The position numbers were made by a program, and so were the translations under genes. Below, piece after piece: positions 1 through 64,000 of a DNA stretch of 64,000 bases. How positions within the stretch are numbered: the stretch's first letter is position 1; every line of letters begins with the position of its first letter. This DNA is from Melioribacteraceae bacterium. GTDB lineage: Bacteria; Bacteroidota; Ignavibacteria; Ignavibacteriales; Melioribacteraceae. Under the pieces are notes generated by a model. It did not search any database and was not told the origin of the DNA. It saw only the letters and a list, made by a program, of their open reading frames with translations. The stretch is from the NCBI GenBank assembly GCA_016342755.1, contig JAEINS010000005.1:62001-126000 (forward strand), in the 5' to 3' direction.

Positions 1-982
1 GCAAATCTGTGTCTATAACATAACTTCCAGATTTAGATAAAATACCTGCAAAAAAAACTTCGGGATATTCACTTCTAACCTGACTTACGGTTGTATTCAA
101 AGCATAATTATAATCGGTCATTGAATATTGGTACAGTTGAGGAATTAAATTATCAACCAGTTTTTCTTTTGCCCACTGTTTTGAATCTTGCAAATACTCG
201 TTATAACCCCAATAATAAGGAGTTGGCGATGAAGATATTATAATGTTTTCATCACGCGCTTTTATCGAATCGCGTAAGTCAGAAAGATATTGCGTTAATT
301 TATCAGCACGCCATTTTTTCCAGCTTGGGTTTGTATAACTTGAGGGCGGTTCTAGTCCGCCATTTTCTGATTTATAAAGTTCAACTGTATAATCTTCATA
401 TCCCCCAATTGAAGGCATAGCCGGAAGTCTGTCGTCTCCCTGTATTCCATCAATATCGTATTTATCAATTACTTCTAAAATTAATGATGTCATATATCCT
501 TGAACTTCCGGATGAATAGCAGACATCCAGTCAAATCCGTTTTTAACAACCAGGTTTCCGGATCTATCTTTTAATGCCCAGTCAGGATATTTTTTAATTA
601 TATGTCCCCCGTTTTCACTATAAGAAGTGGAAAACCCAAATTCGAACCACGGAATAACTTCAATACCATTCCGATGTGCTTCAATTATAACACGCTCCAG
701 AAAGTCACGATCCATAAAACCATTTGCCTGAAGTGTTTTTACCTTAAAATGACTTTCAAATACTTCACTTGGATAAAGTGTATAACCTTTATTATATACA
801 ACCGGGAAAATTACATTTATTCCTATCGAGGCAAGATAATCCATCCCTTCGGCAACTTTCTCATCTGTCTCCAATACTTTGCTATCTACATTTGTAATCC
901 AGACACCTCTAAACTCTTCAACCTGACTGGAAACAATATTTGAAAAAACAACTACAAAAAATAAGACAATATATTTCTTCAC
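1..982 (-). CDS. GHL10-type putative glycoside hydrolase (C-terminus outside window)
   Basis: This is a leftward gene whose 3' end lies beyond position 1. I translated it from the reverse complement. It opens with GTG at 982-980, directly after an in-frame TAA, and a GAGG ribosome-binding site that overlaps the stop codon of the upstream gene lies 9 bases before it. The N-terminus (VKKYIVLFFVVVFSNIV) is a signal peptide. RGVWITNVDS, WFEFGFS, GFDWMSAIHPEVQ and DIDGIQGDDRLPAMPS follow in order and mark the GHL10/DUF187 TIM-barrel family. Characterised relatives include E. coli DigH (YddW), which cuts denuded peptidoglycan glycan strands. The protein aligns along its length with the product of the adjacent gene at 994-2136, so the pair is a tandem duplication. 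Unlike that copy it has no lipobox Cys, so it is probably periplasmic or secreted. The family call is solid; the substrate is unknown. Confidence 0.85.
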   Translation of the reverse strand, partial: MKKYIVLFFVVVFSNIVSSQVEEFRGVWITNVDSKVLETDEKVAEGMDYLASIGINVIFPVVYNKGYTLYPSEVFESHFKVKTLQANGFMDRDFLERVIIEAHRNGIEVIPWFEFGFSTSYSENGGHIIKKYPDWALKDRSGNLVVKNGFDWMSAIHPEVQGYMTSLILEVIDKYDIDGIQGDDRLPAMPSIGGYEDYTVELYKSENGGLEPPSSYTNPSWKKWRADKLTQYLSDLRDSIKARDENIIISSSPTPYYWGYNEYLQDSKQWAKEKLVDNLIPQLYQYSMTDYNYALNTTVSQVRSEYPEVFFAGILSKSGSYVIDTDL

Positions 983-993
983 TTAAAATAACC

Positions 994-2136
994 TCAGTTA
1001 ATAACTGGAAAATTAATTTTATCTTTATAAATACTCTTAAAAAACTTGGAATTCTTTTTTAATCCTTCAAAAAAGAAATACACTTCACCATTTATTCCGT
1101 TAAGCCTATTCTGCTTTATAACTTCAGTCAGATACTCTTCCGGCGCGTAATAATCACCTAACTTAAGTAAAATACCTGGAGCCATCATATCAAAATCAAA
1201 TCCCTTTGCGTACTTAACTGTTTCGTTTAAGGTTTCGCTATATTCTTTAACACTGTAGCGATATATTTGCGGACAAATTATTTCAACCTGTTTATTTTTA
1301 ATCCAGGTTGGCCAGTCCTGTAAATATTCTTCTTTACTCCATGGAAAAATACTGGGTGACATTGAGATAATCATATCCGGATTTATAGCTTTTACAGTTG
1401 TGTATAATTTTGTCATGTACGAATTCATAATATCAGTACGCCAATTAAGCCATTCAGAATCCTTTGAGTCTTCTGGCGGCTCTTCTCCATTATGTGTGTT
1501 TTTATATAAATCAACAGTATAATCATCATAACCAGCTTCAGAAGGCATTGCCGGAAGTCTGTCATCGCCCTGGATACCATCAACATTGTAGTTTTCTACG
1601 ACTTCACAAATTATTGATAATATAAAATCCTGGACTTCGGGATTAAATCCGTTCATCCAATCGAATCCGTTTTTTGTTACAAGATTTCCATCATAATTTT
1701 TTGATGCCCAATGAGGTTTTTTCTCTAATAATATTCCGCCATTTGCGTTGTAGGAAGCAGAAAATCCAAACTCAAACCATGCTATTACTTTTATGTTCTT
1801 ATTATGAGCTTCATCAATTAATTCTTGCAGAGGATCCCGACCATCATATGCCGGATCAATTTCTACTCCGGTAAAATTTTTCATTATTTTACTCGGGTAC
1901 ATTGTCATTGCCTTATTCCATGTTACAACAAAAATTGTATTCATTCCAAGTTCATCAACTAAGCTTACAGCTTCTTTAATATTTTCGCTGGATGACAAAA
2001 CATCACTATCAACATTAGTCAGCCAAACACCTCTGACTGCACTTTTTTTTCCTTCATTTACTATTTCAGTATTATTACAGGAAAACAACAAAACTGAAGT
2101 AAACAATAATCCGACAAGTAGTAAATTTAATTTCAT
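994..2136 (-). CDS. GHL10-type putative glycoside hydrolase, lipoprotein
   Basis: I chose the ATG at 2136 (MKLNLLLVGLLFTSVLLFSC) because it gives a clean lipoprotein signal with a lipobox Cys and follows GAAGGA. The longer frame starting at 2187 would overlap the upstream gene. RGVWLTNVDSD, WFEFGFSASY, GFDWMNGFNPEVQ and NVDGIQGDDRLPAMPS define the GHL10/DUF187 putative glycosidase family, a (beta/alpha)8 barrel of about 370 residues, which is the length seen here. Known relatives act on peptidoglycan glycan strands (DigH), but the family is poorly characterised. It is the second-last visible gene of the leftward operon that begins at 11271, and it is followed after 11 bp by a paralogue. An outer-membrane-anchored glycan hydrolase downstream of a TonB receptor fits a polysaccharide-use role. 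The specificity is not visible from sequence. Confidence 0.85.
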   Translation of the reverse strand: MKLNLLLVGLLFTSVLLFSCNNTEIVNEGKKSAVRGVWLTNVDSDVLSSSENIKEAVSLVDELGMNTIFVVTWNKAMTMYPSKIMKNFTGVEIDPAYDGRDPLQELIDEAHNKNIKVIAWFEFGFSASYNANGGILLEKKPHWASKNYDGNLVTKNGFDWMNGFNPEVQDFILSIICEVVENYNVDGIQGDDRLPAMPSEAGYDDYTVDLYKNTHNGEEPPEDSKDSEWLNWRTDIMNSYMTKLYTTVKAINPDMIISMSPSIFPWSKEEYLQDWPTWIKNKQVEIICPQIYRYSVKEYSETLNETVKYAKGFDFDMMAPGILLKLGDYYAPEEYLTEVIKQNRLNGINGEVYFFFEGLKKNSKFFKSIYKDKINFPVIN

Positions 2137-2177
2137 AAATCCTTCTGTAAAAATCTTATTAATGCAAATTGAAAAAA

Positions 2178-2900
2178 TTAGAAACAATATCTTAAACCTG
2201 CTTTAGCTTCTAACATCTGAATCCCGCTAACATTTCCCATATCCAAAGATAACGCTGGCCATAATTCGCCAAGCACCAAGGTATAGCTGCCATTACAGTT
2301 AAGCCAGAAATTGCCTGTTAGTTTTATACTAACTTCTAACCCGGCATTTATTTGTCCGCTCCAATCTTCCTGGAAACTGCCTGGAACATTAAGTTCATTA
2401 ATACTTATCTGCGAGCCGTCATTATCCGGGTCAACAAAAACATTCCCAGCTAATGCAGATCTGTTAAATTCCCATTTATAAAAACCAAATCCCATTAAAA
2501 ACGAAGTATTAATAAATTCTGAATTAATGATATCCATTTTAGCTTCAACTGAAATACCAAACGATTCAAAGTCCATCGAAAAATCTCCAATTTCTTTTAA
2601 CGGAACATCAAAGATCATTTTTTTTTGATCAATTTCAGCCGATATTTTTTTTGTTAATTTTTCATTATTTAATTCATCAAATTTCATATAATTAAATTTA
2701 GCTATCCACGAAAACGAAGTGGAAATCCTTTTGCCGAAATATATTGATCCGCCTGCTGTATTCTTAAATCTGTTTGACATTTCGCCTAAAGGAAATATGT
2801 AATTCCCGCTAGCCCCGATTATATAATCATTTCCCTGACCTTGCAGAATTGAAGTGGCTAATAATATTGTAAATAGTACTTTGTAAGTTAGTTTTTTCAT
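2178..2900 (-). CDS. Small outer-membrane beta-barrel protein
   Basis: The protein has 240 residues. MKKLTYKVLFTILLATSILQ is a signal peptide. The rest alternates hydrophobic and polar residues with many Gly/aromatic turns and ends in aromatic Phe (AGLRYCF), the usual C-terminal signature of an outer-membrane beta-barrel. It has no recognisable catalytic motif. It lies in the leftward operon, 5 bp after the stop of another barrel gene (2906-3655), and slightly overlaps the long reading frame of the GHL10 gene downstream. A role as an accessory pore or structural partner of the upstream TonB/PorV-type genes is inferred from position only. Confidence 0.65.
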   Translation of the reverse strand: MKKLTYKVLFTILLATSILQGQGNDYIIGASGNYIFPLGEMSNRFKNTAGGSIYFGKRISTSFSWIAKFNYMKFDELNNEKLTKKISAEIDQKKMIFDVPLKEIGDFSMDFESFGISVEAKMDIINSEFINTSFLMGFGFYKWEFNRSALAGNVFVDPDNDGSQISINELNVPGSFQEDWSGQINAGLEVSIKLTGNFWLNCNGSYTLVLGELWPALSLDMGNVSGIQMLEAKAGLRYCF

Positions 2901-2905
2901 AAGAT

Positions 2906-3655
2906 TTAGTATTGTATGTTAATTCCAAATTTCACTGTTAGTTCATCCGAATAAGGGAAATTATTATATCCCAAGCCATTTGTTTCCGCAATGTAGACAT
3001 AGTTAATTTCGGTTTTCAGATGAAAATTTTCAAATATTTTATAATTGATTAACAATCCGCCAAAAAACACAAGCGGATTTCCTTTTTTAACCGGAGCAAT
3101 ATTTCTATAATTATAACTGAATTGATAATCTATTTCTTCGAAACTTTTTGTCCATGATTCAGTTATATAAAACCGGCGTGTATAAAAATAAATTCCGCCG
3201 CCAATTACAGGAGCGACAGTAAACTTATCCGAGATATCGATATTATAATTTAAGTCAATTAAAACGGGTATTAAATCCATCTTCTGAATATTACCAATTT
3301 TGGCGGAAAGTTCCGGGAAAGCATTTAAGTTTGACTGGATTGTATTTTTGTATCTTGCGTCCCAAAAGAACCATCCCCATTTATCAATTGCATCGTTTTG
3401 ATGTATTGTATACAGACTGTAACCGGCATTAACACCTATTGATAAATTGTTGTACAAATTAAATTTCAATTTAACTCCGCCGCCAACCGCCGCCGCATCT
3501 TTAAGATCTAATCTTTTAGACATTACAGTGCTATAGCTCATATATGGCTCAATGCTTTGAAGCTGCCCAAAAGTTTCTGTAACACAAATCAAAAACAATA
3601 AGGGTAATAAAGATTTCAAAAAATTCCGTTTAATCAGACTTTCATTTCTTTGCAT
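2906..3655 (-). CDS. Outer-membrane beta-barrel protein (OmpW/PorT-like style)
   Basis: The protein has 249 residues, with an N-terminal signal sequence (hydrophobic FLKSLLPLLFLICVTETFGQ). The body is a string of amphipathic beta strands (for example GVNAGYSLYTIH, APVIGGGIYFYTRR, FHLKTEINYVYIAE) and ends in FGINIQY with a terminal aromatic residue, as expected of a porin-like barrel. Its ATG overlaps the stop codon of the PorV-family gene by one base (TAATG), so the two are translationally coupled. I do not recognise a named family. The coupling suggests it works with the PorV-family barrel. Confidence 0.65.
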   Translation of the reverse strand: MQRNESLIKRNFLKSLLPLLFLICVTETFGQLQSIEPYMSYSTVMSKRLDLKDAAAVGGGVKLKFNLYNNLSIGVNAGYSLYTIHQNDAIDKWGWFFWDARYKNTIQSNLNAFPELSAKIGNIQKMDLIPVLIDLNYNIDISDKFTVAPVIGGGIYFYTRRFYITESWTKSFEEIDYQFSYNYRNIAPVKKGNPLVFFGGLLINYKIFENFHLKTEINYVYIAETNGLGYNNFPYSDELTVKFGINIQY

Positions 3656-4632
3656 TATAAAACCCCCAACTGAATTGTAAATCTTGAAACATCACCTAAT
3701 CTTCCATAATCCGAATAGGCAAAATCGAAATTAATTGGGTAGCTTAGTTTAGGATTAATTCCAAAGCCGGCACTATAAGATTCTTCATCACAGAAAAATT
3801 TATAACCGCCGCGGAAAGTAATCATGTTCAGCCACGAAACTTCTCCGCCAATATTTAGTCTTTCATCTGTGTCGTTAGGATGAAGCGCTTCCATAACTAA
3901 TGTAACTCTGTATTCAGATTCCATATCGCCAAACAGTTCCATTGCCGCACCTAATCTTAATACGGATGGCATTTTAAATTCATCATTTATAAATTTTGCA
4001 TCAACACCAAAGTTCTGTATACTCATTGCAATTCTTAATGATGAAAGACCTGTATAATAAAGCACTCCGCCATCAAATAGAATATTGCTTGCTTTATAAA
4101 TATCAATTTTTTCTTCGGCATATTTTAATGTAACTCCAAAAGAAAATTTATCCGTAAGTCTTCTTGAATAGCTTAAACCAACAGCCAGAGAGTTTGCGTT
4201 AAAATCGCCTAATATATTAAACACTTTTTGACCACCGCCAACTGTAGTTCTTGGCATGGAGCCATAATCTAACATTATGACTCCAATACCAATAATTCCA
4301 TACGGGGACTCGTATGAATAACTCATAGTATAATGTTTTATATCTGCTAACCATGGCGCGTACGAAACTGAGAATGAATGTTTCTGGTTTGAATAACCTA
4401 ATGCCGCCGGATTCTGAAATACCGCGTCCGAGTTTATATCGGACAAGGCGATTGATGCTTCACCTAAAGCAGCAGTTCTTGCTGATGCCGGAAGTTCTAA
4501 AAAAGTAAATCCGGCAGTTGCGGTTTTCTTAAACTCTTGCGCGTTAAGATTAACACTGACCAATACTATTACGCCTATAAATAGTACTCTTATATAAAGG
4601 GTTTTTATTGTATTCATTAATTTCATTTTCAT
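3655..4632 (-). CDS. PorV/PorQ-family outer-membrane protein
   Basis: The protein has 325 residues. A signal peptide (YIRVLFIGVIVLVSVNLNAQ) precedes the family hallmark FTFLELPASARTAALGEAS, followed by DAVFQNPAALGYS. PorV in type IX secretion is a barrel that shuttles T9SS cargo to the outer surface. This copy sits directly after the FlgD-tail surface protein: its first ATG abuts the upstream TAA, and in-frame ATGs at 4632, 4626 and 4617 are all possible starts. A second family member lies in the same gene order at 49928-50941. Both encode a late segment with HPND and a run like NIGGEVSW. I infer that it is a dedicated partner for the neighbouring surface protein rather than the core secretion-machine PorV. 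Confidence 0.85.
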   Translation of the reverse strand: MKMKLMNTIKTLYIRVLFIGVIVLVSVNLNAQEFKKTATAGFTFLELPASARTAALGEASIALSDINSDAVFQNPAALGYSNQKHSFSVSYAPWLADIKHYTMSYSYESPYGIIGIGVIMLDYGSMPRTTVGGGQKVFNILGDFNANSLAVGLSYSRRLTDKFSFGVTLKYAEEKIDIYKASNILFDGGVLYYTGLSSLRIAMSIQNFGVDAKFINDEFKMPSVLRLGAAMELFGDMESEYRVTLVMEALHPNDTDERLNIGGEVSWLNMITFRGGYKFFCDEESYSAGFGINPKLSYPINFDFAYSDYGRLGDVSRFTIQLGVL

Positions 4633-6693
4633 TTACCTGACAATAGCTAGTTTACCAATTTTAGTACCTAAGTCCGACTCAACATGGAATATATAAACAC
4701 CACTTTTTACAAATTGTCCAAAATCTGTTATCTGATCCCACGAAACAATTGCCCCGTCACCACTAGAAACTTCAATAGTTTTAACAAGATCGCCGCGCAC
4801 AGTATAAATTCTAATAGTGCAAGGATTGGGAATATTAACAAATTGTATTTGGTCACCTTCGCCAGGGCGTGAACTTCCCTGCCCGATAACAAATGGATTT
4901 GGAACAACAAGAATTTCATCTAGAGTTTCTTTTGGAGGTAATGTAGCAACAAATGGTTCGCTCATTCTATTTGCAAAAATTGAACTTTCCATTGGCGGAA
5001 CTACATTAGAATTTGTTGCCGAAAATCTTGCTGATGTATTTATTGACCATGAATCACGACCTAAATCAAAAACTGTTAAAGCATAATAATACGATTTCCC
5101 AATTTCTACATCGCTATCGGTATAGATATATTTATTACCGGACAAAAATTCTGAATCACCTACAAAAACTGTATCAACAATATCCCATGGTCCAATAGGC
5201 AAATATGATGATCTGTAAAGTATATAACCTTCAAGATCAATTTCTCCATCATCAGGATCAGCTACTCCTTCTTCAGAATCGTTCCAGGTAATTATATTTG
5301 CCACCACTTCATTTTCTCTGTTATAATCTACGCTAAATGACGGCGCTGCCGGAGGGTCAGGATGATTAAGGTTATTATCATAAGTAAATTTAGCTCTATC
5401 AGCAGTAGCATAAAATATGTCTCTGCTATTTTTGTTAACTGTATTAATAGGATTATTTTCAACATCAATAGCTTCTCTATATGGAATACCGTCAACCATT
5501 TCAGCAAACACAATTTTAATTGAATCACCAGGCAGAATATCGTACGGTCCAACCGACATAAGAGACCACATGCGTGATTTTCGCATTAGTTCATGGGTGT
5601 TTTTCTCAACATAGTTTGCAACTTGTGTAAGGTCTTCTAAAACTTTGTATCTAGATTCTGTAGCGCCAATTCCCGTAAATGGACCGCTCCAGTCAGCCGA
5701 ACTGCTTCCGGCAGACCATGCTGTTTGTCTTATAGATGTTACATCACCGTTTAAGTTTGGAGACGCATATAATAATTTAATTCCCACAAATGCAGGTGCA
5801 AGATATTCTCCCGTTGGATCTAAAGATCCGTCAGCCTGCCTTACTAATGGTCCCATTGATAAAGCTTTACCAAATGACTCGTCATTTTCCGGTGTTTCTG
5901 GATAATCCCAGGCTTTACCATAAATCAGGTTTCTTTTTTTATCATATGTAAAAAGTGTATTTCTTGCGCCGGAAGTTAATGACGGAAATAATACTCCCCA
6001 CGATCTTGAATTACAATGCATACCGTAATTTAACGCGGCATAAAATCCATATAAAGTATCCGCTAAAAAGCGTTCATCATTAATTTGCGCTCTTAACTCA
6101 TTAGAAATATTTTTTATTACATATTCATGTATAATGTAGTTTTCATCCAGCTTAGAACCACTCCATTGATGAACTTTTCTTTTTACACGTACAGGAAGCA
6201 TTCTTGCAATTTGATATTCATCTACATCGTAATTCAAATTATATTCCCATACAGTTTCAATAACTTCCTCACCAACATTCGGGTCTTCTTTTAACCAGTT
6301 GTTTCCATTATTGCCAAATAATTTTCTATGAGAAGTAACTTTATATTTGCTTCCGGCTTCTGAAACAGATCCTTCGGATAAAGACCAGTCTTCAACTGTT
6401 AAAACACTGTCACGATATTTTTTTGCGCCAACAATCAATCCGCCAGTTGTTAAATATGAAGCCGCGCCACCGATGTTTTCACTTATTAAAGTCGGATCAA
6501 AACCAGGCCAGTCAAGTCCAATTCCTTTATCACTCCAATTAGAAAACGGAGGACCCGATCTGGTATAGCTTAATGTATGCCACAACTTTCCTCTGTTAAG
6601 AATAAGAGACGATGATTCTACCTGGGCAAAAAGTGTATCAGATAAAAGCAAAATAAGTGCGGCTATAAATATTTTTCTAAAAATTAGTTTCAT
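4633..6693 (-). CDS. Large surface/secreted protein with FN3-like region and FlgD-type C-terminal tail
   Basis: The protein has 686 residues. MKLIFRKIFIAALILLLSDT is the signal peptide. Residues of roughly 430-550 look like a fibronectin-III-type segment (EGYILYRSSYLPIGPWDIV, SYYYALTVFDLG). The last 90 residues (ILVVPNPFVIG, NPCTIRIYTVRGDLVKTIE, KSGVYIFHVES, KIGKLAIVR) are the FlgD-like Ig fold used as a sorting or attachment tail in this lineage. There is no enzyme motif. It is flanked by the TonB receptor (32 bp upstream) and the PorV-family gene (0 bp downstream). The same domain plan occurs at 50976-54467. By position it takes the place a SusD-like binding lipoprotein would have, but it is not homologous in any way I can see. 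Confidence 0.75.
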   Translation of the reverse strand: MKLIFRKIFIAALILLLSDTLFAQVESSSLILNRGKLWHTLSYTRSGPPFSNWSDKGIGLDWPGFDPTLISENIGGAASYLTTGGLIVGAKKYRDSVLTVEDWSLSEGSVSEAGSKYKVTSHRKLFGNNGNNWLKEDPNVGEEVIETVWEYNLNYDVDEYQIARMLPVRVKRKVHQWSGSKLDENYIIHEYVIKNISNELRAQINDERFLADTLYGFYAALNYGMHCNSRSWGVLFPSLTSGARNTLFTYDKKRNLIYGKAWDYPETPENDESFGKALSMGPLVRQADGSLDPTGEYLAPAFVGIKLLYASPNLNGDVTSIRQTAWSAGSSSADWSGPFTGIGATESRYKVLEDLTQVANYVEKNTHELMRKSRMWSLMSVGPYDILPGDSIKIVFAEMVDGIPYREAIDVENNPINTVNKNSRDIFYATADRAKFTYDNNLNHPDPPAAPSFSVDYNRENEVVANIITWNDSEEGVADPDDGEIDLEGYILYRSSYLPIGPWDIVDTVFVGDSEFLSGNKYIYTDSDVEIGKSYYYALTVFDLGRDSWSINTSARFSATNSNVVPPMESSIFANRMSEPFVATLPPKETLDEILVVPNPFVIGQGSSRPGEGDQIQFVNIPNPCTIRIYTVRGDLVKTIEVSSGDGAIVSWDQITDFGQFVKSGVYIFHVESDLGTKIGKLAIVR

Positions 6694-6724
6694 TATAAAT
6701 TCAGTTTAGTTAAAATTTATTTTC

Positions 6725-9700
6725 TTAAAACCCTATCCCAAGGGTAAAAAACACTTGTCTGGGAATATTTCTGTAAGCTGTGTAAGGAGCAACGGCATAA
6801 GCAAGTCTGCCCGGATCATTACCGGCATCCGCAACTGTAATTCCATCCTCTACCCAGTTTCTTATGTCTTCTGACTGGGACATTGGAGTAAGCCATTTAT
6901 TATCAAATAAATTCATTACTCTTACACCAAAAATAACTTTCACATCATCAATTCTAATATCCTTTGTAAAATTAAAATCGGCATTGCTTTCTATTGGATA
7001 TCTTTTGTTCCTTACAACATCTTTTACCTGGGAAAATTCTGTAATGTAGGTATAAGGAATTCCTGACTGCGCCGAATATGTGAAACTAAAAACACTGTTC
7101 TCAAAGGGTTTAAATCCCCACAATTCAAATCCTTCCCCTTCAGAAACACTATATTGCAATAATCCTCTTAAATTATGGGTTCTATCCCACGATGCAATAA
7201 ATTCGCCTGTAAATGTTCTTTCCGAAAATTCTCTGGAATCATCGGGATAAATATATTCAGAGCCATAATTGCCGGTAGTTGTCTGAGAAATACTATAGCT
7301 TAATCTATATGCCCAGTTTACCGATTTAATCGATTCAAACGTTAGCTCAAAGCCGACTGTACTTCCAAACGCATTATTTGCATAAGTATTATAATAGTAG
7401 AGAGGAGTATTATCGCCGCTAAATCCTGCTGTCTGAAATGTACTTCCTGTATAGGATACCATTTTCTGTGTGCCTATTTGTGTTGCTCTGTCATTATAAT
7501 ATAGAACGGCATCTAATCTATGATTGTCGTCAATTACCTGCTGTAATCCAAATTCATAGTTTATAGTTTTTTTTGGATTAAGATTAGGATTGCCAATACC
7601 CGACCATCCGCGCGAAGTTCTATTAGAAAGTGCCTGTGAAAAAATTGGCATCGAAGCAAAGTGACCGTAGTAAAATCTGAACGCGGTATTTTCTCCGATA
7701 GGGAAAGACACTCCTACCCTTGGTAACAAGATATATTGCAATTCAGATTCTTTTGTTTCTTCATTTCCTAATTCCGGCGGACCGTCTATACCGGTATATA
7801 ATACACTATGTTTATCAACAGGAACTTTTGCCTGAAAATTATAAACTTCAGCACGTAACCCAATATTGGCTATCATACCTTCATATTCCATTTTATCCTG
7901 AAAATACGCGGCAAAGTTGAAAGGATAGGCTTTATAGTATTCAGCAAAACCATTTCTTGCAACTAAACTGTTGGCCTGAAAACTTGAATTTACACCGTTA
8001 CTGAACATATCCCAATACGTAAAGCTTAATCCGGTTTTAATAAAGTTAGTTTGATTCATCTGATTTGAGTAATCAATTTTAACGGCAAAGTTTTCGGTTC
8101 TTTGATCTTGGTAATAATTTGTACTAAAGCTTTGAGGAGGGAAAAAATAATCTTTTTCCCACCAGATACCATCTTTTAATATTGTTCCCATCGGATCATT
8201 TAAGCTGTCCAGCCTGTCTATCTCCATTCCAAATCCCGGAAGATATTTATAAGGCAATTCATATTTTTCATTTTGATGTGATACAGTAGCTTCGGCAAAT
8301 GAATTGTTATTGATTGTATAAACCCAGTTTATACTCTGCGCAACAGTTTGCTCTTCGCGTACAGGATCAAAATTAACAAGATATTTTTTTGATACGCCGG
8401 GAGGTGTAAAAGCCAGACCGGACCATCTAATATCCGAAGATCCCGACCAAATACCGCCAACGTAATCTTGATAACTTACCATCGCTTTAATTTTATGTTT
8501 AATTGCAGGCTTGTATGTAACATTAAGAATATAATTTTGGGTTATCTGATTCTTTTCAGGTGTTGGTAATCTGGTTGGATTTTTTTTGTATTCACCCGAT
8601 ATATAAAACTTAAGCAGGTTATGATCTTTTCCTAACGGACCGCCAAAACCAAATAAATATCTGGTATATGATTCATCCCTGTAATCGTAAACACCTAATG
8701 GATTATCATCTGAAGGTTCATGGTTATCTACCCAGACATCATGTGCCCAGGTAAGATCGCGGGTAATAAGTCTTTCATATTCTTCCGGATCTGAATTTTT
8801 CAAATGGCCATATTTATCATCCAGTTTAAGATCCGTAATAAGAAATTCTCTGTTCTCATCAGATATCCAGCTATTGAGATTACCCCATTTTTGCCATTCA
8901 AAATTATTTTTGCTATAAATGTAATCCCCATAATGGTATTGACCGGATGGTCTGTACTCTACTCTAAATTCGCCATTAAATTTAGGGCCGCCGTCTTTTA
9001 ACACAACTTTTACTACACCAGCCTGGGCATTTCCATATTCGGCATTAAAACCGCCCGAGATCATTTGCAATTGCGCAACACCAAGCGGATTAACATCATA
9101 CTTCCAGGAGTTGTTGGCTTTTTCAGCACCAAAAGAACCAGGAACACTTGTGTTAGAATTTGTCTGCTCAACTCCGTTTATCTGAAAATTTACCTCATGC
9201 GAACCTGAGCCGCGAATTGAATAATCACCTTTTTCGTTTTTCTGAAATCCGGCTGATAAATCTAAAGCACCTCTTAATCCTTCAATAGGTGCAGCTTTAA
9301 TTTGTTCATCATCAATATTTGTTGCCGTAGCGGTTCTGTCTTTTATTATGGCCTTTTTCTTAGCAGTAATTATAACTTGATCCATCTGTACAGATTCGTC
9401 CTGTAATTCAAATTCTAATTCGGTTGTTCTATCAATATTAACAACAACACCTTTCTGAACAACTTTCCCATAACTTATCATACTTGCAACAACATTATAT
9501 TTACCGGGAGTAACATTCAGAATTATAAATCTGCCTTTTTCATCGGTTGCTGAACCAACTGTGGTTCCCTCAAGAAAAACATTTACCCCTATTAAAGTTT
9601 CGTTTGTTACTGCGTCGTAAACTGTTCCGGTAATCTTTCCATTCTGAGCATAAACCTGTGCCGCTAAAAACAGCGTGATTAGAAAACATTTGATCATCTT

Positions 9701-9727
9701 TTTGGCAGTTATATTATTATATAACAT
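6725..9727 (-). CDS. TonB-dependent receptor with N-terminal carboxypeptidase-regulatory-like domain
   Basis: The frame encodes 1000 residues. A signal peptide (MIKCFLITLFLAAQVYAQ) begins at the second Met (codon 9697), so that may be the real start; neither start has a clear ribosome-binding site. Residues of about 29-115 are a CarboxypepD_reg-like beta sandwich (GKITGTVYDAVTNETLIGVN, TDEKGRF). A plug domain follows (GDYSIRGSGSHEVNFQINGV, GGFNAEYGNAQAGVVKVVLK), then a 22-strand-type barrel to the C-terminus. The length and layout match SusC-like importers of oligosaccharides or other large ligands. No SusD-like gene follows; the next gene is the FlgD-tail protein instead. Import of a glycan fragment is inferred from the enzymes nearby. 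Confidence 0.9.
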   Translation of the reverse strand: MLYNNITAKKMIKCFLITLFLAAQVYAQNGKITGTVYDAVTNETLIGVNVFLEGTTVGSATDEKGRFIILNVTPGKYNVVASMISYGKVVQKGVVVNIDRTTELEFELQDESVQMDQVIITAKKKAIIKDRTATATNIDDEQIKAAPIEGLRGALDLSAGFQKNEKGDYSIRGSGSHEVNFQINGVEQTNSNTSVPGSFGAEKANNSWKYDVNPLGVAQLQMISGGFNAEYGNAQAGVVKVVLKDGGPKFNGEFRVEYRPSGQYHYGDYIYSKNNFEWQKWGNLNSWISDENREFLITDLKLDDKYGHLKNSDPEEYERLITRDLTWAHDVWVDNHEPSDDNPLGVYDYRDESYTRYLFGFGGPLGKDHNLLKFYISGEYKKNPTRLPTPEKNQITQNYILNVTYKPAIKHKIKAMVSYQDYVGGIWSGSSDIRWSGLAFTPPGVSKKYLVNFDPVREEQTVAQSINWVYTINNNSFAEATVSHQNEKYELPYKYLPGFGMEIDRLDSLNDPMGTILKDGIWWEKDYFFPPQSFSTNYYQDQRTENFAVKIDYSNQMNQTNFIKTGLSFTYWDMFSNGVNSSFQANSLVARNGFAEYYKAYPFNFAAYFQDKMEYEGMIANIGLRAEVYNFQAKVPVDKHSVLYTGIDGPPELGNEETKESELQYILLPRVGVSFPIGENTAFRFYYGHFASMPIFSQALSNRTSRGWSGIGNPNLNPKKTINYEFGLQQVIDDNHRLDAVLYYNDRATQIGTQKMVSYTGSTFQTAGFSGDNTPLYYYNTYANNAFGSTVGFELTFESIKSVNWAYRLSYSISQTTTGNYGSEYIYPDDSREFSERTFTGEFIASWDRTHNLRGLLQYSVSEGEGFELWGFKPFENSVFSFTYSAQSGIPYTYITEFSQVKDVVRNKRYPIESNADFNFTKDIRIDDVKVIFGVRVMNLFDNKWLTPMSQSEDIRNWVEDGITVADAGNDPGRLAYAVAPYTAYRNIPRQVFFTLGIGF

Positions 9728-9778
9728 AGTATGCTTGCACTTTATTAGTTAGTTAATTTTATTTTATGAAATGAGGCA

Positions 9779-9836
9779 GGAAATGTCGGCATAAGACATT
9801 CCCGTTCTCAGCAAGTGGTTATTTTTCTAATCCACT
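9779..9836. other. Two hairpins in the spacer between propeller and TonB genes
   Basis: The first inverted repeat pairs AATGTC (9782-9787) with GACATT (9795-9800), extended by flanking G-C pairs with one mismatch. The second pairs AGTGG (9814-9818) with CCACT (9832-9836) around an AT-rich loop. They lie just after the stop of the highly placed first gene (9838-11271) and before the TonB gene. Neither has a strong U-run in the transcribed (minus) sense, so I read them as transcript-processing or partial-attenuation structures rather than full terminators. Confidence 0.4.
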
Positions 9837-9837
9837 A

Positions 9838-11271
9838 CTATTTTACTAAAATCATTTTCTTAGTAACTTTTAAATTTTCTGTTATTAAGGAGTAGAAATA
9901 AACGCCGCTATTTAGTCCTGAAGCGTCAAAAACTTTTGAATGGTTTCCAGCACTCATTCTATCGTTAATAACTGTAGCTATTTCTTTTCCTAATACATTT
10001 GTAACAACTAATTTAACATTGGTTGCTTTGGGCAGATTAAAACTAATTTTTGTTGTGGGATTAAATGGATTCGGATAATTTTGTTCAAGTTTAAATTTGT
10101 TTATAACTTCTTGATCATCATCAACACTTACCATTCCCTTTTTAAAAACAAACGCGCACTTTGCCCATAAATCAACAACATACGCAACTGTAGCATCTTT
10201 GTTTAGAGCAACATCAGCAGGTCCTGTCATTGGAGCACCATCCACAACTGGGAAATCTTTACTGTTTGAGCTTGGAAGATCATAAGCTTCAATTGCGTTA
10301 ACACCGTCTAATTCAAACGCCTTAACCCACAATCTCGTTGAATCGGTTCCGGCTACCCATAACAGCTCATCTTTGTCGACAGTTATACCATAAGGCATCT
10401 GATCCATAAATGACAAATAGCCATCAAAATCTACTATCCTTTCAGGAGTATAATTAAATGGTTCAGTTTGAACACCACCCTGCCAAAGAGCAATACCGCC
10501 GGTTGTCTGATCTATAGATAAAGAATTTCGTGATGTAAAAACTCTTGAAGTTGTTGTTGAATAATCATCGCCAGGAACTAAAGCAACATCTCTAATAATA
10601 TCAGCGCCATCAGTATGTACGCCACCGGGTTCAGTTGGATTATCAACATTCCACTCAGCGCCGGGATACGGAGGAATATATGACGCATAATCAGTACCAT
10701 CATATTTATGAGACCAGTTGTAAGTTCTTATTGATGTACCATAAGCAACACCGGTAAATGCAATGGTATCGGATGACATTGCCAAACCATGTATATAAGA
10801 ACCATATCCACCAGTGCCGCCAAAGTTAATGTATGCACCATATTGTTCAACATTAGCGGTATCCGCATTAATGTATCTGTACATTGCGGCAACAGTTGTT
10901 GGTTTATACTTGGGATAAGGCTGATTCATACTTACAAATACATCAGTTCCCAAAGTTGAAATTCCTCTAATAGCTCCAACATTTCCTGTTAAAGTATCAG
11001 AATCTCCATTTCTATCATAATCAATTAATTTTGTAAACAATGTATCATCCGGTTCAGCATAAAAAATTGCATTAATAGGAGCCGGTCCGACTGCTTTTGA
11101 TGAAGTAATGTACAAACGCCCGTTTTCATCTACATCACACAAGTAAGGTCTTACAATACTATCTTCAACGGGAAAAGATATTTTATAAGCATAAGTCCAA
11201 TCATCCTGAGCTAGTAGTTTATCAGCTGATAAAAATGTAAATAAACATAGAATTAGTAATAGTTTTTTCAT
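9838..11271 (-). CDS. Secreted beta-propeller-like protein with T9SS type A sorting tail
   Basis: The protein has 477 residues. It starts at 11271 behind GAGG; MKKLLLILCLFTFLSADKLL is a signal peptide. The central part has repeated short beta segments typical of an NHL/propeller-type protein (CDVDENGRLYITSS, YGITVDKDELLWVAGTD, DVALNKDATVAYVVD). The tail LEQNYPNPFNPTTKISFNLP ... SGVYFYSLITENL ... KKMILVK is the type A sorting domain, so it should be exported and displayed by type IX secretion. It is the first gene of the leftward operon, next to the divergent regulatory region. Function is unknown; ligand binding at the cell surface is a guess. Confidence 0.75.
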   Translation of the reverse strand: MKKLLLILCLFTFLSADKLLAQDDWTYAYKISFPVEDSIVRPYLCDVDENGRLYITSSKAVGPAPINAIFYAEPDDTLFTKLIDYDRNGDSDTLTGNVGAIRGISTLGTDVFVSMNQPYPKYKPTTVAAMYRYINADTANVEQYGAYINFGGTGGYGSYIHGLAMSSDTIAFTGVAYGTSIRTYNWSHKYDGTDYASYIPPYPGAEWNVDNPTEPGGVHTDGADIIRDVALVPGDDYSTTTSRVFTSRNSLSIDQTTGGIALWQGGVQTEPFNYTPERIVDFDGYLSFMDQMPYGITVDKDELLWVAGTDSTRLWVKAFELDGVNAIEAYDLPSSNSKDFPVVDGAPMTGPADVALNKDATVAYVVDLWAKCAFVFKKGMVSVDDDQEVINKFKLEQNYPNPFNPTTKISFNLPKATNVKLVVTNVLGKEIATVINDRMSAGNHSKVFDASGLNSGVYFYSLITENLKVTKKMILVK

Positions 11272-11358
11272 CTGATCCTCTTTATAAAATTGAATAAATT
11301 ATTTTCAATTACACAAAATTTGTCGATGCTAAATTTGAGATAAATCGCACTAGTTACA

Positions 11359-11401
11359 ACTACATCATTGAGTAGTTTTGCCACTACCCTATTATGTAGT
11401 G
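11359..11401. promoter_or_regulatory. Tandem dyad operator in divergent promoter region
   Basis: Two copies of the dyad ACTAC-N8-GTAGT lie at 11359-11376 and 11383-11400, with centres 24 bp apart. The second copy extends by one more pair to CACTAC/GTAGTG. They sit in the 194-bp gap between divergent operons (start codons at 11271 and 11466). Identical half-sites with identical N8 spacing, twice, are unlikely to arise by chance and fit binding by two dimers of one regulator controlling both arms. The regulator is not identifiable in the window. A possible -7 element TAGCTTTC (11428-11435, compare Bacteroidota TAnnTTTG) lies between the operator and the rightward start. Confidence 0.65.
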
Positions 11402-11465
11402 TTATTAAAAGTTTTCTTTCTTTAAGTTAGCTTTCATTAAAAAAACAATCAGACATTGAAACACT

Positions 11466-12941
11466 ATGGAAATTATTCAGATCTGCTCTTTAATCGGCGT
11501 TTTTATTTTGATGGCGCTACTAATGTTTTTAAGAAAGCTGCCGGCATTATTAGCTTTGCCTATAATGTCGATTATGATAGCTGTTTTGGGCGGAGTTTCC
11601 TTTGCAGATACAATTGAATATGTTGTTGGAGCGGGTTCTCTAAAATTGCACAGCGCTTATACAATTGCAATGTTCGGAAGTATGCTGAGTATTATACTTC
11701 AGAAAACCGGCGTGGCTGAAAACTTCATCAAAAAAGGTGCTGAGCTTTCGGGCGATAATCCATGGATAATTGCTGTAATAATGTTAATCCTTATAACAAT
11801 GCTATTTACAACCCTTGGTGGTTTAGGTGCAATTATAATGGTTGCAACAATAGTCCTGCCTATTATGTCATCTGTAGGAATTGGGTCTATGACAATCGTT
11901 GGAATTTTCTTAATAGGATTGAGCATTGGTGGAATATTAAACGTTGGAAACTGGGCAGTTTATATTAGTGTTATGGGTTTAAGTGTTGAAGAAATTAGAC
12001 CGTTTGCGCTAATAATGTTTGGGATCTCTTTTATAGCGGCTTTAGTTTATATCACTATTCAGCTTTATAGAGACGGGCACGATCTCAATTCGAAAAGTAT
12101 TATTACTAAAAGTATATTTGTTTTTGTTTTGCTTGCCGGAATTATTTATATCTATAATTTTGTACTAAGCGGTGAAATTAAATTGCATTTAATAACATCA
12201 CTCACATTCCTGGGTATTTTAATAAAATGGATTATCGGTGCAGCTATTGCGGCACTTATTATTACTGCTTGTTACAGAATGATTTTTAGAAAGAACGAAA
12301 CATTAAAAGAGCCACATTGGATAACTTTTTTTTCGCCAATTATTCCACTTTTTTTAATCCTATTATACGATCTAAACTTTATTGCCGCGTTTGTTGTGGG
12401 TCTTGTATACGCATTCATCTCAACTTACAAAAAAGGAAGATTGAATATGTTTATTCAGTCTATTTTTGAAGGAGGCGCAGTTGTAATGCCCGCTGTAGTT
12501 TTAATGTTTGGAATTGGGATGTTGCTTGTTGCTATTATGGGACCAGGCGGACATTTAGAAAATTATCCAAACGGATGGCCTGTACTTGGCTTATTAAAAC
12601 CTCTGATGTTAAAAATTGTACCAACAAACAGTTTTACTTATGTGTTGTTATTCACATTAGCAGCTCCGTTAGCTTTATATAGAGGACCATTAAATGTGTG
12701 GGGAATGGGATATGGTTTAGCAGCCGTGTTCTTGGCAAGCGGATTAAATCCGGGAGCAGTAATGGGATTATTACTGGCAGTCGGACAAATACAGGGTATA
12801 AGCGATCCGACAAATACTCACAATGTATGGCTGGCTAATGAAATGAGAGTTGATGTACAAAAAGTTTTATGGAATACACTTCCATATACATGGATATTAG
12901 CCTTATTAGGTTTAATACTTTCAGCTCTTTTATTTATGTAA
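11466..12941 (+). CDS. Ion-transporter-superfamily permease (GntP/CitMHS/DctM-like)
   Basis: The protein has 491 residues with about 12 hydrophobic segments and a two-half organisation typical of the IT superfamily of carboxylate or sugar-acid transporters. Helix-breaking motifs include [16 protein letters not shown] in the first half and [20 protein letters not shown] in the second. SDPTNTHN resembles the substrate/Na+ site motif of citrate- and gluconate-type permeases. I cannot assign the exact family by eye. It is the first gene of the rightward nine-gene operon, and 31 bp separate it from the hydantoinase homologue. It probably imports the small product acted on by the cytoplasmic enzymes downstream. 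Confidence 0.7.
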
Positions 12942-12972
12942 ACTTGAAAATTTGGCATTCCTAAAGGAAGAA

Positions 12973-15129
12973 ATGAAGAGAAAAATAAAAATTGGAATTG
13001 ATGTTGGCGGAACATTCACACACGCGGTTGCAGTGAATATTTCAAATTTTAGTATAGTTGGAAAATCCTGTGTACCTACAACTCATAATTCGAAAATTGG
13101 AGTTGCCGAAGGAGTTGTTGCTTCAATGACCAACTTACTTAAACGCGCGTCAATTTCTACGGATGAAGTTAGTTTAATTGCACATTCAACAACACAGGCA
13201 ACAAATGCTCTTTTAGAAGGAGATGTTGCAACTGTTGGTATAATAGGATTAGGAAAAGGTTTTGAAGGAAGAAGAGCAAAAAAAGAAACTAATCTTAAAA
13301 ATATTGAATTGTCTCCGGGTAAATTTCTTAATACAAAATTCAGATTTATTGATACTTCAAATAAGTTAACTAAAGCATTAGTTGAAAATACTATAAAACA
13401 ACTTGCTGGTGAAGGAGCTGAAGTAATTGTTGCTTCTGAAGCCTTTGGCGTTGATGATACCAAAAATGAGGAGTTTGTTAAAGCTGTTGCGGAAGAAATG
13501 GGTTATCTTGCTACAGCGGCAAGCCATATTTCTAAACTTTACGGTTTGCGGGTAAGAACCAGAACAGCAGTTATAAACGCGAGCATGATGCCTAAGATGC
13601 TTGAAACAGCGAATATGACTGAGAAATCTGTTCGTGAAAGCGGTATAAAAGCTCCTCTTATGGTTATGCGTTCTGACGGCGGAATTATGGACATAAATGA
13701 AATGCGGAAACGTCCAATTTTAACTATGCTCTCCGGACCGGCAGCAGGCGTTACAGCGGCTCTAATGTACGCAAAAGTTTCTGATGGTATTTTTCTGGAA
13801 GTTGGCGGAACATCTACCGATATATCGGTAATTAAAAATGGAAAACCACAGGTTAAAAGTGCTCAGATTGGTAAAAACAGATTATACCTTAAAACGCTTG
13901 ATGTAAGAACTTTAGGAATTGCCGGAGGTTCTGTGCCCAGGATATCTGATAAACATATTGTTGATGTTGGACCAAGAAGTGCCCATATAGCTAATCTTTC
14001 GTATACATCTTTTGCGAATGGAACAAGTTTTGAAAATATAGAAATTGAAAAAGTACAGCCAATGAAAGGTGATCCGGCAGACTACCTTTCTATCTCTGTA
14101 AAAAACGATAGTAAAAAATATACTGTTACACCAACCGGAGCTTCAAATTATTTAGGCTTGGTTAAAAATGTCGGTCATGGTGAAGCTAATACAAAGGCTG
14201 TTCAGGAATGTTTTAATTCTTTATCAAAAATACTTGGTAGTAATCCGCAAAAAATTGCTGAAGATATATTGAAAATTTCATCGAAGAAGATAGAGCCGGT
14301 TATAAAGCAGTTAGCACGGGAATATAAACTTGATCAGGAAATAATCCAATTTGTAGGCGGAGGTGGCGGAGCATCTGCAATAGTACCATTTACAGCAGAG
14401 TATCTGAATGTACCCTATAAAATTTCAGAAAATACCGAAGTTGTATCTGCTATAGGAGCGGCTTTAGGAATGATAAGAGATTCGGTTGAAAAAAACATTA
14501 TAACCCCAACCGAAAATGATATTATACAACTTAGACAGGAAGCAGTTAATTCGGTTATTAAAATGGGTGCTATCCCGGATTCGGTTGAAGTGACGGTAGA
14601 AATTGACAATAAGAACAAAAAAGTAATTGCAACTGCTTTGGGTACAAGTGAATTACGCACTAAAGATCTGGAGATACAAGAACTCTCTGAAGAAACCTTA
14701 ATGAATATCTGCGCATTATCACTAAAATCAAGAAGAGAAGTATTATCGGTTACCGGAAGAACAAATTTTTTATTGGCAATTACAAAACGTGAAGTAAAGA
14801 AACACATGTTAGGACTATTAAAATCCGAAACACAAAAACTTAGAGTGGTTGATAAAGAAGGAACCATAAGATTACAGTTAAGTGATTGTCTGGTTAAATC
14901 TACTAACTTTAAAGAAGTTAAATCCGAAATTAGAGAAATGATTGAAACTTTAACAACCTTTGGAGATGCAGGAGCATTATTACCTGATATATATTTACTT
15001 ATTGCCGGAAAGATAATTGATTTAACAGGACTTATAGAAGAATCTCAAATTATGGCATTGGTTGATATTGAATTATCTAAGGCCGCACCAAATGAAAACA
15101 TTGTATTAATTGCATCACCAAAAAAGTAA
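12973..15129 (+). CDS. Hydantoinase/5-oxoprolinase (HyuA)-family protein
   Basis: I chose ATG at 12973 because of the AAAGGAAG ribosome-binding site. That start gives 718 residues opening with [16 protein letters not shown], the actin-like ATPase motif of the HyuA/oxoprolinase alpha subunit. Later family marks are [30 protein letters not shown] and [14 protein letters not shown]. Known members use ATP to open hydantoin, 5-oxoproline or acetone-type substrates. The position usually held by Asp in GGTFTD is His here. The last 180 or so residues do not look like the usual HyuA end. No HyuB partner gene is present. The paired FAD proteins downstream and the permease upstream suggest a small-molecule catabolic step. 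The substrate is unknown. Confidence 0.8.
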
Positions 15130-15135
15130 GAAAAT

Positions 15136-15960
15136 ATGAATACAGATTTTGATTATATAATTTATGGAGCTTCACTTTCCGGATGTTTATTAGCTGAAAA
15201 AATGACTGCGAAAGGGAAAAAAATCCTATTATTGAATAACTTTGGGTTCCCCGGAAGTTCATTAACAGAAGGATTAAACTGCCTTCAGACAATCAATAAT
15301 ATAAAAAACAATTCAGTACAAAAAATTATTAACGATATTAAACTTGATAAACATGGAATACTATCTGAGTGTGAAACCCATTGTGTTCTAAATCCTGAAA
15401 CAATTAAATTTCAACTTCAAAAGTCTGTTCAGGATTCAGACCTCGAGATTCTTTTTCATGCTAAACCAGTTGAAATAAAAAATGATAATACACTTTTGGT
15501 TGCCCTTAAAGATGGGATAAAAAAGTTTAAGTTTAATAAACTAATTGATATGACAGATAATTTGTCTCTCTATAAATCGATGTCCCTAAATTCAGTTCAA
15601 ACAAAATTTATTGAAATAAATTTCATCATCAATAAATCAGAAGAAAAAAATCCTATTGAATTTAAACACATCCGGGAAATAGTAAAATTAAATGATGGGA
15701 GATTCTGGGTATCGCTTCAGATTGACGGGAAGGATACAACTAACGAAAATATTCAGACAATAATTGATAACTTTTCCAAACTTCTTTTAAATAGTAACAG
15801 AAGAATCCAATTACTTCCCTCAGAATATATTTATACATTTTCGCAATTCTATAACCCGGAGAAATCCCGGCTTCTTACAAAATATGATTTAACAAATCGT
15901 TTATATAAGACGGATGAAATTTTTATCGAGGCAGAACACATTTTAAGTACTAACATTTAA
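15136..15960 (+). CDS. Degenerate FAD-binding-fold protein (short)
   Basis: The protein has 274 residues. The N-terminus DYIIYGASLSGCLLAEKM is laid out like a Rossmann dinucleotide fold, but it reads GxSxxG instead of GxGxxG. The acidic residue expected at the end of strand 2 is Asn (LLLNNFGFPG, against LLVERYGFVG in the next gene). The protein is also about 170 residues shorter than its neighbour at 15976, with which it shares the N-terminal layout. It is intact as an open frame, 6 bp after the hydantoinase-like gene, so it is probably expressed. It may be a non-catalytic partner of the intact oxidoreductase or an old decaying duplicate. Confidence 0.6.
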   Translation: MNTDFDYIIYGASLSGCLLAEKMTAKGKKILLLNNFGFPGSSLTEGLNCLQTINNIKNNSVQKIINDIKLDKHGILSECETHCVLNPETIKFQLQKSVQDSDLEILFHAKPVEIKNDNTLLVALKDGIKKFKFNKLIDMTDNLSLYKSMSLNSVQTKFIEINFIINKSEEKNPIEFKHIREIVKLNDGRFWVSLQIDGKDTTNENIQTIIDNFSKLLLNSNRRIQLLPSEYIYTFSQFYNPEKSRLLTKYDLTNRLYKTDEIFIEAEHILSTNI

Positions 15961-15975
15961 TAACTTACTGATTTA

Positions 15976-17313
15976 ATGAAACTACAGATGAAAAATAATT
16001 ACGATATAATAGTAGTGGGAGCTGGCATAGCCGGAATTTCCGCTTCAGTAAAAGCCGCAAGACAAGGTGCAAGTGTTCTTTTAGTTGAACGTTATGGATT
16101 TGTTGGAGGAATGTCTACCGCCGGAATGGTATCCCCTTTTATGAAACACTCTATAAATGATGAAGTTCTTGTAAAAGGTATTTATGAAGAATTAGAAAAA
16201 AAAATGCGGCTCAATAATGGAATGATTGATAATGGATTTTATGCAAACTCATTTCGTTCAGCGGCATTTAATTTACTCTTTCAATCAAAAGTAGAGTTAG
16301 CATTAAATACAGAAGTTATATCTGTATCAAAAAACATAAATAATATTGAATCTCTAACTCTAATGACACCGCATGGCAAACAAAATATTAAAGCTAAATA
16401 TTTTATCGATACATCCGGTGACGCGCAATTACTTTATCTGGGCAAATACCCATTTGAGAAAGGTGATGATGAAACAGGTTATCTGCAGGCTCTAACTCTT
16501 TTCTTTAGATTAGGAGGAGTTGATTTAAGGAAAGCTACCGATTTTGTTAAAGAGAATAAAAAAGATTTTTTTGCATGGATGGAGTATGACTTTGATCTGA
16601 CTAAAATAATTTCTGTCGCCGGTTATTTTAGCGTCGTTAAAGAAGCAATAAAAAATGGAGAATTACATCCTTCGGTTGAATATATATTTTATACAACTCT
16701 TCCGGATTCAGGCGAAGCCTCTTTTAACACTACAAATATTCTGGATCTTGATGCTACTTCATCCGAAGATTTAACTAAGGCTGAATTTATTGGTCGGACA
16801 CAAGTTCAACAAGTAGTTAAATTACTTCAAAATAAAATACCGGGTTTTGAAAACAGCTATCTTCTTGAAACTGCAGTTCAGGTTGGCGTAAGAGAAACCA
16901 GAAGAGCCATTGGAGAATATTCAATCTCGGGGAATGACATTAAAAATGGGGAAAAATTTGAAGACGCAATTGCAAGAGGCTGTTATGGCATAGATATTCA
17001 TGGACAAAAAGATGAAAAAAGCAGAATGGAAGATTTACCGGAAGGACAATATTACGAAATTCCTTTACGTTCATTAATTGTGAAAGATGCTGAAAATCTT
17101 TTAGTAGCCGGAAGGTGTATATCCTCAACCAGAGAAGGACAAAGTGCAGTCCGTATAATGCCAACATGCTCTGCAACTGGAGAAGCTTGTGGTGCTCTTG
17201 CCGGAATCGCGAATAAAAAAGACATCACAATTAGAGATGTAGATTATAATGAATTGGAAAAAGAGCTAGTGGGAAATTTAAGTAAAAAAGGAAACAATGA
17301 TGTCAGGATATAA
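15976..17313 (+). CDS. FAD-dependent oxidoreductase (FAD_oxidored family)
   Basis: The protein has 445 residues. DIIVVGAGIAGISASVKAAR is a full GxGxxG FAD site, and LLVERYGFVGGMSTAGMV has the ribose-binding Glu. YFIDTSGDAQLLYLG and the C-terminal VAGRCISSTREGQSAVRIM are typical of PF12831-type oxidoreductases often found in sugar and polyol catabolic clusters. In-frame ATGs at 15976 and 15988 are both possible starts. It lies between its degenerate relative and the HAD gene, whose start overlaps its end by 17 bp. I infer oxidation of a sugar or sugar-acid product in the cytoplasm. There is no signal peptide. Confidence 0.8.
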   Translation: MKLQMKNNYDIIVVGAGIAGISASVKAARQGASVLLVERYGFVGGMSTAGMVSPFMKHSINDEVLVKGIYEELEKKMRLNNGMIDNGFYANSFRSAAFNLLFQSKVELALNTEVISVSKNINNIESLTLMTPHGKQNIKAKYFIDTSGDAQLLYLGKYPFEKGDDETGYLQALTLFFRLGGVDLRKATDFVKENKKDFFAWMEYDFDLTKIISVAGYFSVVKEAIKNGELHPSVEYIFYTTLPDSGEASFNTTNILDLDATSSEDLTKAEFIGRTQVQQVVKLLQNKIPGFENSYLLETAVQVGVRETRRAIGEYSISGNDIKNGEKFEDAIARGCYGIDIHGQKDEKSRMEDLPEGQYYEIPLRSLIVKDAENLLVAGRCISSTREGQSAVRIMPTCSATGEACGALAGIANKKDITIRDVDYNELEKELVGNLSKKGNNDVRI

Positions 17314-18661
17314 AAAATTCATTTCAAAACGTGAAGCACAAAATCTTTTAGAATCACAGAGTAATGATTTTACAATAATTAATAATCCGGATTACATTTA
17401 TCCATTGTACGAGATTGTTCCTTTGGCCATGAAGCTGCCAAAACCATTAAAGGCAATAAAAGCAATAGTAACGGATATGGATGGTACAACAACTACAACG
17501 GAAGAACTTTGTATTTACTCATTAGAATTTATGATAAGAAAAATGAGTGGCAAACTGGAAAGCTCTGACTGGTGCGGCATCGATAAGATAATAGATTATC
17601 CCCATATAATTGGCAACAGTACAACAAAGCATGTTGAATACTTAATCACAAGGTATACAGATTTCATGCAGCCTTCCGAAATTTTAAAGTCATTTATTTA
17701 TGCCTCTGTCTGGACAATTCTTTATGGAGAAGATGAAAAGAGAAAAGAAGAAGTAATATTAAATTTATCACACTTCGGTTTAAATAAAATTATTACAAGA
17801 GAAAAAATTGAGCTCTTAAAAAGTGATGGTGTGCTTGAACTTAATTCAATAGCAAACAAATTTTCTTCTGAAGCTGGCAATAAATTAAATCTAAATGGTA
17901 TAAATGATTTTGTTAGAATAGGCATAGATATTTATTATCAGAAGTACCACGAAATTCTACGCCAGATTAGTAATGGTGAAAGCTCTAAAGTTTCCGCTAA
18001 ATTGTTTGACAAGCCCGATAAGCATTTAATAGAACCAGTACAGGGTGTCTTTATATTTCTTTCGCTTGTTAAGGGCTGGCTTGGAGATGAAATTAAAAAC
18101 TTAGTACCAACTCTGATAGAAGAATATGAAAAAAAATCTCACCAGAAATTTGACGCAAATATTGAGAATGTAACTTCAAAGCTTATTGAGCTTTCAAATT
18201 ATTTTGTTATCAACCCGGTTAAAACCGCGATAGTAACTTCTTCTATAGCGTACGAAGCAAACATTGTTATGACTGAAATGATAAAAGTTGTTAATACTGA
18301 AATTGATAATTATAACTTATCTGATGAGAAGATTAAGTTTTTGAAAGATAAATTTTCTAATTATAAAAATATCTACGATGGATTTATAACGGCGTCTGAT
18401 TCAAGTGAAATTAGATTGAAACCCCACAGAGACCTTTATAGTATGGCACTTCATCAGCTTGGAATAGCTAAAAATGAATTTGACCAGGTAGTGGGTTTTG
18501 AAGATAGTGAGAGTGGTACTATTGCAATTAGGGCTGCCGGAATAGGCATGTGTATTGCTGTTCCCTTTGCTGAAACTTCCGGGCATAATCTTGAAGCAGC
18601 TACTTACATCTGCAAAGGTGGATTACCGGAGGTTCTCTTAAATTATAATTTATTTTTGTAA
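17297..18661 (+). CDS. HAD-superfamily hydrolase with very large cap insertion
   Basis: The protein has 454 residues, about twice a usual beta-phosphoglucomutase-like HAD protein. Motif I is AIVTDMDGTTTT (near residue 55), motif II AIVTSS (near 315), motif III the Lys in RLKPHRDLY and motif IV VVGFEDSESG. All four are intact, so phosphatase or mutase chemistry is plausible. The roughly 250-residue stretch between motifs I and II is far larger than normal C1 caps and is mostly helical. The start overlaps the upstream gene and follows AAAAAAGGAAAC. Within this operon it would act on a phosphorylated sugar. Confidence 0.8.
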   Translation: MMSGYKKFISKREAQNLLESQSNDFTIINNPDYIYPLYEIVPLAMKLPKPLKAIKAIVTDMDGTTTTTEELCIYSLEFMIRKMSGKLESSDWCGIDKIIDYPHIIGNSTTKHVEYLITRYTDFMQPSEILKSFIYASVWTILYGEDEKRKEEVILNLSHFGLNKIITREKIELLKSDGVLELNSIANKFSSEAGNKLNLNGINDFVRIGIDIYYQKYHEILRQISNGESSKVSAKLFDKPDKHLIEPVQGVFIFLSLVKGWLGDEIKNLVPTLIEEYEKKSHQKFDANIENVTSKLIELSNYFVINPVKTAIVTSSIAYEANIVMTEMIKVVNTEIDNYNLSDEKIKFLKDKFSNYKNIYDGFITASDSSEIRLKPHRDLYSMALHQLGIAKNEFDQVVGFEDSESGTIAIRAAGIGMCIAVPFAETSGHNLEAATYICKGGLPEVLLNYNLFL

Positions 18662-18682
18662 AAATCTTTTAAGGATTTATTG

Positions 18683-21460
18683 ATGAAAAATAAAGTATTT
18701 CATGTAATATCAAATACACATTGGGATCGTGAATGGCGTTTCCCTTTTCAAAGAAACAGGCAAATGCTTGTTGATATGATAGATAAAGTTCTTGAGATCT
18801 TAGAAGCAGAGCCTGATTATAAAGCATTCCATTTGGACAGTCAGTCAATTGTACTAAAAGATTATCTCGAAATAAAACCATATAAAAAAGACACTATCAT
18901 AAAATTAGTTAAAGAAAAACGTTTATTAATAGGGCCCTGGTATATTCTACCGGAAGAATTTCAGGTTGGCGGTGAAAACCTAATTAGAAATTTATTGCTT
19001 GGTCATAAAGTTTGTAAAGAAAATGGCGGAGTTTCTAAAATTGGATACTCCCCTTTTTCATGGGGACAAATTGCTCAATTACCCCAGCTTTATAAAGAGT
19101 TTGGCGTTGATTTAATAATGTTTTATAGAGGTGTTAATTCTAAAGACAGTAAAAAAGCTGAGTTTTTATGGGAAGGCGCGGATGGTACAAAAGCTATCAC
19201 TTCCAGGTTCTCAACAATGCCAAGATATAATTTTTATTTCTATATCTACCGCCCGGTAATTCATAACGAAGGATTTTACGATGTAGAGTATAAATGGGAT
19301 CGTGGCGGTACACCATTTCATTTTTCTGACAATCAATTAGTTAATGAGGATTATTTCATTATCAATCCGGCTGACCAGTATTTTAAGGAAAATATAAAAC
19401 CGCAGGTTAAACAAATAATTAAAGATCAGGTTAAAGACTTTACAACTGATCATGTAATATGGATGGAAGGACATGATTCCAGCGGTCCTAATATTAAAAC
19501 TGCCAGAATCATAAAAGATATTAAAGAAATGATGCCGGAAGTAAATGTTGTTCACAGCACTTTAGAAGATTATGCAAAGGCAATCTATGAATCTGTTGAT
19601 GTAGAAAAACTTAAACTTGTAAAAGGTGAAAGACGAAGTGCTCAATTCGATCTAAGAAGTGGAAACATGTATGGATACACTACTTCGGCACGGATGTACC
19701 TTAAACAAAAAAATTATGCGAGCGAAAAATGGCTTCAGTTTTATGCTGAACCGTTTAACGTAATCTCAGGTTTATTAGGAAGAGATATAATAGACAATTA
19801 CTTAGATATAGCTTGGGAATATGTCATCCAGAACTCGGCACATGATTCTATCGGCGGATGCAGCCTGGATGAAATTCATGACGACATGATGAACAGATAT
19901 AAACAATCTATAGAAATATCTAAAGGTGTTTTTGAAAGATCCGCAAAACACATTATTAATAATATAGATACAAGTAGCCTAAGTGAAAAACATCCGTCCA
20001 GCACTGAGGAAATCTTCGTCACGGCAATAAACCCGAATAATTTTAAGAGGGATGAAATTGTTGAAGCATTCATCGATATCCCAAAAGATTTAGATAAAAA
20101 ATCATTCTCAATAATTGATGAAGATGGAAATGAAATTGAATATCAGTTAGTCGGAAAGTTTCCCGTACAACCAGTACTTGAGCAAATGATAGACAGACCA
20201 ATGTATTTTGAGATGATTAGATATAAGGCTTATTTAAATCTAAAAAACATTCCTAATGTTGGATATAAGGTTTTTAAAGTTATTCCAAAAAATATAAAAA
20301 CAAATAATTCTGATATTCTTATAAAAGAGATAAAAAAATCAGTAATAATTGAAAATGAAAATCTTAAAATAAAGATTAATAAAAACGGGACTTTTAATTT
20401 ATCAGACAAAATAAATGATATCCACTTTAAGAATCTTGGATATTTTTATGATGAAGGTGAAGCCGGACATGCATGGGTTAATGAACCTGTAAAACCTATT
20501 ATTACTACACTAAAATCAGATGCGAAAATTGAGATATTAGAATCTGGCAATTTGATTTCAAAATGCAGAATAAAACATGTGATTGAAATTCAGCCAACTT
20601 TACAGGAAAGAAAATTAAATTCGAAGAAAAAAGTTAAAATCCCAATTGAGCTTGAATTAACTTTAGCAAAAAACTCTAAGCGAATAGATCTCAAAGTCTC
20701 AGTTGATAATAAAGCTGAAAGTCACAGGTTGAGGATTATGTTCCCTACAAATCTTGATGCAAAATTTTCGTATGGAGAGGGACAATTTGATGTAGTAGAA
20801 AGAACATTAAACAGACCGGATACAAAGGACTGGATTGAGCAGCCGATGTATGATTATCCTATGCATCATTTTGTTGATATTACTGACAAAAAACATGGTG
20901 CGGCTGTTTTAGTCAATGGCTTAAAGGAATATGAAGTATTAGCCGACGCAAAGAAAACAATTGCAATTACACTTTTCAGATCCTTTGAATTTATAATTGC
21001 GCCAAGTTCCCGGCAAGATTACACACATCAGAAAGGCTCTCAATGTCTTGGCTCCCAAGAATTTGAGATGGCATTTTATCCTCATAGTGGAAACTGGATA
21101 AAAGGAAGTGTTTACGAAGAAGCTTTAAACTTTAATAACCATATTAGTTTAGTACAGCACGGAGCTGCGCAAGGCACGCTTCCAACAACTTTATCATTCT
21201 TAAAAATTGATAATAAAAACATTGTGATAAGCTCGTTAAAAAAACCGGAAGATGAAACAAAAGACAGCTATATATTAAGAATATTTAACCCAACCGATAA
21301 AAAAGCAGATGGAATAATTTCAATGTTTACTGAAATAAAATCTGTTACGGAATTATCATTGGAAGAACTAAATAAGAATGAAGTTATACTAAATAGTAAA
21401 AATTCGTTTAAAACTGAGTTAAATAAAAAAGAAATAAAAACTTATAGAATAAAATTCTAG
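18683..21460 (+). CDS. GH38-like alpha-mannosidase homologue with altered nucleophile motif
   Basis: ATG at 18683 follows AAGGAT with good spacing and gives 925 residues. HVISNTHWDREW (His13, Asp15) is the zinc-binding opening of GH38, and QNSAHDSIGGCSLDEIHDDM is the conserved later His motif. The nucleophile region of GH38 normally reads PDxFG; here it reads SPFSWGQIAQLPQ, with Phe125 (codon 19055-19057) where Asp is expected. Middle and C-terminal beta domains follow as usual. There is no signal peptide, so it is cytoplasmic. Either this is a subgroup with a displaced catalytic residue or the protein is not a classical retaining mannosidase. The family call is firm; the activity is open. 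Confidence 0.85.
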   Translation: MKNKVFHVISNTHWDREWRFPFQRNRQMLVDMIDKVLEILEAEPDYKAFHLDSQSIVLKDYLEIKPYKKDTIIKLVKEKRLLIGPWYILPEEFQVGGENLIRNLLLGHKVCKENGGVSKIGYSPFSWGQIAQLPQLYKEFGVDLIMFYRGVNSKDSKKAEFLWEGADGTKAITSRFSTMPRYNFYFYIYRPVIHNEGFYDVEYKWDRGGTPFHFSDNQLVNEDYFIINPADQYFKENIKPQVKQIIKDQVKDFTTDHVIWMEGHDSSGPNIKTARIIKDIKEMMPEVNVVHSTLEDYAKAIYESVDVEKLKLVKGERRSAQFDLRSGNMYGYTTSARMYLKQKNYASEKWLQFYAEPFNVISGLLGRDIIDNYLDIAWEYVIQNSAHDSIGGCSLDEIHDDMMNRYKQSIEISKGVFERSAKHIINNIDTSSLSEKHPSSTEEIFVTAINPNNFKRDEIVEAFIDIPKDLDKKSFSIIDEDGNEIEYQLVGKFPVQPVLEQMIDRPMYFEMIRYKAYLNLKNIPNVGYKVFKVIPKNIKTNNSDILIKEIKKSVIIENENLKIKINKNGTFNLSDKINDIHFKNLGYFYDEGEAGHAWVNEPVKPIITTLKSDAKIEILESGNLISKCRIKHVIEIQPTLQERKLNSKKKVKIPIELELTLAKNSKRIDLKVSVDNKAESHRLRIMFPTNLDAKFSYGEGQFDVVERTLNRPDTKDWIEQPMYDYPMHHFVDITDKKHGAAVLVNGLKEYEVLADAKKTIAITLFRSFEFIIAPSSRQDYTHQKGSQCLGSQEFEMAFYPHSGNWIKGSVYEEALNFNNHISLVQHGAAQGTLPTTLSFLKIDNKNIVISSLKKPEDETKDSYILRIFNPTDKKADGIISMFTEIKSVTELSLEELNKNEVILNSKNSFKTELNKKEIKTYRIKF

Positions 21461-21468
21461 GAAAAGAA

Positions 21469-23118
21469 ATGAAGAAAATTTTACTTTTTATTTTAATAGG
21501 ATTCACTTTATCGTCTGCGCAGAATATAAACTGGTCTGAAATAACACCGGATTATAACTTGCCAGACGGCGTTAAATTATATGAAGGTGAAAGAAGTTCA
21601 CCCTCACTAAAAATATTTTACTACGATGTTGATTTAAATAATCCTGATATAGCAATCAGACCTTACATTAGCAGTTCAATTAAGACTGTACCCAAATTTG
21701 TTAAATCAGTTGGCGCTTACGGAGCTGTTAACGGAGGCTATTTTGCTACCGGAACTTCAAACTCCTTTTCTTCTGTGGTTTATCCAGGAGAAGTGAAATC
21801 TCAAAATGTAAAATCGTTAACACGTAATTCTAAATCATATCCGTTAATGAGAAGTTTCTTTAGTATGAAAAAAAACGGTTCATTATCGGTGGACTGGATT
21901 TATCATTTTGGAGCTGATATAAGTGATATTTACAAGTTTAATACACCAATGAACTACGTGGATAATGATCCTACTCCTAAAATCGCGCCACAAAAAACTG
22001 ACGGTGAACCTTACGACAGCTTATTACTTGGAATTGGAGGAGCACCAACTTTGGTGAAAGACAGTTCAGTAATGGTAACTTATAATGAAGAAATAATGTG
22101 GGGTTCCGGAGTTGGAAATACTAACAGTGATCCGAGAACAGCTGTTGGTTATACAGCTAATAATCATGTTATAATGATTGTTGCAAACGGCAGATCCGGA
22201 GAATCACAAGGTGTTAGTTTGCCAGAACTTGCTGAAATTATGCTTGGCCTTGGATGTATTGAAGCGATGAATCTTGATGGGGGCGGTTCAAGTCAGCTTG
22301 CAGCCGGAGATGAATATGTTAGTATACCTTCAGAAAGACCTGTCCCGACAATTTTGGCTATTGTACATAAAGATTCATTAAACTTACCAAAAGAAAAAAC
22401 TTTTGAAAAAGTTATTGATACCGGCGATGACGACGCAATTGAAACTGGTTCGGGATGGTTTGAAACCGCGAATGCCGGCTTCTATGGCGAAACAAAATCT
22501 TTATTGCACCCTTTAGGAAACGGTGATAATTATTTTGAAATAAAACCTAATTTACCGGGATCTGCCAAATACGAAGTTTATGGATGGTGGGTTGCTTCAT
22601 CTAATAGATGCAAAGACACACCACACATTATAAACCATGCAAATGGAACTGATACTGTTTTTATTGATCAGACAATAAACGGAAGTACATGGACATTAAT
22701 TGGCTCATATAATTTTAATGGGGATTCATCAGAGTCAGTTATAATCTCAGATTTTGGAACTCAGGGAGATTTCATTGTTGCCGATGCGGTTCGCTTTGTA
22801 TCCTTCGAAGAAATTGATGTTACTGATATTGGGAAAAAAAATAGATCACTTCCCTTTAAACACAGACTCTCTCAAAATTATCCTAATCCTTTTAATCCTT
22901 CAACTAAAATAAAGTTCACTGTATTCAAAGGAAACAGAGTAAACTTAAAAGTGTTTGATATGCTTGGTAAAGAAATAAAAATATTAGTGGATGAATACAA
23001 ATCCGCAGGCGACTATTCAATTAATTTTAATGCGTCAGGATTAACCAGCGGATTATATTTCTATAGAATTAATATTGGAGATTATTCAAATACAAAAGTA
23101 ATGGCTTTGCTAAAATAA
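21469..23118 (+). CDS. Secreted NAGPA-type phosphodiester glycosidase with T9SS tail
   Basis: The protein has 549 residues. MKKILLFILIGFTLSSAQ is the signal peptide. Residues of about 80-300 are the phosphodiester glycosidase domain (NGGYFATG, DPRTAVGYTANNHVIMIV, EAMNLDGGGSSQL). This family includes the mammalian uncovering enzyme, which removes GlcNAc from GlcNAc-1-phospho-6-mannose. Residues of about 310-445 resemble a golvesin/xanthan-lyase-type beta domain (GSGWFETANAGFYGETKS, DFIVADAVRFVS). The end (LSQNYPNPFNPSTKIKFTVF ... GLYFYRINIG) is a type A sorting domain. It is the only exported protein of the rightward arm, so it probably works at the surface on a phosphodiester-linked or alpha-linked amino sugar. 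Confidence 0.85.
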   Translation: MKKILLFILIGFTLSSAQNINWSEITPDYNLPDGVKLYEGERSSPSLKIFYYDVDLNNPDIAIRPYISSSIKTVPKFVKSVGAYGAVNGGYFATGTSNSFSSVVYPGEVKSQNVKSLTRNSKSYPLMRSFFSMKKNGSLSVDWIYHFGADISDIYKFNTPMNYVDNDPTPKIAPQKTDGEPYDSLLLGIGGAPTLVKDSSVMVTYNEEIMWGSGVGNTNSDPRTAVGYTANNHVIMIVANGRSGESQGVSLPELAEIMLGLGCIEAMNLDGGGSSQLAAGDEYVSIPSERPVPTILAIVHKDSLNLPKEKTFEKVIDTGDDDAIETGSGWFETANAGFYGETKSLLHPLGNGDNYFEIKPNLPGSAKYEVYGWWVASSNRCKDTPHIINHANGTDTVFIDQTINGSTWTLIGSYNFNGDSSESVIISDFGTQGDFIVADAVRFVSFEEIDVTDIGKKNRSLPFKHRLSQNYPNPFNPSTKIKFTVFKGNRVNLKVFDMLGKEIKILVDEYKSAGDYSINFNASGLTSGLYFYRINIGDYSNTKVMALLK

Positions 23119-23227
23119 ATGAATCACCTATGTGTTCTGGTTCCTTTGCTTTGTTTCATATTATATATAAACCATGGCAAAAAAATAGAGATTAAAAAAT
23201 AATAACTAAAGAATAAGACTATTCAAT

Positions 23228-24397
23228 ATGAATAAAACTGAGATTGTAACTTTAAAAAATGAATTTGAAAATGAACTTTATGGTTCGGTCATTCCCTTCT
23301 GGATTAATCATTCCATTGATAATGTTAATGGCGGGTATTACAATCACCTGGATAAGGATGGAAGCATATACGATAAAACGAAGAATACCTGGCTTTTAGG
23401 AAGACAAGTCTGGATGTTCAGTAAGTTATTTAGACAAAACCAAACTGAAAAAAAATATTTAGAAATAGCAAAAATTGGTGCGGATTTTTTGTTAAATAAC
23501 GCAAAGACAAATGAAGGCAGAGTTTACTTTTCGCTTACTGAAAAAGGAGCTCCGGTAAGTATTCAAAGAAAAATATTTTCAGAATGCTTTTATGCCCTTG
23601 GATTATCAGAGTATGGAAAAGTTTCGGGAGACGACCGGTTCATTAAAGAAGCTAAATATATGATGGGAAATATTTGGGAATTAATTGAATCGCCTGAAAA
23701 ATTGGGTCGCCCGGTTTATAACGGTACTCCTAAATTAAGCTCGCTTGCAATACCAATGATTATGTTAAATCTAATTGAAGAGATTGCTGAAAATGATTTT
23801 TCATCATACTCTAAGGAAATAGATTCATGTTTAAAAAAAATCAGACTCCATTATTATGAGGGAATGTTAATAGAAAATATCGGTGAAGACGGGAAATTGC
23901 ACGATTCTTCTTCCGGCAGATTATTGAATCCCGGTCATGCAATAGAAGCAGGATGGTTTTTGATTCATTGGGCGCAAAAATTAAAAAACAAGGAATTACT
24001 AAATTTTTCTTCTGATATAATACGTAATACTTTTTTACGAGGCTGGGATAATGAGTTCGGAGGAATTTATTATTTTCTCGATATCGAGGAAAAATCACCG
24101 ATTCAGCTTGAGTGGGATATGAAATTATGGTGGCCTCACTGTGAATCGCTCTACGCGTTTTTGTTATTGTACAGCATTACAAAAAGAGAAGATGATTGGA
24201 AAAATTTCATAAAAGTGAAGGAATATACATTCAATAAATTTCCGGATAAGAAAAATGGTGAATGGTTTGGATATTTAAACAGGCGTGGAGAAATTACTCA
24301 CAGATTTAAGGGCGGACCCTATAAAGGATGTTTTCATGTACCCAGAGCTTTATTGTTGTCTATTAACATACTCGAAAAACTTACAGAAGAAAATTAG
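23228..24397 (+). CDS. AGE-family N-acylglucosamine 2-epimerase / sugar isomerase
   Basis: The protein has 389 residues, the normal length for the (alpha/alpha)6-barrel AGE family, with no signal peptide. Recognisable blocks are NVNGGYYNHLDKDG, KNTWLLGRQVWMFSKL, LLNPGHAIEAGWFLIHWA and YKGCFHVPRALLL. The two blocks near residues 238 and 372 carry the His pair used in catalysis by family members. Relatives interconvert GlcNAc and ManNAc, cellobiose and glucosyl-mannose, or mannose and fructose. It is preceded by 109 bp without a gene and followed 9 bp later by the DUF4434-like gene. With a mannosidase-like and a GlcNAc-phosphodiesterase-like gene nearby, a ManNAc/GlcNAc or mannose role is likely. 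Confidence 0.85.
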   Translation: MNKTEIVTLKNEFENELYGSVIPFWINHSIDNVNGGYYNHLDKDGSIYDKTKNTWLLGRQVWMFSKLFRQNQTEKKYLEIAKIGADFLLNNAKTNEGRVYFSLTEKGAPVSIQRKIFSECFYALGLSEYGKVSGDDRFIKEAKYMMGNIWELIESPEKLGRPVYNGTPKLSSLAIPMIMLNLIEEIAENDFSSYSKEIDSCLKKIRLHYYEGMLIENIGEDGKLHDSSSGRLLNPGHAIEAGWFLIHWAQKLKNKELLNFSSDIIRNTFLRGWDNEFGGIYYFLDIEEKSPIQLEWDMKLWWPHCESLYAFLLLYSITKREDDWKNFIKVKEYTFNKFPDKKNGEWFGYLNRRGEITHRFKGGPYKGCFHVPRALLLSINILEKLTEEN

Positions 24398-24406
24398 GAC
24401 GCAGAT

Positions 24407-25306
24407 ATGAAAATCACCGGAACTTTTTTAGATGAAATAAGTCACGACATCCCTTCTGCTAACTGGGGTAAAGAAGATTGGGCAAATGAATTTAAAGTTA
24501 TGAAAAGTGTTGGCATTGATACTGTGATACTGATCAGATCTGGATATAAGGATAAAATAACATTCAATTCAAAAACTTTAAGTAAACACCAGGCTATGAG
24601 ACCAGCTTATACTGACCTTGTTGATTTATTTTTAAATGAGGCAGAAAAAAATTCAATGGACTTTTATTTTGGCATGTACGATTCTGGTAAATATTGGCAC
24701 GAAGGAAAACATGATAAAGAAATTGATTTAAATCTTGCTCTGGCTGAAGAAGTGATGGAAAAATATGGTCATAGAAAAGCATTTAAAGGCTGGTACTTAA
24801 GTCACGAGTTTGAAGAATACAATGAAGGACAGTTACGTCTTTATGAAAAACTGGCTGTTAGATTAAAAGAATTTAATCAAAGTTCAATTATGATGTCGCC
24901 ATATATAAAAGGCCGCCTCCAGTTTGAAAAACCTATAACTCCGATGGAACATGAAAAAATGTGGTCTCAAATTTTTTCTTCTTTAGAAGGGAAAGTAGAT
25001 ATATGTGCTTTTCAGGACGGTCAGGTGGATTTTCTTGAACTACAGGCATTTATGGAGATTAATAAAAAACTAGCTGATAAATATTCAATTACTTCATGGT
25101 CAAATGTTGAAACCTTTGAACGGGGAATGCCCATAAACTTTTTACCTATAAATTGGAATAATCTGAGATACAAATTAGAAGTGGCAGAAAAAGTAGGTGT
25201 TGATAAAATTATAACATTTGAATTCTCTCATTTTCTAAGTCCGCATTCTGTTTATCCGGCAGCTCACAATTTATTTAACCGATATAAAGAATGGATTACT
25301 AAATAG
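24407..25306 (+). CDS. DUF4434-like TIM-barrel protein
   Basis: The protein has 299 residues and no signal peptide. It begins MKITGTFLDEISHDIPSANW, then KVMKSVGIDTVILIRSGY, FYFGMYDSGKYWHEG, KGWYLSHEFEEYNEGQL and VDICAFQDGQVDF. These are alternating beta-strand and acidic-loop motifs of a glycosidase-like (beta/alpha)8 barrel of the DUF4434 type. Acidic residues in SHEFEE and QDG are candidate active-site groups. It follows AGGA and ends the rightward operon, only 6 bp before the stop of the convergent RRM gene. Its role in glycan breakdown is inferred from fold and context. Confidence 0.65.
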   Translation: MKITGTFLDEISHDIPSANWGKEDWANEFKVMKSVGIDTVILIRSGYKDKITFNSKTLSKHQAMRPAYTDLVDLFLNEAEKNSMDFYFGMYDSGKYWHEGKHDKEIDLNLALAEEVMEKYGHRKAFKGWYLSHEFEEYNEGQLRLYEKLAVRLKEFNQSSIMMSPYIKGRLQFEKPITPMEHEKMWSQIFSSLEGKVDICAFQDGQVDFLELQAFMEINKKLADKYSITSWSNVETFERGMPINFLPINWNNLRYKLEVAEKVGVDKIITFEFSHFLSPHSVYPAAHNLFNRYKEWITK

Positions 25307-25312
25307 AATTAT

Positions 25313-25555
25313 TTAATTAAAAACAGCGGAAGAGGGAAATACACTAATCTCCCTTCCCGCAACAATTTTTCCATCAAGTTCATCTATTGCTTCAAAAGCC
25401 TGCTTTTCTTCCGGCATGCTAATAATTGCCGATGCTCCATAAATATCATTATATTCTGAAAGAATTACATGTTCTACAACACCATATCTTGAAAAATATT
25501 TTTTTAGAATATGTCTGGTAATTTCCCTGGCAATATTTTCAACAATAATTTTCAT
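25313..25555 (-). CDS. RRM RNA-binding protein (short, copy 1)
   Basis: This is an 80-residue single RRM domain. It opens MKIIVENIAREITRHILKKY, corresponding to the RNP2 strand, then VVEHVILSEYNDIYGASAIIS, corresponding to RNP1, and ends ELDGKIVAGREISVFPSSA. It aligns throughout with the product of the adjacent gene at 25667-25912. Both RNP motifs are weakened: Ile replaces the usual Tyr in RNP2 and the RNP1 aromatics are absent. Bacterial RRM proteins of this size bind RNA, often under cold or stress conditions. It lies at the 3' end of a leftward group of small genes. Confidence 0.8.
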   Translation of the reverse strand: MKIIVENIAREITRHILKKYFSRYGVVEHVILSEYNDIYGASAIISMPEEKQAFEAIDELDGKIVAGREISVFPSSAVFN

Positions 25556-25666
25556 ATTCTTCTCATTTAATATTTAAGGTTCCATAATAATCGTAATTAT
25601 AATTATTGCTTTATATCAATAAACTTGAATTGATGTTTTTTAACACAGCTTTAACTGTGCAATTTA

Positions 25667-25912
25667 TTATTCTACCCCTTCCATTACAGATGAGTATACA
25701 GTAATCTGTCTTCCACTTAATTTAGTGCCATTAAGTTTTTCTATAGCTTCCAGTGCCTTCTTATCTTCGGGCATTTCTATTATTGCCATTGCTCCATATT
25801 TATCGAAATATTTAGAAATATGTATAAGTTCTACAAAACCAAACTTTGAGAATAAGTTCTTAATTTCTAACTCTGTAACTTCTGATGATATATTCTCAAC
25901 ATATATTTTCAT
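25667..25912 (-). CDS. RRM RNA-binding protein (short, copy 2)
   Basis: This is an 81-residue single RRM domain: MKIYVENISSEVTELEIKNL (RNP2 with Tyr), FGFVELIHISKYFDKYGAMA (RNP1 region lacking the aromatic pair), then EDKKALEAIEKLNGTKLSGR. It is the tandem duplicate of the gene at 25313-25555 and the better preserved of the two at RNP2. Upstream lie two small genes and then the response-regulator gene with its palindrome, so control by that two-component system is possible. Confidence 0.82.
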   Translation of the reverse strand: MKIYVENISSEVTELEIKNLFSKFGFVELIHISKYFDKYGAMAIIEMPEDKKALEAIEKLNGTKLSGRQITVYSSVMEGVE

Positions 25913-25941
25913 TTAGAACCTCTATCTTTGTTAACTATATC

Positions 25942-26319
25942 TTAATTTTCATCTTCATCAGTTTCTTCATCAGAATTATCTTCTATGAAGATGGAGACTG
26001 ATTTTTCATTACATAAATCGATGCTGTTAATTACATACTCGTTAAAATCTTTATCTTTTACCATTATGTCCCAAAAACATTCTTCATTTAATTCAATATT
26101 TACATACATACTGTCATTCGCTTTTAGAATCTGATCATTTAAATCCAAAGGAATCCACTGCTCTACAGATTCCGCTGAGACTAAAATTTCAACAATATCA
26201 AAATCAGAATTATTGATAATTTTCACTTCAGTATTTAACGATTCTGTTAATAAAAAACTTACAAGACTTAGGGATAAAACCATTAAACAGGCAACTTTTA
26301 CTAATTTGAATTTTTGCAT
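25942..26319 (-). CDS. Small exported acidic protein, unknown function
   Basis: I chose the ATG at 26319 because of the strong AAAGGAGAAC site before it; the longer frame from 26352 would overlap the preceding gene. The product has 125 residues with a hydrophobic N-terminal segment (VKVACLMVLSLSLVSFLLTE) that is a signal peptide or membrane anchor. A small beta-rich domain follows, with a single Cys pair (EECFWDIMVKD ... DLCNEKSV) and a very acidic tail (EDNSDEETDEDEN). I do not recognise the family. The two Cys could form a disulfide outside the cytoplasm. Confidence 0.7.
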   Translation of the reverse strand: MQKFKLVKVACLMVLSLSLVSFLLTESLNTEVKIINNSDFDIVEILVSAESVEQWIPLDLNDQILKANDSMYVNIELNEECFWDIMVKDKDFNEYVINSIDLCNEKSVSIFIEDNSDEETDEDEN

Positions 26320-26348
26320 TTTGTTCTCCTTTGTAAATTTTAATTTTC

Positions 26349-26573
26349 TCAATAAGTTAATTCTTTTTCCAGATTTTGTTTTTTTCGGTTATGAATTTGA
26401 AGCCATGTATCTGCATAATCCCAGCCAGTTACCGGATCAAAAACTTCAACTAATTTTAATTTTTCTTTACTGATACCATAATAATCTCCTAAAAATTTTA
26501 CTACTTCATCACCAGAATCAAAGTTGACGATTTTATTGGATTTTGTAAAAACTTTATAACATTTCTTTTTCAT
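26349..26573 (-). CDS. Small protein, unknown function
   Basis: The frame encodes 74 residues, MKKKCYKVFTKSNKIVNFDS onward, with no signal peptide, predicted mixed alpha/beta and rich in Lys and aromatic residues. It starts 8 bases after CAGGTG. It is the first gene of the leftward small-gene group and lies about 150 bp downstream of the palindrome next to the response-regulator gene, so it is the best candidate direct target. I do not recognise the family. The good ribosome-binding site and operon position support that it is real. Confidence 0.6.
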   Translation of the reverse strand: MKKKCYKVFTKSNKIVNFDSGDEVVKFLGDYYGISKEKLKLVEVFDPVTGWDYADTWLQIHNRKKQNLEKELTY

Positions 26574-26724
26574 TTTTTCACCTGTTGTCTAAATTTTAAA
26601 ATACTTTCAAAAGACAAATATTAGTTGCACAAATCAGATACTTTTTAGAATGTTTAAATCAAATTTCAGTGTTTATTAAAAGAAAGTAAATTACCATATA
26701 GGTGGATTTTTGAGGGACAGACGG

Positions 26725-26744
26725 AATACCCCTTAAGGGGTATT
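26725..26744. promoter_or_regulatory. Perfect 20-bp palindrome with NarL-type 7-2-7 layout
   Basis: AATACCCCTTAAGGGGTATT is a perfect palindrome. Its core reads as heptamer TACCCCT, 2 bp, then the inverted heptamer AGGGGTA. That is the 7-2-7 arrangement of NarL/NarP-type sites (heptamer consensus TACYYMT). It begins immediately after the stop codon of a NarL/LuxR-family response-regulator gene (26746) and lies upstream of the leftward gene starting at 26573. A weaker dyad ACC-N5-GGT sits at 26693-26703. A terminator is less likely because the T-run follows it only on the plus strand, and no rightward gene ends here. Confidence 0.65.
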
Positions 26745-26745
26745 T

Positions 26746-27399
26746 TTAAAGAAGACCGCGTTCGGCTGCATACTTTACAACTTCGGTTGTATTTTTCAGG
26801 TCAAGTTTTCTAATAATATTTTTGCGATGTTTTACAACGGTTGATTCACTTATGAAAAGTTTTCCGGCTATTTCATAACTTTTAAAACCATCAGCAATTA
26901 AACGAATAATTTCTATTTCACGTTTTGAGACGGGTATTTTTTGCGGATTTAAAGGATGATATCTTCTGTGCATTTTTCCTGAATGATACTTAATAAGTTT
27001 ATTTTTCACTTCTTCACAAAAATATTCTCCACCGGCATCCACAATTTTTATGGCAGCTATAAGCTCTTCAATTTCTGAATCTTTGAATAAAAAACCGTTA
27101 ATACCCTCTTCCAGCGCACCAATAATAACATTTTCATCCGAGTGCATTGTAAGCATTATTATTGCTTTTTTATAATTAAGTTCTCTCAATTTCGAAATAG
27201 TTTCTATACCATCCATTTCAGGCATATTATAATCTAGAATAATTACATCAACCGGATTATCCTTTATATATTCAATTAGTTCAAAACCATTAGAAACTTC
27301 AGCAACAATCTGTATAACCTCTTCCTCGCTTAACACTTTTGCAAAACTTGATCTTACCATTCTATGATCATCTGCTAATATTACTTTAATTTTTTCCAT
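26746..27399 (-). CDS. NarL/LuxR-family response regulator
   Basis: The protein has 217 residues. The receiver domain has the acidic pair ADDH, phosphoacceptor Asp56 in VIILDYNMPEMDG, and the Thr and Lys positions in IIMLTMHS and GFLFKDSE. The C-terminal helix-turn-helix reads VSKREIEIIRLIADGFKSYE then ISESTVVKHRKNIIRKL, typical of the LuxR/NarL class. Its start overlaps the end of the kinase gene by 14 bp, so the pair is translationally coupled. The palindrome just after its stop is a plausible binding site for it. Confidence 0.92.
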   Translation of the reverse strand: MEKIKVILADDHRMVRSSFAKVLSEEEVIQIVAEVSNGFELIEYIKDNPVDVIILDYNMPEMDGIETISKLRELNYKKAIIMLTMHSDENVIIGALEEGINGFLFKDSEIEELIAAIKIVDAGGEYFCEEVKNKLIKYHSGKMHRRYHPLNPQKIPVSKREIEIIRLIADGFKSYEIAGKLFISESTVVKHRKNIIRKLDLKNTTEVVKYAAERGLL

Positions 27400-28429
27400 A
27401 ATAGTTTTTCGATATTGGAATATGAAAAATTAATTTTGTGCCTTTGCCGGGCTCAGTTTCTATACTTAAATCTCCGTTTAGCGATTTTACTCTTTCTTTC
27501 ATTCCGGTAATTCCATAACAATGGGATGATCTTTTCTGCTTCTCATTAAATCCTTTTCCGTCATCCTGCACTGATCCGATAATTACATTTTCGTTAAAAT
27601 GCAGCTGTACATTAATTACTTTAGCAGATGCGTGTTTTTTTATGTTTAATAATGATTCCTGAATAATTCTGAATATATTAAGATCAATGTTTTTATCGGT
27701 GTTAATGTATTCCCCAAATACATCCAAATTTACTACGGCGGAACTATTTAGATTATATTTTGATACTAATAACTCAATAGCCTTTGGAAGTCCTTCTTCT
27801 TCAAGAATTACAGGATGTAAAGCCTGAATTAAGGAACGGATATCTTTGCTTGTTTCAAGAATTTTTACTTTAACCTCATCAAGTTTATCAGAATCGTAAC
27901 CCGAATTTTTTTGCACCATATCAAGTTCAAGTTTAGCTAATAATAGTTTCTGAATAATTTCATCGTGTAATTCGCAGGCAATTCTTTTTCTTTCATTCTC
28001 AATCATTTTAAATATTTCAAATGAATTAATTGCGTGAATATTAGATTCAACCTGATGAAATTCTGTGTCTAACGGATCAGAAAATTCTTCAATTATACAG
28101 CAAATTATATAATCACTTTTATCATAAATTGGATATACATTAAATATTATATATTTACCTGTAAAATTACCGGCAAGCAGAGAATTACTTTTAGAACAGA
28201 AAATCGGATTTGTCCGTAAAGTAATTTCTCCTTTTAATACTCTTTCTATTATCTCGCCGTAATCATTTTCAATAAGAAGTTTTTCACCCGTCAGAGAATA
28301 ATTTTCTATTGCACAAATAGATTTGTTCCAATTCATGTTTGTATACATTAATTGGCCTTTATCATTAAACAAAGCTGCCGGTAAGGGCAAATCCCAAAAG
28401 AATTTTTCCTGTTTTATTCTATCAATCAT
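27386..28429 (-). CDS. Sensor histidine kinase (NarX/HPK7 class) with PAS-like input
   Basis: The protein has 347 residues and no membrane segment. Residues of about 10-125 form a PAS-like domain (PLPAALFNDKGQLMYTNMNW, GKYIIFNVYPIYDKSDYII). The HisKA_3 H-box is ERKRIACELHDEIIQKLL and the ATP-binding domain carries N-box-like RIIQESLLNIKKHASA and GSVQDDGKGF, then GITGMKERVKSLNGDLSI. It is a cytoplasmic sensor paired with the overlapping response regulator. It follows the SLC12-like transporter gene by 11 bp, which suggests it senses a state linked to ion balance or redox. The signal is unknown. Confidence 0.9.
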   Translation of the reverse strand: MIDRIKQEKFFWDLPLPAALFNDKGQLMYTNMNWNKSICAIENYSLTGEKLLIENDYGEIIERVLKGEITLRTNPIFCSKSNSLLAGNFTGKYIIFNVYPIYDKSDYIICCIIEEFSDPLDTEFHQVESNIHAINSFEIFKMIENERKRIACELHDEIIQKLLLAKLELDMVQKNSGYDSDKLDEVKVKILETSKDIRSLIQALHPVILEEEGLPKAIELLVSKYNLNSSAVVNLDVFGEYINTDKNIDLNIFRIIQESLLNIKKHASAKVINVQLHFNENVIIGSVQDDGKGFNEKQKRSSHCYGITGMKERVKSLNGDLSIETEPGKGTKLIFHIPISKNYYGKN

Positions 28430-28440
28430 GCAAACTTCTA

Positions 28441-30648
28441 TTAGTAAATATCTTTAACTCCGTTAGCTAAAATAAATAACACATCACCTATATTATCATA
28501 ACCCTGGAATGTTTCCTTTCCTTCATTTTTTAACTGTTCAACTTTAAAACCAATTATTGTTAAACCGGCTTCTCTCGAAGTTTCATTAACAATATCTTTA
28601 AAACTTCTGCTTTCATCTCTTTTAATTATTGAAATATTTTTTTCTGTAATAGGAATTCTGCTTGTAAGAATTAAATCTTTCATTTCATTTTTAATATTTT
28701 CAATTTTAGATTCCTCGCAGACATTAAATATTTTAAGTGAACTATTATGCCACGAAGGATGTCCTAAAATTATATAACTTAAAAGTATCATTAAATTTGC
28801 GTTTTCTTCATCAAGATTTCTGATCCACATATGTATTCCCCGTTCCGGAATAATACTGCGGGATGATGACGCTAATACACATACATCAAAACTTCCGGCC
28901 TGTGTTAGCGATATGTTTTCAATAATAGGCGTAAGTTTATCCTCACTATGTTTTTCATACTCAAAAATAATCATATTATTCTCCATCCCCGATGAACTTG
29001 GCAATTGCAAAACCTGCGCTATTGCAGATGTATACGAAGGAGAAATAATTGTATCTATATACATATTTCCTTTGTGAGTCTGAGTCCGTTTAATAAGATC
29101 ATTTAAAATTTTACGCGATTCCAAATTTGTGGTTGTAGAATAATACCCTTTTGTGAAATGTATGTATGTTCCAAAACCATGTTTGTATGATATCCAGTTC
29201 AATAACTCAAATGCCTTTTCTCTTTCAAAAGAATCTTCCGATATACATACAGCAGAAGGTCTCCAGGTTCCCCGGCTTTTTCGGGACTGTTGTATATAAA
29301 CATGTACATTTCTTATTAATTGAAAAATTGCATTTTGAAAAATAGACTCTAATCCGCCACGTTTTTTGTGATATGTGGAGATAACAAAATAGAGAATTAG
29401 CATTCCTAAAATAGATAAAAACGCGTAAGTCATTTCCATTTTGAACATCAAATAGAAACACATTAAAAAGCCAATAAAAGAGAAATACCATCTCGATTTA
29501 AATGTTGGTCTGTACGAAGGATCGGCACCAAAATGGTGAAGAAACGATATTAGACAGATAGCACCGTAAGTAACCATAAAGAACATTGAAATTATTTTTG
29601 CAACGGCATCAACATCGCCCATAATTACAAAAAGAAAAGCTATTACTGATGTTACAATTGATCCGTTTATTGGTTCGTTTGCGTCACCTTTCCCTTTTGC
29701 GAAAAAACTGTTTAATGATTTTATTGGAAACGATTTATCAACTCCTATTGCCTGAATAGTTCTGGGAGCAACTAATATTGAACCTATAGCACTGGAAATT
29801 GTTGAAGCAGCCAAACCTAAAGGAATAATGAATGCACCGCCAAGCGCAATTTTACTCATTATAAACTGGTCGCTTGATAATGAAAGTTCATCCGCTGATA
29901 TTGATAATTTCCATATTATGAAACCATAAATTATCATTCCCATAACAGTTGCCAGAATTGTTCCCACCGGGATTGATTTTTTAGCATCTTTTAAATCACC
30001 TGATAACCCGACTCCGGCAGTCATTCCTGTAAAGGCCGGGAAAATAATTGCAAACACTATGAAAAAATTATCCGGGTTACGGTAAATAAAATTCGAAAAG
30101 TTAACTGTCTCAAGATCGGTATTTATTGGACCGCCAAGAAAAAACATTGCAAGTGAAATAAATAAAATAGTAACAACTACATATAGCGCGGCAATTCCAA
30201 TATTAGCCCCTTTTTTTATAATCAATATCGATAGAATAAGCATAGCTGGTATACTAACTACCTGTTTAGATAACTGATATCCATAGTCCCTAAGAACCCA
30301 GTCAAAGACCGGTGTAAAAGCCTCGGAAAAAGCAATAACATAGAATGCAACACTTATAGCTTGCGATAGATAAAGCGCAATACCAATTGTGGCTCCTATA
30401 TTAAGTCCGAAAGATCTAGAAATTATAAAATATTCTCCACCGCCTTCAACTCTTCTGTTTGTAGATATTTCGGAAAGTGCCAGTGCAGTAGGCAAGGTTA
30501 CTAAATGACCAATAATAATAATTAAAAATACTCCGTAAAACCCTAATTCACCTATAGCATAACCAAATCTTAAAAAAAGAATAGCTCCTAAAATAGTTGA
30601 GATTGCTGTAAAAAATACAGGAGCGGTTCCTAATCTGTTATTACTCAT
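28441..30648 (-). CDS. APC-superfamily transporter, SLC12/cation-chloride-cotransporter-like
   Basis: The protein has 735 residues. The N-terminal 430 residues hold about 12 transmembrane helices with GTAPVFFTAISTILGAILFL at helix 1 and SEISTNRRVEGGGEYFIISR, as in SLC12-type cotransporters. The last 280 residues are soluble and resemble the SLC12 cytoplasmic domain (RGTWRPSAVCISED, YIDTIISPSYTSAIAQVLQL). Bacterial relatives move K+, Cl- or amino acids. It lies 36 bp after corA and 11 bp before the sensor kinase, in an operon devoted to ion movement. Confidence 0.82.
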   Translation of the reverse strand: MSNNRLGTAPVFFTAISTILGAILFLRFGYAIGELGFYGVFLIIIIGHLVTLPTALALSEISTNRRVEGGGEYFIISRSFGLNIGATIGIALYLSQAISVAFYVIAFSEAFTPVFDWVLRDYGYQLSKQVVSIPAMLILSILIIKKGANIGIAALYVVVTILFISLAMFFLGGPINTDLETVNFSNFIYRNPDNFFIVFAIIFPAFTGMTAGVGLSGDLKDAKKSIPVGTILATVMGMIIYGFIIWKLSISADELSLSSDQFIMSKIALGGAFIIPLGLAASTISSAIGSILVAPRTIQAIGVDKSFPIKSLNSFFAKGKGDANEPINGSIVTSVIAFLFVIMGDVDAVAKIISMFFMVTYGAICLISFLHHFGADPSYRPTFKSRWYFSFIGFLMCFYLMFKMEMTYAFLSILGMLILYFVISTYHKKRGGLESIFQNAIFQLIRNVHVYIQQSRKSRGTWRPSAVCISEDSFEREKAFELLNWISYKHGFGTYIHFTKGYYSTTTNLESRKILNDLIKRTQTHKGNMYIDTIISPSYTSAIAQVLQLPSSSGMENNMIIFEYEKHSEDKLTPIIENISLTQAGSFDVCVLASSSRSIIPERGIHMWIRNLDEENANLMILLSYIILGHPSWHNSSLKIFNVCEESKIENIKNEMKDLILTSRIPITEKNISIIKRDESRSFKDIVNETSREAGLTIIGFKVEQLKNEGKETFQGYDNIGDVLFILANGVKDIY

Positions 30649-30684
30649 ATCTTAAATTCCTAAATAAGTTGACAGATATATTAT

Positions 30685-31749
30685 CTAAATCCATTTTTTA
30701 ATTTTCATTATTACAACTGTAGCTATACCAATAACAAACATAACACCCAGTGCTAAAAAATATCCAAAGTCCCATTCAAGTTCAGGCATATTCTTAAAAT
30801 TCATTCCATATAAACCAGCAATAAAAGTAAGAGGAATAAAGATTGTTGCAATTATTGTTAAAACCTTCATAACTGAATTATTGCTATTGTTTATGTTTGT
30901 TTCGTTAAGATCAATTAATTCCTTTATCATTTCATTGCATGAATGGTAAGTCTCTTTTAGCAGAAGAATATGATCCTTAATATCCCGAAGATATTTATAA
31001 TTTTCCTCTTCAATAATATCCGGTATTTCTTTAAGCATAAGATTAAACGCGTCTTCTAAAGGAAAAAGGTATTTTTTATACTCTAAAATTTGTTTTTTTA
31101 ATAAATGAATATCCTCAATTCTATTTATGTGAGCTTCGCATAACAGATCTTCTTCAAGATCATTAATTTTATTTTCCAGTTCGTGGAAAGCAATAAAATA
31201 TGAATCGACAAAAGCATCAATCAAAACATAAAACAAATAATCTGCTTTTTTCTTTCTAGCCTTTCCCTGTCCAAGTTTTATTCTTTCAATTTTAGCACTT
31301 AAATAACTGCTTTTTCTTTCCTGAAATAAAACTACATTATTATCTTTAAGAATAATACAATTATGATTTAATTTCAGACATCCGTCTTCTTCGTCTCTGT
31401 AAAAAGATTTAAGTAAAAAGGCTATATAATCTTCAGCCTCTTCATACTTTGCAAGATGTTCTGTATTTAGAATATCCTCAAGTAATAATGTATGTATATC
31501 AAATTTATTCCCAATTGATCTAATGATATCTAAATTGCTTAAACCTGTAATATGAAGCCAGTTTGTTTTTGCTTCACTATTTGTATCTACAGTTTCTATA
31601 TTTTCAATAATGTCTTCATCAAATCTTTCCATATTGTATTGCCTTACAGTAATAGATGGAATTTCAGGATCGGATGCGTCTCCAATAAAAACTAAACTTC
31701 CGGGAGGTTCGCCAACTTTATCTACATTCATCTTCCAAAAATCTTTCAT
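30685..31749 (-). CDS. corA: CorA-family magnesium/divalent cation channel
   Basis: The protein has 354 residues, the normal length. A cytosolic N-terminal funnel domain leads into long helices (HELENKINDLEEDLLCEAHI), then two C-terminal membrane helices. The signature FIAGLYGMNFKNMPE contains the GMN selectivity motif. It starts behind GAAGGAGAC. It forms pentameric channels for Mg2+, Co2+ or Ni2+ in the inner membrane. It sits between the TrkA-C membrane protein and the SLC12-like transporter in the same leftward operon. Confidence 0.95.
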   Translation of the reverse strand: MKDFWKMNVDKVGEPPGSLVFIGDASDPEIPSITVRQYNMERFDEDIIENIETVDTNSEAKTNWLHITGLSNLDIIRSIGNKFDIHTLLLEDILNTEHLAKYEEAEDYIAFLLKSFYRDEEDGCLKLNHNCIILKDNNVVLFQERKSSYLSAKIERIKLGQGKARKKKADYLFYVLIDAFVDSYFIAFHELENKINDLEEDLLCEAHINRIEDIHLLKKQILEYKKYLFPLEDAFNLMLKEIPDIIEEENYKYLRDIKDHILLLKETYHSCNEMIKELIDLNETNINNSNNSVMKVLTIIATIFIPLTFIAGLYGMNFKNMPELEWDFGYFLALGVMFVIGIATVVIMKIKKWI

Positions 31750-31780
31750 AAATAACAGTCTCCTTCATAACTATTTTAAA

Positions 31781-32539
31781 CTACTCTTGTTTATCTTCAA
31801 CTTCAATAACTTTTTTCTGTTCTTTTACAGCTATTTCATGTTCCATATCGCCCTGTTCTCCTTTCTTCCTTATATCTAAAGCTTCCAGACTGGTTATTCT
31901 GCCGTATAAAATAATAACATCGTCCGGTAGTATTACTATATTTGCTTTTGGTGAACCAATATAATTACCATCCTTTCTTTTAATTCCCAAAACCAAAACA
32001 CCTTCTTTAGATAATTTTAACTCCATCAGTGTTTTATTTGAGATCCAGTCATCTTCTTCAACGTATAATTCTGTAACTCTGTATGCCCCCGATAAGTGGA
32101 GTAAACTTGAGTAATCTTTTACGTCCAGATCTGTATATTTTTTTAATGCCTTACTTACAACTTTAAATAAATATTTATCAACGACTTTACTTTGTACAGC
32201 AAACCAGATAATTCCTAATCCAACAAATAAAACAAGAATTTTTATTCCAAACGGATTTGAATGCTCTTGCGGCAGAAAAGCTAAAATAAAAGAACTTATC
32301 ACAGTAACAATTCCGGCATTTCCAAATAACATTAATAAAAGAATTATTCGTCTTCTTACCGGATGATTAATTACAGCTTCAGCTTCACTTGTTGTGAACC
32401 CGACACCTGTAAAAGCAGACCTGGCCTGGAACCGCGCTGTTTCCCTTGATAAACCAGTATGCACCATTGCTATCGCAGCAATTTTAGTTACCAGGACAGA
32501 AAATATTATTACAAGGATAACAGATATTATCGGAATCAT
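31781..32539 (-). CDS. Membrane protein with C-terminal TrkA-C (RCK_C) domain
   Basis: The protein has 252 residues. Three or so hydrophobic helices fill the first 120 residues (MIPIISVILVIIFSVLVTKI, RIILLLMLFGNAGIVTVISS, IKILVLFVGLGIIWFAVQSK). A loop, ARSAFTGVGFTTSEAEAVI, resembles K+-channel-type selectivity segments. Residues of about 155-230 are a TrkA-C domain (YRVTELYVEEDDW, VVLVLGIKRKDGNYIGSPK-like strand order, LPDDVIILYGR). The tail is charged. It is the first gene of the ion operon, divergent from the DUF502 gene. A ligand-gated K+-related role is inferred. Confidence 0.75.
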   Translation of the reverse strand: MIPIISVILVIIFSVLVTKIAAIAMVHTGLSRETARFQARSAFTGVGFTTSEAEAVINHPVRRRIILLLMLFGNAGIVTVISSFILAFLPQEHSNPFGIKILVLFVGLGIIWFAVQSKVVDKYLFKVVSKALKKYTDLDVKDYSSLLHLSGAYRVTELYVEEDDWISNKTLMELKLSKEGVLVLGIKRKDGNYIGSPKANIVILPDDVIILYGRITSLEALDIRKKGEQGDMEHEIAVKEQKKVIEVEDKQE

Positions 32540-32885
32540 TTTTATTTCCTAAATAAAAGACAGCTTTTGTTATAAATCTAATCTTATTTATTATTGTTTA
32601 ATATACAAATTCACTATTAAATTTATTTGGCACTAATTTGTGTGAAAATAATCTCTATTAAAACTGTTCCCTCTGCTTATTTTAATTTAATAATTTTAAC
32701 AGAATTATTAATAATCAATTATAATTGAATTATTTCTATATTTCCAATAAAATTATTTTTAATCTAAAAAATTTATTTAGTCATTAAATAGTATTATTAA
32801 ATTTTTAATCAACAGAATTTAATTTTATATTATCGTAAAAAGATATAGTTTAAATCTTGTAATTACTAATAGAAGGAATAAAAAA
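32540..32885. promoter_or_regulatory. Divergent AT-rich intergenic region
   Basis: These 346 bp separate the leftward ion operon (start 32539) from the rightward DUF502 gene (start 32886). I see no open frame, RNA gene or strong dyad. The sequence is very AT-rich and should hold both promoters. The rightward start has an AGAAGG ribosome-binding site. A TTCCCTCTGCTT stretch near 32667 loosely resembles TTCCCTTCTATA near 38454, which lies upstream of the tetR-family gene; this may be chance. Confidence 0.5.
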
Positions 32886-33488
32886 ATGAGTGCAATTAAA
32901 TCGTTTATTAAAACCACCTTATTGGGCGGTATGCTGGTGGTCTTACCGCTGGTAATACTCATTTTAGTTTTTACATGGCTATTCGAATTTATAGTTGATA
33001 AAATACGCCCTATAACTGACATAATTCTTGAAACTACAAAGATGCAGGAGTTTGCGGCTTCCGGTTTAGCTCTATTATTAATTATTCTGTGTTTCTTCTT
33101 AGTTGGTTTGGTAGTACAGACTAAGATTGGGAAATTTTTATTTGAGTATTTTGAGAAAAGTTTTTTTTCAAAAATACCTCTGTATAATATTATTAAAGAA
33201 ACTACTATTCAATTAGTAAGCAGTAATAAAACTTTATTTAAACATGTTGCATTAGTAAAGCTTTATGGTAATGATACAAGGCTTACAGCATTTGTTACAG
33301 AGATCCATACTGATGGTTCGTATACTGTATTTGTACCTTCCGGCCCTGCTCCTACAGCAGGTTTTATATATCATTTAAAAAAGGAAAGTGTAGAGTTAGT
33401 TAATTATCCCGTGGAAAGAGCTATGAAAACTATATTTAGTTTTGGTGCCGGTTCTAAAGAATTATTAAATAGAACTATTTCAAATTAA
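32886..33488 (+). CDS. DUF502-family membrane protein
   Basis: The protein has 200 residues with two membrane helices near the N-terminus (LLGGMLVVLPLVILILVFTW and FAASGLALLLIILCFFLVGL). The conserved soluble part has SKIPLYNIIKETTIQL, TAFVTEIHTDGSYTVFVPSG and PAPTAGFIYHL, the pattern of DUF502 proteins. The function is unknown in bacteria. The gene lies 44 bp before the exchanger gene, in the same direction. The family match is firm. Confidence 0.88.
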   Translation: MSAIKSFIKTTLLGGMLVVLPLVILILVFTWLFEFIVDKIRPITDIILETTKMQEFAASGLALLLIILCFFLVGLVVQTKIGKFLFEYFEKSFFSKIPLYNIIKETTIQLVSSNKTLFKHVALVKLYGNDTRLTAFVTEIHTDGSYTVFVPSGPAPTAGFIYHLKKESVELVNYPVERAMKTIFSFGAGSKELLNRTISN

Positions 33489-33532
33489 AACATTTTTAAA
33501 ATAAATATTTTTCAACTTTTGATAGTGATAAA

Positions 33533-34489
33533 ATGGAACTCTTTATTTCGATACTGCTTATTATTTTAGGCTTTTTATTATTGATTAAAGGAGCTGATAT
33601 TTTAATTGACGGGTCGTCAGCTTTAGCCTCAAAATGGAATATATCGCAGTTGGTTATCGGATTAACTATTGTATCATTTGGAACCTCGGCACCGGAGCTT
33701 ATTGTAAATCTGTTTGCCGCCTTCGAAGGATCAACAAGTGTAAGTTTTGGTAATATTGTTGGCAGTAATATTGCGAATATATTTTTGATACTTGGTGTCG
33801 CCGCAATTATTAAACCTCTTAGTACCCAGAAAAATACTGTTTGGAAAGAAATCCCTTTTACACTGCTTGCCGGACTAGTTTTACTTGTGCTTTGTAATGA
33901 TAGTTATTTTTCGCCAGTTTCAAATGTACTTTCGCAGAGTGATGGAATAATTCTCTTGTTATTATTTTTGCTGTTTATAGTTTATGTATTTTCAATTTCT
34001 AAAGCTGAAACAGTTATTAATTTTGAAGTTAAACAATTTTCCAATCTTAAAATTTCGTTGTTTATTTTAGGCGGATTAGCCGGATTAATGCTTGGCGGCA
34101 AATTAGTAGTAGATAACGCTATAAATATAGCTGCTTTCTTCTCTGTAAGTGAAAGAATAATTGGACTTACTCTAGTGGCATTAGGCACATCTCTACCAGA
34201 GCTTTTTACAACAGTGATTGCTGTTAAAAAAGGTGAAATGGATATTGGAGTTGGAAATGTTGTCGGGTCAAATATTTTTAATGTGTTTTTTATTCTTGGT
34301 GCAACTTCAATAATATCACCAATCCCTATTTTTTCCGCTATGAATTTTGATTTACTGGTGATGACTACCGCTTCTTTATTTTTGTTTTTCTCAATGTTTA
34401 CTGGGAAGAAAAGAGTTATTGACAGATGGGAAGGAATAGTTTTTTTATTACTTTATTTGCTTTATAATACCTGGCTGTTTTCTAATTGA
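33533..34489 (+). CDS. CaCA-family Na+/Ca2+ (K+-dependent) exchanger
   Basis: The protein has 318 residues with about ten membrane helices and two inverted alpha-repeats. Repeat 1 is FGTSAPELIVNLFAAF then GNIVGSNIANIFLILG; repeat 2 is LGTSLPELFTTVIAVKKG then GNVVGSNIFNVFFILG. The Glu and Asn residues in these repeats are the ion ligands. Relatives such as YrbG exchange Ca2+ for Na+ or H+ in the inner membrane. A strong terminator follows at 34506-34546. Confidence 0.92.
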   Translation: MELFISILLIILGFLLLIKGADILIDGSSALASKWNISQLVIGLTIVSFGTSAPELIVNLFAAFEGSTSVSFGNIVGSNIANIFLILGVAAIIKPLSTQKNTVWKEIPFTLLAGLVLLVLCNDSYFSPVSNVLSQSDGIILLLLFLLFIVYVFSISKAETVINFEVKQFSNLKISLFILGGLAGLMLGGKLVVDNAINIAAFFSVSERIIGLTLVALGTSLPELFTTVIAVKKGEMDIGVGNVVGSNIFNVFFILGATSIISPIPIFSAMNFDLLVMTTASLFLFFSMFTGKKRVIDRWEGIVFLLLYLLYNTWLFSN

Positions 34490-34505
34490 TAATTATAGTT
34501 AAAAC

Positions 34506-34546
34506 AAAAAAGTCCTATAATAACTGATATTATTGGACTTTTTTTT
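34506..34546. terminator. Bidirectional intrinsic terminator
   Basis: AAAAAGTCC paired with GGACTTTTT, extended inward by TATAATA/TATTATT with one mismatch around a 5-base loop. It has A-runs and T-runs on both outer sides. It lies between the convergent exchanger gene and the ATP-grasp fusion gene, so it can stop transcription from either side. Confidence 0.85.
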
Positions 34547-34594
34547 ATTAATTAAACCGACTAAAATTGTTCGTATTAATCATAATTACTAAAT

Positions 34595-36760
34595 TTATTT
34601 TTTTGCAACTTCTCCATTTAACTCAGTAATAATAATTGCCAGCAATGCAGCTCTTTCAAGTAGGCTATGCCTTAAAATATACTCTGATTTATTAGAAGGT
34701 TTTGCGCCAGCCGGACCAAGACCGTCAATTTGAAATATCCGTTCGTCAACATAACAGATGTCAGCCGAGCTCCAGCGATGTTCTTCTCTTAAAATAATAT
34801 CCAGCCGCTCTGCAATGTTTTTAATTTTTTTCCAAAGCTGATCAACTTTTTCCGTTTTTATCATAGAAGGTCTGCGAAGTCCGCCTTCAAGTTGAAGATC
34901 AATATATTTTTTATATTTTTTTGGAATCACTTTCATGATCTTGGAATCGAGTTTATCAACCTGTTTAAGCTCATTAAATCTTACACTAAGATTAACCGAA
35001 GCGTTTACATAAGGATCTGTTATGTTAGTTTCAATATTAAACTTTCTAGGAGCAATTACTAATCCCTTGTCCGGATCGGATAGATCTACCCAGGCTGCAA
35101 CTAACTTTGTTAAGAAACTAACCGCATCTGATACTAAAGTTGCATCATCATTTTTAATCAGGTTAGCATGACAATGATACAAAGCGGCTCCAGAGCGTGA
35201 GGTAACCAAACCGCCATCTACAAAGGCTCCATGCAATCCTAAAACATATTTTGCGTTATTAGAAATGTTTTTCACAATTCCGCTTGCAAATTTCCCCTGA
35301 AGTGATTCATCGCTGGTCAGTAAAATTCCAATCTTAAACTTCTTTAATAATCTCGTGAATTTTAAAGACTGTAAAGCTGATATTAAAACAGTCAGACCAC
35401 CTTTGTTTTCCCATATGCCGGTTCCAAACAGCTTTTGTTCAGAATCAAAATAATACTCATGACTAGCTCTCTTAATATCTGTATCGAGACTTCCTAAAAG
35501 GAGGATATCAATTTCCTCACTTTCCGAATTACTAAAATAATGTACATTGCCTACTTCAACCTGGGGAAATGCCTGATGTGAAAAACCTAGCTGACTTAAA
35601 TTCTTTTTTACTAACGCACCTAACTGGTTTACACCTTCTACATTGCGGACAAAGCTGTTTATGTTAACCATTTCTTCTAATAGTTTTTCTATATTAGACT
35701 GTCTATTGCGTAAGAATCCTCTAATCTTTGTATCAAGAGAAACTTTTTTATATACTTTTTCAGCATCCGATTCAAAAGGTGTATTTGTAAAATATCTTAA
35801 CGCAGAAACATCCAGCATTCTATTTACAAGTGCTTTGTAATCATAGCCGGCAACATTAGCCGCAAACGGATATGAACCTGAAGGTCCTAAACTTGCCATT
35901 GAGTTTAGTTCAAGAATGTAAACATTTCCGTCCTTATCCATTCTAAAATCAACCCTTGCAAAATCTCTTAATTGAAGAACTCTAAATGCTTCTTTACTAA
36001 GGTTAATCATTTCCAGAGCTTTTTCAGCAGGAAGATCTGCAGGACATATTTTACCTTTGGGTTTAGCTGTTTTATCTTCAAATGTCTGAATCCCGTTTGG
36101 ATCATTTTCCAGATCAATCTCTAAAACCGGGAACGCGTCAACTGGATTATTTCCCAATAAACCGACTGCAAACTCCCGTCCGGGAATAAACTGTTCAACT
36201 AAGGCAGGCTGCTGGAATTCATCTAAAATATATTTTACAGCTTTTCTTAGATCAGGAATATTATCAACTACTTTTAATCCAAATGAAACTGATTCCATTT
36301 TCGGTTTAACTATTACCGGGAAATCAAATTCTTCCACTTCAAAATCCTGATCGGACAAAACCCAAAAATTTGGTGTTGGTATATTATGTTTTTGTAAAAT
36401 AATTTTGGCTACAACTTTATCAAGAGCTAACGCATGTCCTGTAGGAGAAGAACCAACATACGGAATACCAAGCATTTCTAACATCGAAGGAATATGAGTA
36501 TATCTGCTTTCACCCTGAATTCCATATGCCATGTTAAAAACCATACCCATCTTTTCGCCTTCCATAACCTGAGGCATAAAATCCTGGATCCGTTCAATTA
36601 CATGCATATCACCGTCAATGATAGAAACATTGTGCCCGCCGTCTTCTAAGGCTTTAGCCACCCGCTTTATTGTATTGGGATTATAAATCTCTTTATTCTG
36701 CATCCCAAATTTATTTATTACTTTAGAAACATTTTTATTGTAAATAATTGCAACTTTCAT
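34595..36760 (-). CDS. ATP-grasp (D-Ala-D-Ala-ligase-like) fused to degenerate M20-peptidase-like domain
   Basis: The protein has 721 residues. Residues 1-340 are an ATP-grasp ligase: IPYVGSSPTGHALALDKVVA, FPVIVKPKMESVSFGLKVV, ARVDFRMDKDGNVYILELNS then ASLGPSGSYP. Residues of about 360-715 follow the M20 metallopeptidase plan, but the metal-site residues look changed. The usual GHxD reads GSLD (Ser424), the GxxDxKGG block reads GIWENKGG, DEExG reads DESLQG, and the late His of DGLGPxG...H is missing (DGLGPAGAKPSNKSEY). The peptidase part may therefore bind peptides without cutting them. The gene follows a glutamine amidotransferase by 15 bp. I infer an amide-forming ligase fed with ammonia. 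I know no characterised enzyme with this layout. Confidence 0.8.
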   Translation of the reverse strand: MKVAIIYNKNVSKVINKFGMQNKEIYNPNTIKRVAKALEDGGHNVSIIDGDMHVIERIQDFMPQVMEGEKMGMVFNMAYGIQGESRYTHIPSMLEMLGIPYVGSSPTGHALALDKVVAKIILQKHNIPTPNFWVLSDQDFEVEEFDFPVIVKPKMESVSFGLKVVDNIPDLRKAVKYILDEFQQPALVEQFIPGREFAVGLLGNNPVDAFPVLEIDLENDPNGIQTFEDKTAKPKGKICPADLPAEKALEMINLSKEAFRVLQLRDFARVDFRMDKDGNVYILELNSMASLGPSGSYPFAANVAGYDYKALVNRMLDVSALRYFTNTPFESDAEKVYKKVSLDTKIRGFLRNRQSNIEKLLEEMVNINSFVRNVEGVNQLGALVKKNLSQLGFSHQAFPQVEVGNVHYFSNSESEEIDILLLGSLDTDIKRASHEYYFDSEQKLFGTGIWENKGGLTVLISALQSLKFTRLLKKFKIGILLTSDESLQGKFASGIVKNISNNAKYVLGLHGAFVDGGLVTSRSGAALYHCHANLIKNDDATLVSDAVSFLTKLVAAWVDLSDPDKGLVIAPRKFNIETNITDPYVNASVNLSVRFNELKQVDKLDSKIMKVIPKKYKKYIDLQLEGGLRRPSMIKTEKVDQLWKKIKNIAERLDIILREEHRWSSADICYVDERIFQIDGLGPAGAKPSNKSEYILRHSLLERAALLAIIITELNGEVAKK

Positions 36761-36775
36761 TTTAAATAATCCTTA

Positions 36776-37351
36776 TCATAATAATCCGCACATATGTAAA
36801 AAATTCTTAATCATTAAAATGCCTTCTTTACCCGAAACTTCCGGATGTGACTGAAATCCATAAATAGGTTTTTCTTTATGTTTTATTATCTCATTTGGCG
36901 TTATGGAAGATTCTGCCAGACTCTCAAAATCGGGTGGGATTTCTGCAACGTGAAAAGAATGTCTTCGTGTCATAAAAATAGTTTCGTCTGAAATGCCATT
37001 AAAAATAGGATCTTCCGGTTTAAGAATCCTAATTTCTTCTTTCTTGGCCGTGTATTCGGGAAGTTTCTTAATTCTTCCTCTATGAGCAACGGCTAAAATT
37101 TCATGACCCAGACAAAAACCTATTGTAGGAACATCAAAATTCATCATAGCTACAAAATTTGCTGTCAGATTTAAAGGCTCGTATGGATTCCCTTTGCCGC
37201 CTGATAAAATTATACCAGAGATTTCTGTCTTTGCAGATAAGACTATTGGCTGGTTGTGATCAAAAAACACATAATCAAAATCCTGTTCAGCTAAAAAGTT
37301 CCTTTTGAACTTCTTGATAAAACTACTCTGGTTATCGATTATTAAAAGCAT
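36776..37351 (-). CDS. Class I glutamine amidotransferase (GATase1)
   Basis: I chose the start at 37351 (MLLIIDNQSSFIKKF) because GGAGAG precedes it; a longer frame begins at 37375. The protein has 191 residues. Catalytic triad: Cys80 in PTIGFCLGHE, and His169 and Glu171 in GFQSHPEVSG. The GILSGG-type oxyanion strand is GIILSGGKGNPYEP. It is a stand-alone glutaminase of the type that feeds ammonia to a synthase partner. The adjacent ATP-grasp gene, 15 bp downstream, is the likely partner, as in carbamoyl-phosphate synthase, where the same two folds meet. No anthranilate or GMP synthase partner is near. Confidence 0.88.
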   Translation of the reverse strand: MLLIIDNQSSFIKKFKRNFLAEQDFDYVFFDHNQPIVLSAKTEISGIILSGGKGNPYEPLNLTANFVAMMNFDVPTIGFCLGHEILAVAHRGRIKKLPEYTAKKEEIRILKPEDPIFNGISDETIFMTRRHSFHVAEIPPDFESLAESSITPNEIIKHKEKPIYGFQSHPEVSGKEGILMIKNFLHMCGLL

Positions 37352-37509
37352 AGTTCTCTCCATAAAAAATATCAAGCTATAAGTATAATTGATTTATATG
37401 AATATATGCAATAATATTTTTTTTATTATAATACTTTTTTTTACATGGGAATTTTATAAAATTGCACAGGTTATTCAATTATTTTTTTTAAGTGGCATTG
37501 AGTTTTAAT

Positions 37510-38379
37510 ATGAAAGATAAATTAGCGGCTCTACTAATAGAAAATGAAGTGATATTTTATGTAATAGTAATATTAATTACAGTTATATTAGCCTTAATTT
37601 TAAAGAAAATGATTAAACACTCAATTGATAAATATTTTATCAGTTCCGCAAAAAAACTTAATGTTGATGTTACTAAATACAACTTTATAAAAAATGCCAG
37701 CAGCGCAATAATTTATCTCTTAGCACTCTTTATAATATTTTATTCTATCCCTTCATTCCGTTCATTTGCTGTTACAATGTTTGCAAGTGCCGGTATTATT
37801 ACCGCAATATTTGCGTTAGCTTCGCAGCAGGCTTTTTCTAATATTGTTGGAGGTATTTTTATTGTAATTTTTCATCCGTTTAGAGTCGGTGATAATGTAA
37901 ATATTGGAATTGAATATCACGGGATTGTTGAAGATATAACTTTAAGACATACAGTAATTAAGAATTTTGAGAATAGAAGAATTATAATCCCAAACTCGGT
38001 TATTAGCAGTAAAACTATTTTAAATTCTACTATATCCGATCCCAAAATCTGTAACCATATTAACATTGGGATTTCCTATTTTTCTAATATTGATTTAGCA
38101 ATGAAAATTATAAAAGAAGAAGCGCTAAATCATCCTAATATTCTTGATAACAGATCGGATGAACAAAAGGCAAAAAATTCACCTGTTGTTAAAATCAGAG
38201 TTATTGGGCTTAATGAATCTGCTGTAACAATTAGAGCCTATACATGGGCAGAAAATACTGATAAAGCATGGGAATTAAAATGTGATCTTTTAAAATCGAT
38301 TAAAGAACGATTTGACCGTGAAGGTATTGAAATCCCCTTTCCACATCGTACTGTTTACTTGCGCAATGAGAAACACTGA
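37510..38379 (+). CDS. MscS-family mechanosensitive channel
   Basis: From the ATG at 37510 the protein has 289 residues; an alternative GTG start lies at 37492. Three membrane helices are followed by the conserved pore and beta domain: ITAIFALASQQAFSNIVGGI, FHPFRVGDNVNIG, GIVEDITLRHTVIKNFENRR and IIIPNSVIS. It is a small inner-membrane channel that releases solutes on hypo-osmotic shock. It is divergent from the amidotransferase gene and ends before a 253-bp gap holding a short hairpin (AACTGC/GCAGTT at 38441-38455). It fits the ion/osmotic theme of this region. Confidence 0.9.
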   Translation: MKDKLAALLIENEVIFYVIVILITVILALILKKMIKHSIDKYFISSAKKLNVDVTKYNFIKNASSAIIYLLALFIIFYSIPSFRSFAVTMFASAGIITAIFALASQQAFSNIVGGIFIVIFHPFRVGDNVNIGIEYHGIVEDITLRHTVIKNFENRRIIIPNSVISSKTILNSTISDPKICNHINIGISYFSNIDLAMKIIKEEALNHPNILDNRSDEQKAKNSPVVKIRVIGLNESAVTIRAYTWAENTDKAWELKCDLLKSIKERFDREGIEIPFPHRTVYLRNEKH

Positions 38380-38632
38380 TAGTTTTTTTACGGCTGCACT
38401 GGCAGTGAAAATTTTTAATATCTAAAATAAATAATGTTCCAACTGCAAAGCAGTTCCCTTCTATACTTTAATTTTAATTGAAATTAAATATCAGCATAAA
38501 AAGTTAATCTAATAAATTATCCGGTATTCCTAAATATTCTCTATTCATCTAAATAAAAGACGCTTGTATTCTTAAAAAACATTTTATATTTTAATGTACG
38601 ATATTTGTATATTTTATCATTATTCGTAAGTT

Positions 38633-39241
38633 ATGAAAAAAAAAGAAATTATAAAGTTGCCAGAAAATACGAAGTATGAACAATTAGTAAATACATCTTA
38701 TAATTTGTTTATGCGGCATGGTATTAAACGTATTTCGGTAGAGGAAATTTGTCAGGAAGCCGGAATAAGCAAAATGACATTCTATAAATATTTTAAAAAT
38801 AAAATTGAACTGGCAAAATTTGTTCTTAATAAAATATTTAATGATCAGATGAAAGTTTATAGAAACATAATGAAAGAAAAAACTTCATTTGAGAAAAAAA
38901 TTGAAAAAGTAATTTTGATGAAACATGAATCAACTGAATTTATTAGTAAAGAGTTTTTCAATGACTTAACAAAAAATCCAATTGAAGAAATTGCCGGCTT
39001 AATGAAACAATTTCATGAAGATTCAATTAAAGAAATAATGAATGACTTAAAGAAAGCTCAAAAAAAAGGTGAACTGCGTAAAAACATAAAACCGGACTTT
39101 ATTTTTTACTTTTTGAATGGAATTCAATTAATGGCGGAAGATGAAAATCTATCTAAACTTTACAGTACACCAAACGAGCTTATAATGGAATTAACAAATG
39201 TTTTCTTTTATGGAATATTATCCAATAAAAATGTTACATAA
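38633..39241 (+). CDS. TetR-family transcriptional regulator
   Basis: The protein has 202 residues. The N-terminal helix-turn-helix is RISVEEICQEAGISKMTFYK YFKNK, typical of TetR; the C-terminal half is a helical ligand-binding domain. It heads the rightward operon and its stop is one base before the start of the porin-like gene, so it is probably autoregulated with the exporter genes. A long AT-rich leader precedes it with spaced TACGA/TCGTA half-sites (around 38597-38629), which could form an operator, though weakly. Confidence 0.9.
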   Translation: MKKKEIIKLPENTKYEQLVNTSYNLFMRHGIKRISVEEICQEAGISKMTFYKYFKNKIELAKFVLNKIFNDQMKVYRNIMKEKTSFEKKIEKVILMKHESTEFISKEFFNDLTKNPIEEIAGLMKQFHEDSIKEIMNDLKKAQKKGELRKNIKPDFIFYFLNGIQLMAEDENLSKLYSTPNELIMELTNVFFYGILSNKNVT

Positions 39242-39242
39242 A

Positions 39243-40391
39243 ATGACTATGAAATTATTTAGTAAATATATTGTAATAATTCTATTGTTCAGTTTCAATT
39301 TGGTAAATGGTCAGTCATTAAGTTTTCGCGGACAAGCCTCCTCATGGTTAACTGGAAATCCCGAACAATCATTTATCTCGCAAGCCGGTATTAGATATAT
39401 ACCGGAAATGTTTATTGAAAAACCTCTCTCCGATTATGTTTATGCCGATGCTGAATTTTCGCTAAATAGTTATTTATCGGCAAATGTTAATGATTTTAAA
39501 ACACATAATGAATCGGCGAAAATTAAACCATACAGACTCTGGTTTAGAATTTCGTCAAATCAATTTGAAGCACGTGCTGGTTTACAAAAAATCAATTTCG
39601 GTTCGGCAACATTATTTCGTCCGCTTATGTGGTTCGATAAAATAGATCCCCGCGATCCGCTAAAACTTACAGACGGAGTTTACGGATTACTTACAAGATA
39701 CTATTTTCAGGACAATACAAATATTTGGCTTTGGGGACTTTATGATAATAAAGATTTAAAAGGCTGGGAAACTAATCCGACTAAGAATAACAGCGTTGAG
39801 TTTGGCGGCCGGATTCAAACGCCTTTGTTTACTGGCGAAGCTGGCTTAACATACCATCATCGGAATGCAGACCTTGCTAAAAATCCTTCTCTCTTATCTT
39901 TATCAAACAAAAGATATTTTGATGAAAACCGTTTTGCGTTTGATGGCAAATGGAATGTGGAAATTGGTGTCTGGTTCGAAGGTTCAATAGTAACCAGGGA
40001 TGTTGATATTGATTTTATGAAATACCAAAGACAGTGGACTCTTGGTGCTGATTATACACTTGATGTCGGGAACGGATTAAAAGTTTTAACTGAATATTTT
40101 AGTTCGGAAAATTCGGAAAAATTATTTAACTCAGGCAAAGGGATTGATTATTTAGGTTTTTCTGCTGATTATCCAATTGGATTATTGGATAACGTTTCAG
40201 CCATTTATTACAGAGATTTAACAAGTAAGGAAAACTATTTTACAGTAAACTGGCAGCGCACTTATGATAACTGGATAGTTTATTTTTTGGGGTTTTTTAA
40301 TCCGAAGACAGTTAATCTTAACCAGACACAAGCAGGTAATAATGCAATGGCGGGTAATGGATTTCAAATTATGGTTGTGTTTAATCATTAA
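39243..40391 (+). CDS. Outer-membrane porin-like beta-barrel
   Basis: I chose the ATG at 39243 (a second, MKLFSK, is at 39249), just after the tetR-family stop. MKLFSKYIVIILLFSFNLVN is the signal peptide. The roughly 360 residues after it are a series of amphipathic strands (ISQAGIRYIPEMFIE, AKIKPYRLWFRISSNQFEAR, GLQKINFGSATLFRPLMWFD) ending in FQIMVVFNH. The protein resembles substrate-specific or efflux-linked barrels seen with ABC systems in Bacteroidota-type genomes. It is coupled to an exporter operon, so a role as the outer-membrane end of that system is possible. Confidence 0.7.
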   Translation: MTMKLFSKYIVIILLFSFNLVNGQSLSFRGQASSWLTGNPEQSFISQAGIRYIPEMFIEKPLSDYVYADAEFSLNSYLSANVNDFKTHNESAKIKPYRLWFRISSNQFEARAGLQKINFGSATLFRPLMWFDKIDPRDPLKLTDGVYGLLTRYYFQDNTNIWLWGLYDNKDLKGWETNPTKNNSVEFGGRIQTPLFTGEAGLTYHHRNADLAKNPSLLSLSNKRYFDENRFAFDGKWNVEIGVWFEGSIVTRDVDIDFMKYQRQWTLGADYTLDVGNGLKVLTEYFSSENSEKLFNSGKGIDYLGFSADYPIGLLDNVSAIYYRDLTSKENYFTVNWQRTYDNWIVYFLGFFNPKTVNLNQTQAGNNAMAGNGFQIMVVFNH

Positions 40392-40419
40392 ACAGAATAT
40401 GTATAAAAGAAGATAAATA

Positions 40420-40896
40420 ATGTTAACTACTCATAAAAAAATCTTGACGATGGTAAATCTAAATATTAAAGATTTTAATAAATCAAATGAAAACATACAG
40501 AGAGAAATAATTTCATTTAAAAATTTAATTGCTCAATTGGAAATGAAAGAATTGTCTTTGGAGGTAATCACTTTAATTAATATTGAAATTACCCGGTTTA
40601 ATAACTGTTCCGCCTTAACCAAGGATTTTATAAAAATATTACGTAAAAAAAGAAAACTGATTTTGCAAAATATACGGGTAAAACAAAGTATTTATCCTAA
40701 AAAATATTTTTCACAAAACTGGACAGCTTTAGGAATGATTGCCTTTGGACCATGTATTGGAGTTATATTATCGGGTAAATTTGATAGTTGGCTAATGATC
40801 TTAGCTGGTATTTTTTTGTGTTCTTTTATTGGTGGTTTAGCCGGATATCTTATGGATAAAAAAGTGAGCAATAACGGGAAACAGATTAATTGGTAG
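40420..40896 (+). CDS. Small two-helix membrane protein, unknown function
   Basis: The protein has 158 residues (a start at ATG 40450 would give 148). The first 95 residues are charged and helical, possibly coiled coil (NLIAQLEMKELSLEVITLIN). Two hydrophobic helices at about 103-145 follow (WTALGMIAFGPCIGVILSG and WLMILAGIFLCSFIGGLAGY). I do not recognise the family. It sits between the porin-like gene and the ABC ATPase gene, in the same direction. Confidence 0.65.
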   Translation: MLTTHKKILTMVNLNIKDFNKSNENIQREIISFKNLIAQLEMKELSLEVITLINIEITRFNNCSALTKDFIKILRKKRKLILQNIRVKQSIYPKKYFSQNWTALGMIAFGPCIGVILSGKFDSWLMILAGIFLCSFIGGLAGYLMDKKVSNNGKQINW

Positions 40897-40970
40897 TAAT
40901 ACATTATAAATAGAGAATAAACAAAGCTTAAAATGTTAATTACTTTTTAAATTAAAAAGCAGAAGGTAGT

Positions 40971-41684
40971 ATGAATAATTCACATTTAATTAAAACAGAA
41001 GGACTTTATAAAAAATATCCCATGGGTCCAACAACCTTGGTCGCTTTGGATAATGTAAACCTTAATTTTAAAAAGGGAGAATTTGCCGGATTAGTCGGAC
41101 CAAGCGGTTCCGGTAAAACAACTTTATTGAATATTCTCGGCTCGCTTGATTCACCAACGGAAGGAAGCGCTGAAGTTTTAGGTGAAAAGGTTGAAAATCT
41201 TGAACATAAAGAAGCTGCAAAATTGCGTAACAATCATATTGGATTTATTTTTCAGACTTTTAATTTGCTCCCGGTTTATACTGTTTATGAAAATGTGGAA
41301 TTCCCACTTTTATTACAGAATATATCAGAATCAGAGCGACGCTTAATGGTTATGGACGCACTTGAATGGGTTGGACTTTCGGACCGGGCTGACTCAAGAC
41401 CGACACAGCTTTCAGGCGGTCAAAGTCAGCGTGTTGCAATTGCAAGGGCAATAGTTAAAAAGCCCGCATTAGTTCTTGCCGACGAACCAACTGCAAATCT
41501 TGACGCGCAAAATTCTCACAATATCATGGAAACTATGGTAAAGCTGAATAAAGATTTAGAAACAACTTTTATCTTTGCAACTCACGATGAAAAAGTAATG
41601 AAGTATTTGAGAAGAAAAGTTTATCTAGACGATGGAAAAATTGTAAAGGATGAAGTAATTAAGCATGAACTGAGTAAGGAGTAA
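40971..41684 (+). CDS. ABC transporter ATPase, LolD/MacB type
   Basis: The protein has 237 residues. Walker A is GLVGPSGSGKTTLLNILG, the Q-loop is GFIFQTFNLLPVYTVYENV, the ABC signature is LSGGQSQRVAIARAIV and Walker B is LVLADEPTANLD. Length and sequence match the LolD/MacB/FtsE group that pairs with FtsX-type permeases. It starts behind AGAAGG. It is the only ATPase for the three permease genes that follow and probably powers export or extraction of lipoproteins or other periplasmic-face substrates. Confidence 0.95.
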   Translation: MNNSHLIKTEGLYKKYPMGPTTLVALDNVNLNFKKGEFAGLVGPSGSGKTTLLNILGSLDSPTEGSAEVLGEKVENLEHKEAAKLRNNHIGFIFQTFNLLPVYTVYENVEFPLLLQNISESERRLMVMDALEWVGLSDRADSRPTQLSGGQSQRVAIARAIVKKPALVLADEPTANLDAQNSHNIMETMVKLNKDLETTFIFATHDEKVMKYLRRKVYLDDGKIVKDEVIKHELSKE

Positions 41685-41840
41685 CGCAGGAATAAAACGA
41701 ATAATTGAAGAAGCATTTTGCATGAGAATAAATATTAAAAAATTTGAAAATTTTATTTTTTGGAAAGAAGTAATGCAAGGATTAGCAACAACATCAGCAC
41801 AGTTTGAAATAATTAATATTTCGTTCTGCTTTCCTGCGTT
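41683..41840. repeat. Inverted repeat spacer with possible four-helix-bundle remnant
   Basis: A GA-rich arm (41683-41701, AACGCAGGAATAAAACGAA) pairs with a CT-rich arm (41820-41840, which contains CTTTCCTGCGTT) with a few mismatches. The CT arm runs on into CCGTTCCCGGAGGGAG before the permease start. Between the arms, the frame from ATG 41722 reads MRINIKKFENFIFWKEVMQ, which resembles the start of S23/IVS-type four-helix-bundle proteins and then loses the match. I read it as a decayed copy of the element seen better at 44390-44863. Confidence 0.5.
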
Positions 41841-41867
41841 TCCCTTTTTTCCGTTCCCGGAGGGAGA

Positions 41868-43040
41868 ATGTTAATCCCAAAATTAGCTTTTAAAAATCTT
41901 TACGGTGCCGGATTAAGAACCTGGCTAAACGTGATTGCGTTATCCTTTTCTTATGTGGCAATAATTTTTCTGCAAGGACTTTATACCGGAATGAATGATC
42001 AGATGGAAGCCTCAACAATAAAAGCACAATACGGCGGCGGACAATACTGGCAAAAGGATTATGATCCGTATGACCCAATCACTCTGGATGACGCGCACGC
42101 TAAAGTTTCTGATGAGCTTCAAAAATTAATTGATGAAAAAGAAGCCGTTCCAATATTAATTAGACAAGCATCAATTTATCCAAATGGCAGAATTCAAAAT
42201 GCGGTGCTTAAAGGGATTACAATTGATCAAAATGTTTTAACAATTCCAACATCAAAAATAATAAGTGATGGTGGTTACATTCCCGCATTGATTGGAACAA
42301 GAATGGCGAAAAGTTCCAAATTAAATATTGGCGATTTTGTTACAGTAAGATGGCGCGATGCAAATGGAACTTTTGATGCAAATGAAATTAAAATTGTTGA
42401 AATAATGAAAACTGAAGTTTCCGAAATTGATAACGGACAGTTATGGATTCCTATTGATAGAATGCGTGAAATGACAATAATGCCAAATGAAGCAACAATG
42501 GTGGTGTTGGAAAAGGATTCAAAAGTTGATAAAAATATATCCGGATGGCAGTATAAAGATTTAAATTTTCTGCTTGAAGATTTACGCGCGCTTGCAACAA
42601 CAAAATCAGTTGGTTCAAGTATTTTCTACCTTGTACTCTTGCTTTTAGCAATGCTTGCAATTTTTGATACACAAATACTTTCTCTTTTCCGAAGAAGAAA
42701 AGAGATGGGAACCTTAATGGCAATGGGAATGACCCGCTCAAAATTAATTCAGCTTTTTACTTTAGAAGGAGCCATGCACGCTGTTCTTGCGGCAGTTGCT
42801 GCAATAATTTATGGCGCGCCGCTAGTTGCATATGTAGCAAAAGTCGGTTATGGTTTGCCCGAAGCAACTGACAGTATGGGTTTTGCGCTTGGTGATAGAA
42901 TTTACCCGATTTATACTGCCGGTTTAATTGTTGGAACTATCGTGCTTGTATTTACAGTAACAACAATTGTAAGTTATTTGCCAACACGAAGAATTTCAAA
43001 ATTAAAACCGACTGATGCTTTGAGAGGAAAACTTACTTGA
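41868..43040 (+). CDS. FtsX/MacB-type ABC permease (copy 1)
   Basis: The protein has 390 residues. An N-terminal helix (LNVIALSFSYVAIIFLQGLY) is followed by a periplasmic domain and three C-terminal helices, with the FtsX core LFRRRKEMGTLMAMGMTRSK LIQLFTLEG. It is colinear without gaps with the next permease (43208-44380) over all 390 residues and identical at most positions (for example AQYGGGQYWQ, YDPYDP and TLDDAH). It forms the membrane part of a LolCDE/MacB-like transporter with the ATPase upstream. The ribosome-binding site GGAGGGAG is provided by the end of the CT-rich spacer arm. Confidence 0.92.
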   Translation: MLIPKLAFKNLYGAGLRTWLNVIALSFSYVAIIFLQGLYTGMNDQMEASTIKAQYGGGQYWQKDYDPYDPITLDDAHAKVSDELQKLIDEKEAVPILIRQASIYPNGRIQNAVLKGITIDQNVLTIPTSKIISDGGYIPALIGTRMAKSSKLNIGDFVTVRWRDANGTFDANEIKIVEIMKTEVSEIDNGQLWIPIDRMREMTIMPNEATMVVLEKDSKVDKNISGWQYKDLNFLLEDLRALATTKSVGSSIFYLVLLLLAMLAIFDTQILSLFRRRKEMGTLMAMGMTRSKLIQLFTLEGAMHAVLAAVAAIIYGAPLVAYVAKVGYGLPEATDSMGFALGDRIYPIYTAGLIVGTIVLVFTVTTIVSYLPTRRISKLKPTDALRGKLT

Positions 43041-43200
43041 ACAACGGATGAAAGCAAGACGGGAGAAAAGAATAATTTAATAAATGAATGCGGATAATTA
43101 CTGATGAAAAATATTAGAGATATAAAAATAAAACTACAAAGAATAAATAAATGTGAATTCCCTTTCTGCCTTCGTGCGTTTTCCATTTCCCCGTTCCCGG
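43041..43200. repeat. Degenerate GA-rich/CT-rich spacer between duplicated permeases
   Basis: This spacer opens with a GA-rich stretch (43041-43073, containing AACGGATGAAAGCAAGACGG) and ends with a CT-rich one (from 43157, containing CTTTCTGCCTTCGTGCGTTT then CCCCGTTCCCGGAGG). Their pairing is poorer than in the other two spacers. The CT-rich end is clearly related to the one at 41820-41862. No coding remnant is recognisable here. Confidence 0.5.
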
Positions 43201-43207
43201 AGGAAAA

Positions 43208-44380
43208 ATGTTAATACTAAAATTAGCTTATAAAAATATTAAGGGAGCCGGTTTACGAACCTGGCTAAACGTGCTGGCTCTTTCATTTGCTTATGCAGCA
43301 ATAATTTTTGTGCAGGGTATGATTGACGGGATGAGCAATCAGATGGAAACTTTTTCAATAAATGCACAATATGGCGGCGGACAATATTGGCAGCAAGAAT
43401 ATGATCCATACGATCCGCTTACTTTAGATGACGCGCATAGTAAAGTTCCAACAGAACTTCAGCAATTAGTTGATGAAAAAAAAGCACTTCCAATATTGAT
43501 AAGACAGGCAACAATTTATCCGCAGGGAAGAATGCAGAATGCTTTGCTTAAAGGAATAGAAACAGATCAAAATATTTTAACAATTCCTTCATTCGTTTTA
43601 GTAAATGATGACGGCTACATTCCTGCTTTAATTGGAAAAAGGATGTCTAAAAGTATGGGCATAAATAAAGGCGATTATCTTACTGTAAGATGGCGCGACG
43701 CACAGGGAAAGTTTGATGCGAACGATGTTAAGATTGTTGAAATAATGAAAACAAATTCTGCTGAAATTGATGTCGGTCAGCTTTGGATTCCCCTTGAACG
43801 AATGCGCCAAATGACTTCAATGCCGGATGAATCAACTATGATTGTTCTAGAAAAGAATTCAGCATTTAATAAAACTGTTGGAAAATGGCAGCACAAAGAT
43901 TTAGATTATTTATTGGAAGATGTACGCGCCGCTATGGCAGTTGAAGCCGCCGGCGATAGTCTTTTTTATATTGTGCTTTTACTCCTTGCAATGCTTGCAA
44001 TTTTTGACACACAAATTCTTTCTCTTTATAGAAGAAGAAAAGAGATGGGAACTTTAATGGCACTGGGAATGACCCGCACAAAATTAATTCAGCTTTTCAC
44101 TTTAGAAGGATCAATGCACGCGATACTTGCAGCTATACTCGCCGCAATTTATTCAACACCATTGTTTCTTTATTTGGCTTCAGACGGAATTGGTTTACCT
44201 GAGGCAACTGCTGAAATGGGTTTCGCGATGGGAGATGTACTTTATCCATTATTCTCATTTGGTTTAATTGTCGGGACAATAATTATTGTTTTATTGATTA
44301 CTACAATTGTTAGTTACATCCCAACAAGAAAAATTTCAAGATTAAAACCAACAGATGCATTAAGAGGAAAACTTACTTGA
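43208..44380 (+). CDS. FtsX/MacB-type ABC permease (copy 2)
   Basis: The protein has 390 residues with the same layout as copy 1: helix WLNVLALSFAYAAIIFVQGM, a periplasmic domain, then LYRRRKEMGTLMALGMTRTK and further helices, ending SRLKPTDALRGKLT exactly as copy 1 nearly does (SKLKPTDALRGKLT). It is a clear tandem duplicate with the flanking spacer also duplicated. It could form a heterodimer with copy 1 or with the longer permease at 44895. Confidence 0.92.
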   Translation: MLILKLAYKNIKGAGLRTWLNVLALSFAYAAIIFVQGMIDGMSNQMETFSINAQYGGGQYWQQEYDPYDPLTLDDAHSKVPTELQQLVDEKKALPILIRQATIYPQGRMQNALLKGIETDQNILTIPSFVLVNDDGYIPALIGKRMSKSMGINKGDYLTVRWRDAQGKFDANDVKIVEIMKTNSAEIDVGQLWIPLERMRQMTSMPDESTMIVLEKNSAFNKTVGKWQHKDLDYLLEDVRAAMAVEAAGDSLFYIVLLLLAMLAIFDTQILSLYRRRKEMGTLMALGMTRTKLIQLFTLEGSMHAILAAILAAIYSTPLFLYLASDGIGLPEATAEMGFAMGDVLYPLFSFGLIVGTIIIVLLITTIVSYIPTRKISRLKPTDALRGKLT

Positions 44381-44389
44381 AGAGCAGTA

Positions 44390-44863
44390 GAACGGAGGAA
44401 AGCAGAACGCAGGAGCGAAAAAAAGGAGTAATGGAGGAATGGGAAAAAAAGAATCAATGCAATTGACTGTAGATATTTACAAGCTTTTCAAAGATTTTAA
44501 GGACTATGGATTTAAAGATCAAATCCAAAGATCAGCAGTTTCAATTCCATCAAATATTGCGGAAGGATATGTCGTCAGACTAATAAAGAGTTTATACAAT
44601 TTTTATTTATAGCCAAAGATTCTTGTGCTGAATTAAGAACTCAAATTTATTTATCAATTGCTTTAGATATTATTGAAAAAGAAATAGGAAATTCTTTAAT
44701 CGAAAGAACTCATAAAATATCAGCAATGCTTTTTAATTTAATTAAATTGAGAAAAGAAAAATTTACTAAATAGACGTAAAATAATGCAGAAAGCAGGATG
44801 CAAGAAAGGACAAAAGACTGAAAGTAATTAAGATGAAATATTTCATTCTGCTTTTCTCCGTTC
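44390..44863. repeat. Inverted repeat flanking the broken four-helix-bundle gene
   Basis: The left arm at 44390-44409 (GAACGGAGGAAAGCAGAACG) pairs with the right arm at 44844-44863 (CATTCTGCTTTTCTCCGTTC), 18 of 20 positions matching. The left-arm core GGAAAGCAGAACG is also found, reverse complemented, in the right arm of the spacer at 41820. A further GA-rich stretch lies at 44786-44812. Inverted repeats around an S23/IVS-type gene are reminiscent of 23S rRNA intervening sequences, here in an operon spacer. Confidence 0.65.
44439..44773 (+). pseudogene. Four-helix-bundle protein (S23/IVS type), frameshifted
   Basis: The frame from ATG 44439 reads [20 protein letters not shown] ... [15 protein letters not shown], the family hallmark, then goes out of frame at 44571 and stops in TAG. 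The next frame continues [20 protein letters not shown] and runs to TAG at 44771-44773. Adding one G in GGATATG|TCGTCAGAC restores GYGRQTNKEF, the family consensus. A single-base loss therefore explains the break, either a real mutation or a sequencing error. The family was first known from proteins encoded inside 23S rRNA intervening sequences; its function is unknown. It lies between two permease genes and inside an inverted repeat. Confidence 0.85.
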
Positions 44864-44894
44864 CCCTTTCCTACGTTAAAATAAGGAAAATAAT

Positions 44895-46169
44895 ATGTTG
44901 AAATTTTTATTTAAAGGTTTGATTCGCGATCGATCTCGTTCGTTGTTTCCGATTCTTACTGTTGCAATTGGAGTAACTTTATCGGTTTTTCTATACTCTT
45001 ATTTAAACGGATTTATGTCGGATATGATTAAATCAAGTGCGCATTATAATACCGGACACGTGCGCATAATGAGTCAGGCTTATGCTCAAGAGTCAAATCA
45101 AAATCCAAATGATTTAGCTTTGATAGGCATTGATACGCTGATTCAGAATATTCAAAAAACTTATCCCGAAATGATTTGGACACCAAGAATTAAACTTGGC
45201 GGATTAATTGATATTCCCGATGCAAATGGAGAAACGCGAATACAGGGCCCGGTTAGCGGAATGGCTATCGATTTGTTTTCAGAATCAAGCCCGGAAAAAA
45301 GACTGCTAAATATTAAAGAAGCCATTGTAAGCGGTGAGCTTCCTAAAAATCATAATGAAATATTAATCGCGGATGACTTTGCAAAAAGATTAAAAGTTGC
45401 TCCGGGTGATACCGCAACTCTGCTTAGTTCCACGATGTACGGAAGTATGGCTATGACCAATATTATTATTGCCGGAACTGTCCGTTTTGGAATTGCTGCA
45501 TTGGATAGAGGCGCAATTATGGCTGATATTTCTGATATACAAATCGCGCTTGATATGGATGACACAGCCGGAGAAATATTAGGTTTTTTCCCAGATGATA
45601 ATTTTTATGAAGAGAAGGCGTATCAAATTACAGATTCATTCAATAAAAAATATAAAAATCCGGAAGATCAATTTTCTCCAATTATGGGTGCTTTACCGGA
45701 TGAAGCCGGACTTAAAGATTATATGGCAATTATGGATGTTGCAGCCTATTTCATCGTTGGAATTTTCCTGCTTGCAATGGCTATTGTATTATGGAATGCT
45801 GGTTTAATGGGCAGTTTACGCCGTTATGGAGAAATGGGCGTTCGCCTTGCCGTTGGCGAAGAGAAAGGTCACATTTACAAAACATTAATATTAGAATCAA
45901 TAATGATAGGAATTATCGGGTCATTTGTTGGAACTGTAATTGGCTTAATACCCGCATATTTAATGCAGATTTACGGATTAGATTTGAGTTTCCTTTTTGA
46001 GAATTCTACAATGATGATCTCCGGTGTTTTGCACGCGCAAGTTACACCAACAACAATGTTTATAGGATTTATTCCCGGAATTTTAGCAACAGTATTTGGA
46101 ACCGCAATTGCCGGAATTGGGATTTATAAAAGAGAAACCGCACAATTATTTAAGGAACTTGAAGTATGA
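44895..46169 (+). CDS. FtsX-type ABC permease (third, longer)
   Basis: The protein has 424 residues. It starts MLKFLFKGLIRDRSRSLFPI LTVAIGV, with a first helix, a MacB_PCD-like periplasmic domain (MTNIIIAGTVRFGIAALDRG) and C-terminal helices with LRRYGEMGVRLAVGEEKGHI, the FtsX core. It is only distantly related to the two 390-residue permeases. Its stop overlaps the start of the LolA-like gene by 4 bp (ATGA), so the two are coupled. It probably forms the heteromeric partner in the transporter. Confidence 0.92.
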   Translation: MLKFLFKGLIRDRSRSLFPILTVAIGVTLSVFLYSYLNGFMSDMIKSSAHYNTGHVRIMSQAYAQESNQNPNDLALIGIDTLIQNIQKTYPEMIWTPRIKLGGLIDIPDANGETRIQGPVSGMAIDLFSESSPEKRLLNIKEAIVSGELPKNHNEILIADDFAKRLKVAPGDTATLLSSTMYGSMAMTNIIIAGTVRFGIAALDRGAIMADISDIQIALDMDDTAGEILGFFPDDNFYEEKAYQITDSFNKKYKNPEDQFSPIMGALPDEAGLKDYMAIMDVAAYFIVGIFLLAMAIVLWNAGLMGSLRRYGEMGVRLAVGEEKGHIYKTLILESIMIGIIGSFVGTVIGLIPAYLMQIYGLDLSFLFENSTMMISGVLHAQVTPTTMFIGFIPGILATVFGTAIAGIGIYKRETAQLFKELEV

Positions 46170-46903
46170 TAAATAAATTGATCTTTACATTGATTGTTTT
46201 TTCGACAATCGTTTTTTCGCAAACTCAATCGGCTGATGAAATATTAAAAAAAGTTGATGCAAATACTTTTTCAGATTCACAAATCGGAACATCTAAAATG
46301 ATAATTCATGGAAGACGCGGATCAAGAACTGTTGAAGCTAAATCTTGGCAAAAAGGAACCGACGATTCTTTTACCGAATACCTTGCGCCTGCTCGCGAAA
46401 AAGGTACAAAAATGTTAAAACTTGGCGATCAGCTTTGGACTTATACGCCTTCTACCGATAGAACAATTTTAATAAGCGGACACATGCTTCGCCAGCCGGT
46501 GATGGGTTCTGACCTTTCTTATGAAGATATGATGGAAGATCCTTTATTGCAAAACATGTACACTGCCGAAATAGTCGGAGAAGATACAGTTATAAATCGG
46601 CAGGTCTGGGTTCTGGATTTGAAATCTAAAAAAGATAATATTGCTTACGATAGCAGAAAAATTTGGGTTGATAAAGAACGAAATATAATCTTAAAAGAAG
46701 ACCTTTATGCAAAAAGTGGCAAACTTTTAAAACAAGTTCTCATCCATGAAGTTATGAAAGCTAGCGGAAGATGGGTTGCAAAAAATATTACTTACAAGGA
46801 TATGCTTAAAGACGGTGACGGAACCGAAATGATAATTGAAGAAGTTGAATTTGACAAAAAAATTCCAAGCTATATCTTATCTAAAGCATCATTGAGAAGG
46901 TAG
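46166..46903 (+). CDS. Outer-membrane lipoprotein-sorting (LolA-like) protein
   Basis: The protein has 245 residues. MINKLIFTLIVFSTIVFSQ is a signal peptide. The body has KSWQKGTDDSFTEYLAPARE KGTKMLKLGDQLWTYTPSTD, LRQPVMGSDLSYEDMMED and RKIWVDKERNIILKEDLY, the LolA-like (PF17131) half-barrel pattern. Such proteins carry lipids or lipoproteins across the periplasm and are regularly encoded next to LolCDE/MacB-like permeases. It ends the operon and is followed by a terminator. Confidence 0.9.
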   Translation: MINKLIFTLIVFSTIVFSQTQSADEILKKVDANTFSDSQIGTSKMIIHGRRGSRTVEAKSWQKGTDDSFTEYLAPAREKGTKMLKLGDQLWTYTPSTDRTILISGHMLRQPVMGSDLSYEDMMEDPLLQNMYTAEIVGEDTVINRQVWVLDLKSKKDNIAYDSRKIWVDKERNIILKEDLYAKSGKLLKQVLIHEVMKASGRWVAKNITYKDMLKDGDGTEMIIEEVEFDKKIPSYILSKASLRR

Positions 46904-46927
46904 AAATTACTAAACAGTGAAAAAGTT

Positions 46928-46982
46928 TTGTGTAAATGGTTAAAATGAAATTTATTTCCCTAAATTTACACAAGATTTTTTT
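46928..46982 (+). terminator. Intrinsic terminator after LolA-like gene
   Basis: TTGTGTAAAT (46928-46937) pairs perfectly with ATTTACACAA (46964-46973), followed by GA and seven T. It closes the rightward exporter operon before the convergent PPIase gene. Confidence 0.75.
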
Positions 46983-46999
46983 CTGTCTTTACTTCCCTT

Positions 47000-48415
47000 T
47001 TACCATTTATATTGTTCCCTGACAACAAATTTTATGAGCGGAGTCTTTTTTTCAAGAACTTCTGATGATAGATTACTTAATAACATACTTGTATCAATTA
47101 AGGCTGGATATTTAGTTTTCAGACCACTTAATAAATCCTTCCTTCTATTCCAATTATTAGCGTCTCTGTTTTTTTCTGCCGAATATAAAATCGATTTTTC
47201 AAATTCATTTGCCAGAACTTCTTTGTAAAATGCATCAACATTTTTTCTTACTTCGCCCGATTTATCCAGCCCTGTTCTATAAGATTCCTCTAAAAGATAT
47301 TTATCCCGCACCTTGTCTATAATAACTTTTTGAATCTTATTACGCCCAGTTATATCTGGTCTTTGTAATGGCGGCATTACTTTTATCATTGCAATAAACT
47401 CATCCACGGTCCATGAATCATCACTAAATTGCACTAAAATACTATCAGCAATCTGATTGAGATTTCTTTTTATTTTTATAATTTCAATATCAGTAACATT
47501 AGGATATAACATCAAATTTTGCGAATTCTTTTCAGTCACTTCATTTTCTATTATCCGCGAAACTTCATTAAGTATATTACCCTTAATATTAAGCGATTTA
47601 CCCTTTAATATTTTTTTAACATAAAGTGCGCTCTCCTTTGCCGATTGTCTATTACGCAAATTTTTTTTTAACTCATCAATGTTCTGATCAAAATAATTTT
47701 TATCCAAAAAAACTGATTGTTTTACATCCTCAATTTTAAAAATATGATAACCAAAACTTGATAATAACGGTTTAGATATTTCGCCAATTTTAAGATTATA
47801 AATACTGTCTATTAATAATGGATCAAAATCGGTTAATCGTATGAAACCTAAATATCCGCCGTTAGCTGCTAAAGCCGAATCAGTAAAAACTTTTGGCGCT
47901 AATGTATGAAAATCATTTCCGTTCTTAAGACTCTTATATATGTAGTCAACTTCTGTTTTCCCTTTTGCAAAAAGGTGTCTTATTGATAAAGATATATTCT
48001 GTTTTTTATATTCTTCCCACGCTTGTTCATCCGACACATTAATTTGATCTAAAACATTTTTTTTATAAAGCTGTTTAAGCATTTCAGAGTTATGAATAAA
48101 CTGGTAATGATCGCGAATGTGTTGAAGAGTATCAAATTTTTCTAATCTGGATGCTTCTAAATAATAGAGTTGTTCAGTAAGTTTATCAGCTTGTTGTAAT
48201 AGAGCACTTTTGTAATTGGAATTGTTCTTATACAATGGATAAAGATTAAACTGCCTAAAAAACTCTCCCTTGGTAATAACATTTTCATTAACTTTTATCA
48301 GGAATTCATTTTCACTTTTCCCGGCTGAACATCCCAGAACATAAAATAATATCAGAGTTATAAATAATATTTTTACTACAGAATATTTATTTTTATACAC
48401 AAGACAATAATTCAT
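47000..48415 (-). CDS. Parvulin-type peptidylprolyl isomerase, lipoprotein (SurA/PrsA-like)
   Basis: I prefer the ATG at 48415, which follows AAAAGG; a longer frame begins at 48442. The N-terminus has ILFITLILFYVLGCSAG with a lipobox Cys. Residues of about 140-235 are a PPIC rotamase domain (SIRHLFAKGKTEVDYIYKSL, GGYLGFIRLTDFDP, FGYHIFKIEDV). N- and C-terminal helical regions resemble the chaperone parts of SurA/PrsA. It lies last in the leftward glucan operon, 26 bp after the GH13 gene. It may help fold the secreted or barrel proteins made with it. Confidence 0.85.
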   Translation of the reverse strand: MNYCLVYKNKYSVVKILFITLILFYVLGCSAGKSENEFLIKVNENVITKGEFFRQFNLYPLYKNNSNYKSALLQQADKLTEQLYYLEASRLEKFDTLQHIRDHYQFIHNSEMLKQLYKKNVLDQINVSDEQAWEEYKKQNISLSIRHLFAKGKTEVDYIYKSLKNGNDFHTLAPKVFTDSALAANGGYLGFIRLTDFDPLLIDSIYNLKIGEISKPLLSSFGYHIFKIEDVKQSVFLDKNYFDQNIDELKKNLRNRQSAKESALYVKKILKGKSLNIKGNILNEVSRIIENEVTEKNSQNLMLYPNVTDIEIIKIKRNLNQIADSILVQFSDDSWTVDEFIAMIKVMPPLQRPDITGRNKIQKVIIDKVRDKYLLEESYRTGLDKSGEVRKNVDAFYKEVLANEFEKSILYSAEKNRDANNWNRRKDLLSGLKTKYPALIDTSMLLSNLSSEVLEKKTPLIKFVVREQYKW

Positions 48416-48468
48416 AAAAACCTTTTGCGTGAACAATTTCAAAACACTTTCTATTTAGCATTAATAAT

Positions 48469-49854
48469 TTATTTCTTTAATATATAGAATTGAAACGGAT
48501 CAAATTCCAAATCTGCATCAAGTGAAATACTTTCACCATTAAATTCGTCAGTCCAATTAGTGCCCTTCAAATCGTTTGGAAGACTATAAGTAATAAATCT
48601 GTTTCTAACATTTACTAAGATCAGAAATTCTTCATTTCCTATTGCTTTAGTAAATGCGGCAATATCCGGATCCGAAAAAGTTTTGAGGTTCCCTTTTCTT
48701 AAAACATCCGATTTATTATAAATTGACATAAGCTTTTGATAATCTTTCAATAATTCTGGATTTGATGACCAGTTAAAAGGAACATTATCAAAAAATGAAA
48801 CATTACCTTCTATTCCAAATTCCTGACTACCGTAAATAAGCGGAACTCCGCCAAGATATGTTGATATAATAAATGCGGAAAAAGAACCGTTTGTGCCGCC
48901 AAATAAATCAACAGGAGTTTCATCCCATGCCGATTCATCATGATTGGTAATAAACCTTAACTTGTGCTTCCCTTCCGGTACAATCTTATACTCATTTGTA
49001 TGTGTCGAAAATATAGAACTCGCATTATATTTATTTATAAATACATTTTTTAGCTTACCGTAAAAGTCCCATGAATAGGTCATTTGAAATCCGGCATTAT
49101 AATGATCTGTCCTGGCTCCTTCGGCAAGATATATTAACTGTCGGTCATCAATATTTTCCAAAGAATCAATAGCTTGTCTCCAAAAACTATAGGGTACAAA
49201 ATCAGCGGCATCACATCTAAAACCATCAACATTTAATTCAGTAACCCAGTATTTTAGGGCATCAATCATTTCCAGACGCATTTCTTCATTATCAAAATTC
49301 AGATCAGCTACATCCTGCCAGTTTGTTCCCGGTGGAATAATTATATTGCCCGAAGCATTCTGTGTATACCATGCTTTATTTTGTATCCAGGGATTATCCC
49401 ATGCGGTATGATTAGCAACCCAGTCAATAATTACTGCCATATCCTTTTTATGCGATTCATTAACAAGCTTCTTAAAATCATCCAGATTACCTAATTCCGG
49501 GTTCACTTCTTTATAGTTTTTAACTGAATATGGCGAGTTAACTGAATTTACATTACCAATTGGATGTATTGGCATTAACCAAATAACATTAACTCCCAAT
49601 GATTTAATATGATCCAGTTTATCTGTTACACCTTTAAAATCACCGGAACTGCTAAAAGCTCTAAAATTAACTTCATACATTACAATATCTTCAGTTGCCG
49701 GAATATTTTCAAAAGGCTGCGTGGAACCATCATTTACAGGTGTAACTCCCCCATCATCGCCGCAAGAGTTAAAAACTATTGCAATAGGCAATAAGAGTAT
49801 TAATAGAAAACGTGAAATTCTTGAATTAAGTTTTATCTGTATATTGTTTAACAT
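48469..49854 (-). CDS. GH13 alpha-amylase-family lipoprotein
   Basis: The protein has 461 residues, with FLLILLLPIAIVFNSCGDDGG as a lipoprotein signal, so it is anchored at the outer membrane. GH13 regions are all present: DWVANHT (region I), DGFRCDAAD (region II, nucleophile Asp), YLAEGA (region III, acid/base Glu) and FITNHDESA (region IV). A short C-terminal beta domain ends it. It should cut alpha-1,4-glucans or maltooligosaccharides at the surface or in the periplasm. It lies 73 bp after the PorV-family gene and works with the GH97 enzyme of the same operon. Confidence 0.92.
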   Translation of the reverse strand: MLNNIQIKLNSRISRFLLILLLPIAIVFNSCGDDGGVTPVNDGSTQPFENIPATEDIVMYEVNFRAFSSSGDFKGVTDKLDHIKSLGVNVIWLMPIHPIGNVNSVNSPYSVKNYKEVNPELGNLDDFKKLVNESHKKDMAVIIDWVANHTAWDNPWIQNKAWYTQNASGNIIIPPGTNWQDVADLNFDNEEMRLEMIDALKYWVTELNVDGFRCDAADFVPYSFWRQAIDSLENIDDRQLIYLAEGARTDHYNAGFQMTYSWDFYGKLKNVFINKYNASSIFSTHTNEYKIVPEGKHKLRFITNHDESAWDETPVDLFGGTNGSFSAFIISTYLGGVPLIYGSQEFGIEGNVSFFDNVPFNWSSNPELLKDYQKLMSIYNKSDVLRKGNLKTFSDPDIAAFTKAIGNEEFLILVNVRNRFITYSLPNDLKGTNWTDEFNGESISLDADLEFDPFQFYILKK

Positions 49855-49927
49855 TTAAATAATCCTTTAATTTTACAATGCTGTTATAAATCGATAAATA
49901 TAATAAATTAACATCACAAGATATTAA

Positions 49928-50941
49928 CTATAAAATTAAGTGCAGCGTATACTTTTGAATACTATTAAAATTACCAAATGATTCATAAGCATAATCTAAA
50001 CGAATTCCATAGCTCTCAAGCAGTAATCCGCCGCCAAGTGTTAATCCTTCTTCGCTGTCTTTTAAAAATAATGATCTGTAACCGGCTCTAAACGCTAATA
50101 GATTTTTATATCTAAATTCAGTCCCGACATTAACACTTTCAGCGTTATCATTAGGATGAAGCGCGTCAGCAGCTATTATAACCTTACTATTTTCATTATT
50201 TATCAATTCATAAGATAATCCAAAACGGAATAATAAGGGCAGATCGTACCTGCCTGTTTCAATTCTGGAATTAATCTGATCGTTATTTCCGTTAATTGTC
50301 TGATCAATATCCACCTTAACCAGAAGATCGTCGCCAGACATCTGCATCTTTGTCCCAAAATTTGAAATATTCATACCAAGTCTTAAACCGGGAAAAGGTG
50401 TTTCATAGAGAAATCCAATATCAACGGCCATTCCGCTCGCACTGGAATTATAAATATTCTCTTCAACATATTTGCCGGTAAATCCAATCATGAATCTATC
50501 TGTTAACATTCTGGAATACGATAAATTGATTGCAATACTTTTTGCCGAAAATAATACTCCGGTTCCTTCCGGATTATTCTCTGTAGTCTGCTCAAATTCA
50601 CCATAATCAATATGCATTATACCAACGCCAAAATTACCAATATTAGAAATTGGGAAAACTACCCCGCCGTAATTATAATCAATATCGGCAATCCAGTCTG
50701 AATGATTAACAATAATTTCAGTATTATTTAATTGCGCTGCACCGCCAACATTCCAAAACATAGCAGAAGCATCATTAGCTACTGCTGTAAATGCGCCTCC
50801 CATAGCCTGGGCTCTTGCACCAATGCCTATTGTAAGAAACGGCGCGGCTGTAGTTGCAACCTTTGTTATATTTTGCGCAAAACTTATATTAAAAATGGCC
50901 AAGCAGATAAAACAACTTATCTTTAGAATACGTAATTGCAT
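49928..50941 (-). CDS. PorV/PorQ-family outer-membrane protein
   Basis: The protein has 337 residues. A signal peptide precedes TTAAPFLTIGIGARAQAMGG AFTAVANDASAMFWNVGGAA, the PorV/PorQ-type opening. Later strands AADALHPNDNAESVNVGTEF and AFRAGYRSL echo the copy at 3655-4632 (LHPNDTDERLNIGGEVSW). Again it follows a FlgD-tail protein gene, here by 34 bp, and precedes glycoside-hydrolase genes. I infer a cargo-specific surface-anchoring or export partner. Confidence 0.87.
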   Translation of the reverse strand: MQLRILKISCFICLAIFNISFAQNITKVATTAAPFLTIGIGARAQAMGGAFTAVANDASAMFWNVGGAAQLNNTEIIVNHSDWIADIDYNYGGVVFPISNIGNFGVGIMHIDYGEFEQTTENNPEGTGVLFSAKSIAINLSYSRMLTDRFMIGFTGKYVEENIYNSSASGMAVDIGFLYETPFPGLRLGMNISNFGTKMQMSGDDLLVKVDIDQTINGNNDQINSRIETGRYDLPLLFRFGLSYELINNENSKVIIAADALHPNDNAESVNVGTEFRYKNLLAFRAGYRSLFLKDSEEGLTLGGGLLLESYGIRLDYAYESFGNFNSIQKYTLHLIL

Positions 50942-50975
50942 TATTTAATCCTTCTTAAAATTCTTAAGAACCTGT

Positions 50976-53900
50976 TTATTTTATAACAGCAAACTTCCCG
51001 ACTTTTTCTCCTATATCCTCAGCATCTATGTGATATATATAAATTCCGTAAGATACATCTAATTGCTCCTCACTCATTAAATCCCAATCTGCCGTACCGT
51101 TTGTTATAGGGGAATCATGATAAATTGTTTTTACTAGTTCTCCCCGGGCAGTATAAATTTTTATAGTACACTTGCCGGGTAAATTAATGAAGTGTATGGA
51201 ACGATTGCCACGCCCGCTTGAATAAGTATTTCTTGCTTCCCATGATGCCGCGGCAATATATGGATTTGGAACAACTTTTATATCTTCCAATTCTTCGTTT
51301 GCTTTTACTCTGTCTATTTTGGGAACTGAAACAGTAAACTCAAAAGAATCGGACTTTAGAAACGGTTTTATTATAGGAAGATTTAAAACATCGCCAGCCC
51401 TTGGAAGTTCGGAAAGAGCATCGGAACTAACTATTTTAATTTGATAAGTAAGAGTCAGTTTGCTGCCATCAGGTTCAAATAATAATATCATATCATTTTC
51501 ATCTAGTAATCCTTTTTCCTCTTCGGTATCGGCTGTTTTTTCACCTGATTTGTATTCATAGAAATTGAATTTAACATAACGGTTCTCAGTTAAATTTTTC
51601 ACTCTAAAATTAACCGGCTGTTTAAGATCATTTGGCAAAGTAAATATGGCTATGCCTGCAGAAGTATCAACTCCTTTTTCACCAATCTCTAACTGATAAT
51701 GAGCCGGATATGCTTTTCCCTGTGCAAACCCTTGCGATACACGTGTCCATCCCTGACCTGAGGCTAAGTCCGGCATTAATATGTTTCGGGTAGAATCCTG
51801 CCATTTAACATTTTGCGCGTCTGCTCTTGTCATCCAGTCATTAAATATCGATACTTTTATACCGTCGAAAAGAAACGCATCTAAATCAATATTAGAATCG
51901 TTTTTGAATAACGTATCCGGGAAACCTACTCCGCTTGAATTATCAATTATATTAAGAGCAGTAGTTTTTGCTTCAATTTTTTGATTGTCTTCGAATGTAA
52001 TTTTATATGTATGCCCTTTAAGCAGTGCTGAAGGATCTATAACTTCGGCCAGTATCTTGCCTGTGGCATCACCCGAAGTATGTTTAATGTCTTTCATTAA
52101 ATTACCCGCCGGTATATATCCCGCGGCAGGTGATTCCGGTCTTACTTTTACAACATTACTGCCAAGCTCTACAACACCGCCCGCTGTTATTGCTGCGAAT
52201 TTTGCAGTTTCGGCCGGCTGCAGAATTTTTAATTCACCGGTAGACGGATCAAAAGCATTCAATCCCCTGTCATATGCAGTAACAGCATAAAAATATGTGT
52301 ATCCGTTTTTTACTGTTGTATCAACAAAGGTATGATTTAATCCTGTATTATCGCCAAGATAAAAAATAGTTCCCAGCTGTTCATCAATTGAGCTAAAAAA
52401 TCCGCTGTCTGCATTTACAATATCAAATTGCGCAATTGGTACATCGGCCACCTTACTGCCAAATACATTTGTTACAATGCCTGTTTCATCCCAGGTAGGA
52501 TAAGTGGCTCTGTAGATTTTATAACCTTCAAAGTCGTAACCATCACCTGTTACTATGTCCGATAGTTTATCAAAACTTTCCTCAGAGTTAGAATCCCAAT
52601 AAAGCGTTACTTTATTTTCTCCGGCAAAAGCTTTAAGTGTAGGCAGTTTTGGCGCTTTAGCAAAATTATAATCATTATCATAAATTAACTGAACTGTATT
52701 TTTTGTTCTAAATATATCCTGTTCATCATTTCCGAAAAAGAACGCGAGAGAAATATGTTCTGTTTGCCCTGCACGCAAAGGAAAATAAGCAGTTCCATAA
52801 ATAAAATCACCGTCAACATTCTGCACCGCATCATTAAAAAAGCCCGGTTGTAATGTTTCCCAAAGCTGATCATCATTTTGAAGACGAATAAAATCATACG
52901 GTTCAAAGAAAAAGAAACTGGTTAATCCTATCTGGTCAGCTTCATCAATATCAGTCTTATCAATGTTAGGTTCGCCTGGCAATCCGGTATCAGTAATTTT
53001 TCCATCTTCCCCAATCAGATATCCCGAGGTTGGTAATCCGTCACCTTCACCAGCATCGTTAGTGCCTGGTTTTCCATCTAAGCCAACATCATCAATGTCA
53101 GCGTTCCAGTCGTTATCATTATCAATACCGTCATTTCTCGATTCATCAATCATTGCGTCTGATAAATTATCAGCGAAATAATTATTGTAGGCCAGACCTA
53201 TATGAGGATTTTCTTCATCAATTAAGCCGTTCTCATTATTATCTATTCTATCGTTTGGTATTTCCGTATTTTCATCAATTAAGCCGTTCAAATTATCATC
53301 TATATTATTATACGGAATTTCCTTTAGTATATCGTTTGGTGCTATGGATATAACTTTATCATTTACATTAAATGTAATTCCTTCAGCCGGCATTACTGAT
53401 TTGGTTCTTGGAAATGATGGGTTTGAATAATCAATTAAAATAATTTCCATTCCTGCACTTGCAGTTTTAGAAGCTAAAATACTTTGATCAATCAGATTTT
53501 GACCATTAACCGCGTCATTATCGTCATCATATCCGTTTAAGGCGTTGCCGGGGCTTTCCAAAAATGCATAACCCAGATAGGCAACTGGAGTCCAGCCTGT
53601 ATTACCTATATTGTCCGAATCCCATGAGTATGTAATATTTTCTCTTGCATCGAATCGGGAATTATCATCCTGTGTATCGCCGTCACCGCCTATGGTTGTC
53701 CCAACTATCATTCCAAATACAGTTTTATCATAATTTTTCTGGCTAATATTTGTTATATCGTAAATCCAGAATATTGTGTTTTGAGCTAAAGTCTGCGACC
53801 ATTGTAGTCCGCGCACATTTGCTAATAAACCGAGTCCGCCTCTTGCTTTGTCATCCGGATCAGGATAAAATCCGTATGCATTTATAAATTCCTGGTCGCG

Positions 53901-54467
53901 GCTGTCATCCATAACCCAATAACTTTCCTGATCAGCATTAAATTGATCTTTCCCAAAAAAGCCGTTCCACTGTTTAGACCATCCGGGATCATTAACATCG
54001 GTTTCACGATCCGGCCAATATTCTGGCCACGAACTTTTTTTATGGCTCATAGCTACAGATTCCCCGTCGGGATTATCAAATCCCGGCAATGGTTCCCAGC
54101 CCCAAAAAACTGTAGAGTTATTAGGATCATAATCATTATCCCCTCTGGGACCATCTGAAACAGTAACCGGTGTAATTTTGGTTGATCCGTCAATTTCAAT
54201 TTCGGCTCCAACCATAACACTTATATCGCCAACATAATAATGCCCCGAGTTAATAGGCCATTCACCGCCAAAATCTTCAGCCGGATTTTCACGCCCGACT
54301 AAACCATAATTAAAAAATGTTGTTCTAACCTGATTACCGCTGTGCACATGTTTTTTTCTAGCAGTTGGTTTTCCCTTTATGGTCTTATAATACTGGCTAT
54401 AAGAACACACAGGCATTATTAGTATTGCTGTAATAAGAATTGCTATGTATTTAAAATTATTCTTCAT
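50976..54467 (-). CDS. Large surface protein with Ca-type Asp repeats and FlgD-like C-terminal tail
   Basis: The protein has 1163 residues. It starts behind AGGG with a signal peptide (YIAILITAILIMPVCSYSQ). Residues of about 330-490 are crowded with Asp/Asn repeats (NGYDDDNDAVNGQN, IDDNLNGLIDENTE, NDRIDNNENGLIDEENP, GIDNDNDWNADIDD), like calcium-binding thrombospondin-3/dockerin-type loops. An FN3-like segment follows (FEGYKIYRATYPTWDE, YTYFYAVTAYDRG). The end (DIKVVPNPYIAAASW, GKCTIKIYTARGELVKTIYH, YGIYIYHIDAEDIGEKVGKF) is the same FlgD-like tail as in the protein at 4633-6693. It has no catalytic motif. By position between a TonB receptor and a PorV-family barrel it may capture glycan for uptake. 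Confidence 0.78.
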   Translation of the reverse strand: MKNNFKYIAILITAILIMPVCSYSQYYKTIKGKPTARKKHVHSGNQVRTTFFNYGLVGRENPAEDFGGEWPINSGHYYVGDISVMVGAEIEIDGSTKITPVTVSDGPRGDNDYDPNNSTVFWGWEPLPGFDNPDGESVAMSHKKSSWPEYWPDRETDVNDPGWSKQWNGFFGKDQFNADQESYWVMDDSRDQEFINAYGFYPDPDDKARGGLGLLANVRGLQWSQTLAQNTIFWIYDITNISQKNYDKTVFGMIVGTTIGGDGDTQDDNSRFDARENITYSWDSDNIGNTGWTPVAYLGYAFLESPGNALNGYDDDNDAVNGQNLIDQSILASKTASAGMEIILIDYSNPSFPRTKSVMPAEGITFNVNDKVISIAPNDILKEIPYNNIDDNLNGLIDENTEIPNDRIDNNENGLIDEENPHIGLAYNNYFADNLSDAMIDESRNDGIDNDNDWNADIDDVGLDGKPGTNDAGEGDGLPTSGYLIGEDGKITDTGLPGEPNIDKTDIDEADQIGLTSFFFFEPYDFIRLQNDDQLWETLQPGFFNDAVQNVDGDFIYGTAYFPLRAGQTEHISLAFFFGNDEQDIFRTKNTVQLIYDNDYNFAKAPKLPTLKAFAGENKVTLYWDSNSEESFDKLSDIVTGDGYDFEGYKIYRATYPTWDETGIVTNVFGSKVADVPIAQFDIVNADSGFFSSIDEQLGTIFYLGDNTGLNHTFVDTTVKNGYTYFYAVTAYDRGLNAFDPSTGELKILQPAETAKFAAITAGGVVELGSNVVKVRPESPAAGYIPAGNLMKDIKHTSGDATGKILAEVIDPSALLKGHTYKITFEDNQKIEAKTTALNIIDNSSGVGFPDTLFKNDSNIDLDAFLFDGIKVSIFNDWMTRADAQNVKWQDSTRNILMPDLASGQGWTRVSQGFAQGKAYPAHYQLEIGEKGVDTSAGIAIFTLPNDLKQPVNFRVKNLTENRYVKFNFYEYKSGEKTADTEEEKGLLDENDMILLFEPDGSKLTLTYQIKIVSSDALSELPRAGDVLNLPIIKPFLKSDSFEFTVSVPKIDRVKANEELEDIKVVPNPYIAAASWEARNTYSSGRGNRSIHFINLPGKCTIKIYTARGELVKTIYHDSPITNGTADWDLMSEEQLDVSYGIYIYHIDAEDIGEKVGKFAVIK

Positions 54468-54476
54468 AAAAATACC

Positions 54477-57167
54477 CTAGTTAAAATTAAATGATAATCC
54501 AAGCTGCACACGGCGAGGAGATGAATAAAAATCGGGTCTGATTATATATCTCGGATCAGCATCCGCTCCGCTTACAGAACTTTGAAGTGTGTACGTTGCC
54601 CGCCCGGTGTCATCCCAGACTCCCTGCTCATTCCTGGTATCTAATAGATTAAAAACTTTAAAGAATAAAGTAACACTGGTTTTATTTTTATCGATAGAAA
54701 AACTGAATTCTTTACTCATCTGATAATCTATTGTAAACAGATTTGGTCTGCGTTTACTGTTTTCTGTTAATGCCAAAGATCCCGTTGTTACATCGGCACC
54801 GCGCTGTGTACCCTGAACCGGATTTGGAGTGTATGGAAGTCCGCTTTCAAAACGCGCAATAATACTAGCCGATATACCTTTATACTCGCCAAAAACATTC
54901 GCATTAATAACATGCGATCTATCCCAATCCATCGGGATTATATTCCTTCGGGGTTCCTTATTTGCCTGTATATCGTTGTATCCGTCAATAGGGTCAGAAG
55001 CACTTCCTTCGGCAACCTGAAAAGTATAAGATACATTTGCGGCAAAATGATTGGCAAAAGTTTTTTTAAGTGATAGTGTAATACCGCGTATATTTGCATA
55101 ATCACGGTTTTCATATTGAGAGTATAACACGTCCGGACGATATGTTTCCTGAAGTAATGAAGTTCCTACCCAGTCTCTAATATCCCGGTAAAAACCTGTA
55201 ATATCAAAAGCAATTAATTCTGATATTTGCTGTTGAAGACCAATTTCGTACATAACAGTTTTTTGCGGATCTAAATCGGCATTACCCAATAAATTAAACT
55301 GTCCTCTATTAATTTTAAAACCCGGGTTCTCATAAAGCAGCCGGAATTGCGGGAATTGTAAAAAATGCCCGTACGAAGCATGAATTACACCCGCGTCACT
55401 AATAGGAAACGACATTCCTAATCGTGGAGAAAACCCATATTTTGCTTTAGTTTTTTTATACCAGATATCTGTTAGTGAATTTGGGTTTTTATCAACATAT
55501 TCGTCTCTTAGCGGTGTATATCTGCTTGGATCTTTTGGATCCGTAAGTATATTCCCTTTCGAATCGAAATAATCAAATCGTAATCCTACATTAATAATAA
55601 AATCCTCGAACTCTATTTTGTCCTGAATATATGCTGCGATATCGAACGGTGTAAATTCATACTTGCCAAAATTTATATGATTTTCCTGAGGTATAATCGG
55701 AGTAAAATTTGTATCGGACGGACTGCCGTCAATTGTATTATAATTAAGCATGTTTAGTTTGTGTAATCTCCCTTCAACACCAAATTTAATTAAATGAACG
55801 GAAGTAATCTGAGAAGTTATATCAAACTTTATATTATCTGTAAGAGTATTTCTTAGAAAGTGATTGTTTATTTGTCCGCCATTTGAAAATTCAAAAGAAG
55901 ATACGGCAAACCGCGGATCGGAATTATCAACAAATCTTTTATCAGCAGGATTCTCATAAACATAGTGTTCATACTCTTTTTCGAATCTGCCGTATTTAAC
56001 TGTATAAAAAGTTGTTTGGTTTAAAGTGTGATTAATGGATATTGAGCCGTTATATCCCTTCTGAAATCTGTTGAGGTTTGCATCCGGATTAAATTTATAA
56101 AAATGATCGTATAAATTATATTTTCTGTTTTCATAATTAAATCCAAATCTGACCTTAAAAGTCGGGATAAGATTCCATGTAACTTTACTTTGAAGGCTTG
56201 TCCATTTATTTCTATTCATTGTTACAAATTCATTATCACCTATAGAACCGTCAGTATTATATTCACGCTTACCGTAAAAATATCCGTCATCGTTGTTTTC
56301 TCTAAAATTCACAAAGAATGTTACTGCATCGTTTGTTAAAGGAATTGGGCCTGATAAACTAAAACTGTAATTGTAAATAGCCGTAGCGTTAACATCGTCA
56401 ATATTCATGAATATTTCTTTATCATCCGAAATATAATCGCCCATGTATGCCGATACTTCCCCATTATATATTTTTCCGCCGTCTTTAGTAACCACGTTAA
56501 TAATGCCCGACATTGCCTGACCATATTCAGCATTAAACGTACCACTAATAACCTGCATACTCTGAATCGCGTTATTCTCTATTTCAACTCCGTTTGTACC
56601 GTCAAAAACATCTGTAACCGAAAGTCCGTCAACCTTAAAAGACACTTCCGAGGATCGTCCTCCTCTTATATGAAGACCATCATCGCCGCGTGTAACTCCC
56701 GCCTGAATCTGAAGTATATCAACAAAATCTTCTGCCGGTAATGATTTAATATCGTCTGTGGTAATAATTGCCTGAGATGATGTTAGATCTTTACGAATAA
56801 TTTCCCGACCTGAAGTAACAACAACAGTTTCTCCCAACTCTAATGTTTTCTCTGTCATTTCAATATCTTGTCTCGTAGTAAAATCAACATTTACCATCAG
56901 ATCTGAGACAACAACCGACTGATAACTTATATAACTGAATTTAATATTGTATCTGCCGGGCGGTATATTTAAGAGCAAATATTCCCCGTCAACGTCAGTA
57001 GATGCTCCGTAGAAAGTACCTTCTAACATTACGTTTACACCAATTAATGGTTCACCCGTTACAGCATCAACAACTTTTCCGGTTATCTTTCCGGTAGTAC
57101 CTGCATCAAGGTTAGTATTTAACATAAGTGTTAAAAATATTAGAAAAGATACAAATTTGATTCTCAT
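54477..57167 (-). CDS. TonB-dependent receptor with carboxypeptidase-regulatory-like N-terminus
   Basis: The protein has 896 residues. A signal peptide precedes GKITGKVVDAVTGEPLIGVN and TDVDGEYLLLNIPPGRYNI, a CarboxypepD_reg-like domain. The plug (DDGLHIRGGRSSEVSFKVDG, SGTFNAEYGQAMSGIINVV) and a full barrel follow, ending PRRVQLGLSFNFN. It resembles the receptor at 6725-9727 in layout, with a shorter barrel. It should import maltooligosaccharide or other glucan fragments, judged from the GH13 and GH97 genes in the operon. It lies 9 bp before the FlgD-tail gene. Confidence 0.92.
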   Translation of the reverse strand: MRIKFVSFLIFLTLMLNTNLDAGTTGKITGKVVDAVTGEPLIGVNVMLEGTFYGASTDVDGEYLLLNIPPGRYNIKFSYISYQSVVVSDLMVNVDFTTRQDIEMTEKTLELGETVVVTSGREIIRKDLTSSQAIITTDDIKSLPAEDFVDILQIQAGVTRGDDGLHIRGGRSSEVSFKVDGLSVTDVFDGTNGVEIENNAIQSMQVISGTFNAEYGQAMSGIINVVTKDGGKIYNGEVSAYMGDYISDDKEIFMNIDDVNATAIYNYSFSLSGPIPLTNDAVTFFVNFRENNDDGYFYGKREYNTDGSIGDNEFVTMNRNKWTSLQSKVTWNLIPTFKVRFGFNYENRKYNLYDHFYKFNPDANLNRFQKGYNGSISINHTLNQTTFYTVKYGRFEKEYEHYVYENPADKRFVDNSDPRFAVSSFEFSNGGQINNHFLRNTLTDNIKFDITSQITSVHLIKFGVEGRLHKLNMLNYNTIDGSPSDTNFTPIIPQENHINFGKYEFTPFDIAAYIQDKIEFEDFIINVGLRFDYFDSKGNILTDPKDPSRYTPLRDEYVDKNPNSLTDIWYKKTKAKYGFSPRLGMSFPISDAGVIHASYGHFLQFPQFRLLYENPGFKINRGQFNLLGNADLDPQKTVMYEIGLQQQISELIAFDITGFYRDIRDWVGTSLLQETYRPDVLYSQYENRDYANIRGITLSLKKTFANHFAANVSYTFQVAEGSASDPIDGYNDIQANKEPRRNIIPMDWDRSHVINANVFGEYKGISASIIARFESGLPYTPNPVQGTQRGADVTTGSLALTENSKRRPNLFTIDYQMSKEFSFSIDKNKTSVTLFFKVFNLLDTRNEQGVWDDTGRATYTLQSSVSGADADPRYIIRPDFYSSPRRVQLGLSFNFN

Positions 57168-57255
57168 TATAATCTCCCTGAAACAGTTATCATATTTTTT
57201 CCTAACATTGGTTTAAAATACTATTCATTTTATTTTTTAAGTTTTATCGCATTAA

Positions 57256-58524
57256 TTATTCAATTTCATCAAGCAGATTTCCGGCTTCCTCTATATGAAG
57301 CGAAACCAGATAATAAAATACCTGATCTAGTTTAAGCTGACGTTCTTCGTCATTGGCAAACTGTTTGCGGTATTTGTATAATCTGAATATCATTTCAAGA
57401 TCATTTTTATTATAAGATACTCCGGCAAACTGCTGAATTGTTTCTAAAAAAGTATAGCCAAACTCTAAAGTCGGTTCAAGCATTGTTCCTTCCCCAAAAT
57501 CGTTCCATGTAACTAACTGTAGCATTTCTAATCCCGATTGTTCCGCCTGCCGCAATGTAGTTGAAAGTGTTGAAGTTCCGTTATAATTTATATCCCAGTT
57601 TAAATGGTGATCAGACCATCCGCCTTCAGAATAGAAATCATAAAATCCGGGAAAAGCCGCTGACATTGAGCTCTTAAATGAAACCGCACGGCTGGAATAG
57701 AAAAAGCTAAGTTCCATAAGATAACTTCTAATTACCCAGGCAAATTCTCCGTCAGCATTAATTCCGGCATCTCCGGACTGATTCATTAAGGTTAAGAAAA
57801 CCGGCTTAGGATTTATATCTTCAAATATTTGTGTCCAGTCACTTTCCTTTTTAAAAAATCTTGGCCCAAAGGTTAAAAGCAAAGGAGTTCCGTCTATAGT
57901 GATATAGTTACTGTTAGAAAAATAATTATTGGCCATATAAAGCAAATCAGCTTTGGCAGCCTGAATTGGAGTTTCAGATTTATTTTGTTTTGCCACGCTT
58001 TCACAAGTATATTCTTCGTATACAATTCCAAAATCGAGACCGGTTTCATCAAGTCTGTCAATTAGCGCTTCTGAATTCACTAAATTCTGTCCAAAATCAT
58101 AAACATCAAATGATCCGTACCAGTCTATTAAAACTCCGTCTATGCCGCATAATTTCATAAGAAGCAGATGATATTCAATTACATCTTTATCAGTTGAAGA
58201 ATACGGACCAATTAAAGGATAAAAATGTGAAGCTATTTCCCTCTTGCCGTCGCTGTCTATAATATCAGGATTTCGGTTTGCCATAGTCCAGTGTATTCCC
58301 CAGCTGCCATTTTCTTCAGGTGATGAGAACCATGGCATATAATGCATATAAATTTTTGTCTGATTTGTTTTAGGCACACTAACAGGATCATACTCTACAA
58401 TTTTAAAATCATCTTTTGGCGGAGAAGTACTTTCTTCTGAACAGCCAATAACAACTGAAAGGAGAAAAATAATTTTTATAAATGATTCCATAGTTTTGGT
58501 AATTGATTTGAAAATAACTTGCAT
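57256..58524 (-). CDS. GH71/GH99-like glycoside hydrolase, lipoprotein
   Basis: The frame encodes 422 residues; an internal ATG at 58491 (MESFIKIIFLLSVVIGCSEE) gives a cleaner lipoprotein signal and is the likelier start, though neither has a good ribosome-binding site. The body opens KIYMHYMPWFSSPEENGSWG and has CGIDGVLIDWYGSFDVYDFG, FGIVYEEYTCESVA and LQLVTWNDFGEGTMLEPT, the pattern of GH71/GH99-like barrels. Characterised relatives cut alpha-1,3-glucan (GH71) or endo-alpha-mannosides (GH99). In a locus with GH13 and GH97 genes, an alpha-glucan is likely. Confidence 0.8.
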   Translation of the reverse strand: MQVIFKSITKTMESFIKIIFLLSVVIGCSEESTSPPKDDFKIVEYDPVSVPKTNQTKIYMHYMPWFSSPEENGSWGIHWTMANRNPDIIDSDGKREIASHFYPLIGPYSSTDKDVIEYHLLLMKLCGIDGVLIDWYGSFDVYDFGQNLVNSEALIDRLDETGLDFGIVYEEYTCESVAKQNKSETPIQAAKADLLYMANNYFSNSNYITIDGTPLLLTFGPRFFKKESDWTQIFEDINPKPVFLTLMNQSGDAGINADGEFAWVIRSYLMELSFFYSSRAVSFKSSMSAAFPGFYDFYSEGGWSDHHLNWDINYNGTSTLSTTLRQAEQSGLEMLQLVTWNDFGEGTMLEPTLEFGYTFLETIQQFAGVSYNKNDLEMIFRLYKYRKQFANDEERQLKLDQVFYYLVSLHIEEAGNLLDEIE

Positions 58525-58597
58525 AATTAAATACCATCTATTATTTTTTTTCGGAATTATATACGGGTTAAAATTCTATTCTATTTATTATTCATTA

Positions 58598-58637
58598 GCA
58601 GCAGATAATATTTAAAGAATTAATTATTATCTGCCGC
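58598..58637. other. Strong intra-operon hairpin
   Basis: GCAGCAGATAATA (58598-58610) pairs with TATTATCTGCCGC (58625-58637): 13 base pairs including one G-U in the transcribed (minus) sense, with a 14-base loop. It lies in the 153-bp gap between the carbohydrate-binding protein gene and the GH71/99-like gene. No U-run follows in the transcribed direction, so it is more likely an mRNA-stabilising or processing hairpin that lets the upstream genes be expressed more strongly. Confidence 0.55.
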
Positions 58638-58677
58638 CGTTTATTAATATTAAAAATAAACTAAAGTGCTTTTATTA

Positions 58678-60555
58678 CTACTTTAACAAAGTAAGTTTTT
58701 TAGTCTGTATAAAACCATTATCCGTAATAATACGATAGAAATAAACTCCGCTGCCAAAATTGCCTGCGTCCCAGTTTACTTCATGATATCCTGCTAATTT
58801 TTTAGATGAAACAAGATTTGCAACTTTGTTGCCAAGTATATCGTAAACAAATAATTTTACGTTACTAGTTTCTTTTAGCTGATAACCAATAGTTGTTGTA
58901 GGATTAAACGGATTAGGATAATTTTGCTCTAATCTGTATTCATCTATAACCATTGAAGTTTTTTCTTCAACATCTGTTGGCGCATTTCTATCAATTACTT
59001 TAACCGCGTCCAAAAACATTGGTATGTCATTTCCGCCTAGTATAAACTTAAACATAACCTTAGGGTCATCAATTCCGCATTCGTATGTATATGGACCATA
59101 TTCCTGAGGTTCGGCTGAAACTACAATATCTTGCCACCAGTGTGATGCATATGGATCATAATCCATTGCAAATACAACCTGAATTGCTTTTTCGGCTGTA
59201 GCCCATCCTGTAAAATATACATCATAAGTATGTCCGGCTTCCAATTTAAATTGCTGCATTAATTGAATTGCCCAGAACTCATCACCTACATTCTGTATTT
59301 GAAGATACCCGGATGATGAATCATCTGTAAGACCTGCTTCTGCAAAGATATCGAAAGAAGCAACTGCGTTTACATAATTATCAAAACGCCAAGGCCATAT
59401 TGTATTATTAAATTCGCCATTTATAACTTTATCATTCCACTCTGTTCCGCCAACATTTACTGTTATTGTATCCGATAAAACTGTTTTTCCGTTATTATCA
59501 ATTGCCGAGGCAGAAAAATTATAAACTCCGTTTGGAGCATTTTCAAAAATAAAATTAGTATTATCAGGCAATAAATCGGCTATCCAAAAACCATTTTGGA
59601 AAAGCTGCATCGAAACTACACTGTCATCGCCAGTATTTATAATATCTACCGAAACATTAACATCATCTCCGGTTTCATAACTTGAATTATTAGCAGGGCT
59701 GCTCATATTAAGCGAGATATTTTCCGAAACTCCCGCATTATTAGAAGTCTCTACTATTTTAACCGCGTCCAGTAACATTGGTATATCATTACCGCCTAAT
59801 ATAAATTTGAACATAACTTTTGGATCATCATTTTCACATTCAAATATAAAGGGACCAAACTCCTTAGGTGTTGAAGTAATAACAATATCCTTCCACCAGT
59901 AAGATGCCCATGGATCATAATCCATTGCATAAGCTATCTGAATTGCTTTTTCGGCTGTTGCCGATGCTGAAAATGTAACGCTGTAAGTATGTCCTGCTTT
60001 TAATTGAAACTCCTGCATCAATTGTATTTCCCAAAACTGTGTTCCGGCATTCTGCACTGTTATACTTGCTCCAGAAGCATCATCTGTAAGTCCGGCATCT
60101 CCTTTTATCTCTAAAGTTGATTCAGCAGTACCATAATTATCAAATCGCCATGGCCATGTAGTGTTATTAAATTCGCCATTTGTTATTTTATTATTTACTT
60201 CGGTATTACCAATATTTATTGTTACCGCATCCGAAGTAAACGATGTTAACGAATCTACTATTGCCACCGCTAAAAAACTAAAAATACCATTTGGGGCATT
60301 TTCAATTACATATTCAGTTGTATCGGGCGATAGATCTGTCATCCAGAATCCATTTTGGTATAACTGAACATTGGTTACTGTTCCGCTGCCTGAGTTGCTA
60401 ACATCAATAACAATATGAATATCATCACCAATATTATAGCTGGCATTATCCAGCGGACTTGCCATTGTTACGGAAACATCCTGGGCTGTTATAGATGATG
60501 TAAATAAAAGAGCTACAACTAAAAAGAACTTTACTGCAACATTAAAAATTTTCAT
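58678..60555 (-). CDS. Secreted carbohydrate-binding protein with duplicated Ig+CBM units and T9SS tail
   Basis: I chose the ATG at 60555 because GGAGGAG precedes it and MKIFNVAVKFFLVVALLFTS is a signal peptide; a longer frame starts at 60633. It has 625 residues. Two copies of a roughly 250-residue unit follow each other. Each has an Ig-like domain (unit 1 VTMASPLDNASYNIGDDIHI, unit 2 LNMSSPANNSSYETGDDVNV) and a CBM4/9-type jelly roll (NGEFNNTTWPWRFDNY and NGEFNNTIWPWRFDNY; later KVMFKFILGGNDIPM in both). The end LEQNYPNPFNPTTTIGYQLK is a type A sorting domain. It probably binds glucan at the cell surface for the enzymes of this operon. Confidence 0.88.
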   Translation of the reverse strand: MKIFNVAVKFFLVVALLFTSSITAQDVSVTMASPLDNASYNIGDDIHIVIDVSNSGSGTVTNVQLYQNGFWMTDLSPDTTEYVIENAPNGIFSFLAVAIVDSLTSFTSDAVTINIGNTEVNNKITNGEFNNTTWPWRFDNYGTAESTLEIKGDAGLTDDASGASITVQNAGTQFWEIQLMQEFQLKAGHTYSVTFSASATAEKAIQIAYAMDYDPWASYWWKDIVITSTPKEFGPFIFECENDDPKVMFKFILGGNDIPMLLDAVKIVETSNNAGVSENISLNMSSPANNSSYETGDDVNVSVDIINTGDDSVVSMQLFQNGFWIADLLPDNTNFIFENAPNGVYNFSASAIDNNGKTVLSDTITVNVGGTEWNDKVINGEFNNTIWPWRFDNYVNAVASFDIFAEAGLTDDSSSGYLQIQNVGDEFWAIQLMQQFKLEAGHTYDVYFTGWATAEKAIQVVFAMDYDPYASHWWQDIVVSAEPQEYGPYTYECGIDDPKVMFKFILGGNDIPMFLDAVKVIDRNAPTDVEEKTSMVIDEYRLEQNYPNPFNPTTTIGYQLKETSNVKLFVYDILGNKVANLVSSKKLAGYHEVNWDAGNFGSGVYFYRIITDNGFIQTKKLTLLK

Positions 60556-60595
60556 TTCACTCCTCCAGATTTTTAATTTAACTACCTGATTGTTT

Positions 60596-62659
60596 TTAAT
60601 CATATAAACTGAATCGGATTGCCTGACCTCCACCAGCGGCTAATTTTAATTCAATTATTGTTTTATTGGTTACAATTTTTTCTTCAATATCAATTCGATA
60701 AGGATTATTTTCCCAGTCCGCATCTTTACCGTCACTATATATTTCTGCTTTATACTTTTTACCCGGTTCTAAAAAATCAAGTTTTATTTCAAAGGTCCTT
60801 TTATTCTCGTCAGTAATGCTTCCAAGATACCAGTCATCACTATTTCTATCTTTACGTACAATTGTTACATAATCCCCTATTGATGCGTTTAGTACTTTTG
60901 TATCTTCCCAGTCAACAGGAACATCAATAATAAATTTGAACGGTTTAAGATTTTTTTCATAATTTCCCGGCAAATCTGCCGCCATTTGCAGCGGGCTGTA
61001 TAAAACAACATACAATGCAAGCTGTTTAGCCAAAGTTGTATTTACTCTGTTATTAGGTTTCTCCTTTTCAAATAACAGATCAAATATTCCGGGTGTAAAA
61101 TCCATTGGGCCGCCTAACAATCTTGTAAAAGGTAAGATTGTTGTATGATCGGGAGGATTACCGCCATCGGGCGACCACGCATTAAATTCCTGACCTCTTG
61201 CGCCTTCTCTTGAAAGCATATTTGGATATGTTCTGCGCAATCCGGTGGCTTTTATAGGTTCGTGCGCATTTATCATTATTTTATTCATGGCAGCTTCATC
61301 AACAACTTTCTGATAATGCCTTACCATAAATTGTCCGTGATGTGTTTCAAACTGAGGTTTTCCGTTTTCATCAATTCTTTTAATAGAACGCCCGTAATTT
61401 ACATAACCCGTTTTTACAGCTTTTATGCCTAAAGAATTATATAATTTAAATGCATCACTTAATTGTTCTTCATAGTTTAGAACAGCACCGCCGGTTTCAT
61501 TATGCCCTATTAAACTAACATTCCTTTCAGCAGCATATTTTACAATTTCTTTTATATCAAAGTCTTCATAAGCTTTTGTAAAACTGAAATTTTCTCCGTT
61601 TTTAATCCAGTCACCATCCCAGCCGTAGTTCCATCCCTCTACTAATACACCGTCAAAACCATATTTTGAGGCAAAATCGATATATTTCTTAGTATTACTT
61701 GTTGTCGCACCATGTCTTGCACCGGAACTCCAGGTTGATTTATCTAAATGATATTCCCACCAGATGCCTACATATTTTCCTGGTTTAATCCACTCTGTAT
61801 CTTTAAGCTTATTTGGTTCATTAAGATTAAGAATTAAATATGAAGTAATTAATTCTCCAGGTGAATCAGCCACTTCAATTGTCCGCCACGGTGATTTTAC
61901 AGGTAAACTGCCAACTACTTTTACTCCGTCAGACCATGGGACAAGATTTGCTTTTAGTACATTATTCTCTTTAACTTCCAGCGTCATACTTGCAAAATCA
62001 ACCAGCGCGGCCTCATGTATACTTAAATAAGTACCCGATTTTGTCTTTAATGTTAAAGGTGTATGGGCAATTTTTATTTCGTTTAAGTATCCCGAATTAT
62101 ATAGATATTCGTATCGGTTTTCCTGATATGCATCAATCCACCAGGCATTATGGTTTTCAATTAAATTAAACTCAGTTAATTCATCCGCAATTTTAATACT
62201 ATTAACTTCATCTTCCTCCGGAAATTCATATCTGAAACCCAGACCATAATCATAAACCCTAAAAATTATTTTTAACACACATTTATTTTTGTCTATTGGT
62301 GTTAATTCAACTGTTAACTGATTATAATTATTCCTTATGGATTTAACCTCTCCCCAGGGCTGATTCCATGTCTCATCAAATGAATTCCGCTCTAAATTTC
62401 CAACTGAAAATCTATTAGGAAAATTTGTATTATCCTTAAGTTCAAAACCCAGTTTCGATTTACCTATAATTATATTGCCCGAATATTCTACACTGTAATA
62501 CGGAATTCCATCATCCATTAAAAATTTAACTTTAACATTTTCATTTGGTGATAAGATTTCATTTGACTGTGGATAGACATCTTGAACACAGAGAAGAACC
62601 AAAATTACAATAAGTGTTACTGACTGGAATATTTTTTTTCTGATATCAATAATTTTCAT
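60596..62659 (-). CDS. GH97 alpha-glucosidase-type glycoside hydrolase (SusB-like)
   Basis: The protein has 687 residues with a signal peptide (SVTLIVILVLLCVQDVYPQ). The N-terminal beta-sandwich (NVKVKFLMDDGIPYYSVEYS) is followed by the barrel: YVGIWWEYHLDKSTWSSGAR HGATT, FDGVLVEGWNYGWDGDW, VSLIGHNETGGAVLNYE, IMINAHEPIKATGLRRTYPN and SREGARGQEFNAW. The Glu-bearing blocks match the inverting SusB branch rather than the retaining branch with an Asp nucleophile. SusB releases glucose from maltooligosaccharides in the periplasm. It is the first structural gene after the HTCS gene, with an operator-like region upstream. Confidence 0.92.
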   Translation of the reverse strand: MKIIDIRKKIFQSVTLIVILVLLCVQDVYPQSNEILSPNENVKVKFLMDDGIPYYSVEYSGNIIIGKSKLGFELKDNTNFPNRFSVGNLERNSFDETWNQPWGEVKSIRNNYNQLTVELTPIDKNKCVLKIIFRVYDYGLGFRYEFPEEDEVNSIKIADELTEFNLIENHNAWWIDAYQENRYEYLYNSGYLNEIKIAHTPLTLKTKSGTYLSIHEAALVDFASMTLEVKENNVLKANLVPWSDGVKVVGSLPVKSPWRTIEVADSPGELITSYLILNLNEPNKLKDTEWIKPGKYVGIWWEYHLDKSTWSSGARHGATTSNTKKYIDFASKYGFDGVLVEGWNYGWDGDWIKNGENFSFTKAYEDFDIKEIVKYAAERNVSLIGHNETGGAVLNYEEQLSDAFKLYNSLGIKAVKTGYVNYGRSIKRIDENGKPQFETHHGQFMVRHYQKVVDEAAMNKIMINAHEPIKATGLRRTYPNMLSREGARGQEFNAWSPDGGNPPDHTTILPFTRLLGGPMDFTPGIFDLLFEKEKPNNRVNTTLAKQLALYVVLYSPLQMAADLPGNYEKNLKPFKFIIDVPVDWEDTKVLNASIGDYVTIVRKDRNSDDWYLGSITDENKRTFEIKLDFLEPGKKYKAEIYSDGKDADWENNPYRIDIEEKIVTNKTIIELKLAAGGGQAIRFSLYD

Positions 62660-62733
62660 TAGCTATAACTCGCAGATTATCTATAAAATATTGATCTGAA
62701 ATTAAACACAAAGATTAATTTTGTCTCATAAGA

Positions 62734-62774
62734 TAGTATCAAAATGTAGCACAATAGTATCATTTTGATCAAAA
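62734..62774. promoter_or_regulatory. Direct repeat and palindrome upstream of the GH97 operon
   Basis: TAGTATCA occurs at 62734-62741 and again at 62755-62762, exactly 21 bp apart (two helical turns), a layout typical of AraC-type regulator sites. ATCAAAATG (62738-62746) is mirrored by CATTTTGAT (62761-62769), and TTTTGATCAAAA (62763-62774) is a perfect 12-bp palindrome. The group lies 75-115 bp upstream of the GH97 start, next to the gene for an HTCS protein that ends in an AraC domain, so it is a likely binding region. Confidence 0.55.
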
Positions 62775-62824
62775 CGGTCTATTTTCGAGGGTTTTCCCTG
62801 ACAGAGGTAATTTTAAATTTCTCA

Positions 62825-62854
62825 GATCTTAAAATTCTGGTGTTTCTTAAGATC
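62825..62854. other. Hairpin after the HTCS gene
   Basis: GATCTTAA (62825-62832) pairs with TTAAGATC (62847-62854) around a 14-base loop. It lies downstream of the HTCS stop in the transcribed direction but lacks a U-run there, so it is at best a weak terminator. It separates the regulator gene from the GH97 promoter region. Confidence 0.4.
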
Positions 62855-62897
62855 AGTTTTTCTATTAATATTTGGTTTTAGTAAACCTATTAATTAA

Positions 62898-64000
62898 CTA
62901 ATTAATATTTTGAGAAAGGTATTCTGAAGGTGATTTTCCGTACTGTTTTCTGAAACATCTTGAAAAATAATTTAAGTCTTTAAATCCAATATAGTACGCA
63001 ATTTCTGTTACATTCATTTTTCGCTGATCGAGAAGCTGCTTTGCTCTTTTTAATCGGATAATACGTATAAATTCATGAACAGTCTGACCGGTTAGCCCTT
63101 TTAATTTACGGTATAACTGAACACGGCTTATACCAACCTGACTACTTAGATAGTCCGCATCCATTTTCCAATTCGATATATCATCTTCAACAACCTGTTT
63201 AATTCTAATCATAAACTTTTCATCCAGGCTTAACACCTTAGAATTTTCCGGTTCAGATAATATTTGCTGGCGATATTTCTCTTTTATCTTATTATTTTCG
63301 AGCAGCAGATTATTAACCCTGGCAAATAATTCTTCATCATCAAATGGTTTGGGAAGATAGGCGACAGCTCCAACTTTAATACCTTTAAGTCTGTTTTCGG
63401 CTTCTGAGTGTGCTGTTAATAAAATTATTGGAATATGACTTGTTTTTTCTTCGCTCTTCAATTTCCGGCAAAGTTCATATCCATCCAATTCCGGCATCAT
63501 AATATCGCTGATGATTATATCCGGGACAGCGTCGATTGCTTTCTCAAATCCCTCGCGGCCATTTTTGGCTGTTAAAACCTGGAACCTGTCGCTGAATAAA
63601 TCTCTAACATAATGCCTCATATCCGGTTCATCATCAATAAATAAAATAAGCGAACTATCAATAGGCATAGAAACGGACGGAATTGTCTCAATCCCCTTGT
63701 TTTCAGAAACATTAGGTTCTAACTGACTATTTTTATCATGTTCAATTTTATCAAACTCAACTATATCTGCTGGCAAAATCACTCTGAATAATGTTCCTTT
63801 ATCCTTTTCGCTTTCAACAGAAATTTTTCCCTGATGCAACTCAACTAGTTCATGTGTAAGATTTAATCCTATGCCAATTCCTTCGGAATGTGTTGATTCA
63901 CCGTAACTAACCTGATAAAACCTTTCGAAAATACGTTCTCTCTGATCCTCAGGTATTCCAATCCCGGAATCACTAATTAGTATCTCAATATAATTTTGCA
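62898..64000 (-). CDS. Hybrid two-component system (HTCS) regulator, 5' end outside window
   Basis: The reading frame stays open to position 64000, so the start and the sensor domain lie beyond the window; the TTG at 63839 is only an internal codon. Residues encoded by 63840-64000 include the kinase G1 box ISDSGIGIP, an F-box ERIFERFYQ and the G2 box SEGIGIGLNLTHELV. A receiver domain follows (FIDDEPDMRHY, IIISDIMMPELDGYEL, YLPKPFDDEEL), then an AraC-type DNA-binding domain (GISRVQLYRKLKGLTGQTVH EFIR, VTEIAYYIGFKDLNYFSRCF). HTCS proteins sense breakdown products of a glycan and turn on the matching locus. It is next to GH97 and points at the leftward glucan operon. Confidence 0.93.
   Translation of the reverse strand, partial: QNYIEILISDSGIGIPEDQRERIFERFYQVSYGESTHSEGIGIGLNLTHELVELHQGKISVESEKDKGTLFRVILPADIVEFDKIEHDKNSQLEPNVSENKGIETIPSVSMPIDSSLILFIDDEPDMRHYVRDLFSDRFQVLTAKNGREGFEKAIDAVPDIIISDIMMPELDGYELCRKLKSEEKTSHIPIILLTAHSEAENRLKGIKVGAVAYLPKPFDDEELFARVNNLLLENNKIKEKYRQQILSEPENSKVLSLDEKFMIRIKQVVEDDISNWKMDADYLSSQVGISRVQLYRKLKGLTGQTVHEFIRIIRLKRAKQLLDQRKMNVTEIAYYIGFKDLNYFSRCFRKQYGKSPSEYLSQNIN

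Follow-up and report, generated by a model that had tools for sequence, protein, structure and literature searches.

In several phyla of free-living bacteria, a conserved set of three neighbouring genes appears to hold a sugar-binding-type protein at the cell surface via its own barrel, beside a nutrient pump; better-studied gut bacteria rely here on another protein, SusD. The set, which encodes a TonB receptor (T), an exported protein with an Ig-like tail (M) and a PorV/PorQ-family barrel (P), is present as triads A and B in the window analysed here (64,000 nucleotides of contig JAEINS010000005.1 from a Melioribacteraceae bacterium; Table 1). Computed support comes from the conservation of the triad, the folds of the triad B M and P proteins, a tail type found only in triads, and covariation of the barrel with both the M tail and T. 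From these data we infer export, retention, glycan binding and uptake, and consider it probable that M is a surface glycan-binding subunit that reaches the outside through the Type 9 secretion system (T9SS) and remains attached to its cognate barrel, next to T. The textbook route of large-glycan uptake in Bacteroidota is SusCD; to our knowledge, the counterpart outer-membrane receptors of Ignavibacteria, Calditrichota, Marinimicrobia and related groups have not been named.

Table 1. Triad genes and neighbouring genes of the window, with the domain layout of the triad B M protein
Feature	Position	Strand	Remarks
GHL10 glycosyl-hydrolase-like gene	994..2187	-	third gene after triad A
Triad A P, PorV/PorQ-family barrel	3655..4632	-	325 aa
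Triad A M, short	4633..6693	-	686 aa; FnIII-like region and tail common to long M
Triad A T, TonB-dependent receptor	6725..9727	-	1000 aa
Type A Por_Secre_tail protein	9838..11271	-	upstream of triad A; ordinary T9SS tail, contrast to triad tail
GH13 alpha-amylase	48469..49854	-	first gene after triad B
Triad B P, PorV/PorQ-family 14-strand barrel	49928..50941	-	337 aa
Triad B M protein	50976..54467	-	1163 aa
Triad B M: signal peptide			by eye
Triad B M: supersandwich-like N-domain	residues about 31-600
Triad B M: FnIII-like domain	residues about 604-760		inferred; followed by beta region
Triad B M: T9SS CTD	residues about 1050-1163		at C-terminus
Triad B T, TonB-dependent receptor	54477..57167	-	896 aa; CarbopepD_reg_2, Plug and barrel
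GH99/WbsX-like protein	57256..58524	-	directly upstream of triad B
CBM4_9 protein	58678..60633	-	ordinary type A Por_Secre_tail
GH97 glycoside hydrolase	60596..62659	-	upstream of triad B

Gene order, distribution and relation to SusD

All six triad genes lie on the minus strand, at the positions given by an earlier, sequence-only reading of this DNA, and the common direction and short gaps described there were recovered (0 to 34 bases), with T and M separated by 31 bases in triad A and 9 in triad B, and M and P by 0 and 34 bases, respectively. The order had been noticed twice; it turned out to occur at 13 places in the 4.7 Mb genome, with one further copy split, and of the 18 PorV_fam genes over the cut-off, 13 lie within the T-M-P order and one in the split cluster. 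The two most divergent triad M proteins of the genome were identified through their tails.

Two outcomes that the sequence-only reading had named as speaking against it, rarity of the triad elsewhere and M genes mostly away from T and P, were not observed. M relatives are present in 146 of 149 genomes of the class and in 65 of 99 genomes of a phylum sample, and they occur under at least seven phylum-level labels. T and P both adjoin M, as T-M-P or permuted T-P-M, at 185 of 214 M loci (L019-L048 omitted; the set is not de-duplicated and some entries are the same genome). With P as bait, T and M were present in 17 of 20 loci, the baits being picked down the score list, minus one near-duplicate and loci already taken.

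In line with the earlier remark that no SusD gene was seen, PF07980, the sole SusD model searched, gave 0 matches in the entire genome, and ten SusD loci, viewed with flanks of about 1.5 kb only, contained no triad gene. The description of the module as free of SusD suits this genome, but SusD was also found in 38 of the 65 M-bearing genomes of the phylum sample (some M matches being weak); within the family, 33 of 79 genomes carry at least one SusD. Across 78 genomes, M counts were inversely related to SusD counts (rho -0.70) and directly to PorV_fam counts (rho 0.86), and M-rich genomes had a median of 13 PorV-family genes (48 genomes). The triad module does not strictly replace SusD but is an alternative to it. 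SusC/D/E genes have been published for Melioribacter roseus (Mros0761-0759; PMC3534657); the idea that these are a mislabelled triad was dropped, as one true SusD lies near base 880,000, about fitting the gene number, in a genome of the same family that is probably that of M. roseus.

Glycosidase genes had been reported after both triads, which is the case for triad B and holds more loosely for triad A, where two genes lacking any glycosidase match precede the glycosyl-hydrolase-like gene. Among 85 of 125 downstream proteins, chosen for scanning by size and residue limit, the families recurring beside triads included GH94, GH26, GH66, GH97, GH13, CBM20 and others, and many of the 85 had no match to any listed glycan family. 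Alpha-glucans are the likely substrate of triad B.

Domains and folds of the three proteins

Both T proteins of the window contain CarbopepD_reg_2 and Plug domains over the Pfam cut-offs, identifying them as TonB-dependent receptors, but score under the cut-off of the SusC/RagA subfamily TIGR04056 (35.1 bits and, for triad B, 70.6 bits, versus 368.25 bits). In the PDB, their leading sequence matches are colicin I and siderophore receptors, and a SusC homolog ranks further down. These matches, the many neighbours outside glycan families and the fourteen paralogs of the genome, which suggest varied substrates, would suit an architecture that imports other large nutrients such as peptides, nucleic acids or metal chelates, with glycans as one case; we regard this as distinctly unlikely, given the glycosidase and CBM families that recur by triads and an N-domain fold of M typical of carbohydrate enzymes.

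The assignment of P to the PorV/PorQ family was confirmed, the two window proteins scoring 197.6 and 221.5 bits with NCBIfam PorV_fam (cut-off 90) and the triad B model, which has 14 barrel strands (strand list read by eye), being closest to the CTD-bound PorV 8gl6 (Z 33.6). Both fell short of the equivalog cut-offs for PorV (NF033710, 82.7 and 90.4 versus 250 bits) and PorQ (NF033711, 133 and 111.9 versus 220 bits), which are reached by other genes of the genome (274.9 and 265.8 bits, respectively). Since SprA is present and PorU, PorV and PorQ each exceed their own cut-offs, the genome has a T9SS and triad P proteins form a separate group.

The body of M resembles no family in the libraries searched: Pfam at E 0.01 gave no family for either window M, an NCBIfam scan of five M proteins gave no body match and only sub-cut-off matches to the triad A tail, the best hit of a PDB sequence search had an E of 0.21 and was not a relative, and no relative of the triad A M was found in viral contigs. 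A simple pattern match, run without a signal-peptide tool, found a lipobox-like motif in 3 of 180 M proteins, so that M is not classed as a lipoprotein. The tail described as "FlgD-like" had no Pfam FlgD_ig match, and the modelled triad B tail aligns to T9SS C-terminal domains (CTDs): residues 1054-1163 matched the PorU CTD with Z 9.4 over 90 residues at 22% identity, and the PorZ CTD with Z 11.5. With the type A sorting domain TIGR04183 (cut-off 23 bits), the triad A M scored 17.6 bits and the triad B M did not match, and two other triad M proteins of the genome passed (27.7 and 24.1 bits); an NCBIfam scan at E 0.01 listed no type B CTD or PorP/SprF family, although that library may not contain these models. 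By computation, the triad-type tail is confined to triads: in a genome search with a triad-tail profile, the 14 triad M proteins, 11 of them rows of the profile itself, scored at least 57.2 bits and the next best 41.5 bits, and the type A tail model retrieved 2 triad M proteins among the best 150 of 173 candidate places.

The modelled N-domain of the triad B M matched dextran dextrinase (Z 20.1, 260 residues, rmsd 3.1) after VIA re-alignment, followed by glucodextranase, phosphorylases and mutarotases; rows 1-20 (Z 13.7-20.1) were mainly dextran dextrinase, glucodextranase, glycan phosphorylases and CGS. These supersandwich matches, which include enzymes of families GH15/GH94, appeared only after re-alignment, the best 50 Foldseek rows for the M model containing no supersandwich enzyme, and the fold was found on the triad B M only, modelled as a whole protein and not as an isolated N-domain. 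Between short and long M, the FnIII-like region aligned at 99.9% probability, and it took a second alignment, of 0.1% probability, to bring the N-domains into colinear register. The supersandwich prediction covers the long triad B M, not the short M of triad A. That M is itself an enzyme, merely exported or anchored by T and P, would agree with the catalytic supersandwich proteins among the fold matches (mutarotases, PL26), but the N-terminal supersandwich domain of GH15 and GH94 enzymes is non-catalytic, which weakly excludes this reading; we consider it highly improbable.

Residue covariation among T, M and P

Covariation was analysed in 180 of 184 triads, after duplicate removal, using the first 24 pairs per interface and leaving out those with fewer than three changes on either side (6 M-P, 8 T-P and 5 T-M). 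In the phylogenetic test, the likelihood ratio (LR) was 75.8 for M1064-P119, 57.1 for T720-P198, 54.9 for M1140-P201 and 44.3 for T692-P198, compared to a maximum of 31.0 among 90 random pairs on the same tree (median 14 to 17). By parsimony, each of the covarying sites underwent 5 to 18 changes, the M-tail/P and T/P pairs map to extracellular loops of P, and the P sites of the main pairs lie on one side of the barrel and the T sites within one stretch; the triad A P lacks the loop that bears P198 and P201. Further pairs over the random maximum (LR 32-38) were M750-P25, T688-P25, T480-P209 and T801-P224, the first two being excluded because P25 adjoins the signal peptide and its surroundings are modelled with low confidence.

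As an unseen set, 69 M-P pairs were collected, of which 17 were removed for more than 80% barrel identity to training triads and 39 remained after near-duplicate removal, all belonging to the same subfamilies as the training triads. LR values were 17.0 (M1064-P119), 17.1 (T720-P198), 10.4 (M1140-P201, which switched only once) and 16.5 (T692-P198), all above the maximum of 8.8 among 60 controls, three of them clearly. Nominal p-values are anti-conservative because the groupings were fitted to the data, and on the discovery set we estimate that M1064-P119 alone is safe after correction for about 300,000 pairs. It was also the only main pair listed by mean-field DCA (2094 columns, 180 triads), in which inter-protein pairs were noisy and signal-peptide columns ranked high. 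Tail positions were not over-represented among the top M-P pairs (2 of the 5 best, circular-shift p 0.17), nor in longer lists, and in an intra-barrel positive control 7 of the top 30 pairs were on adjacent strands, indicating that the mutual-information ranking has modest precision. Relatedness inflates covariation, as the median of the random pairs illustrates, and the genes could be clustered without physical contact of their products, the signal reflecting common ancestry of paralogous subfamilies. This seems very unlikely to us, as the key pairs stand well over random pairs on the same tree at repeatedly changed sites, exceed every control in unseen triads and are spatially grouped on P and T.

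On the T side, covariation pointed to P: among the 19 T-M pairs tested, no LR was higher than 31.5, which is about what random pairs gave. The lack of a T-M signal would be expected if P held M as SprF holds type B adhesins, for adhesion or a surface layer, with T co-regulated but not passed substrate directly by M. Two reports (PMC12618676, PMC9143113) describe the type B CTD proteins that have dedicated 14-strand barrels as adhesins, established or putative, the FnIII-like and Asp-rich stretches of M suit adhesins, and its Foldseek matches include an S-layer protein and a grappling-hook protein. The retention of T with M and P despite permuted order, the T-P covariation, unseen triads included, the glycosidase neighbours and the carbohydrate-enzyme fold of the N-domain nevertheless make such a role unlikely.

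Proposed arrangement and comparison with known systems

We favour a reading in which T, M and P would form one surface module. M may be exported by the T9SS through its CTD, bypassing the general PorV shuttle and PorU cleavage, and its CTD would remain bound to extracellular loops of the cognate P; P would contact the extracellular rim of T and so place the large carbohydrate-type N-domain of M at the TonB channel, where M could act as the substrate-capturing partner, doing for T, mostly with glycans, what SusD does for SusC. That M would bind glycan and hand it to T is suggested by the N-domain fold, the glycosidases encoded nearby and the inverse relation to SusD across genomes. Of the uptake module first proposed, with a FlgD-tail receptor on its own barrel, the spread, the adjacency of T and P, the CTD fold of the tail and the tail-barrel covariation agree with the proposal, but the random level of T-M covariation and the frequency of SusD in M-bearing genomes do not.

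The triad is like SusCD/RagAB in its TonB barrel with CarbopepD_reg_2, a partner gene in the cluster, the glycosidase context and the many paralogs per genome, but the partner, beta-rich and exported, ends in a T9SS CTD and is not a TPR lipoprotein like SusD, a third, PorV-family barrel is added, and T scores far under the SusC cut-off. PorZ on PorQ and PorU on PorV are reported as surface proteins with T9SS CTDs anchored by barrels of this family (PMC5562754); the triad B M tail shares the fold of their CTDs, but M is neither PorZ nor PorU, P belongs to neither equivalog, and triads are TonB-receptor-linked and multi-copy. Cargo with type B CTDs stays bound to a dedicated, often adjacent FadL-type 14-strand barrel, according to portions of PMC12618676, PMC9143113 and PMC12635249. 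Triads also pair M with a dedicated FadL-like 14-strand barrel, but unlike the type B CTD and PorP/SprF pairs, the tail has an Ig fold like type A, PorZ and PorU CTDs, P is of the PorV/PorQ family and a TonB receptor is added. BtuB-BtuG combines a TonB transporter with a non-SusD surface partner (PMC10404256). In this respect it is similar to the triad. BtuG, however, is a lipoprotein and is not known to have a T9SS tail or a third barrel, whereas M proteins mostly lack a lipobox-like motif and the triad includes a T9SS-type tail and a third barrel.

That T, M and P make up a stable complex and a third TonB import architecture of the FCB group and its neighbours, in which a PorV-type barrel bridges the channel and a T9SS-delivered receptor and a swapped bump-and-hole contact insulates each cargo from the PorV shuttle, is a tentative proposal that we rate as somewhat short of probable. 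In this swap the tail residue would be aromatic and the barrel residue aliphatic, opposite to the way ordinary tails pair with PorV. If true, the favoured reading would supply a function for a protein family with no Pfam or NCBIfam model for its body, would explain the median of 13 PorV-family genes in M-rich genomes, and would tie the T9SS to nutrient import with testable residue-level predictions.

Receptor, tail-protein and barrel triads in the window and its genome

The sequence-only reading had placed two triads of genes in the window, each coding for a TonB-dependent receptor (T), an exported protein with an Ig-like C-terminal tail (M) and a PorV/PorQ-family barrel (P), and its coordinates match the open reading frames exactly. 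In both triads (A and B), T showed CarbopepD_reg_2 and Plug above cut-off, P scored above the cut-off of the NCBIfam PorV_fam model and below those of the PorV and PorQ equivalogs, and a Pfam scan of M matched no family. Genes for GH13, GH97, GH99-like and CBM4_9 proteins accompany triad B, and downstream of triad A lie two genes without a glycosidase match, then a GHL10 gene.

Coordinates of the triad genes and of further features in the window and related stretches
Feature	Location	Remark
Triad A, T	window 6725-9727	TonB-dependent receptor
Triad A, M	window 4633-6693	short M
Triad A, P	window 3655-4632	PorV/PorQ-family barrel
Triad B, T	window 54477-57167	TonB-dependent receptor
Triad B, M	window 50976-54467	
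Triad B, P	window 49928-50941	PorV/PorQ-family barrel
PPIC-type prolyl isomerase	window 47000-48442	adjoins triad
PPIC-type prolyl isomerase match	L008 7727-9247	beside triad, below cut-off
FtsX/MacB-type permease	window 41868-43040	390 aa, first of tandem
FtsX/MacB-type permease	window 43208-44380	390 aa, second of tandem
D-Ala-D-Ala-ligase-like ATP-grasp domain + M20 peptidase domain	window 34595-36760	721 aa
SusD	G265 C1:880105-880854	the only SusD in this same-family genome

The prolyl isomerases next to triads may possibly act in export, since the T9SS translocon complex also includes a prolyl isomerase (PMC10994853, in excerpt). The tandem permease genes, equal in length and perhaps a duplication, are followed by a third gene of this type and a LolA-like gene.

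The source genome (4.73 Mb, 56 contigs, listed as 100% complete) contains 18 PorV_fam members above cut-off, and the 18 stretches read around them showed the order T-M-P at 13 places; the divergent M proteins of L011 and L013 were identified via their tails. One further cluster has two genes between M and T-P, a split layout found again in other genomes. Against a profile of the triad tails, the 14 triad M proteins of this genome scored no lower than 57.2 bits, and the best other protein reached 41.5; since 11 of these M proteins had gone into the profile, its test value comes from the remaining three and from the score gap. With a T profile built from T of triad B and 53 T proteins of other genomes, the best pieces of the 14 triad receptors scored at least 215.7 bits and all other proteins at most 131.7. 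A model of the ordinary T9SS sorting tail (type A) matched at least 150 places (the best 150 of 173 candidates), and triad M proteins account for two of those listed. PorU, PorV and PorQ exceed their equivalog cut-offs in the same genome and SprA reached 1036 bits with its pieces joined; the genome thus has an ordinary T9SS, to which the triad barrels come as an additional group.

Gene order and distribution among genomes

M was found in 79 of 80 named loci; the preceding gene was T at 65 of them, with 5 lying at an edge, and the following gene was P at 60, with 8 lying at an edge. Among 214 M genes (M as bait, best matches taken first, duplicates retained, L019-L048 excluded), 173 showed the order T-M-P and 12 the order T-P-M; 10 had one partner and a stretch edge on the other side, and 19 lacked one or both partners, part of these likewise at an edge. 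When P served as bait and 20 additional PorV_fam genes were taken down the score list, T and M were present at 17 (nine in order on one strand, eight in the split layout), M without T at one and neither at two. Of 71 M genes read subsequently, part of them from genomes seen before, 65 had both partners, four P only and two T only. Median gaps over 170 triads were 15 bases between T and M and 11 between M and P.

Nine loci (L003, L253, L254, L257, L261, L262, L263, L269 and L272) carry a fixed variant with the order short M, a protein of ~700-835 aa, one of ~460-610 aa, T, P and a protein of ~355-380 aa; in L003 the first of these proteins has a type A tail, the last has NHL repeats, and a Pfam scan of the middle one gave no family. 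Immediately upstream of T, the T-P-M loci L063, L066, L067, L068, L069 and L083 have an extra protein of 966-1033 aa, with a weak M-like match in two.

In a sample of 99 genomes from the phylum, where some per-genome counts are lower bounds and part of the M matches beyond the class are weak, M was matched in 65, SusD (the lipoprotein partner of SusC) in 51 and PorV_fam in 87 (in 77 of them above cut-off). M and SusD were both found in 38 genomes, M only in 27, SusD only in 13 and neither in 21. Within the organism's own class, all 24 sampled genomes had M and five had SusD, in at most two copies each; in a larger draw, 146 of 149 genomes of the class had M, and in the organism's own family SusD was present in 33 of 79, usually as one copy. 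Over 78 genomes, M counts correlated negatively with SusD counts (rho -0.70) and positively with PorV_fam counts (rho 0.86); averaging within each of 28 families gave -0.62 and 0.84, family f14 being excluded from both. The 21 genomes of f14 (2-3 Mb) are without M and SusD and have weak PorV_fam matches at most; f14 may represent autotrophic green sulfur bacteria, and this would agree with a role of the triad in nutrient uptake. Among the best 80 of at least 543, M-bearing contigs were labelled as Ignavibacteria, other Bacteroidota, Calditrichota, KSB1, Neomarinimicrobiota, WOR-3/Stahlbacteria, Fermentibacteria, Gemmatimonadetes, Rhodothermales and Balneola, with others once each, the labels being names in MAG records, some possibly misbinned.

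Predicted folds and covariation of T, M and P

M of triad B was modelled with AlphaFold2 from 70 M sequences (mean pLDDT 85.5, pTM 0.77). Supersandwich domains of carbohydrate enzymes ranked top in VIA-align 2, namely 9ju0 dextran dextrinase (Z 20.1, rmsd 3.1, 260 residues), 8rf9 (CGS, which we take to be cyclic glucan synthase; Z 19.8) and 1ug9 glucodextranase (Z 19.4), with disaccharide phosphorylases at Z 16-18 and galactose mutarotases at Z ~13. From the aligned ranges, some of which extend to 762 or 1086, we read these matches as covering a predicted N-domain (~31-600). In Foldseek, supersandwich enzymes were absent from the first 50 rows; PorZ was top (E 1.2e-6), followed by S-layer, macroglobulin and FnIII-bearing receptors, with TM-scores to the entire model of 0.09 or less throughout. 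The tail (1054-1163) matched the T9SS C-terminal domain (CTD) of PorU (6za2; Z 9.4, 90 residues, 22% identity), the model matched PorZ entry 5m11 (Z 11.5, 93 residues, 23% identity, range 617-1163), and the tail of triad A matched the NCBIfam PorZ model at E 1.1e-6 (27.4 bits, well under the cut-off of 260); such a shared fold is no proof of binding. The model of P of triad B (pLDDT 88.1), which has 14 barrel strands by our reading of the strand list, was closest to CTD-bound PorV 8gl6 (Z 33.6) and PorV 6h3i (Z 33.0), followed by FadL-family proteins (Z 26.6-30.6) and BAM-associated FadL-type barrels (Z 25-27); a PDB sequence search with P likewise returned PorV (E 1.7e-28).

Covariation was assessed in 180 aligned triads (effective number 125 at 70% identity). 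Residue pairs were ranked by APC-corrected mutual information, the first 24 per interface were taken, and those with enough changes (18 M-P, 16 T-P and 19 T-M) were tested by the likelihood ratio (LR) of dependent versus independent evolution, on a tree that omits eleven candidate columns and retains T692 (triad B numbering). M1064-P119 reached LR 75.8 (13 and 13 changes): none of the 101 K/R tails meets a K/R barrel, and all 50 K/R barrels have other tails. For M1140-P201 (LR 54.9, 5 and 5 changes), 177 of 178 triads combine an aromatic tail with a non-aromatic barrel or an Ala/Pro/Ser tail with an aromatic barrel. T720-P198 (LR 57.1) is mainly Glu/Lys or Lys/(Asp or Glu), with an acid/base grouping fitting 156 of 179, and T692-P198 had LR 44.3. 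The remaining pairs gave at most 38.4 (M-P) and 36.9 (T-P), and all T-M pairs at most 31.5; for 90 random pairs the medians were 14-17 and the highest value was 31.0. Fitting the residue groupings to the data makes nominal p-values too small, so our argument rests on the distance from the controls and on unseen data.

The unseen set comprised 39 triads of the same subfamilies, 36 of them with T, whose barrels share no more than 80% identity with those used for training; the groupings had been set in advance. The M1140-P201 rule held in 39 of 39, the 24 K/R tails and 10 R barrels did not co-occur, and T720-P198 and T692-P198 fitted 34 and 32 of 36. On the tree, LR was 17.0 for M1064-P119, 17.1 for T720-P198, 16.5 for T692-P198 and 10.4 for M1140-P201, which weighs least owing to a single change there; the maximum of 60 random controls was 8.8, and a fifth pair below it, M1146-P198 (LR 8.4), is left unclaimed.

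FadL-type barrels have both termini in the periplasm. Given the same orientation, P119 (loop 118-129) and P198 and P201 (loop 197-236), both loops following odd strands, are predicted to be extracellular. Extracellular P sites made up 30 of the top 40 M-P pairs (15.4 expected) and periplasmic ones 1 (8.3 expected), with 21 and 3 among the top 40 T-P pairs, an excess of supporting value only, since extracellular loops vary more. The top M-P pairs taken together showed no enrichment in the M tail. T sites 666, 688, 691, 692, 720 and 723 fall in one stretch, 655-730, its limits set after inspection of the list, that contains five of the ten highest-ranked pairs (p 0.023 by circular shift, weakening to p 0.31 at the top 80) and that we read as two adjacent putative extracellular loop ends.

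PorV binds CTDs via extracellular loops (PMC10994853, in excerpt). In the PorV of this genome the residue corresponding to P201 is Tyr, and the one corresponding to M1140 is Ser, Ala, Thr or Gly in 18 of 18 ordinary tails read. Seven of the genome's triads are swapped, with an aromatic tail and an aliphatic barrel, five show the PorV-like state and the split cluster neither; triad A is unreadable at P201 because its loop is shorter.

Proposed anchoring of M and the glycan setting

In our interpretation, M would act as a surface receptor, which P would hold at the surface beside T. Anchoring by a PorV/PorQ barrel would be a logic shared with PorU, anchored by PorV, and with PorZ, anchored by PorQ and proposed to bind sugar (PMC5562754, in excerpt), and a dedicated retaining barrel would be shared with type B cargo, which remain on PorP/SprF barrels of their own (excerpts of PMC12618676, PMC9143113 and PMC12635249); to both, the triad adds a TonB receptor. 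Among 85 downstream neighbour proteins were 28 with ordinary T9SS tails and seven PPIases and, within the best 25 of 81 families, GH94 and CBM20 (five each), the putative glucoamylase PF10091 (four), GH26, alpha-amylase, rhamnosidase and CBM30 (three each) and GH66 and GH97 (two each).

The SusD-bearing genome G265, probably Melioribacter roseus, agrees in this respect with the published sus operon of that species, a starch operon with SusCD (PMC3534657, in excerpt). In the window, it is a triad that has a similar alpha-glucan context, and this contrast suggests that SusCD and triad systems may do the same work. In the open-access full-text literature, the scope of our search, we found no description of the combination of T, M and P. 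The triad would be a new form of TonB-dependent import involving a surface partner, one in which that partner is anchored by new means.

Follow-up and report, generated by a model that had tools for sequence, protein, structure and literature searches.

A perfect palindrome beside a NarL-family response regulator gene is probably the operator of a dedicated two-component switch in a Melioribacteraceae bacterium

We analyzed a 64-kb window of a Melioribacteraceae genome (the window being the whole stretch of DNA presented here) and found a perfect 20-bp palindrome directly after the gene for a NarL-family response regulator (RR). On the sequence evidence, we propose with a probability of about 0.78 that the palindrome is the operator of this RR and would act as a dedicated, single-target switch for the next leftward transcription unit. 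We favor a site bound by the neighboring RR because of four properties: (i) its position beside the RR gene, (ii) its dependence on the recognition helix of the RR, (iii) its occurrence in relatives as tandem pairs, and (iv) its similar distance from the following ATG. What the sequences themselves show is a box that is unique in the genome, that recurs next to RRs sharing the helix motif, and whose half-site changes as the helix does.

RESULTS

A unique operator-like palindrome follows the response regulator gene

The palindrome, AATACCCCTTAAGGGGTATT, read directly from the sequence, occupies positions 26725 to 26744 of the window. Matching to boxes in relatives places the core operator box, TACCCC-TTAA-GGGGTA, at 26727 to 26742. 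Because the RR ORF spans 26746 to 27399 on the minus strand, a single base lies between its stop codon and the palindrome, and 151 bp separate the palindrome from the next leftward ORF, which starts at 26573; an earlier note on this DNA had placed the palindrome one base after the stop codon and 150 bp before that gene, in agreement with these coordinates. Written as inverted TACYYMT heptamers with a 2-bp spacer, the sequence TACCCCT-TA-AGGGGTA is exact on both arms, as the note had also claimed for a perfect 7-2-7 palindrome. TACYYMT is the NarL/NarP heptamer consensus (PMC4886647), and both heptamers are those of the engineered Escherichia coli narG -89/-89 site, TACCCCTAAAGGGGTA, used in NarL binding work (PMC4549865). 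A genome scan for TACCCCT-N2-AGGGGTA, a check that the note had suggested, returned the palindrome as the sole occurrence in 4.73 Mb, even with one mismatch allowed. Perfect palindromes with 10-bp arms and no spacer are expected by chance 0.175 times per 64-kb window, and the full 12/12 box did not occur in 2 Mb of simulated sequence. Rfam gave no match at 25000 to 29000.

The genes on either side of the palindrome

The RR (26746 to 27399, minus strand) is, by Pfam and alignments, a NarL/FixJ-family protein with a receiver followed by a GerE/LuxR-type helix-turn-helix (HTH) domain (PF00072, 102.7 bits; PF00196, 61 bits), and as both scores exceed the cut-off, its earlier assignment to the NarL family stands. 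Its recognition helix carries the motif TVVKHRKN, and it is the proposed binder of the box. The receiver residues D10, D11, D56, T84, and K106, which comprise the phospho-acceptor aspartate and the conserved set, are invariant in the alignments. The RR gene overlaps by 14 bp with that of the presumed cognate kinase, a sensor histidine kinase with HisKA_3 and HATPase_c domains (27386 to 28429, minus strand), and relatives have the same kinase-RR gene order. An amino acid permease/SLC12-like transporter gene (28441 to 30648, minus strand) ends 11 bp before the kinase gene and is probably cotranscribed with the two-component genes; a CorA-like gene also lies upstream in the same direction, with the kinase, transporter, and CorA-like genes tightly packed.

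Leftward of the box, four minus-strand genes, spaced about 29 to 111 bp apart, form a putative operon. The first is a 74-aa ORF (26349 to 26573) without a Pfam or NCBIfam match, for which we found no relatives in 164 genomes of the order or in viral contigs. The second (25942 to 26319) also lacks a family match in Pfam and NCBIfam and encodes a small protein, probably secreted, whose N terminus is hydrophobic and signal-like; it has an ATG start at 26319, and the listed ORF opens at a TTG at 26352. The third encodes an RRM protein (25667 to 25912; PF00076) and is followed, after a 111-bp gap, by a gene for a second RRM protein (25313 to 25555; PF00076), the last leftward gene before an opposing gene. 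Each of these neighboring proteins is about 80 aa long, has a single RRM, and scores below the NCBIfam cut-off for an RNA-binding regulator model; the pair apparently arose by a divergent duplication.

The box recurs beside related response regulators

The relatives of the RR are 43 to 47% identical to it and come from other genera of the family or order, its own genus not being represented. We defined a TACCCC-box RR group by two characteristics: (i) the helix TV[V/I]KHRKN, and (ii) a TACCCC-N4-GGGGTA box, matching at 10 or more of its 12 positions, no farther than about 450 bp downstream of the RR stop codon. The RR of the window, with its 12/12 box directly after the stop codon, belongs to this group. 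All seven other TV[V/I]KHRKN RRs (G025, G120, G026, G059, G063, G123, and G009) have a TACCCC-N4-GGGGTA box of at least 10/12, located 7 to 441 bp past the RR stop codon and upstream of the next operon; a first-order simulation gives an expectation of 0.0035 such boxes per 500 bp. No TACCCC box was present within 500 bp downstream in 46 RR loci with other recognition helices. Hence the note's claim of an operator-type site tied to the adjoining RR gains support from the same box beside same-helix RRs in seven genomes, as it does from the terminator analysis below.

Boxes of the relatives are often imperfect (GGGCTA and GGGGGA, for example). Among 13 boxes compared, T1, A2, C5, C6, G12, G13, and A16 are invariant, and C4 and G11 are each kept in 12. 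Since the seventh base of the heptamer and the center vary in relatives, the unit is better written as TACCCC-N4-GGGGTA. Tandem boxes lie exactly 25 bp apart in G025, G026, and G120 and 26 bp apart in G123, and the 25-bp tandem pattern matches only the first three of these loci among 164 genomes, with no matches to a control pattern. The boxes beside the RR in G025 and G026, two per genome, are the sole genome-wide matches at one mismatch. Per-genome counts at one mismatch, compared with controls, gave no evident enrichment across the order, which makes the association a local one, confined to RR genes, rather than part of a wide regulon.

Several observations count against the operator reading. 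There is one perfect box in the window and no clear tandem pair, the only candidate for a second box being an unconvincing half-like TCCCTC at +25; the genes after the box share no homology with those of the relatives; and the RR is just 43 to 47% identical to the other RRs with a box. Two absences reported below, of the TAAAATAGACA element and of the cytochrome, also count against it. In its favor, the RR groups with the TACCCC-class RRs in a tree (support 82/78), but all RRs sharing the box belong to a single clade and so are not wholly independent cases. We also tried to align the promoter region of the window with those of G059 and G063 beyond the box, and the alignment was too weak to use.

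The half-site changes with the recognition helix

NarL contacts bases through K188, V189, and K192, as seen in the NarL-DNA structure. The variable residue of the recognition helix in the RRs studied here aligns with NarL K188. Four RRs have Gly or Ala at this position, with helices TVGKHRKN (G103 and G040), TVGQHRKN (G112), and TVAEHRKN (G038). Downstream of each lies TACCTA-N4-TAGGTA (TTGGTA in G112), 24 to 152 bp after the RR stop codon (loci L161, L162, L177, and L179 for G112, G103, G040, and G038, respectively), and three of the four loci continue after this box with a TAT[A/G]AAAT-like sequence and with a long gene; these genes are of similar type and encode about 290 to 440 aa within the locus. 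One other Gly member, G108, has neither a TACCCC nor a TACCTA box.

Among RRs with a box, eight with Val or Ile, including that of the window and the weaker site of G009, have CC at half-site positions 5 and 6, and four with Gly or Ala have TA. The exact probability of this split is 1/495 if the cases are independent; because the two RR types group apart in the tree (support 82/78 and 87/80), its real weight is lower. We see roughly even odds that these genes form a natural specificity series, in which NarL-like RRs keep a cognate operator beside their own gene, the residue at the NarL K188 position tracks bases 5 and 6 of the half-site (TACCCC for Val/Ile and TACCTA for Gly/Ala), and the targets have been exchanged, being cytochromes in most relatives and orphan and RNA-binding proteins in this genome. 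A literature search for NarL recognition-helix contacts by residue name returned nothing relevant.

We note that RRs with the helix TV[Q/L/S]KHRKN (L180, L185, L169, and L184 in G072, G112, G043, and G103, respectively) have TACC[C/T]ACTTTTAGTACC-like or related TACC half-sites within 100 bp after the RR stop codon. They might represent a third type of operator within this group of regulators.

Boxes in relatives precede multihaem cytochrome operons

A multihaem cytochrome is encoded by the first or second gene of the operon after the box in six of the seven relatives. In G025, G026, and G120, the operon opens with the gene for a 4-CxxCH protein, and the boxes precede its ATG by roughly 105 to 165 bp, a range into which the 151 bp of the window falls. 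Additional multihaem cytochromes are encoded in the same operon, along with an NHL-repeat protein and a product of about 664 aa that has no Pfam match. In G063 and G059, the first gene encodes a receiver-only protein and the next one the same type of cytochrome; in G123 the cytochrome is encoded first; and G009 has PAS-domain and other genes in place of the cytochrome. Directly after the second box in G025, G026, and G120, which represent three genera (L062, L063, and L064), we found a conserved TAAAATAGACA...GG.GTATTT-like stretch (at about L062:8182-8215 and L063:8323-8356), which is probably part of the cytochrome operon promoter. The TAAAATAGACA element is absent after the box in the window. 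TACCCC boxes before cytochrome operons are not described in the titles and abstracts found by full-text searches on Ignavibacteria/Melioribacter.

We found no homologue of the relatives' cytochrome in this genome. Here the most probable target of the operator is the leftward unit starting at 26573, an assignment based on the position of the box and on what the box precedes in relatives. The note's proposal that the two-component system controls the small genes and the RRM genes is accordingly plausible. The best reading is that the operator persisted while the genes under its control changed.

DISCUSSION

We envisage that the neighboring kinase would phosphorylate the RR, whose LuxR-type output domain would then bind TACCCC-N4-GGGGTA as a dimer, with one protomer per half-site. 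The bound RR would control, and most likely activate, the promoter of the leftward unit (the 74-aa ORF, the small secreted-type protein, and the two RRM proteins). The switch would sit between the two-component genes and the genes that it controls, and it would have essentially one target. We infer binding by the RR, its dependence on phosphorylation, activation in preference to repression, and the identity of the target in this genome.

The RR may bind the box with a different output: it could act on the two-component operon itself, by autoregulation, repression, or control of read-through, and a separate promoter within the 151-bp gap may then serve the small genes. The lack of conservation of the downstream genes and of a clear shared core-promoter element in the window is consistent with such an output. 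However, the 3' end of the RR gene is a poor place for autoregulation, and in the relatives read there we saw no comparable box before the kinase gene; their boxes precede the downstream operon. We consider this alternative unlikely.

A hairpin could also form at the palindrome, one base past the RR stop codon, and the site might then serve mainly to terminate the two-component (or an antisense) transcript without any regulator. The minus-strand RNA folds better than shuffled sequences (z = -2.55), and the hairpin ends in a T-run on the plus strand. Nevertheless, an intrinsic terminator consists of a GC-rich hairpin with a T-run behind it on the transcribed strand, and a terminator scan did not list the hairpin on either strand; the minus-strand sequence after it is CCGUCUG, not a U-tract. 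Boxes in relatives can be as far as 441 bp from the RR stop codon, are often imperfect, occur as tandems 25 bp apart, and follow the helix type; such distances, imperfect arms, tandem pairs, and a link to the helix are not expected of a terminator. We therefore rejected termination as the main reading, judging it improbable, and the alternative raised in the earlier note, that the palindrome acts only as a terminator, was not borne out on either strand. The minus-strand hairpin could contribute to termination.

Agreement of the palindrome with the NarL consensus might suggest a true NarXL/NarQP-type nitrate system with a canonical 7-2-7 site. Operators of E. coli NarL/NarP (for example, the engineered narG -89/-89 site, frdA, and napF) likewise have inverted 7-bp half-sites with a 2-bp spacer, the RR is of the same family and HTH class, its best match among solved structures is NarL, and both heptamers coincide with those of the engineered site (PMC4549865). 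However, the RR scores 141.7 bits against the NCBIfam NarL model (cut-off, 250) and 114.9 against NarP (cut-off, 343), and the kinase scores 83.8 against NarX (cut-off, 578). NarL K188, V189, and K192 correspond to V189, K190, and K193 of the RR, so that one of three contact residues is kept, the first two positions being V and K; the helix is TVVKHRKN in the RR and TVKVHVKH in NarL. A degenerate NarL 7-2-7 pattern had two matches in the genome and three for the reversed control, and we accordingly rejected a NarL-like regulon here. Unlike NarL/NarP, the RR would have a single local target, with no genome-wide regulon, and its neighbors are not nitrate genes. Since the scores lie far below the cut-offs, the contact positions differ, and there is no regulon, the RR is not NarL or NarP, and a nitrate system of this type is very improbable. 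The note's claim, if read as NarL/NarP proper, fails for the same reasons (helix STVVKHRKN against STVKVHVKH, and no genome-wide set of sites). Lastly, about 0.18 perfect 20-bp palindromes of some sequence are expected per window by chance, but a nonfunctional palindrome of this origin is scarcely credible given that the half-site recurs beside seven related same-helix RRs and that this genome contains no second copy of the box.

Another parallel to the proposed switch is found among the relatives. The system of G025, G026, and G120, which are from the same family, shares the kinase-RR pair, the helix motif, the box after the RR gene, and its spacing of about 105 to 165 bp before the next ATG; it differs in its paired boxes, spaced by 25 bp, and in having cytochromes as targets, whereas the window has one perfect box and orphan and RRM genes. 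The best NCBIfam matches of the RR and the kinase are MctR and MctS, but with scores far below the curated cut-offs (154 against 300 and 112 against 700), the two proteins are not members of these families.

The proposed two-component switch is ordinary in kind. Its interest lies in the assignment, from sequence alone, of a putative dedicated operator to a two-component system of a little-studied lineage. The same box is likely the switch of the relatives' multihaem cytochrome operons, which possibly serve extracellular electron transfer, and the correlation of helix and half-site offers a ready opportunity to test how NarL-family regulators recognize DNA. In this genome, the reading, if true, would tie a signaling system to RRM RNA-binding proteins. 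As a separate observation, TTCCCCCGAAGGGGTA occurs at four scattered places in G120, on contigs C5, C16, C29, and C32; it appears to be an interspersed palindromic repeat with no relation to the RR box.
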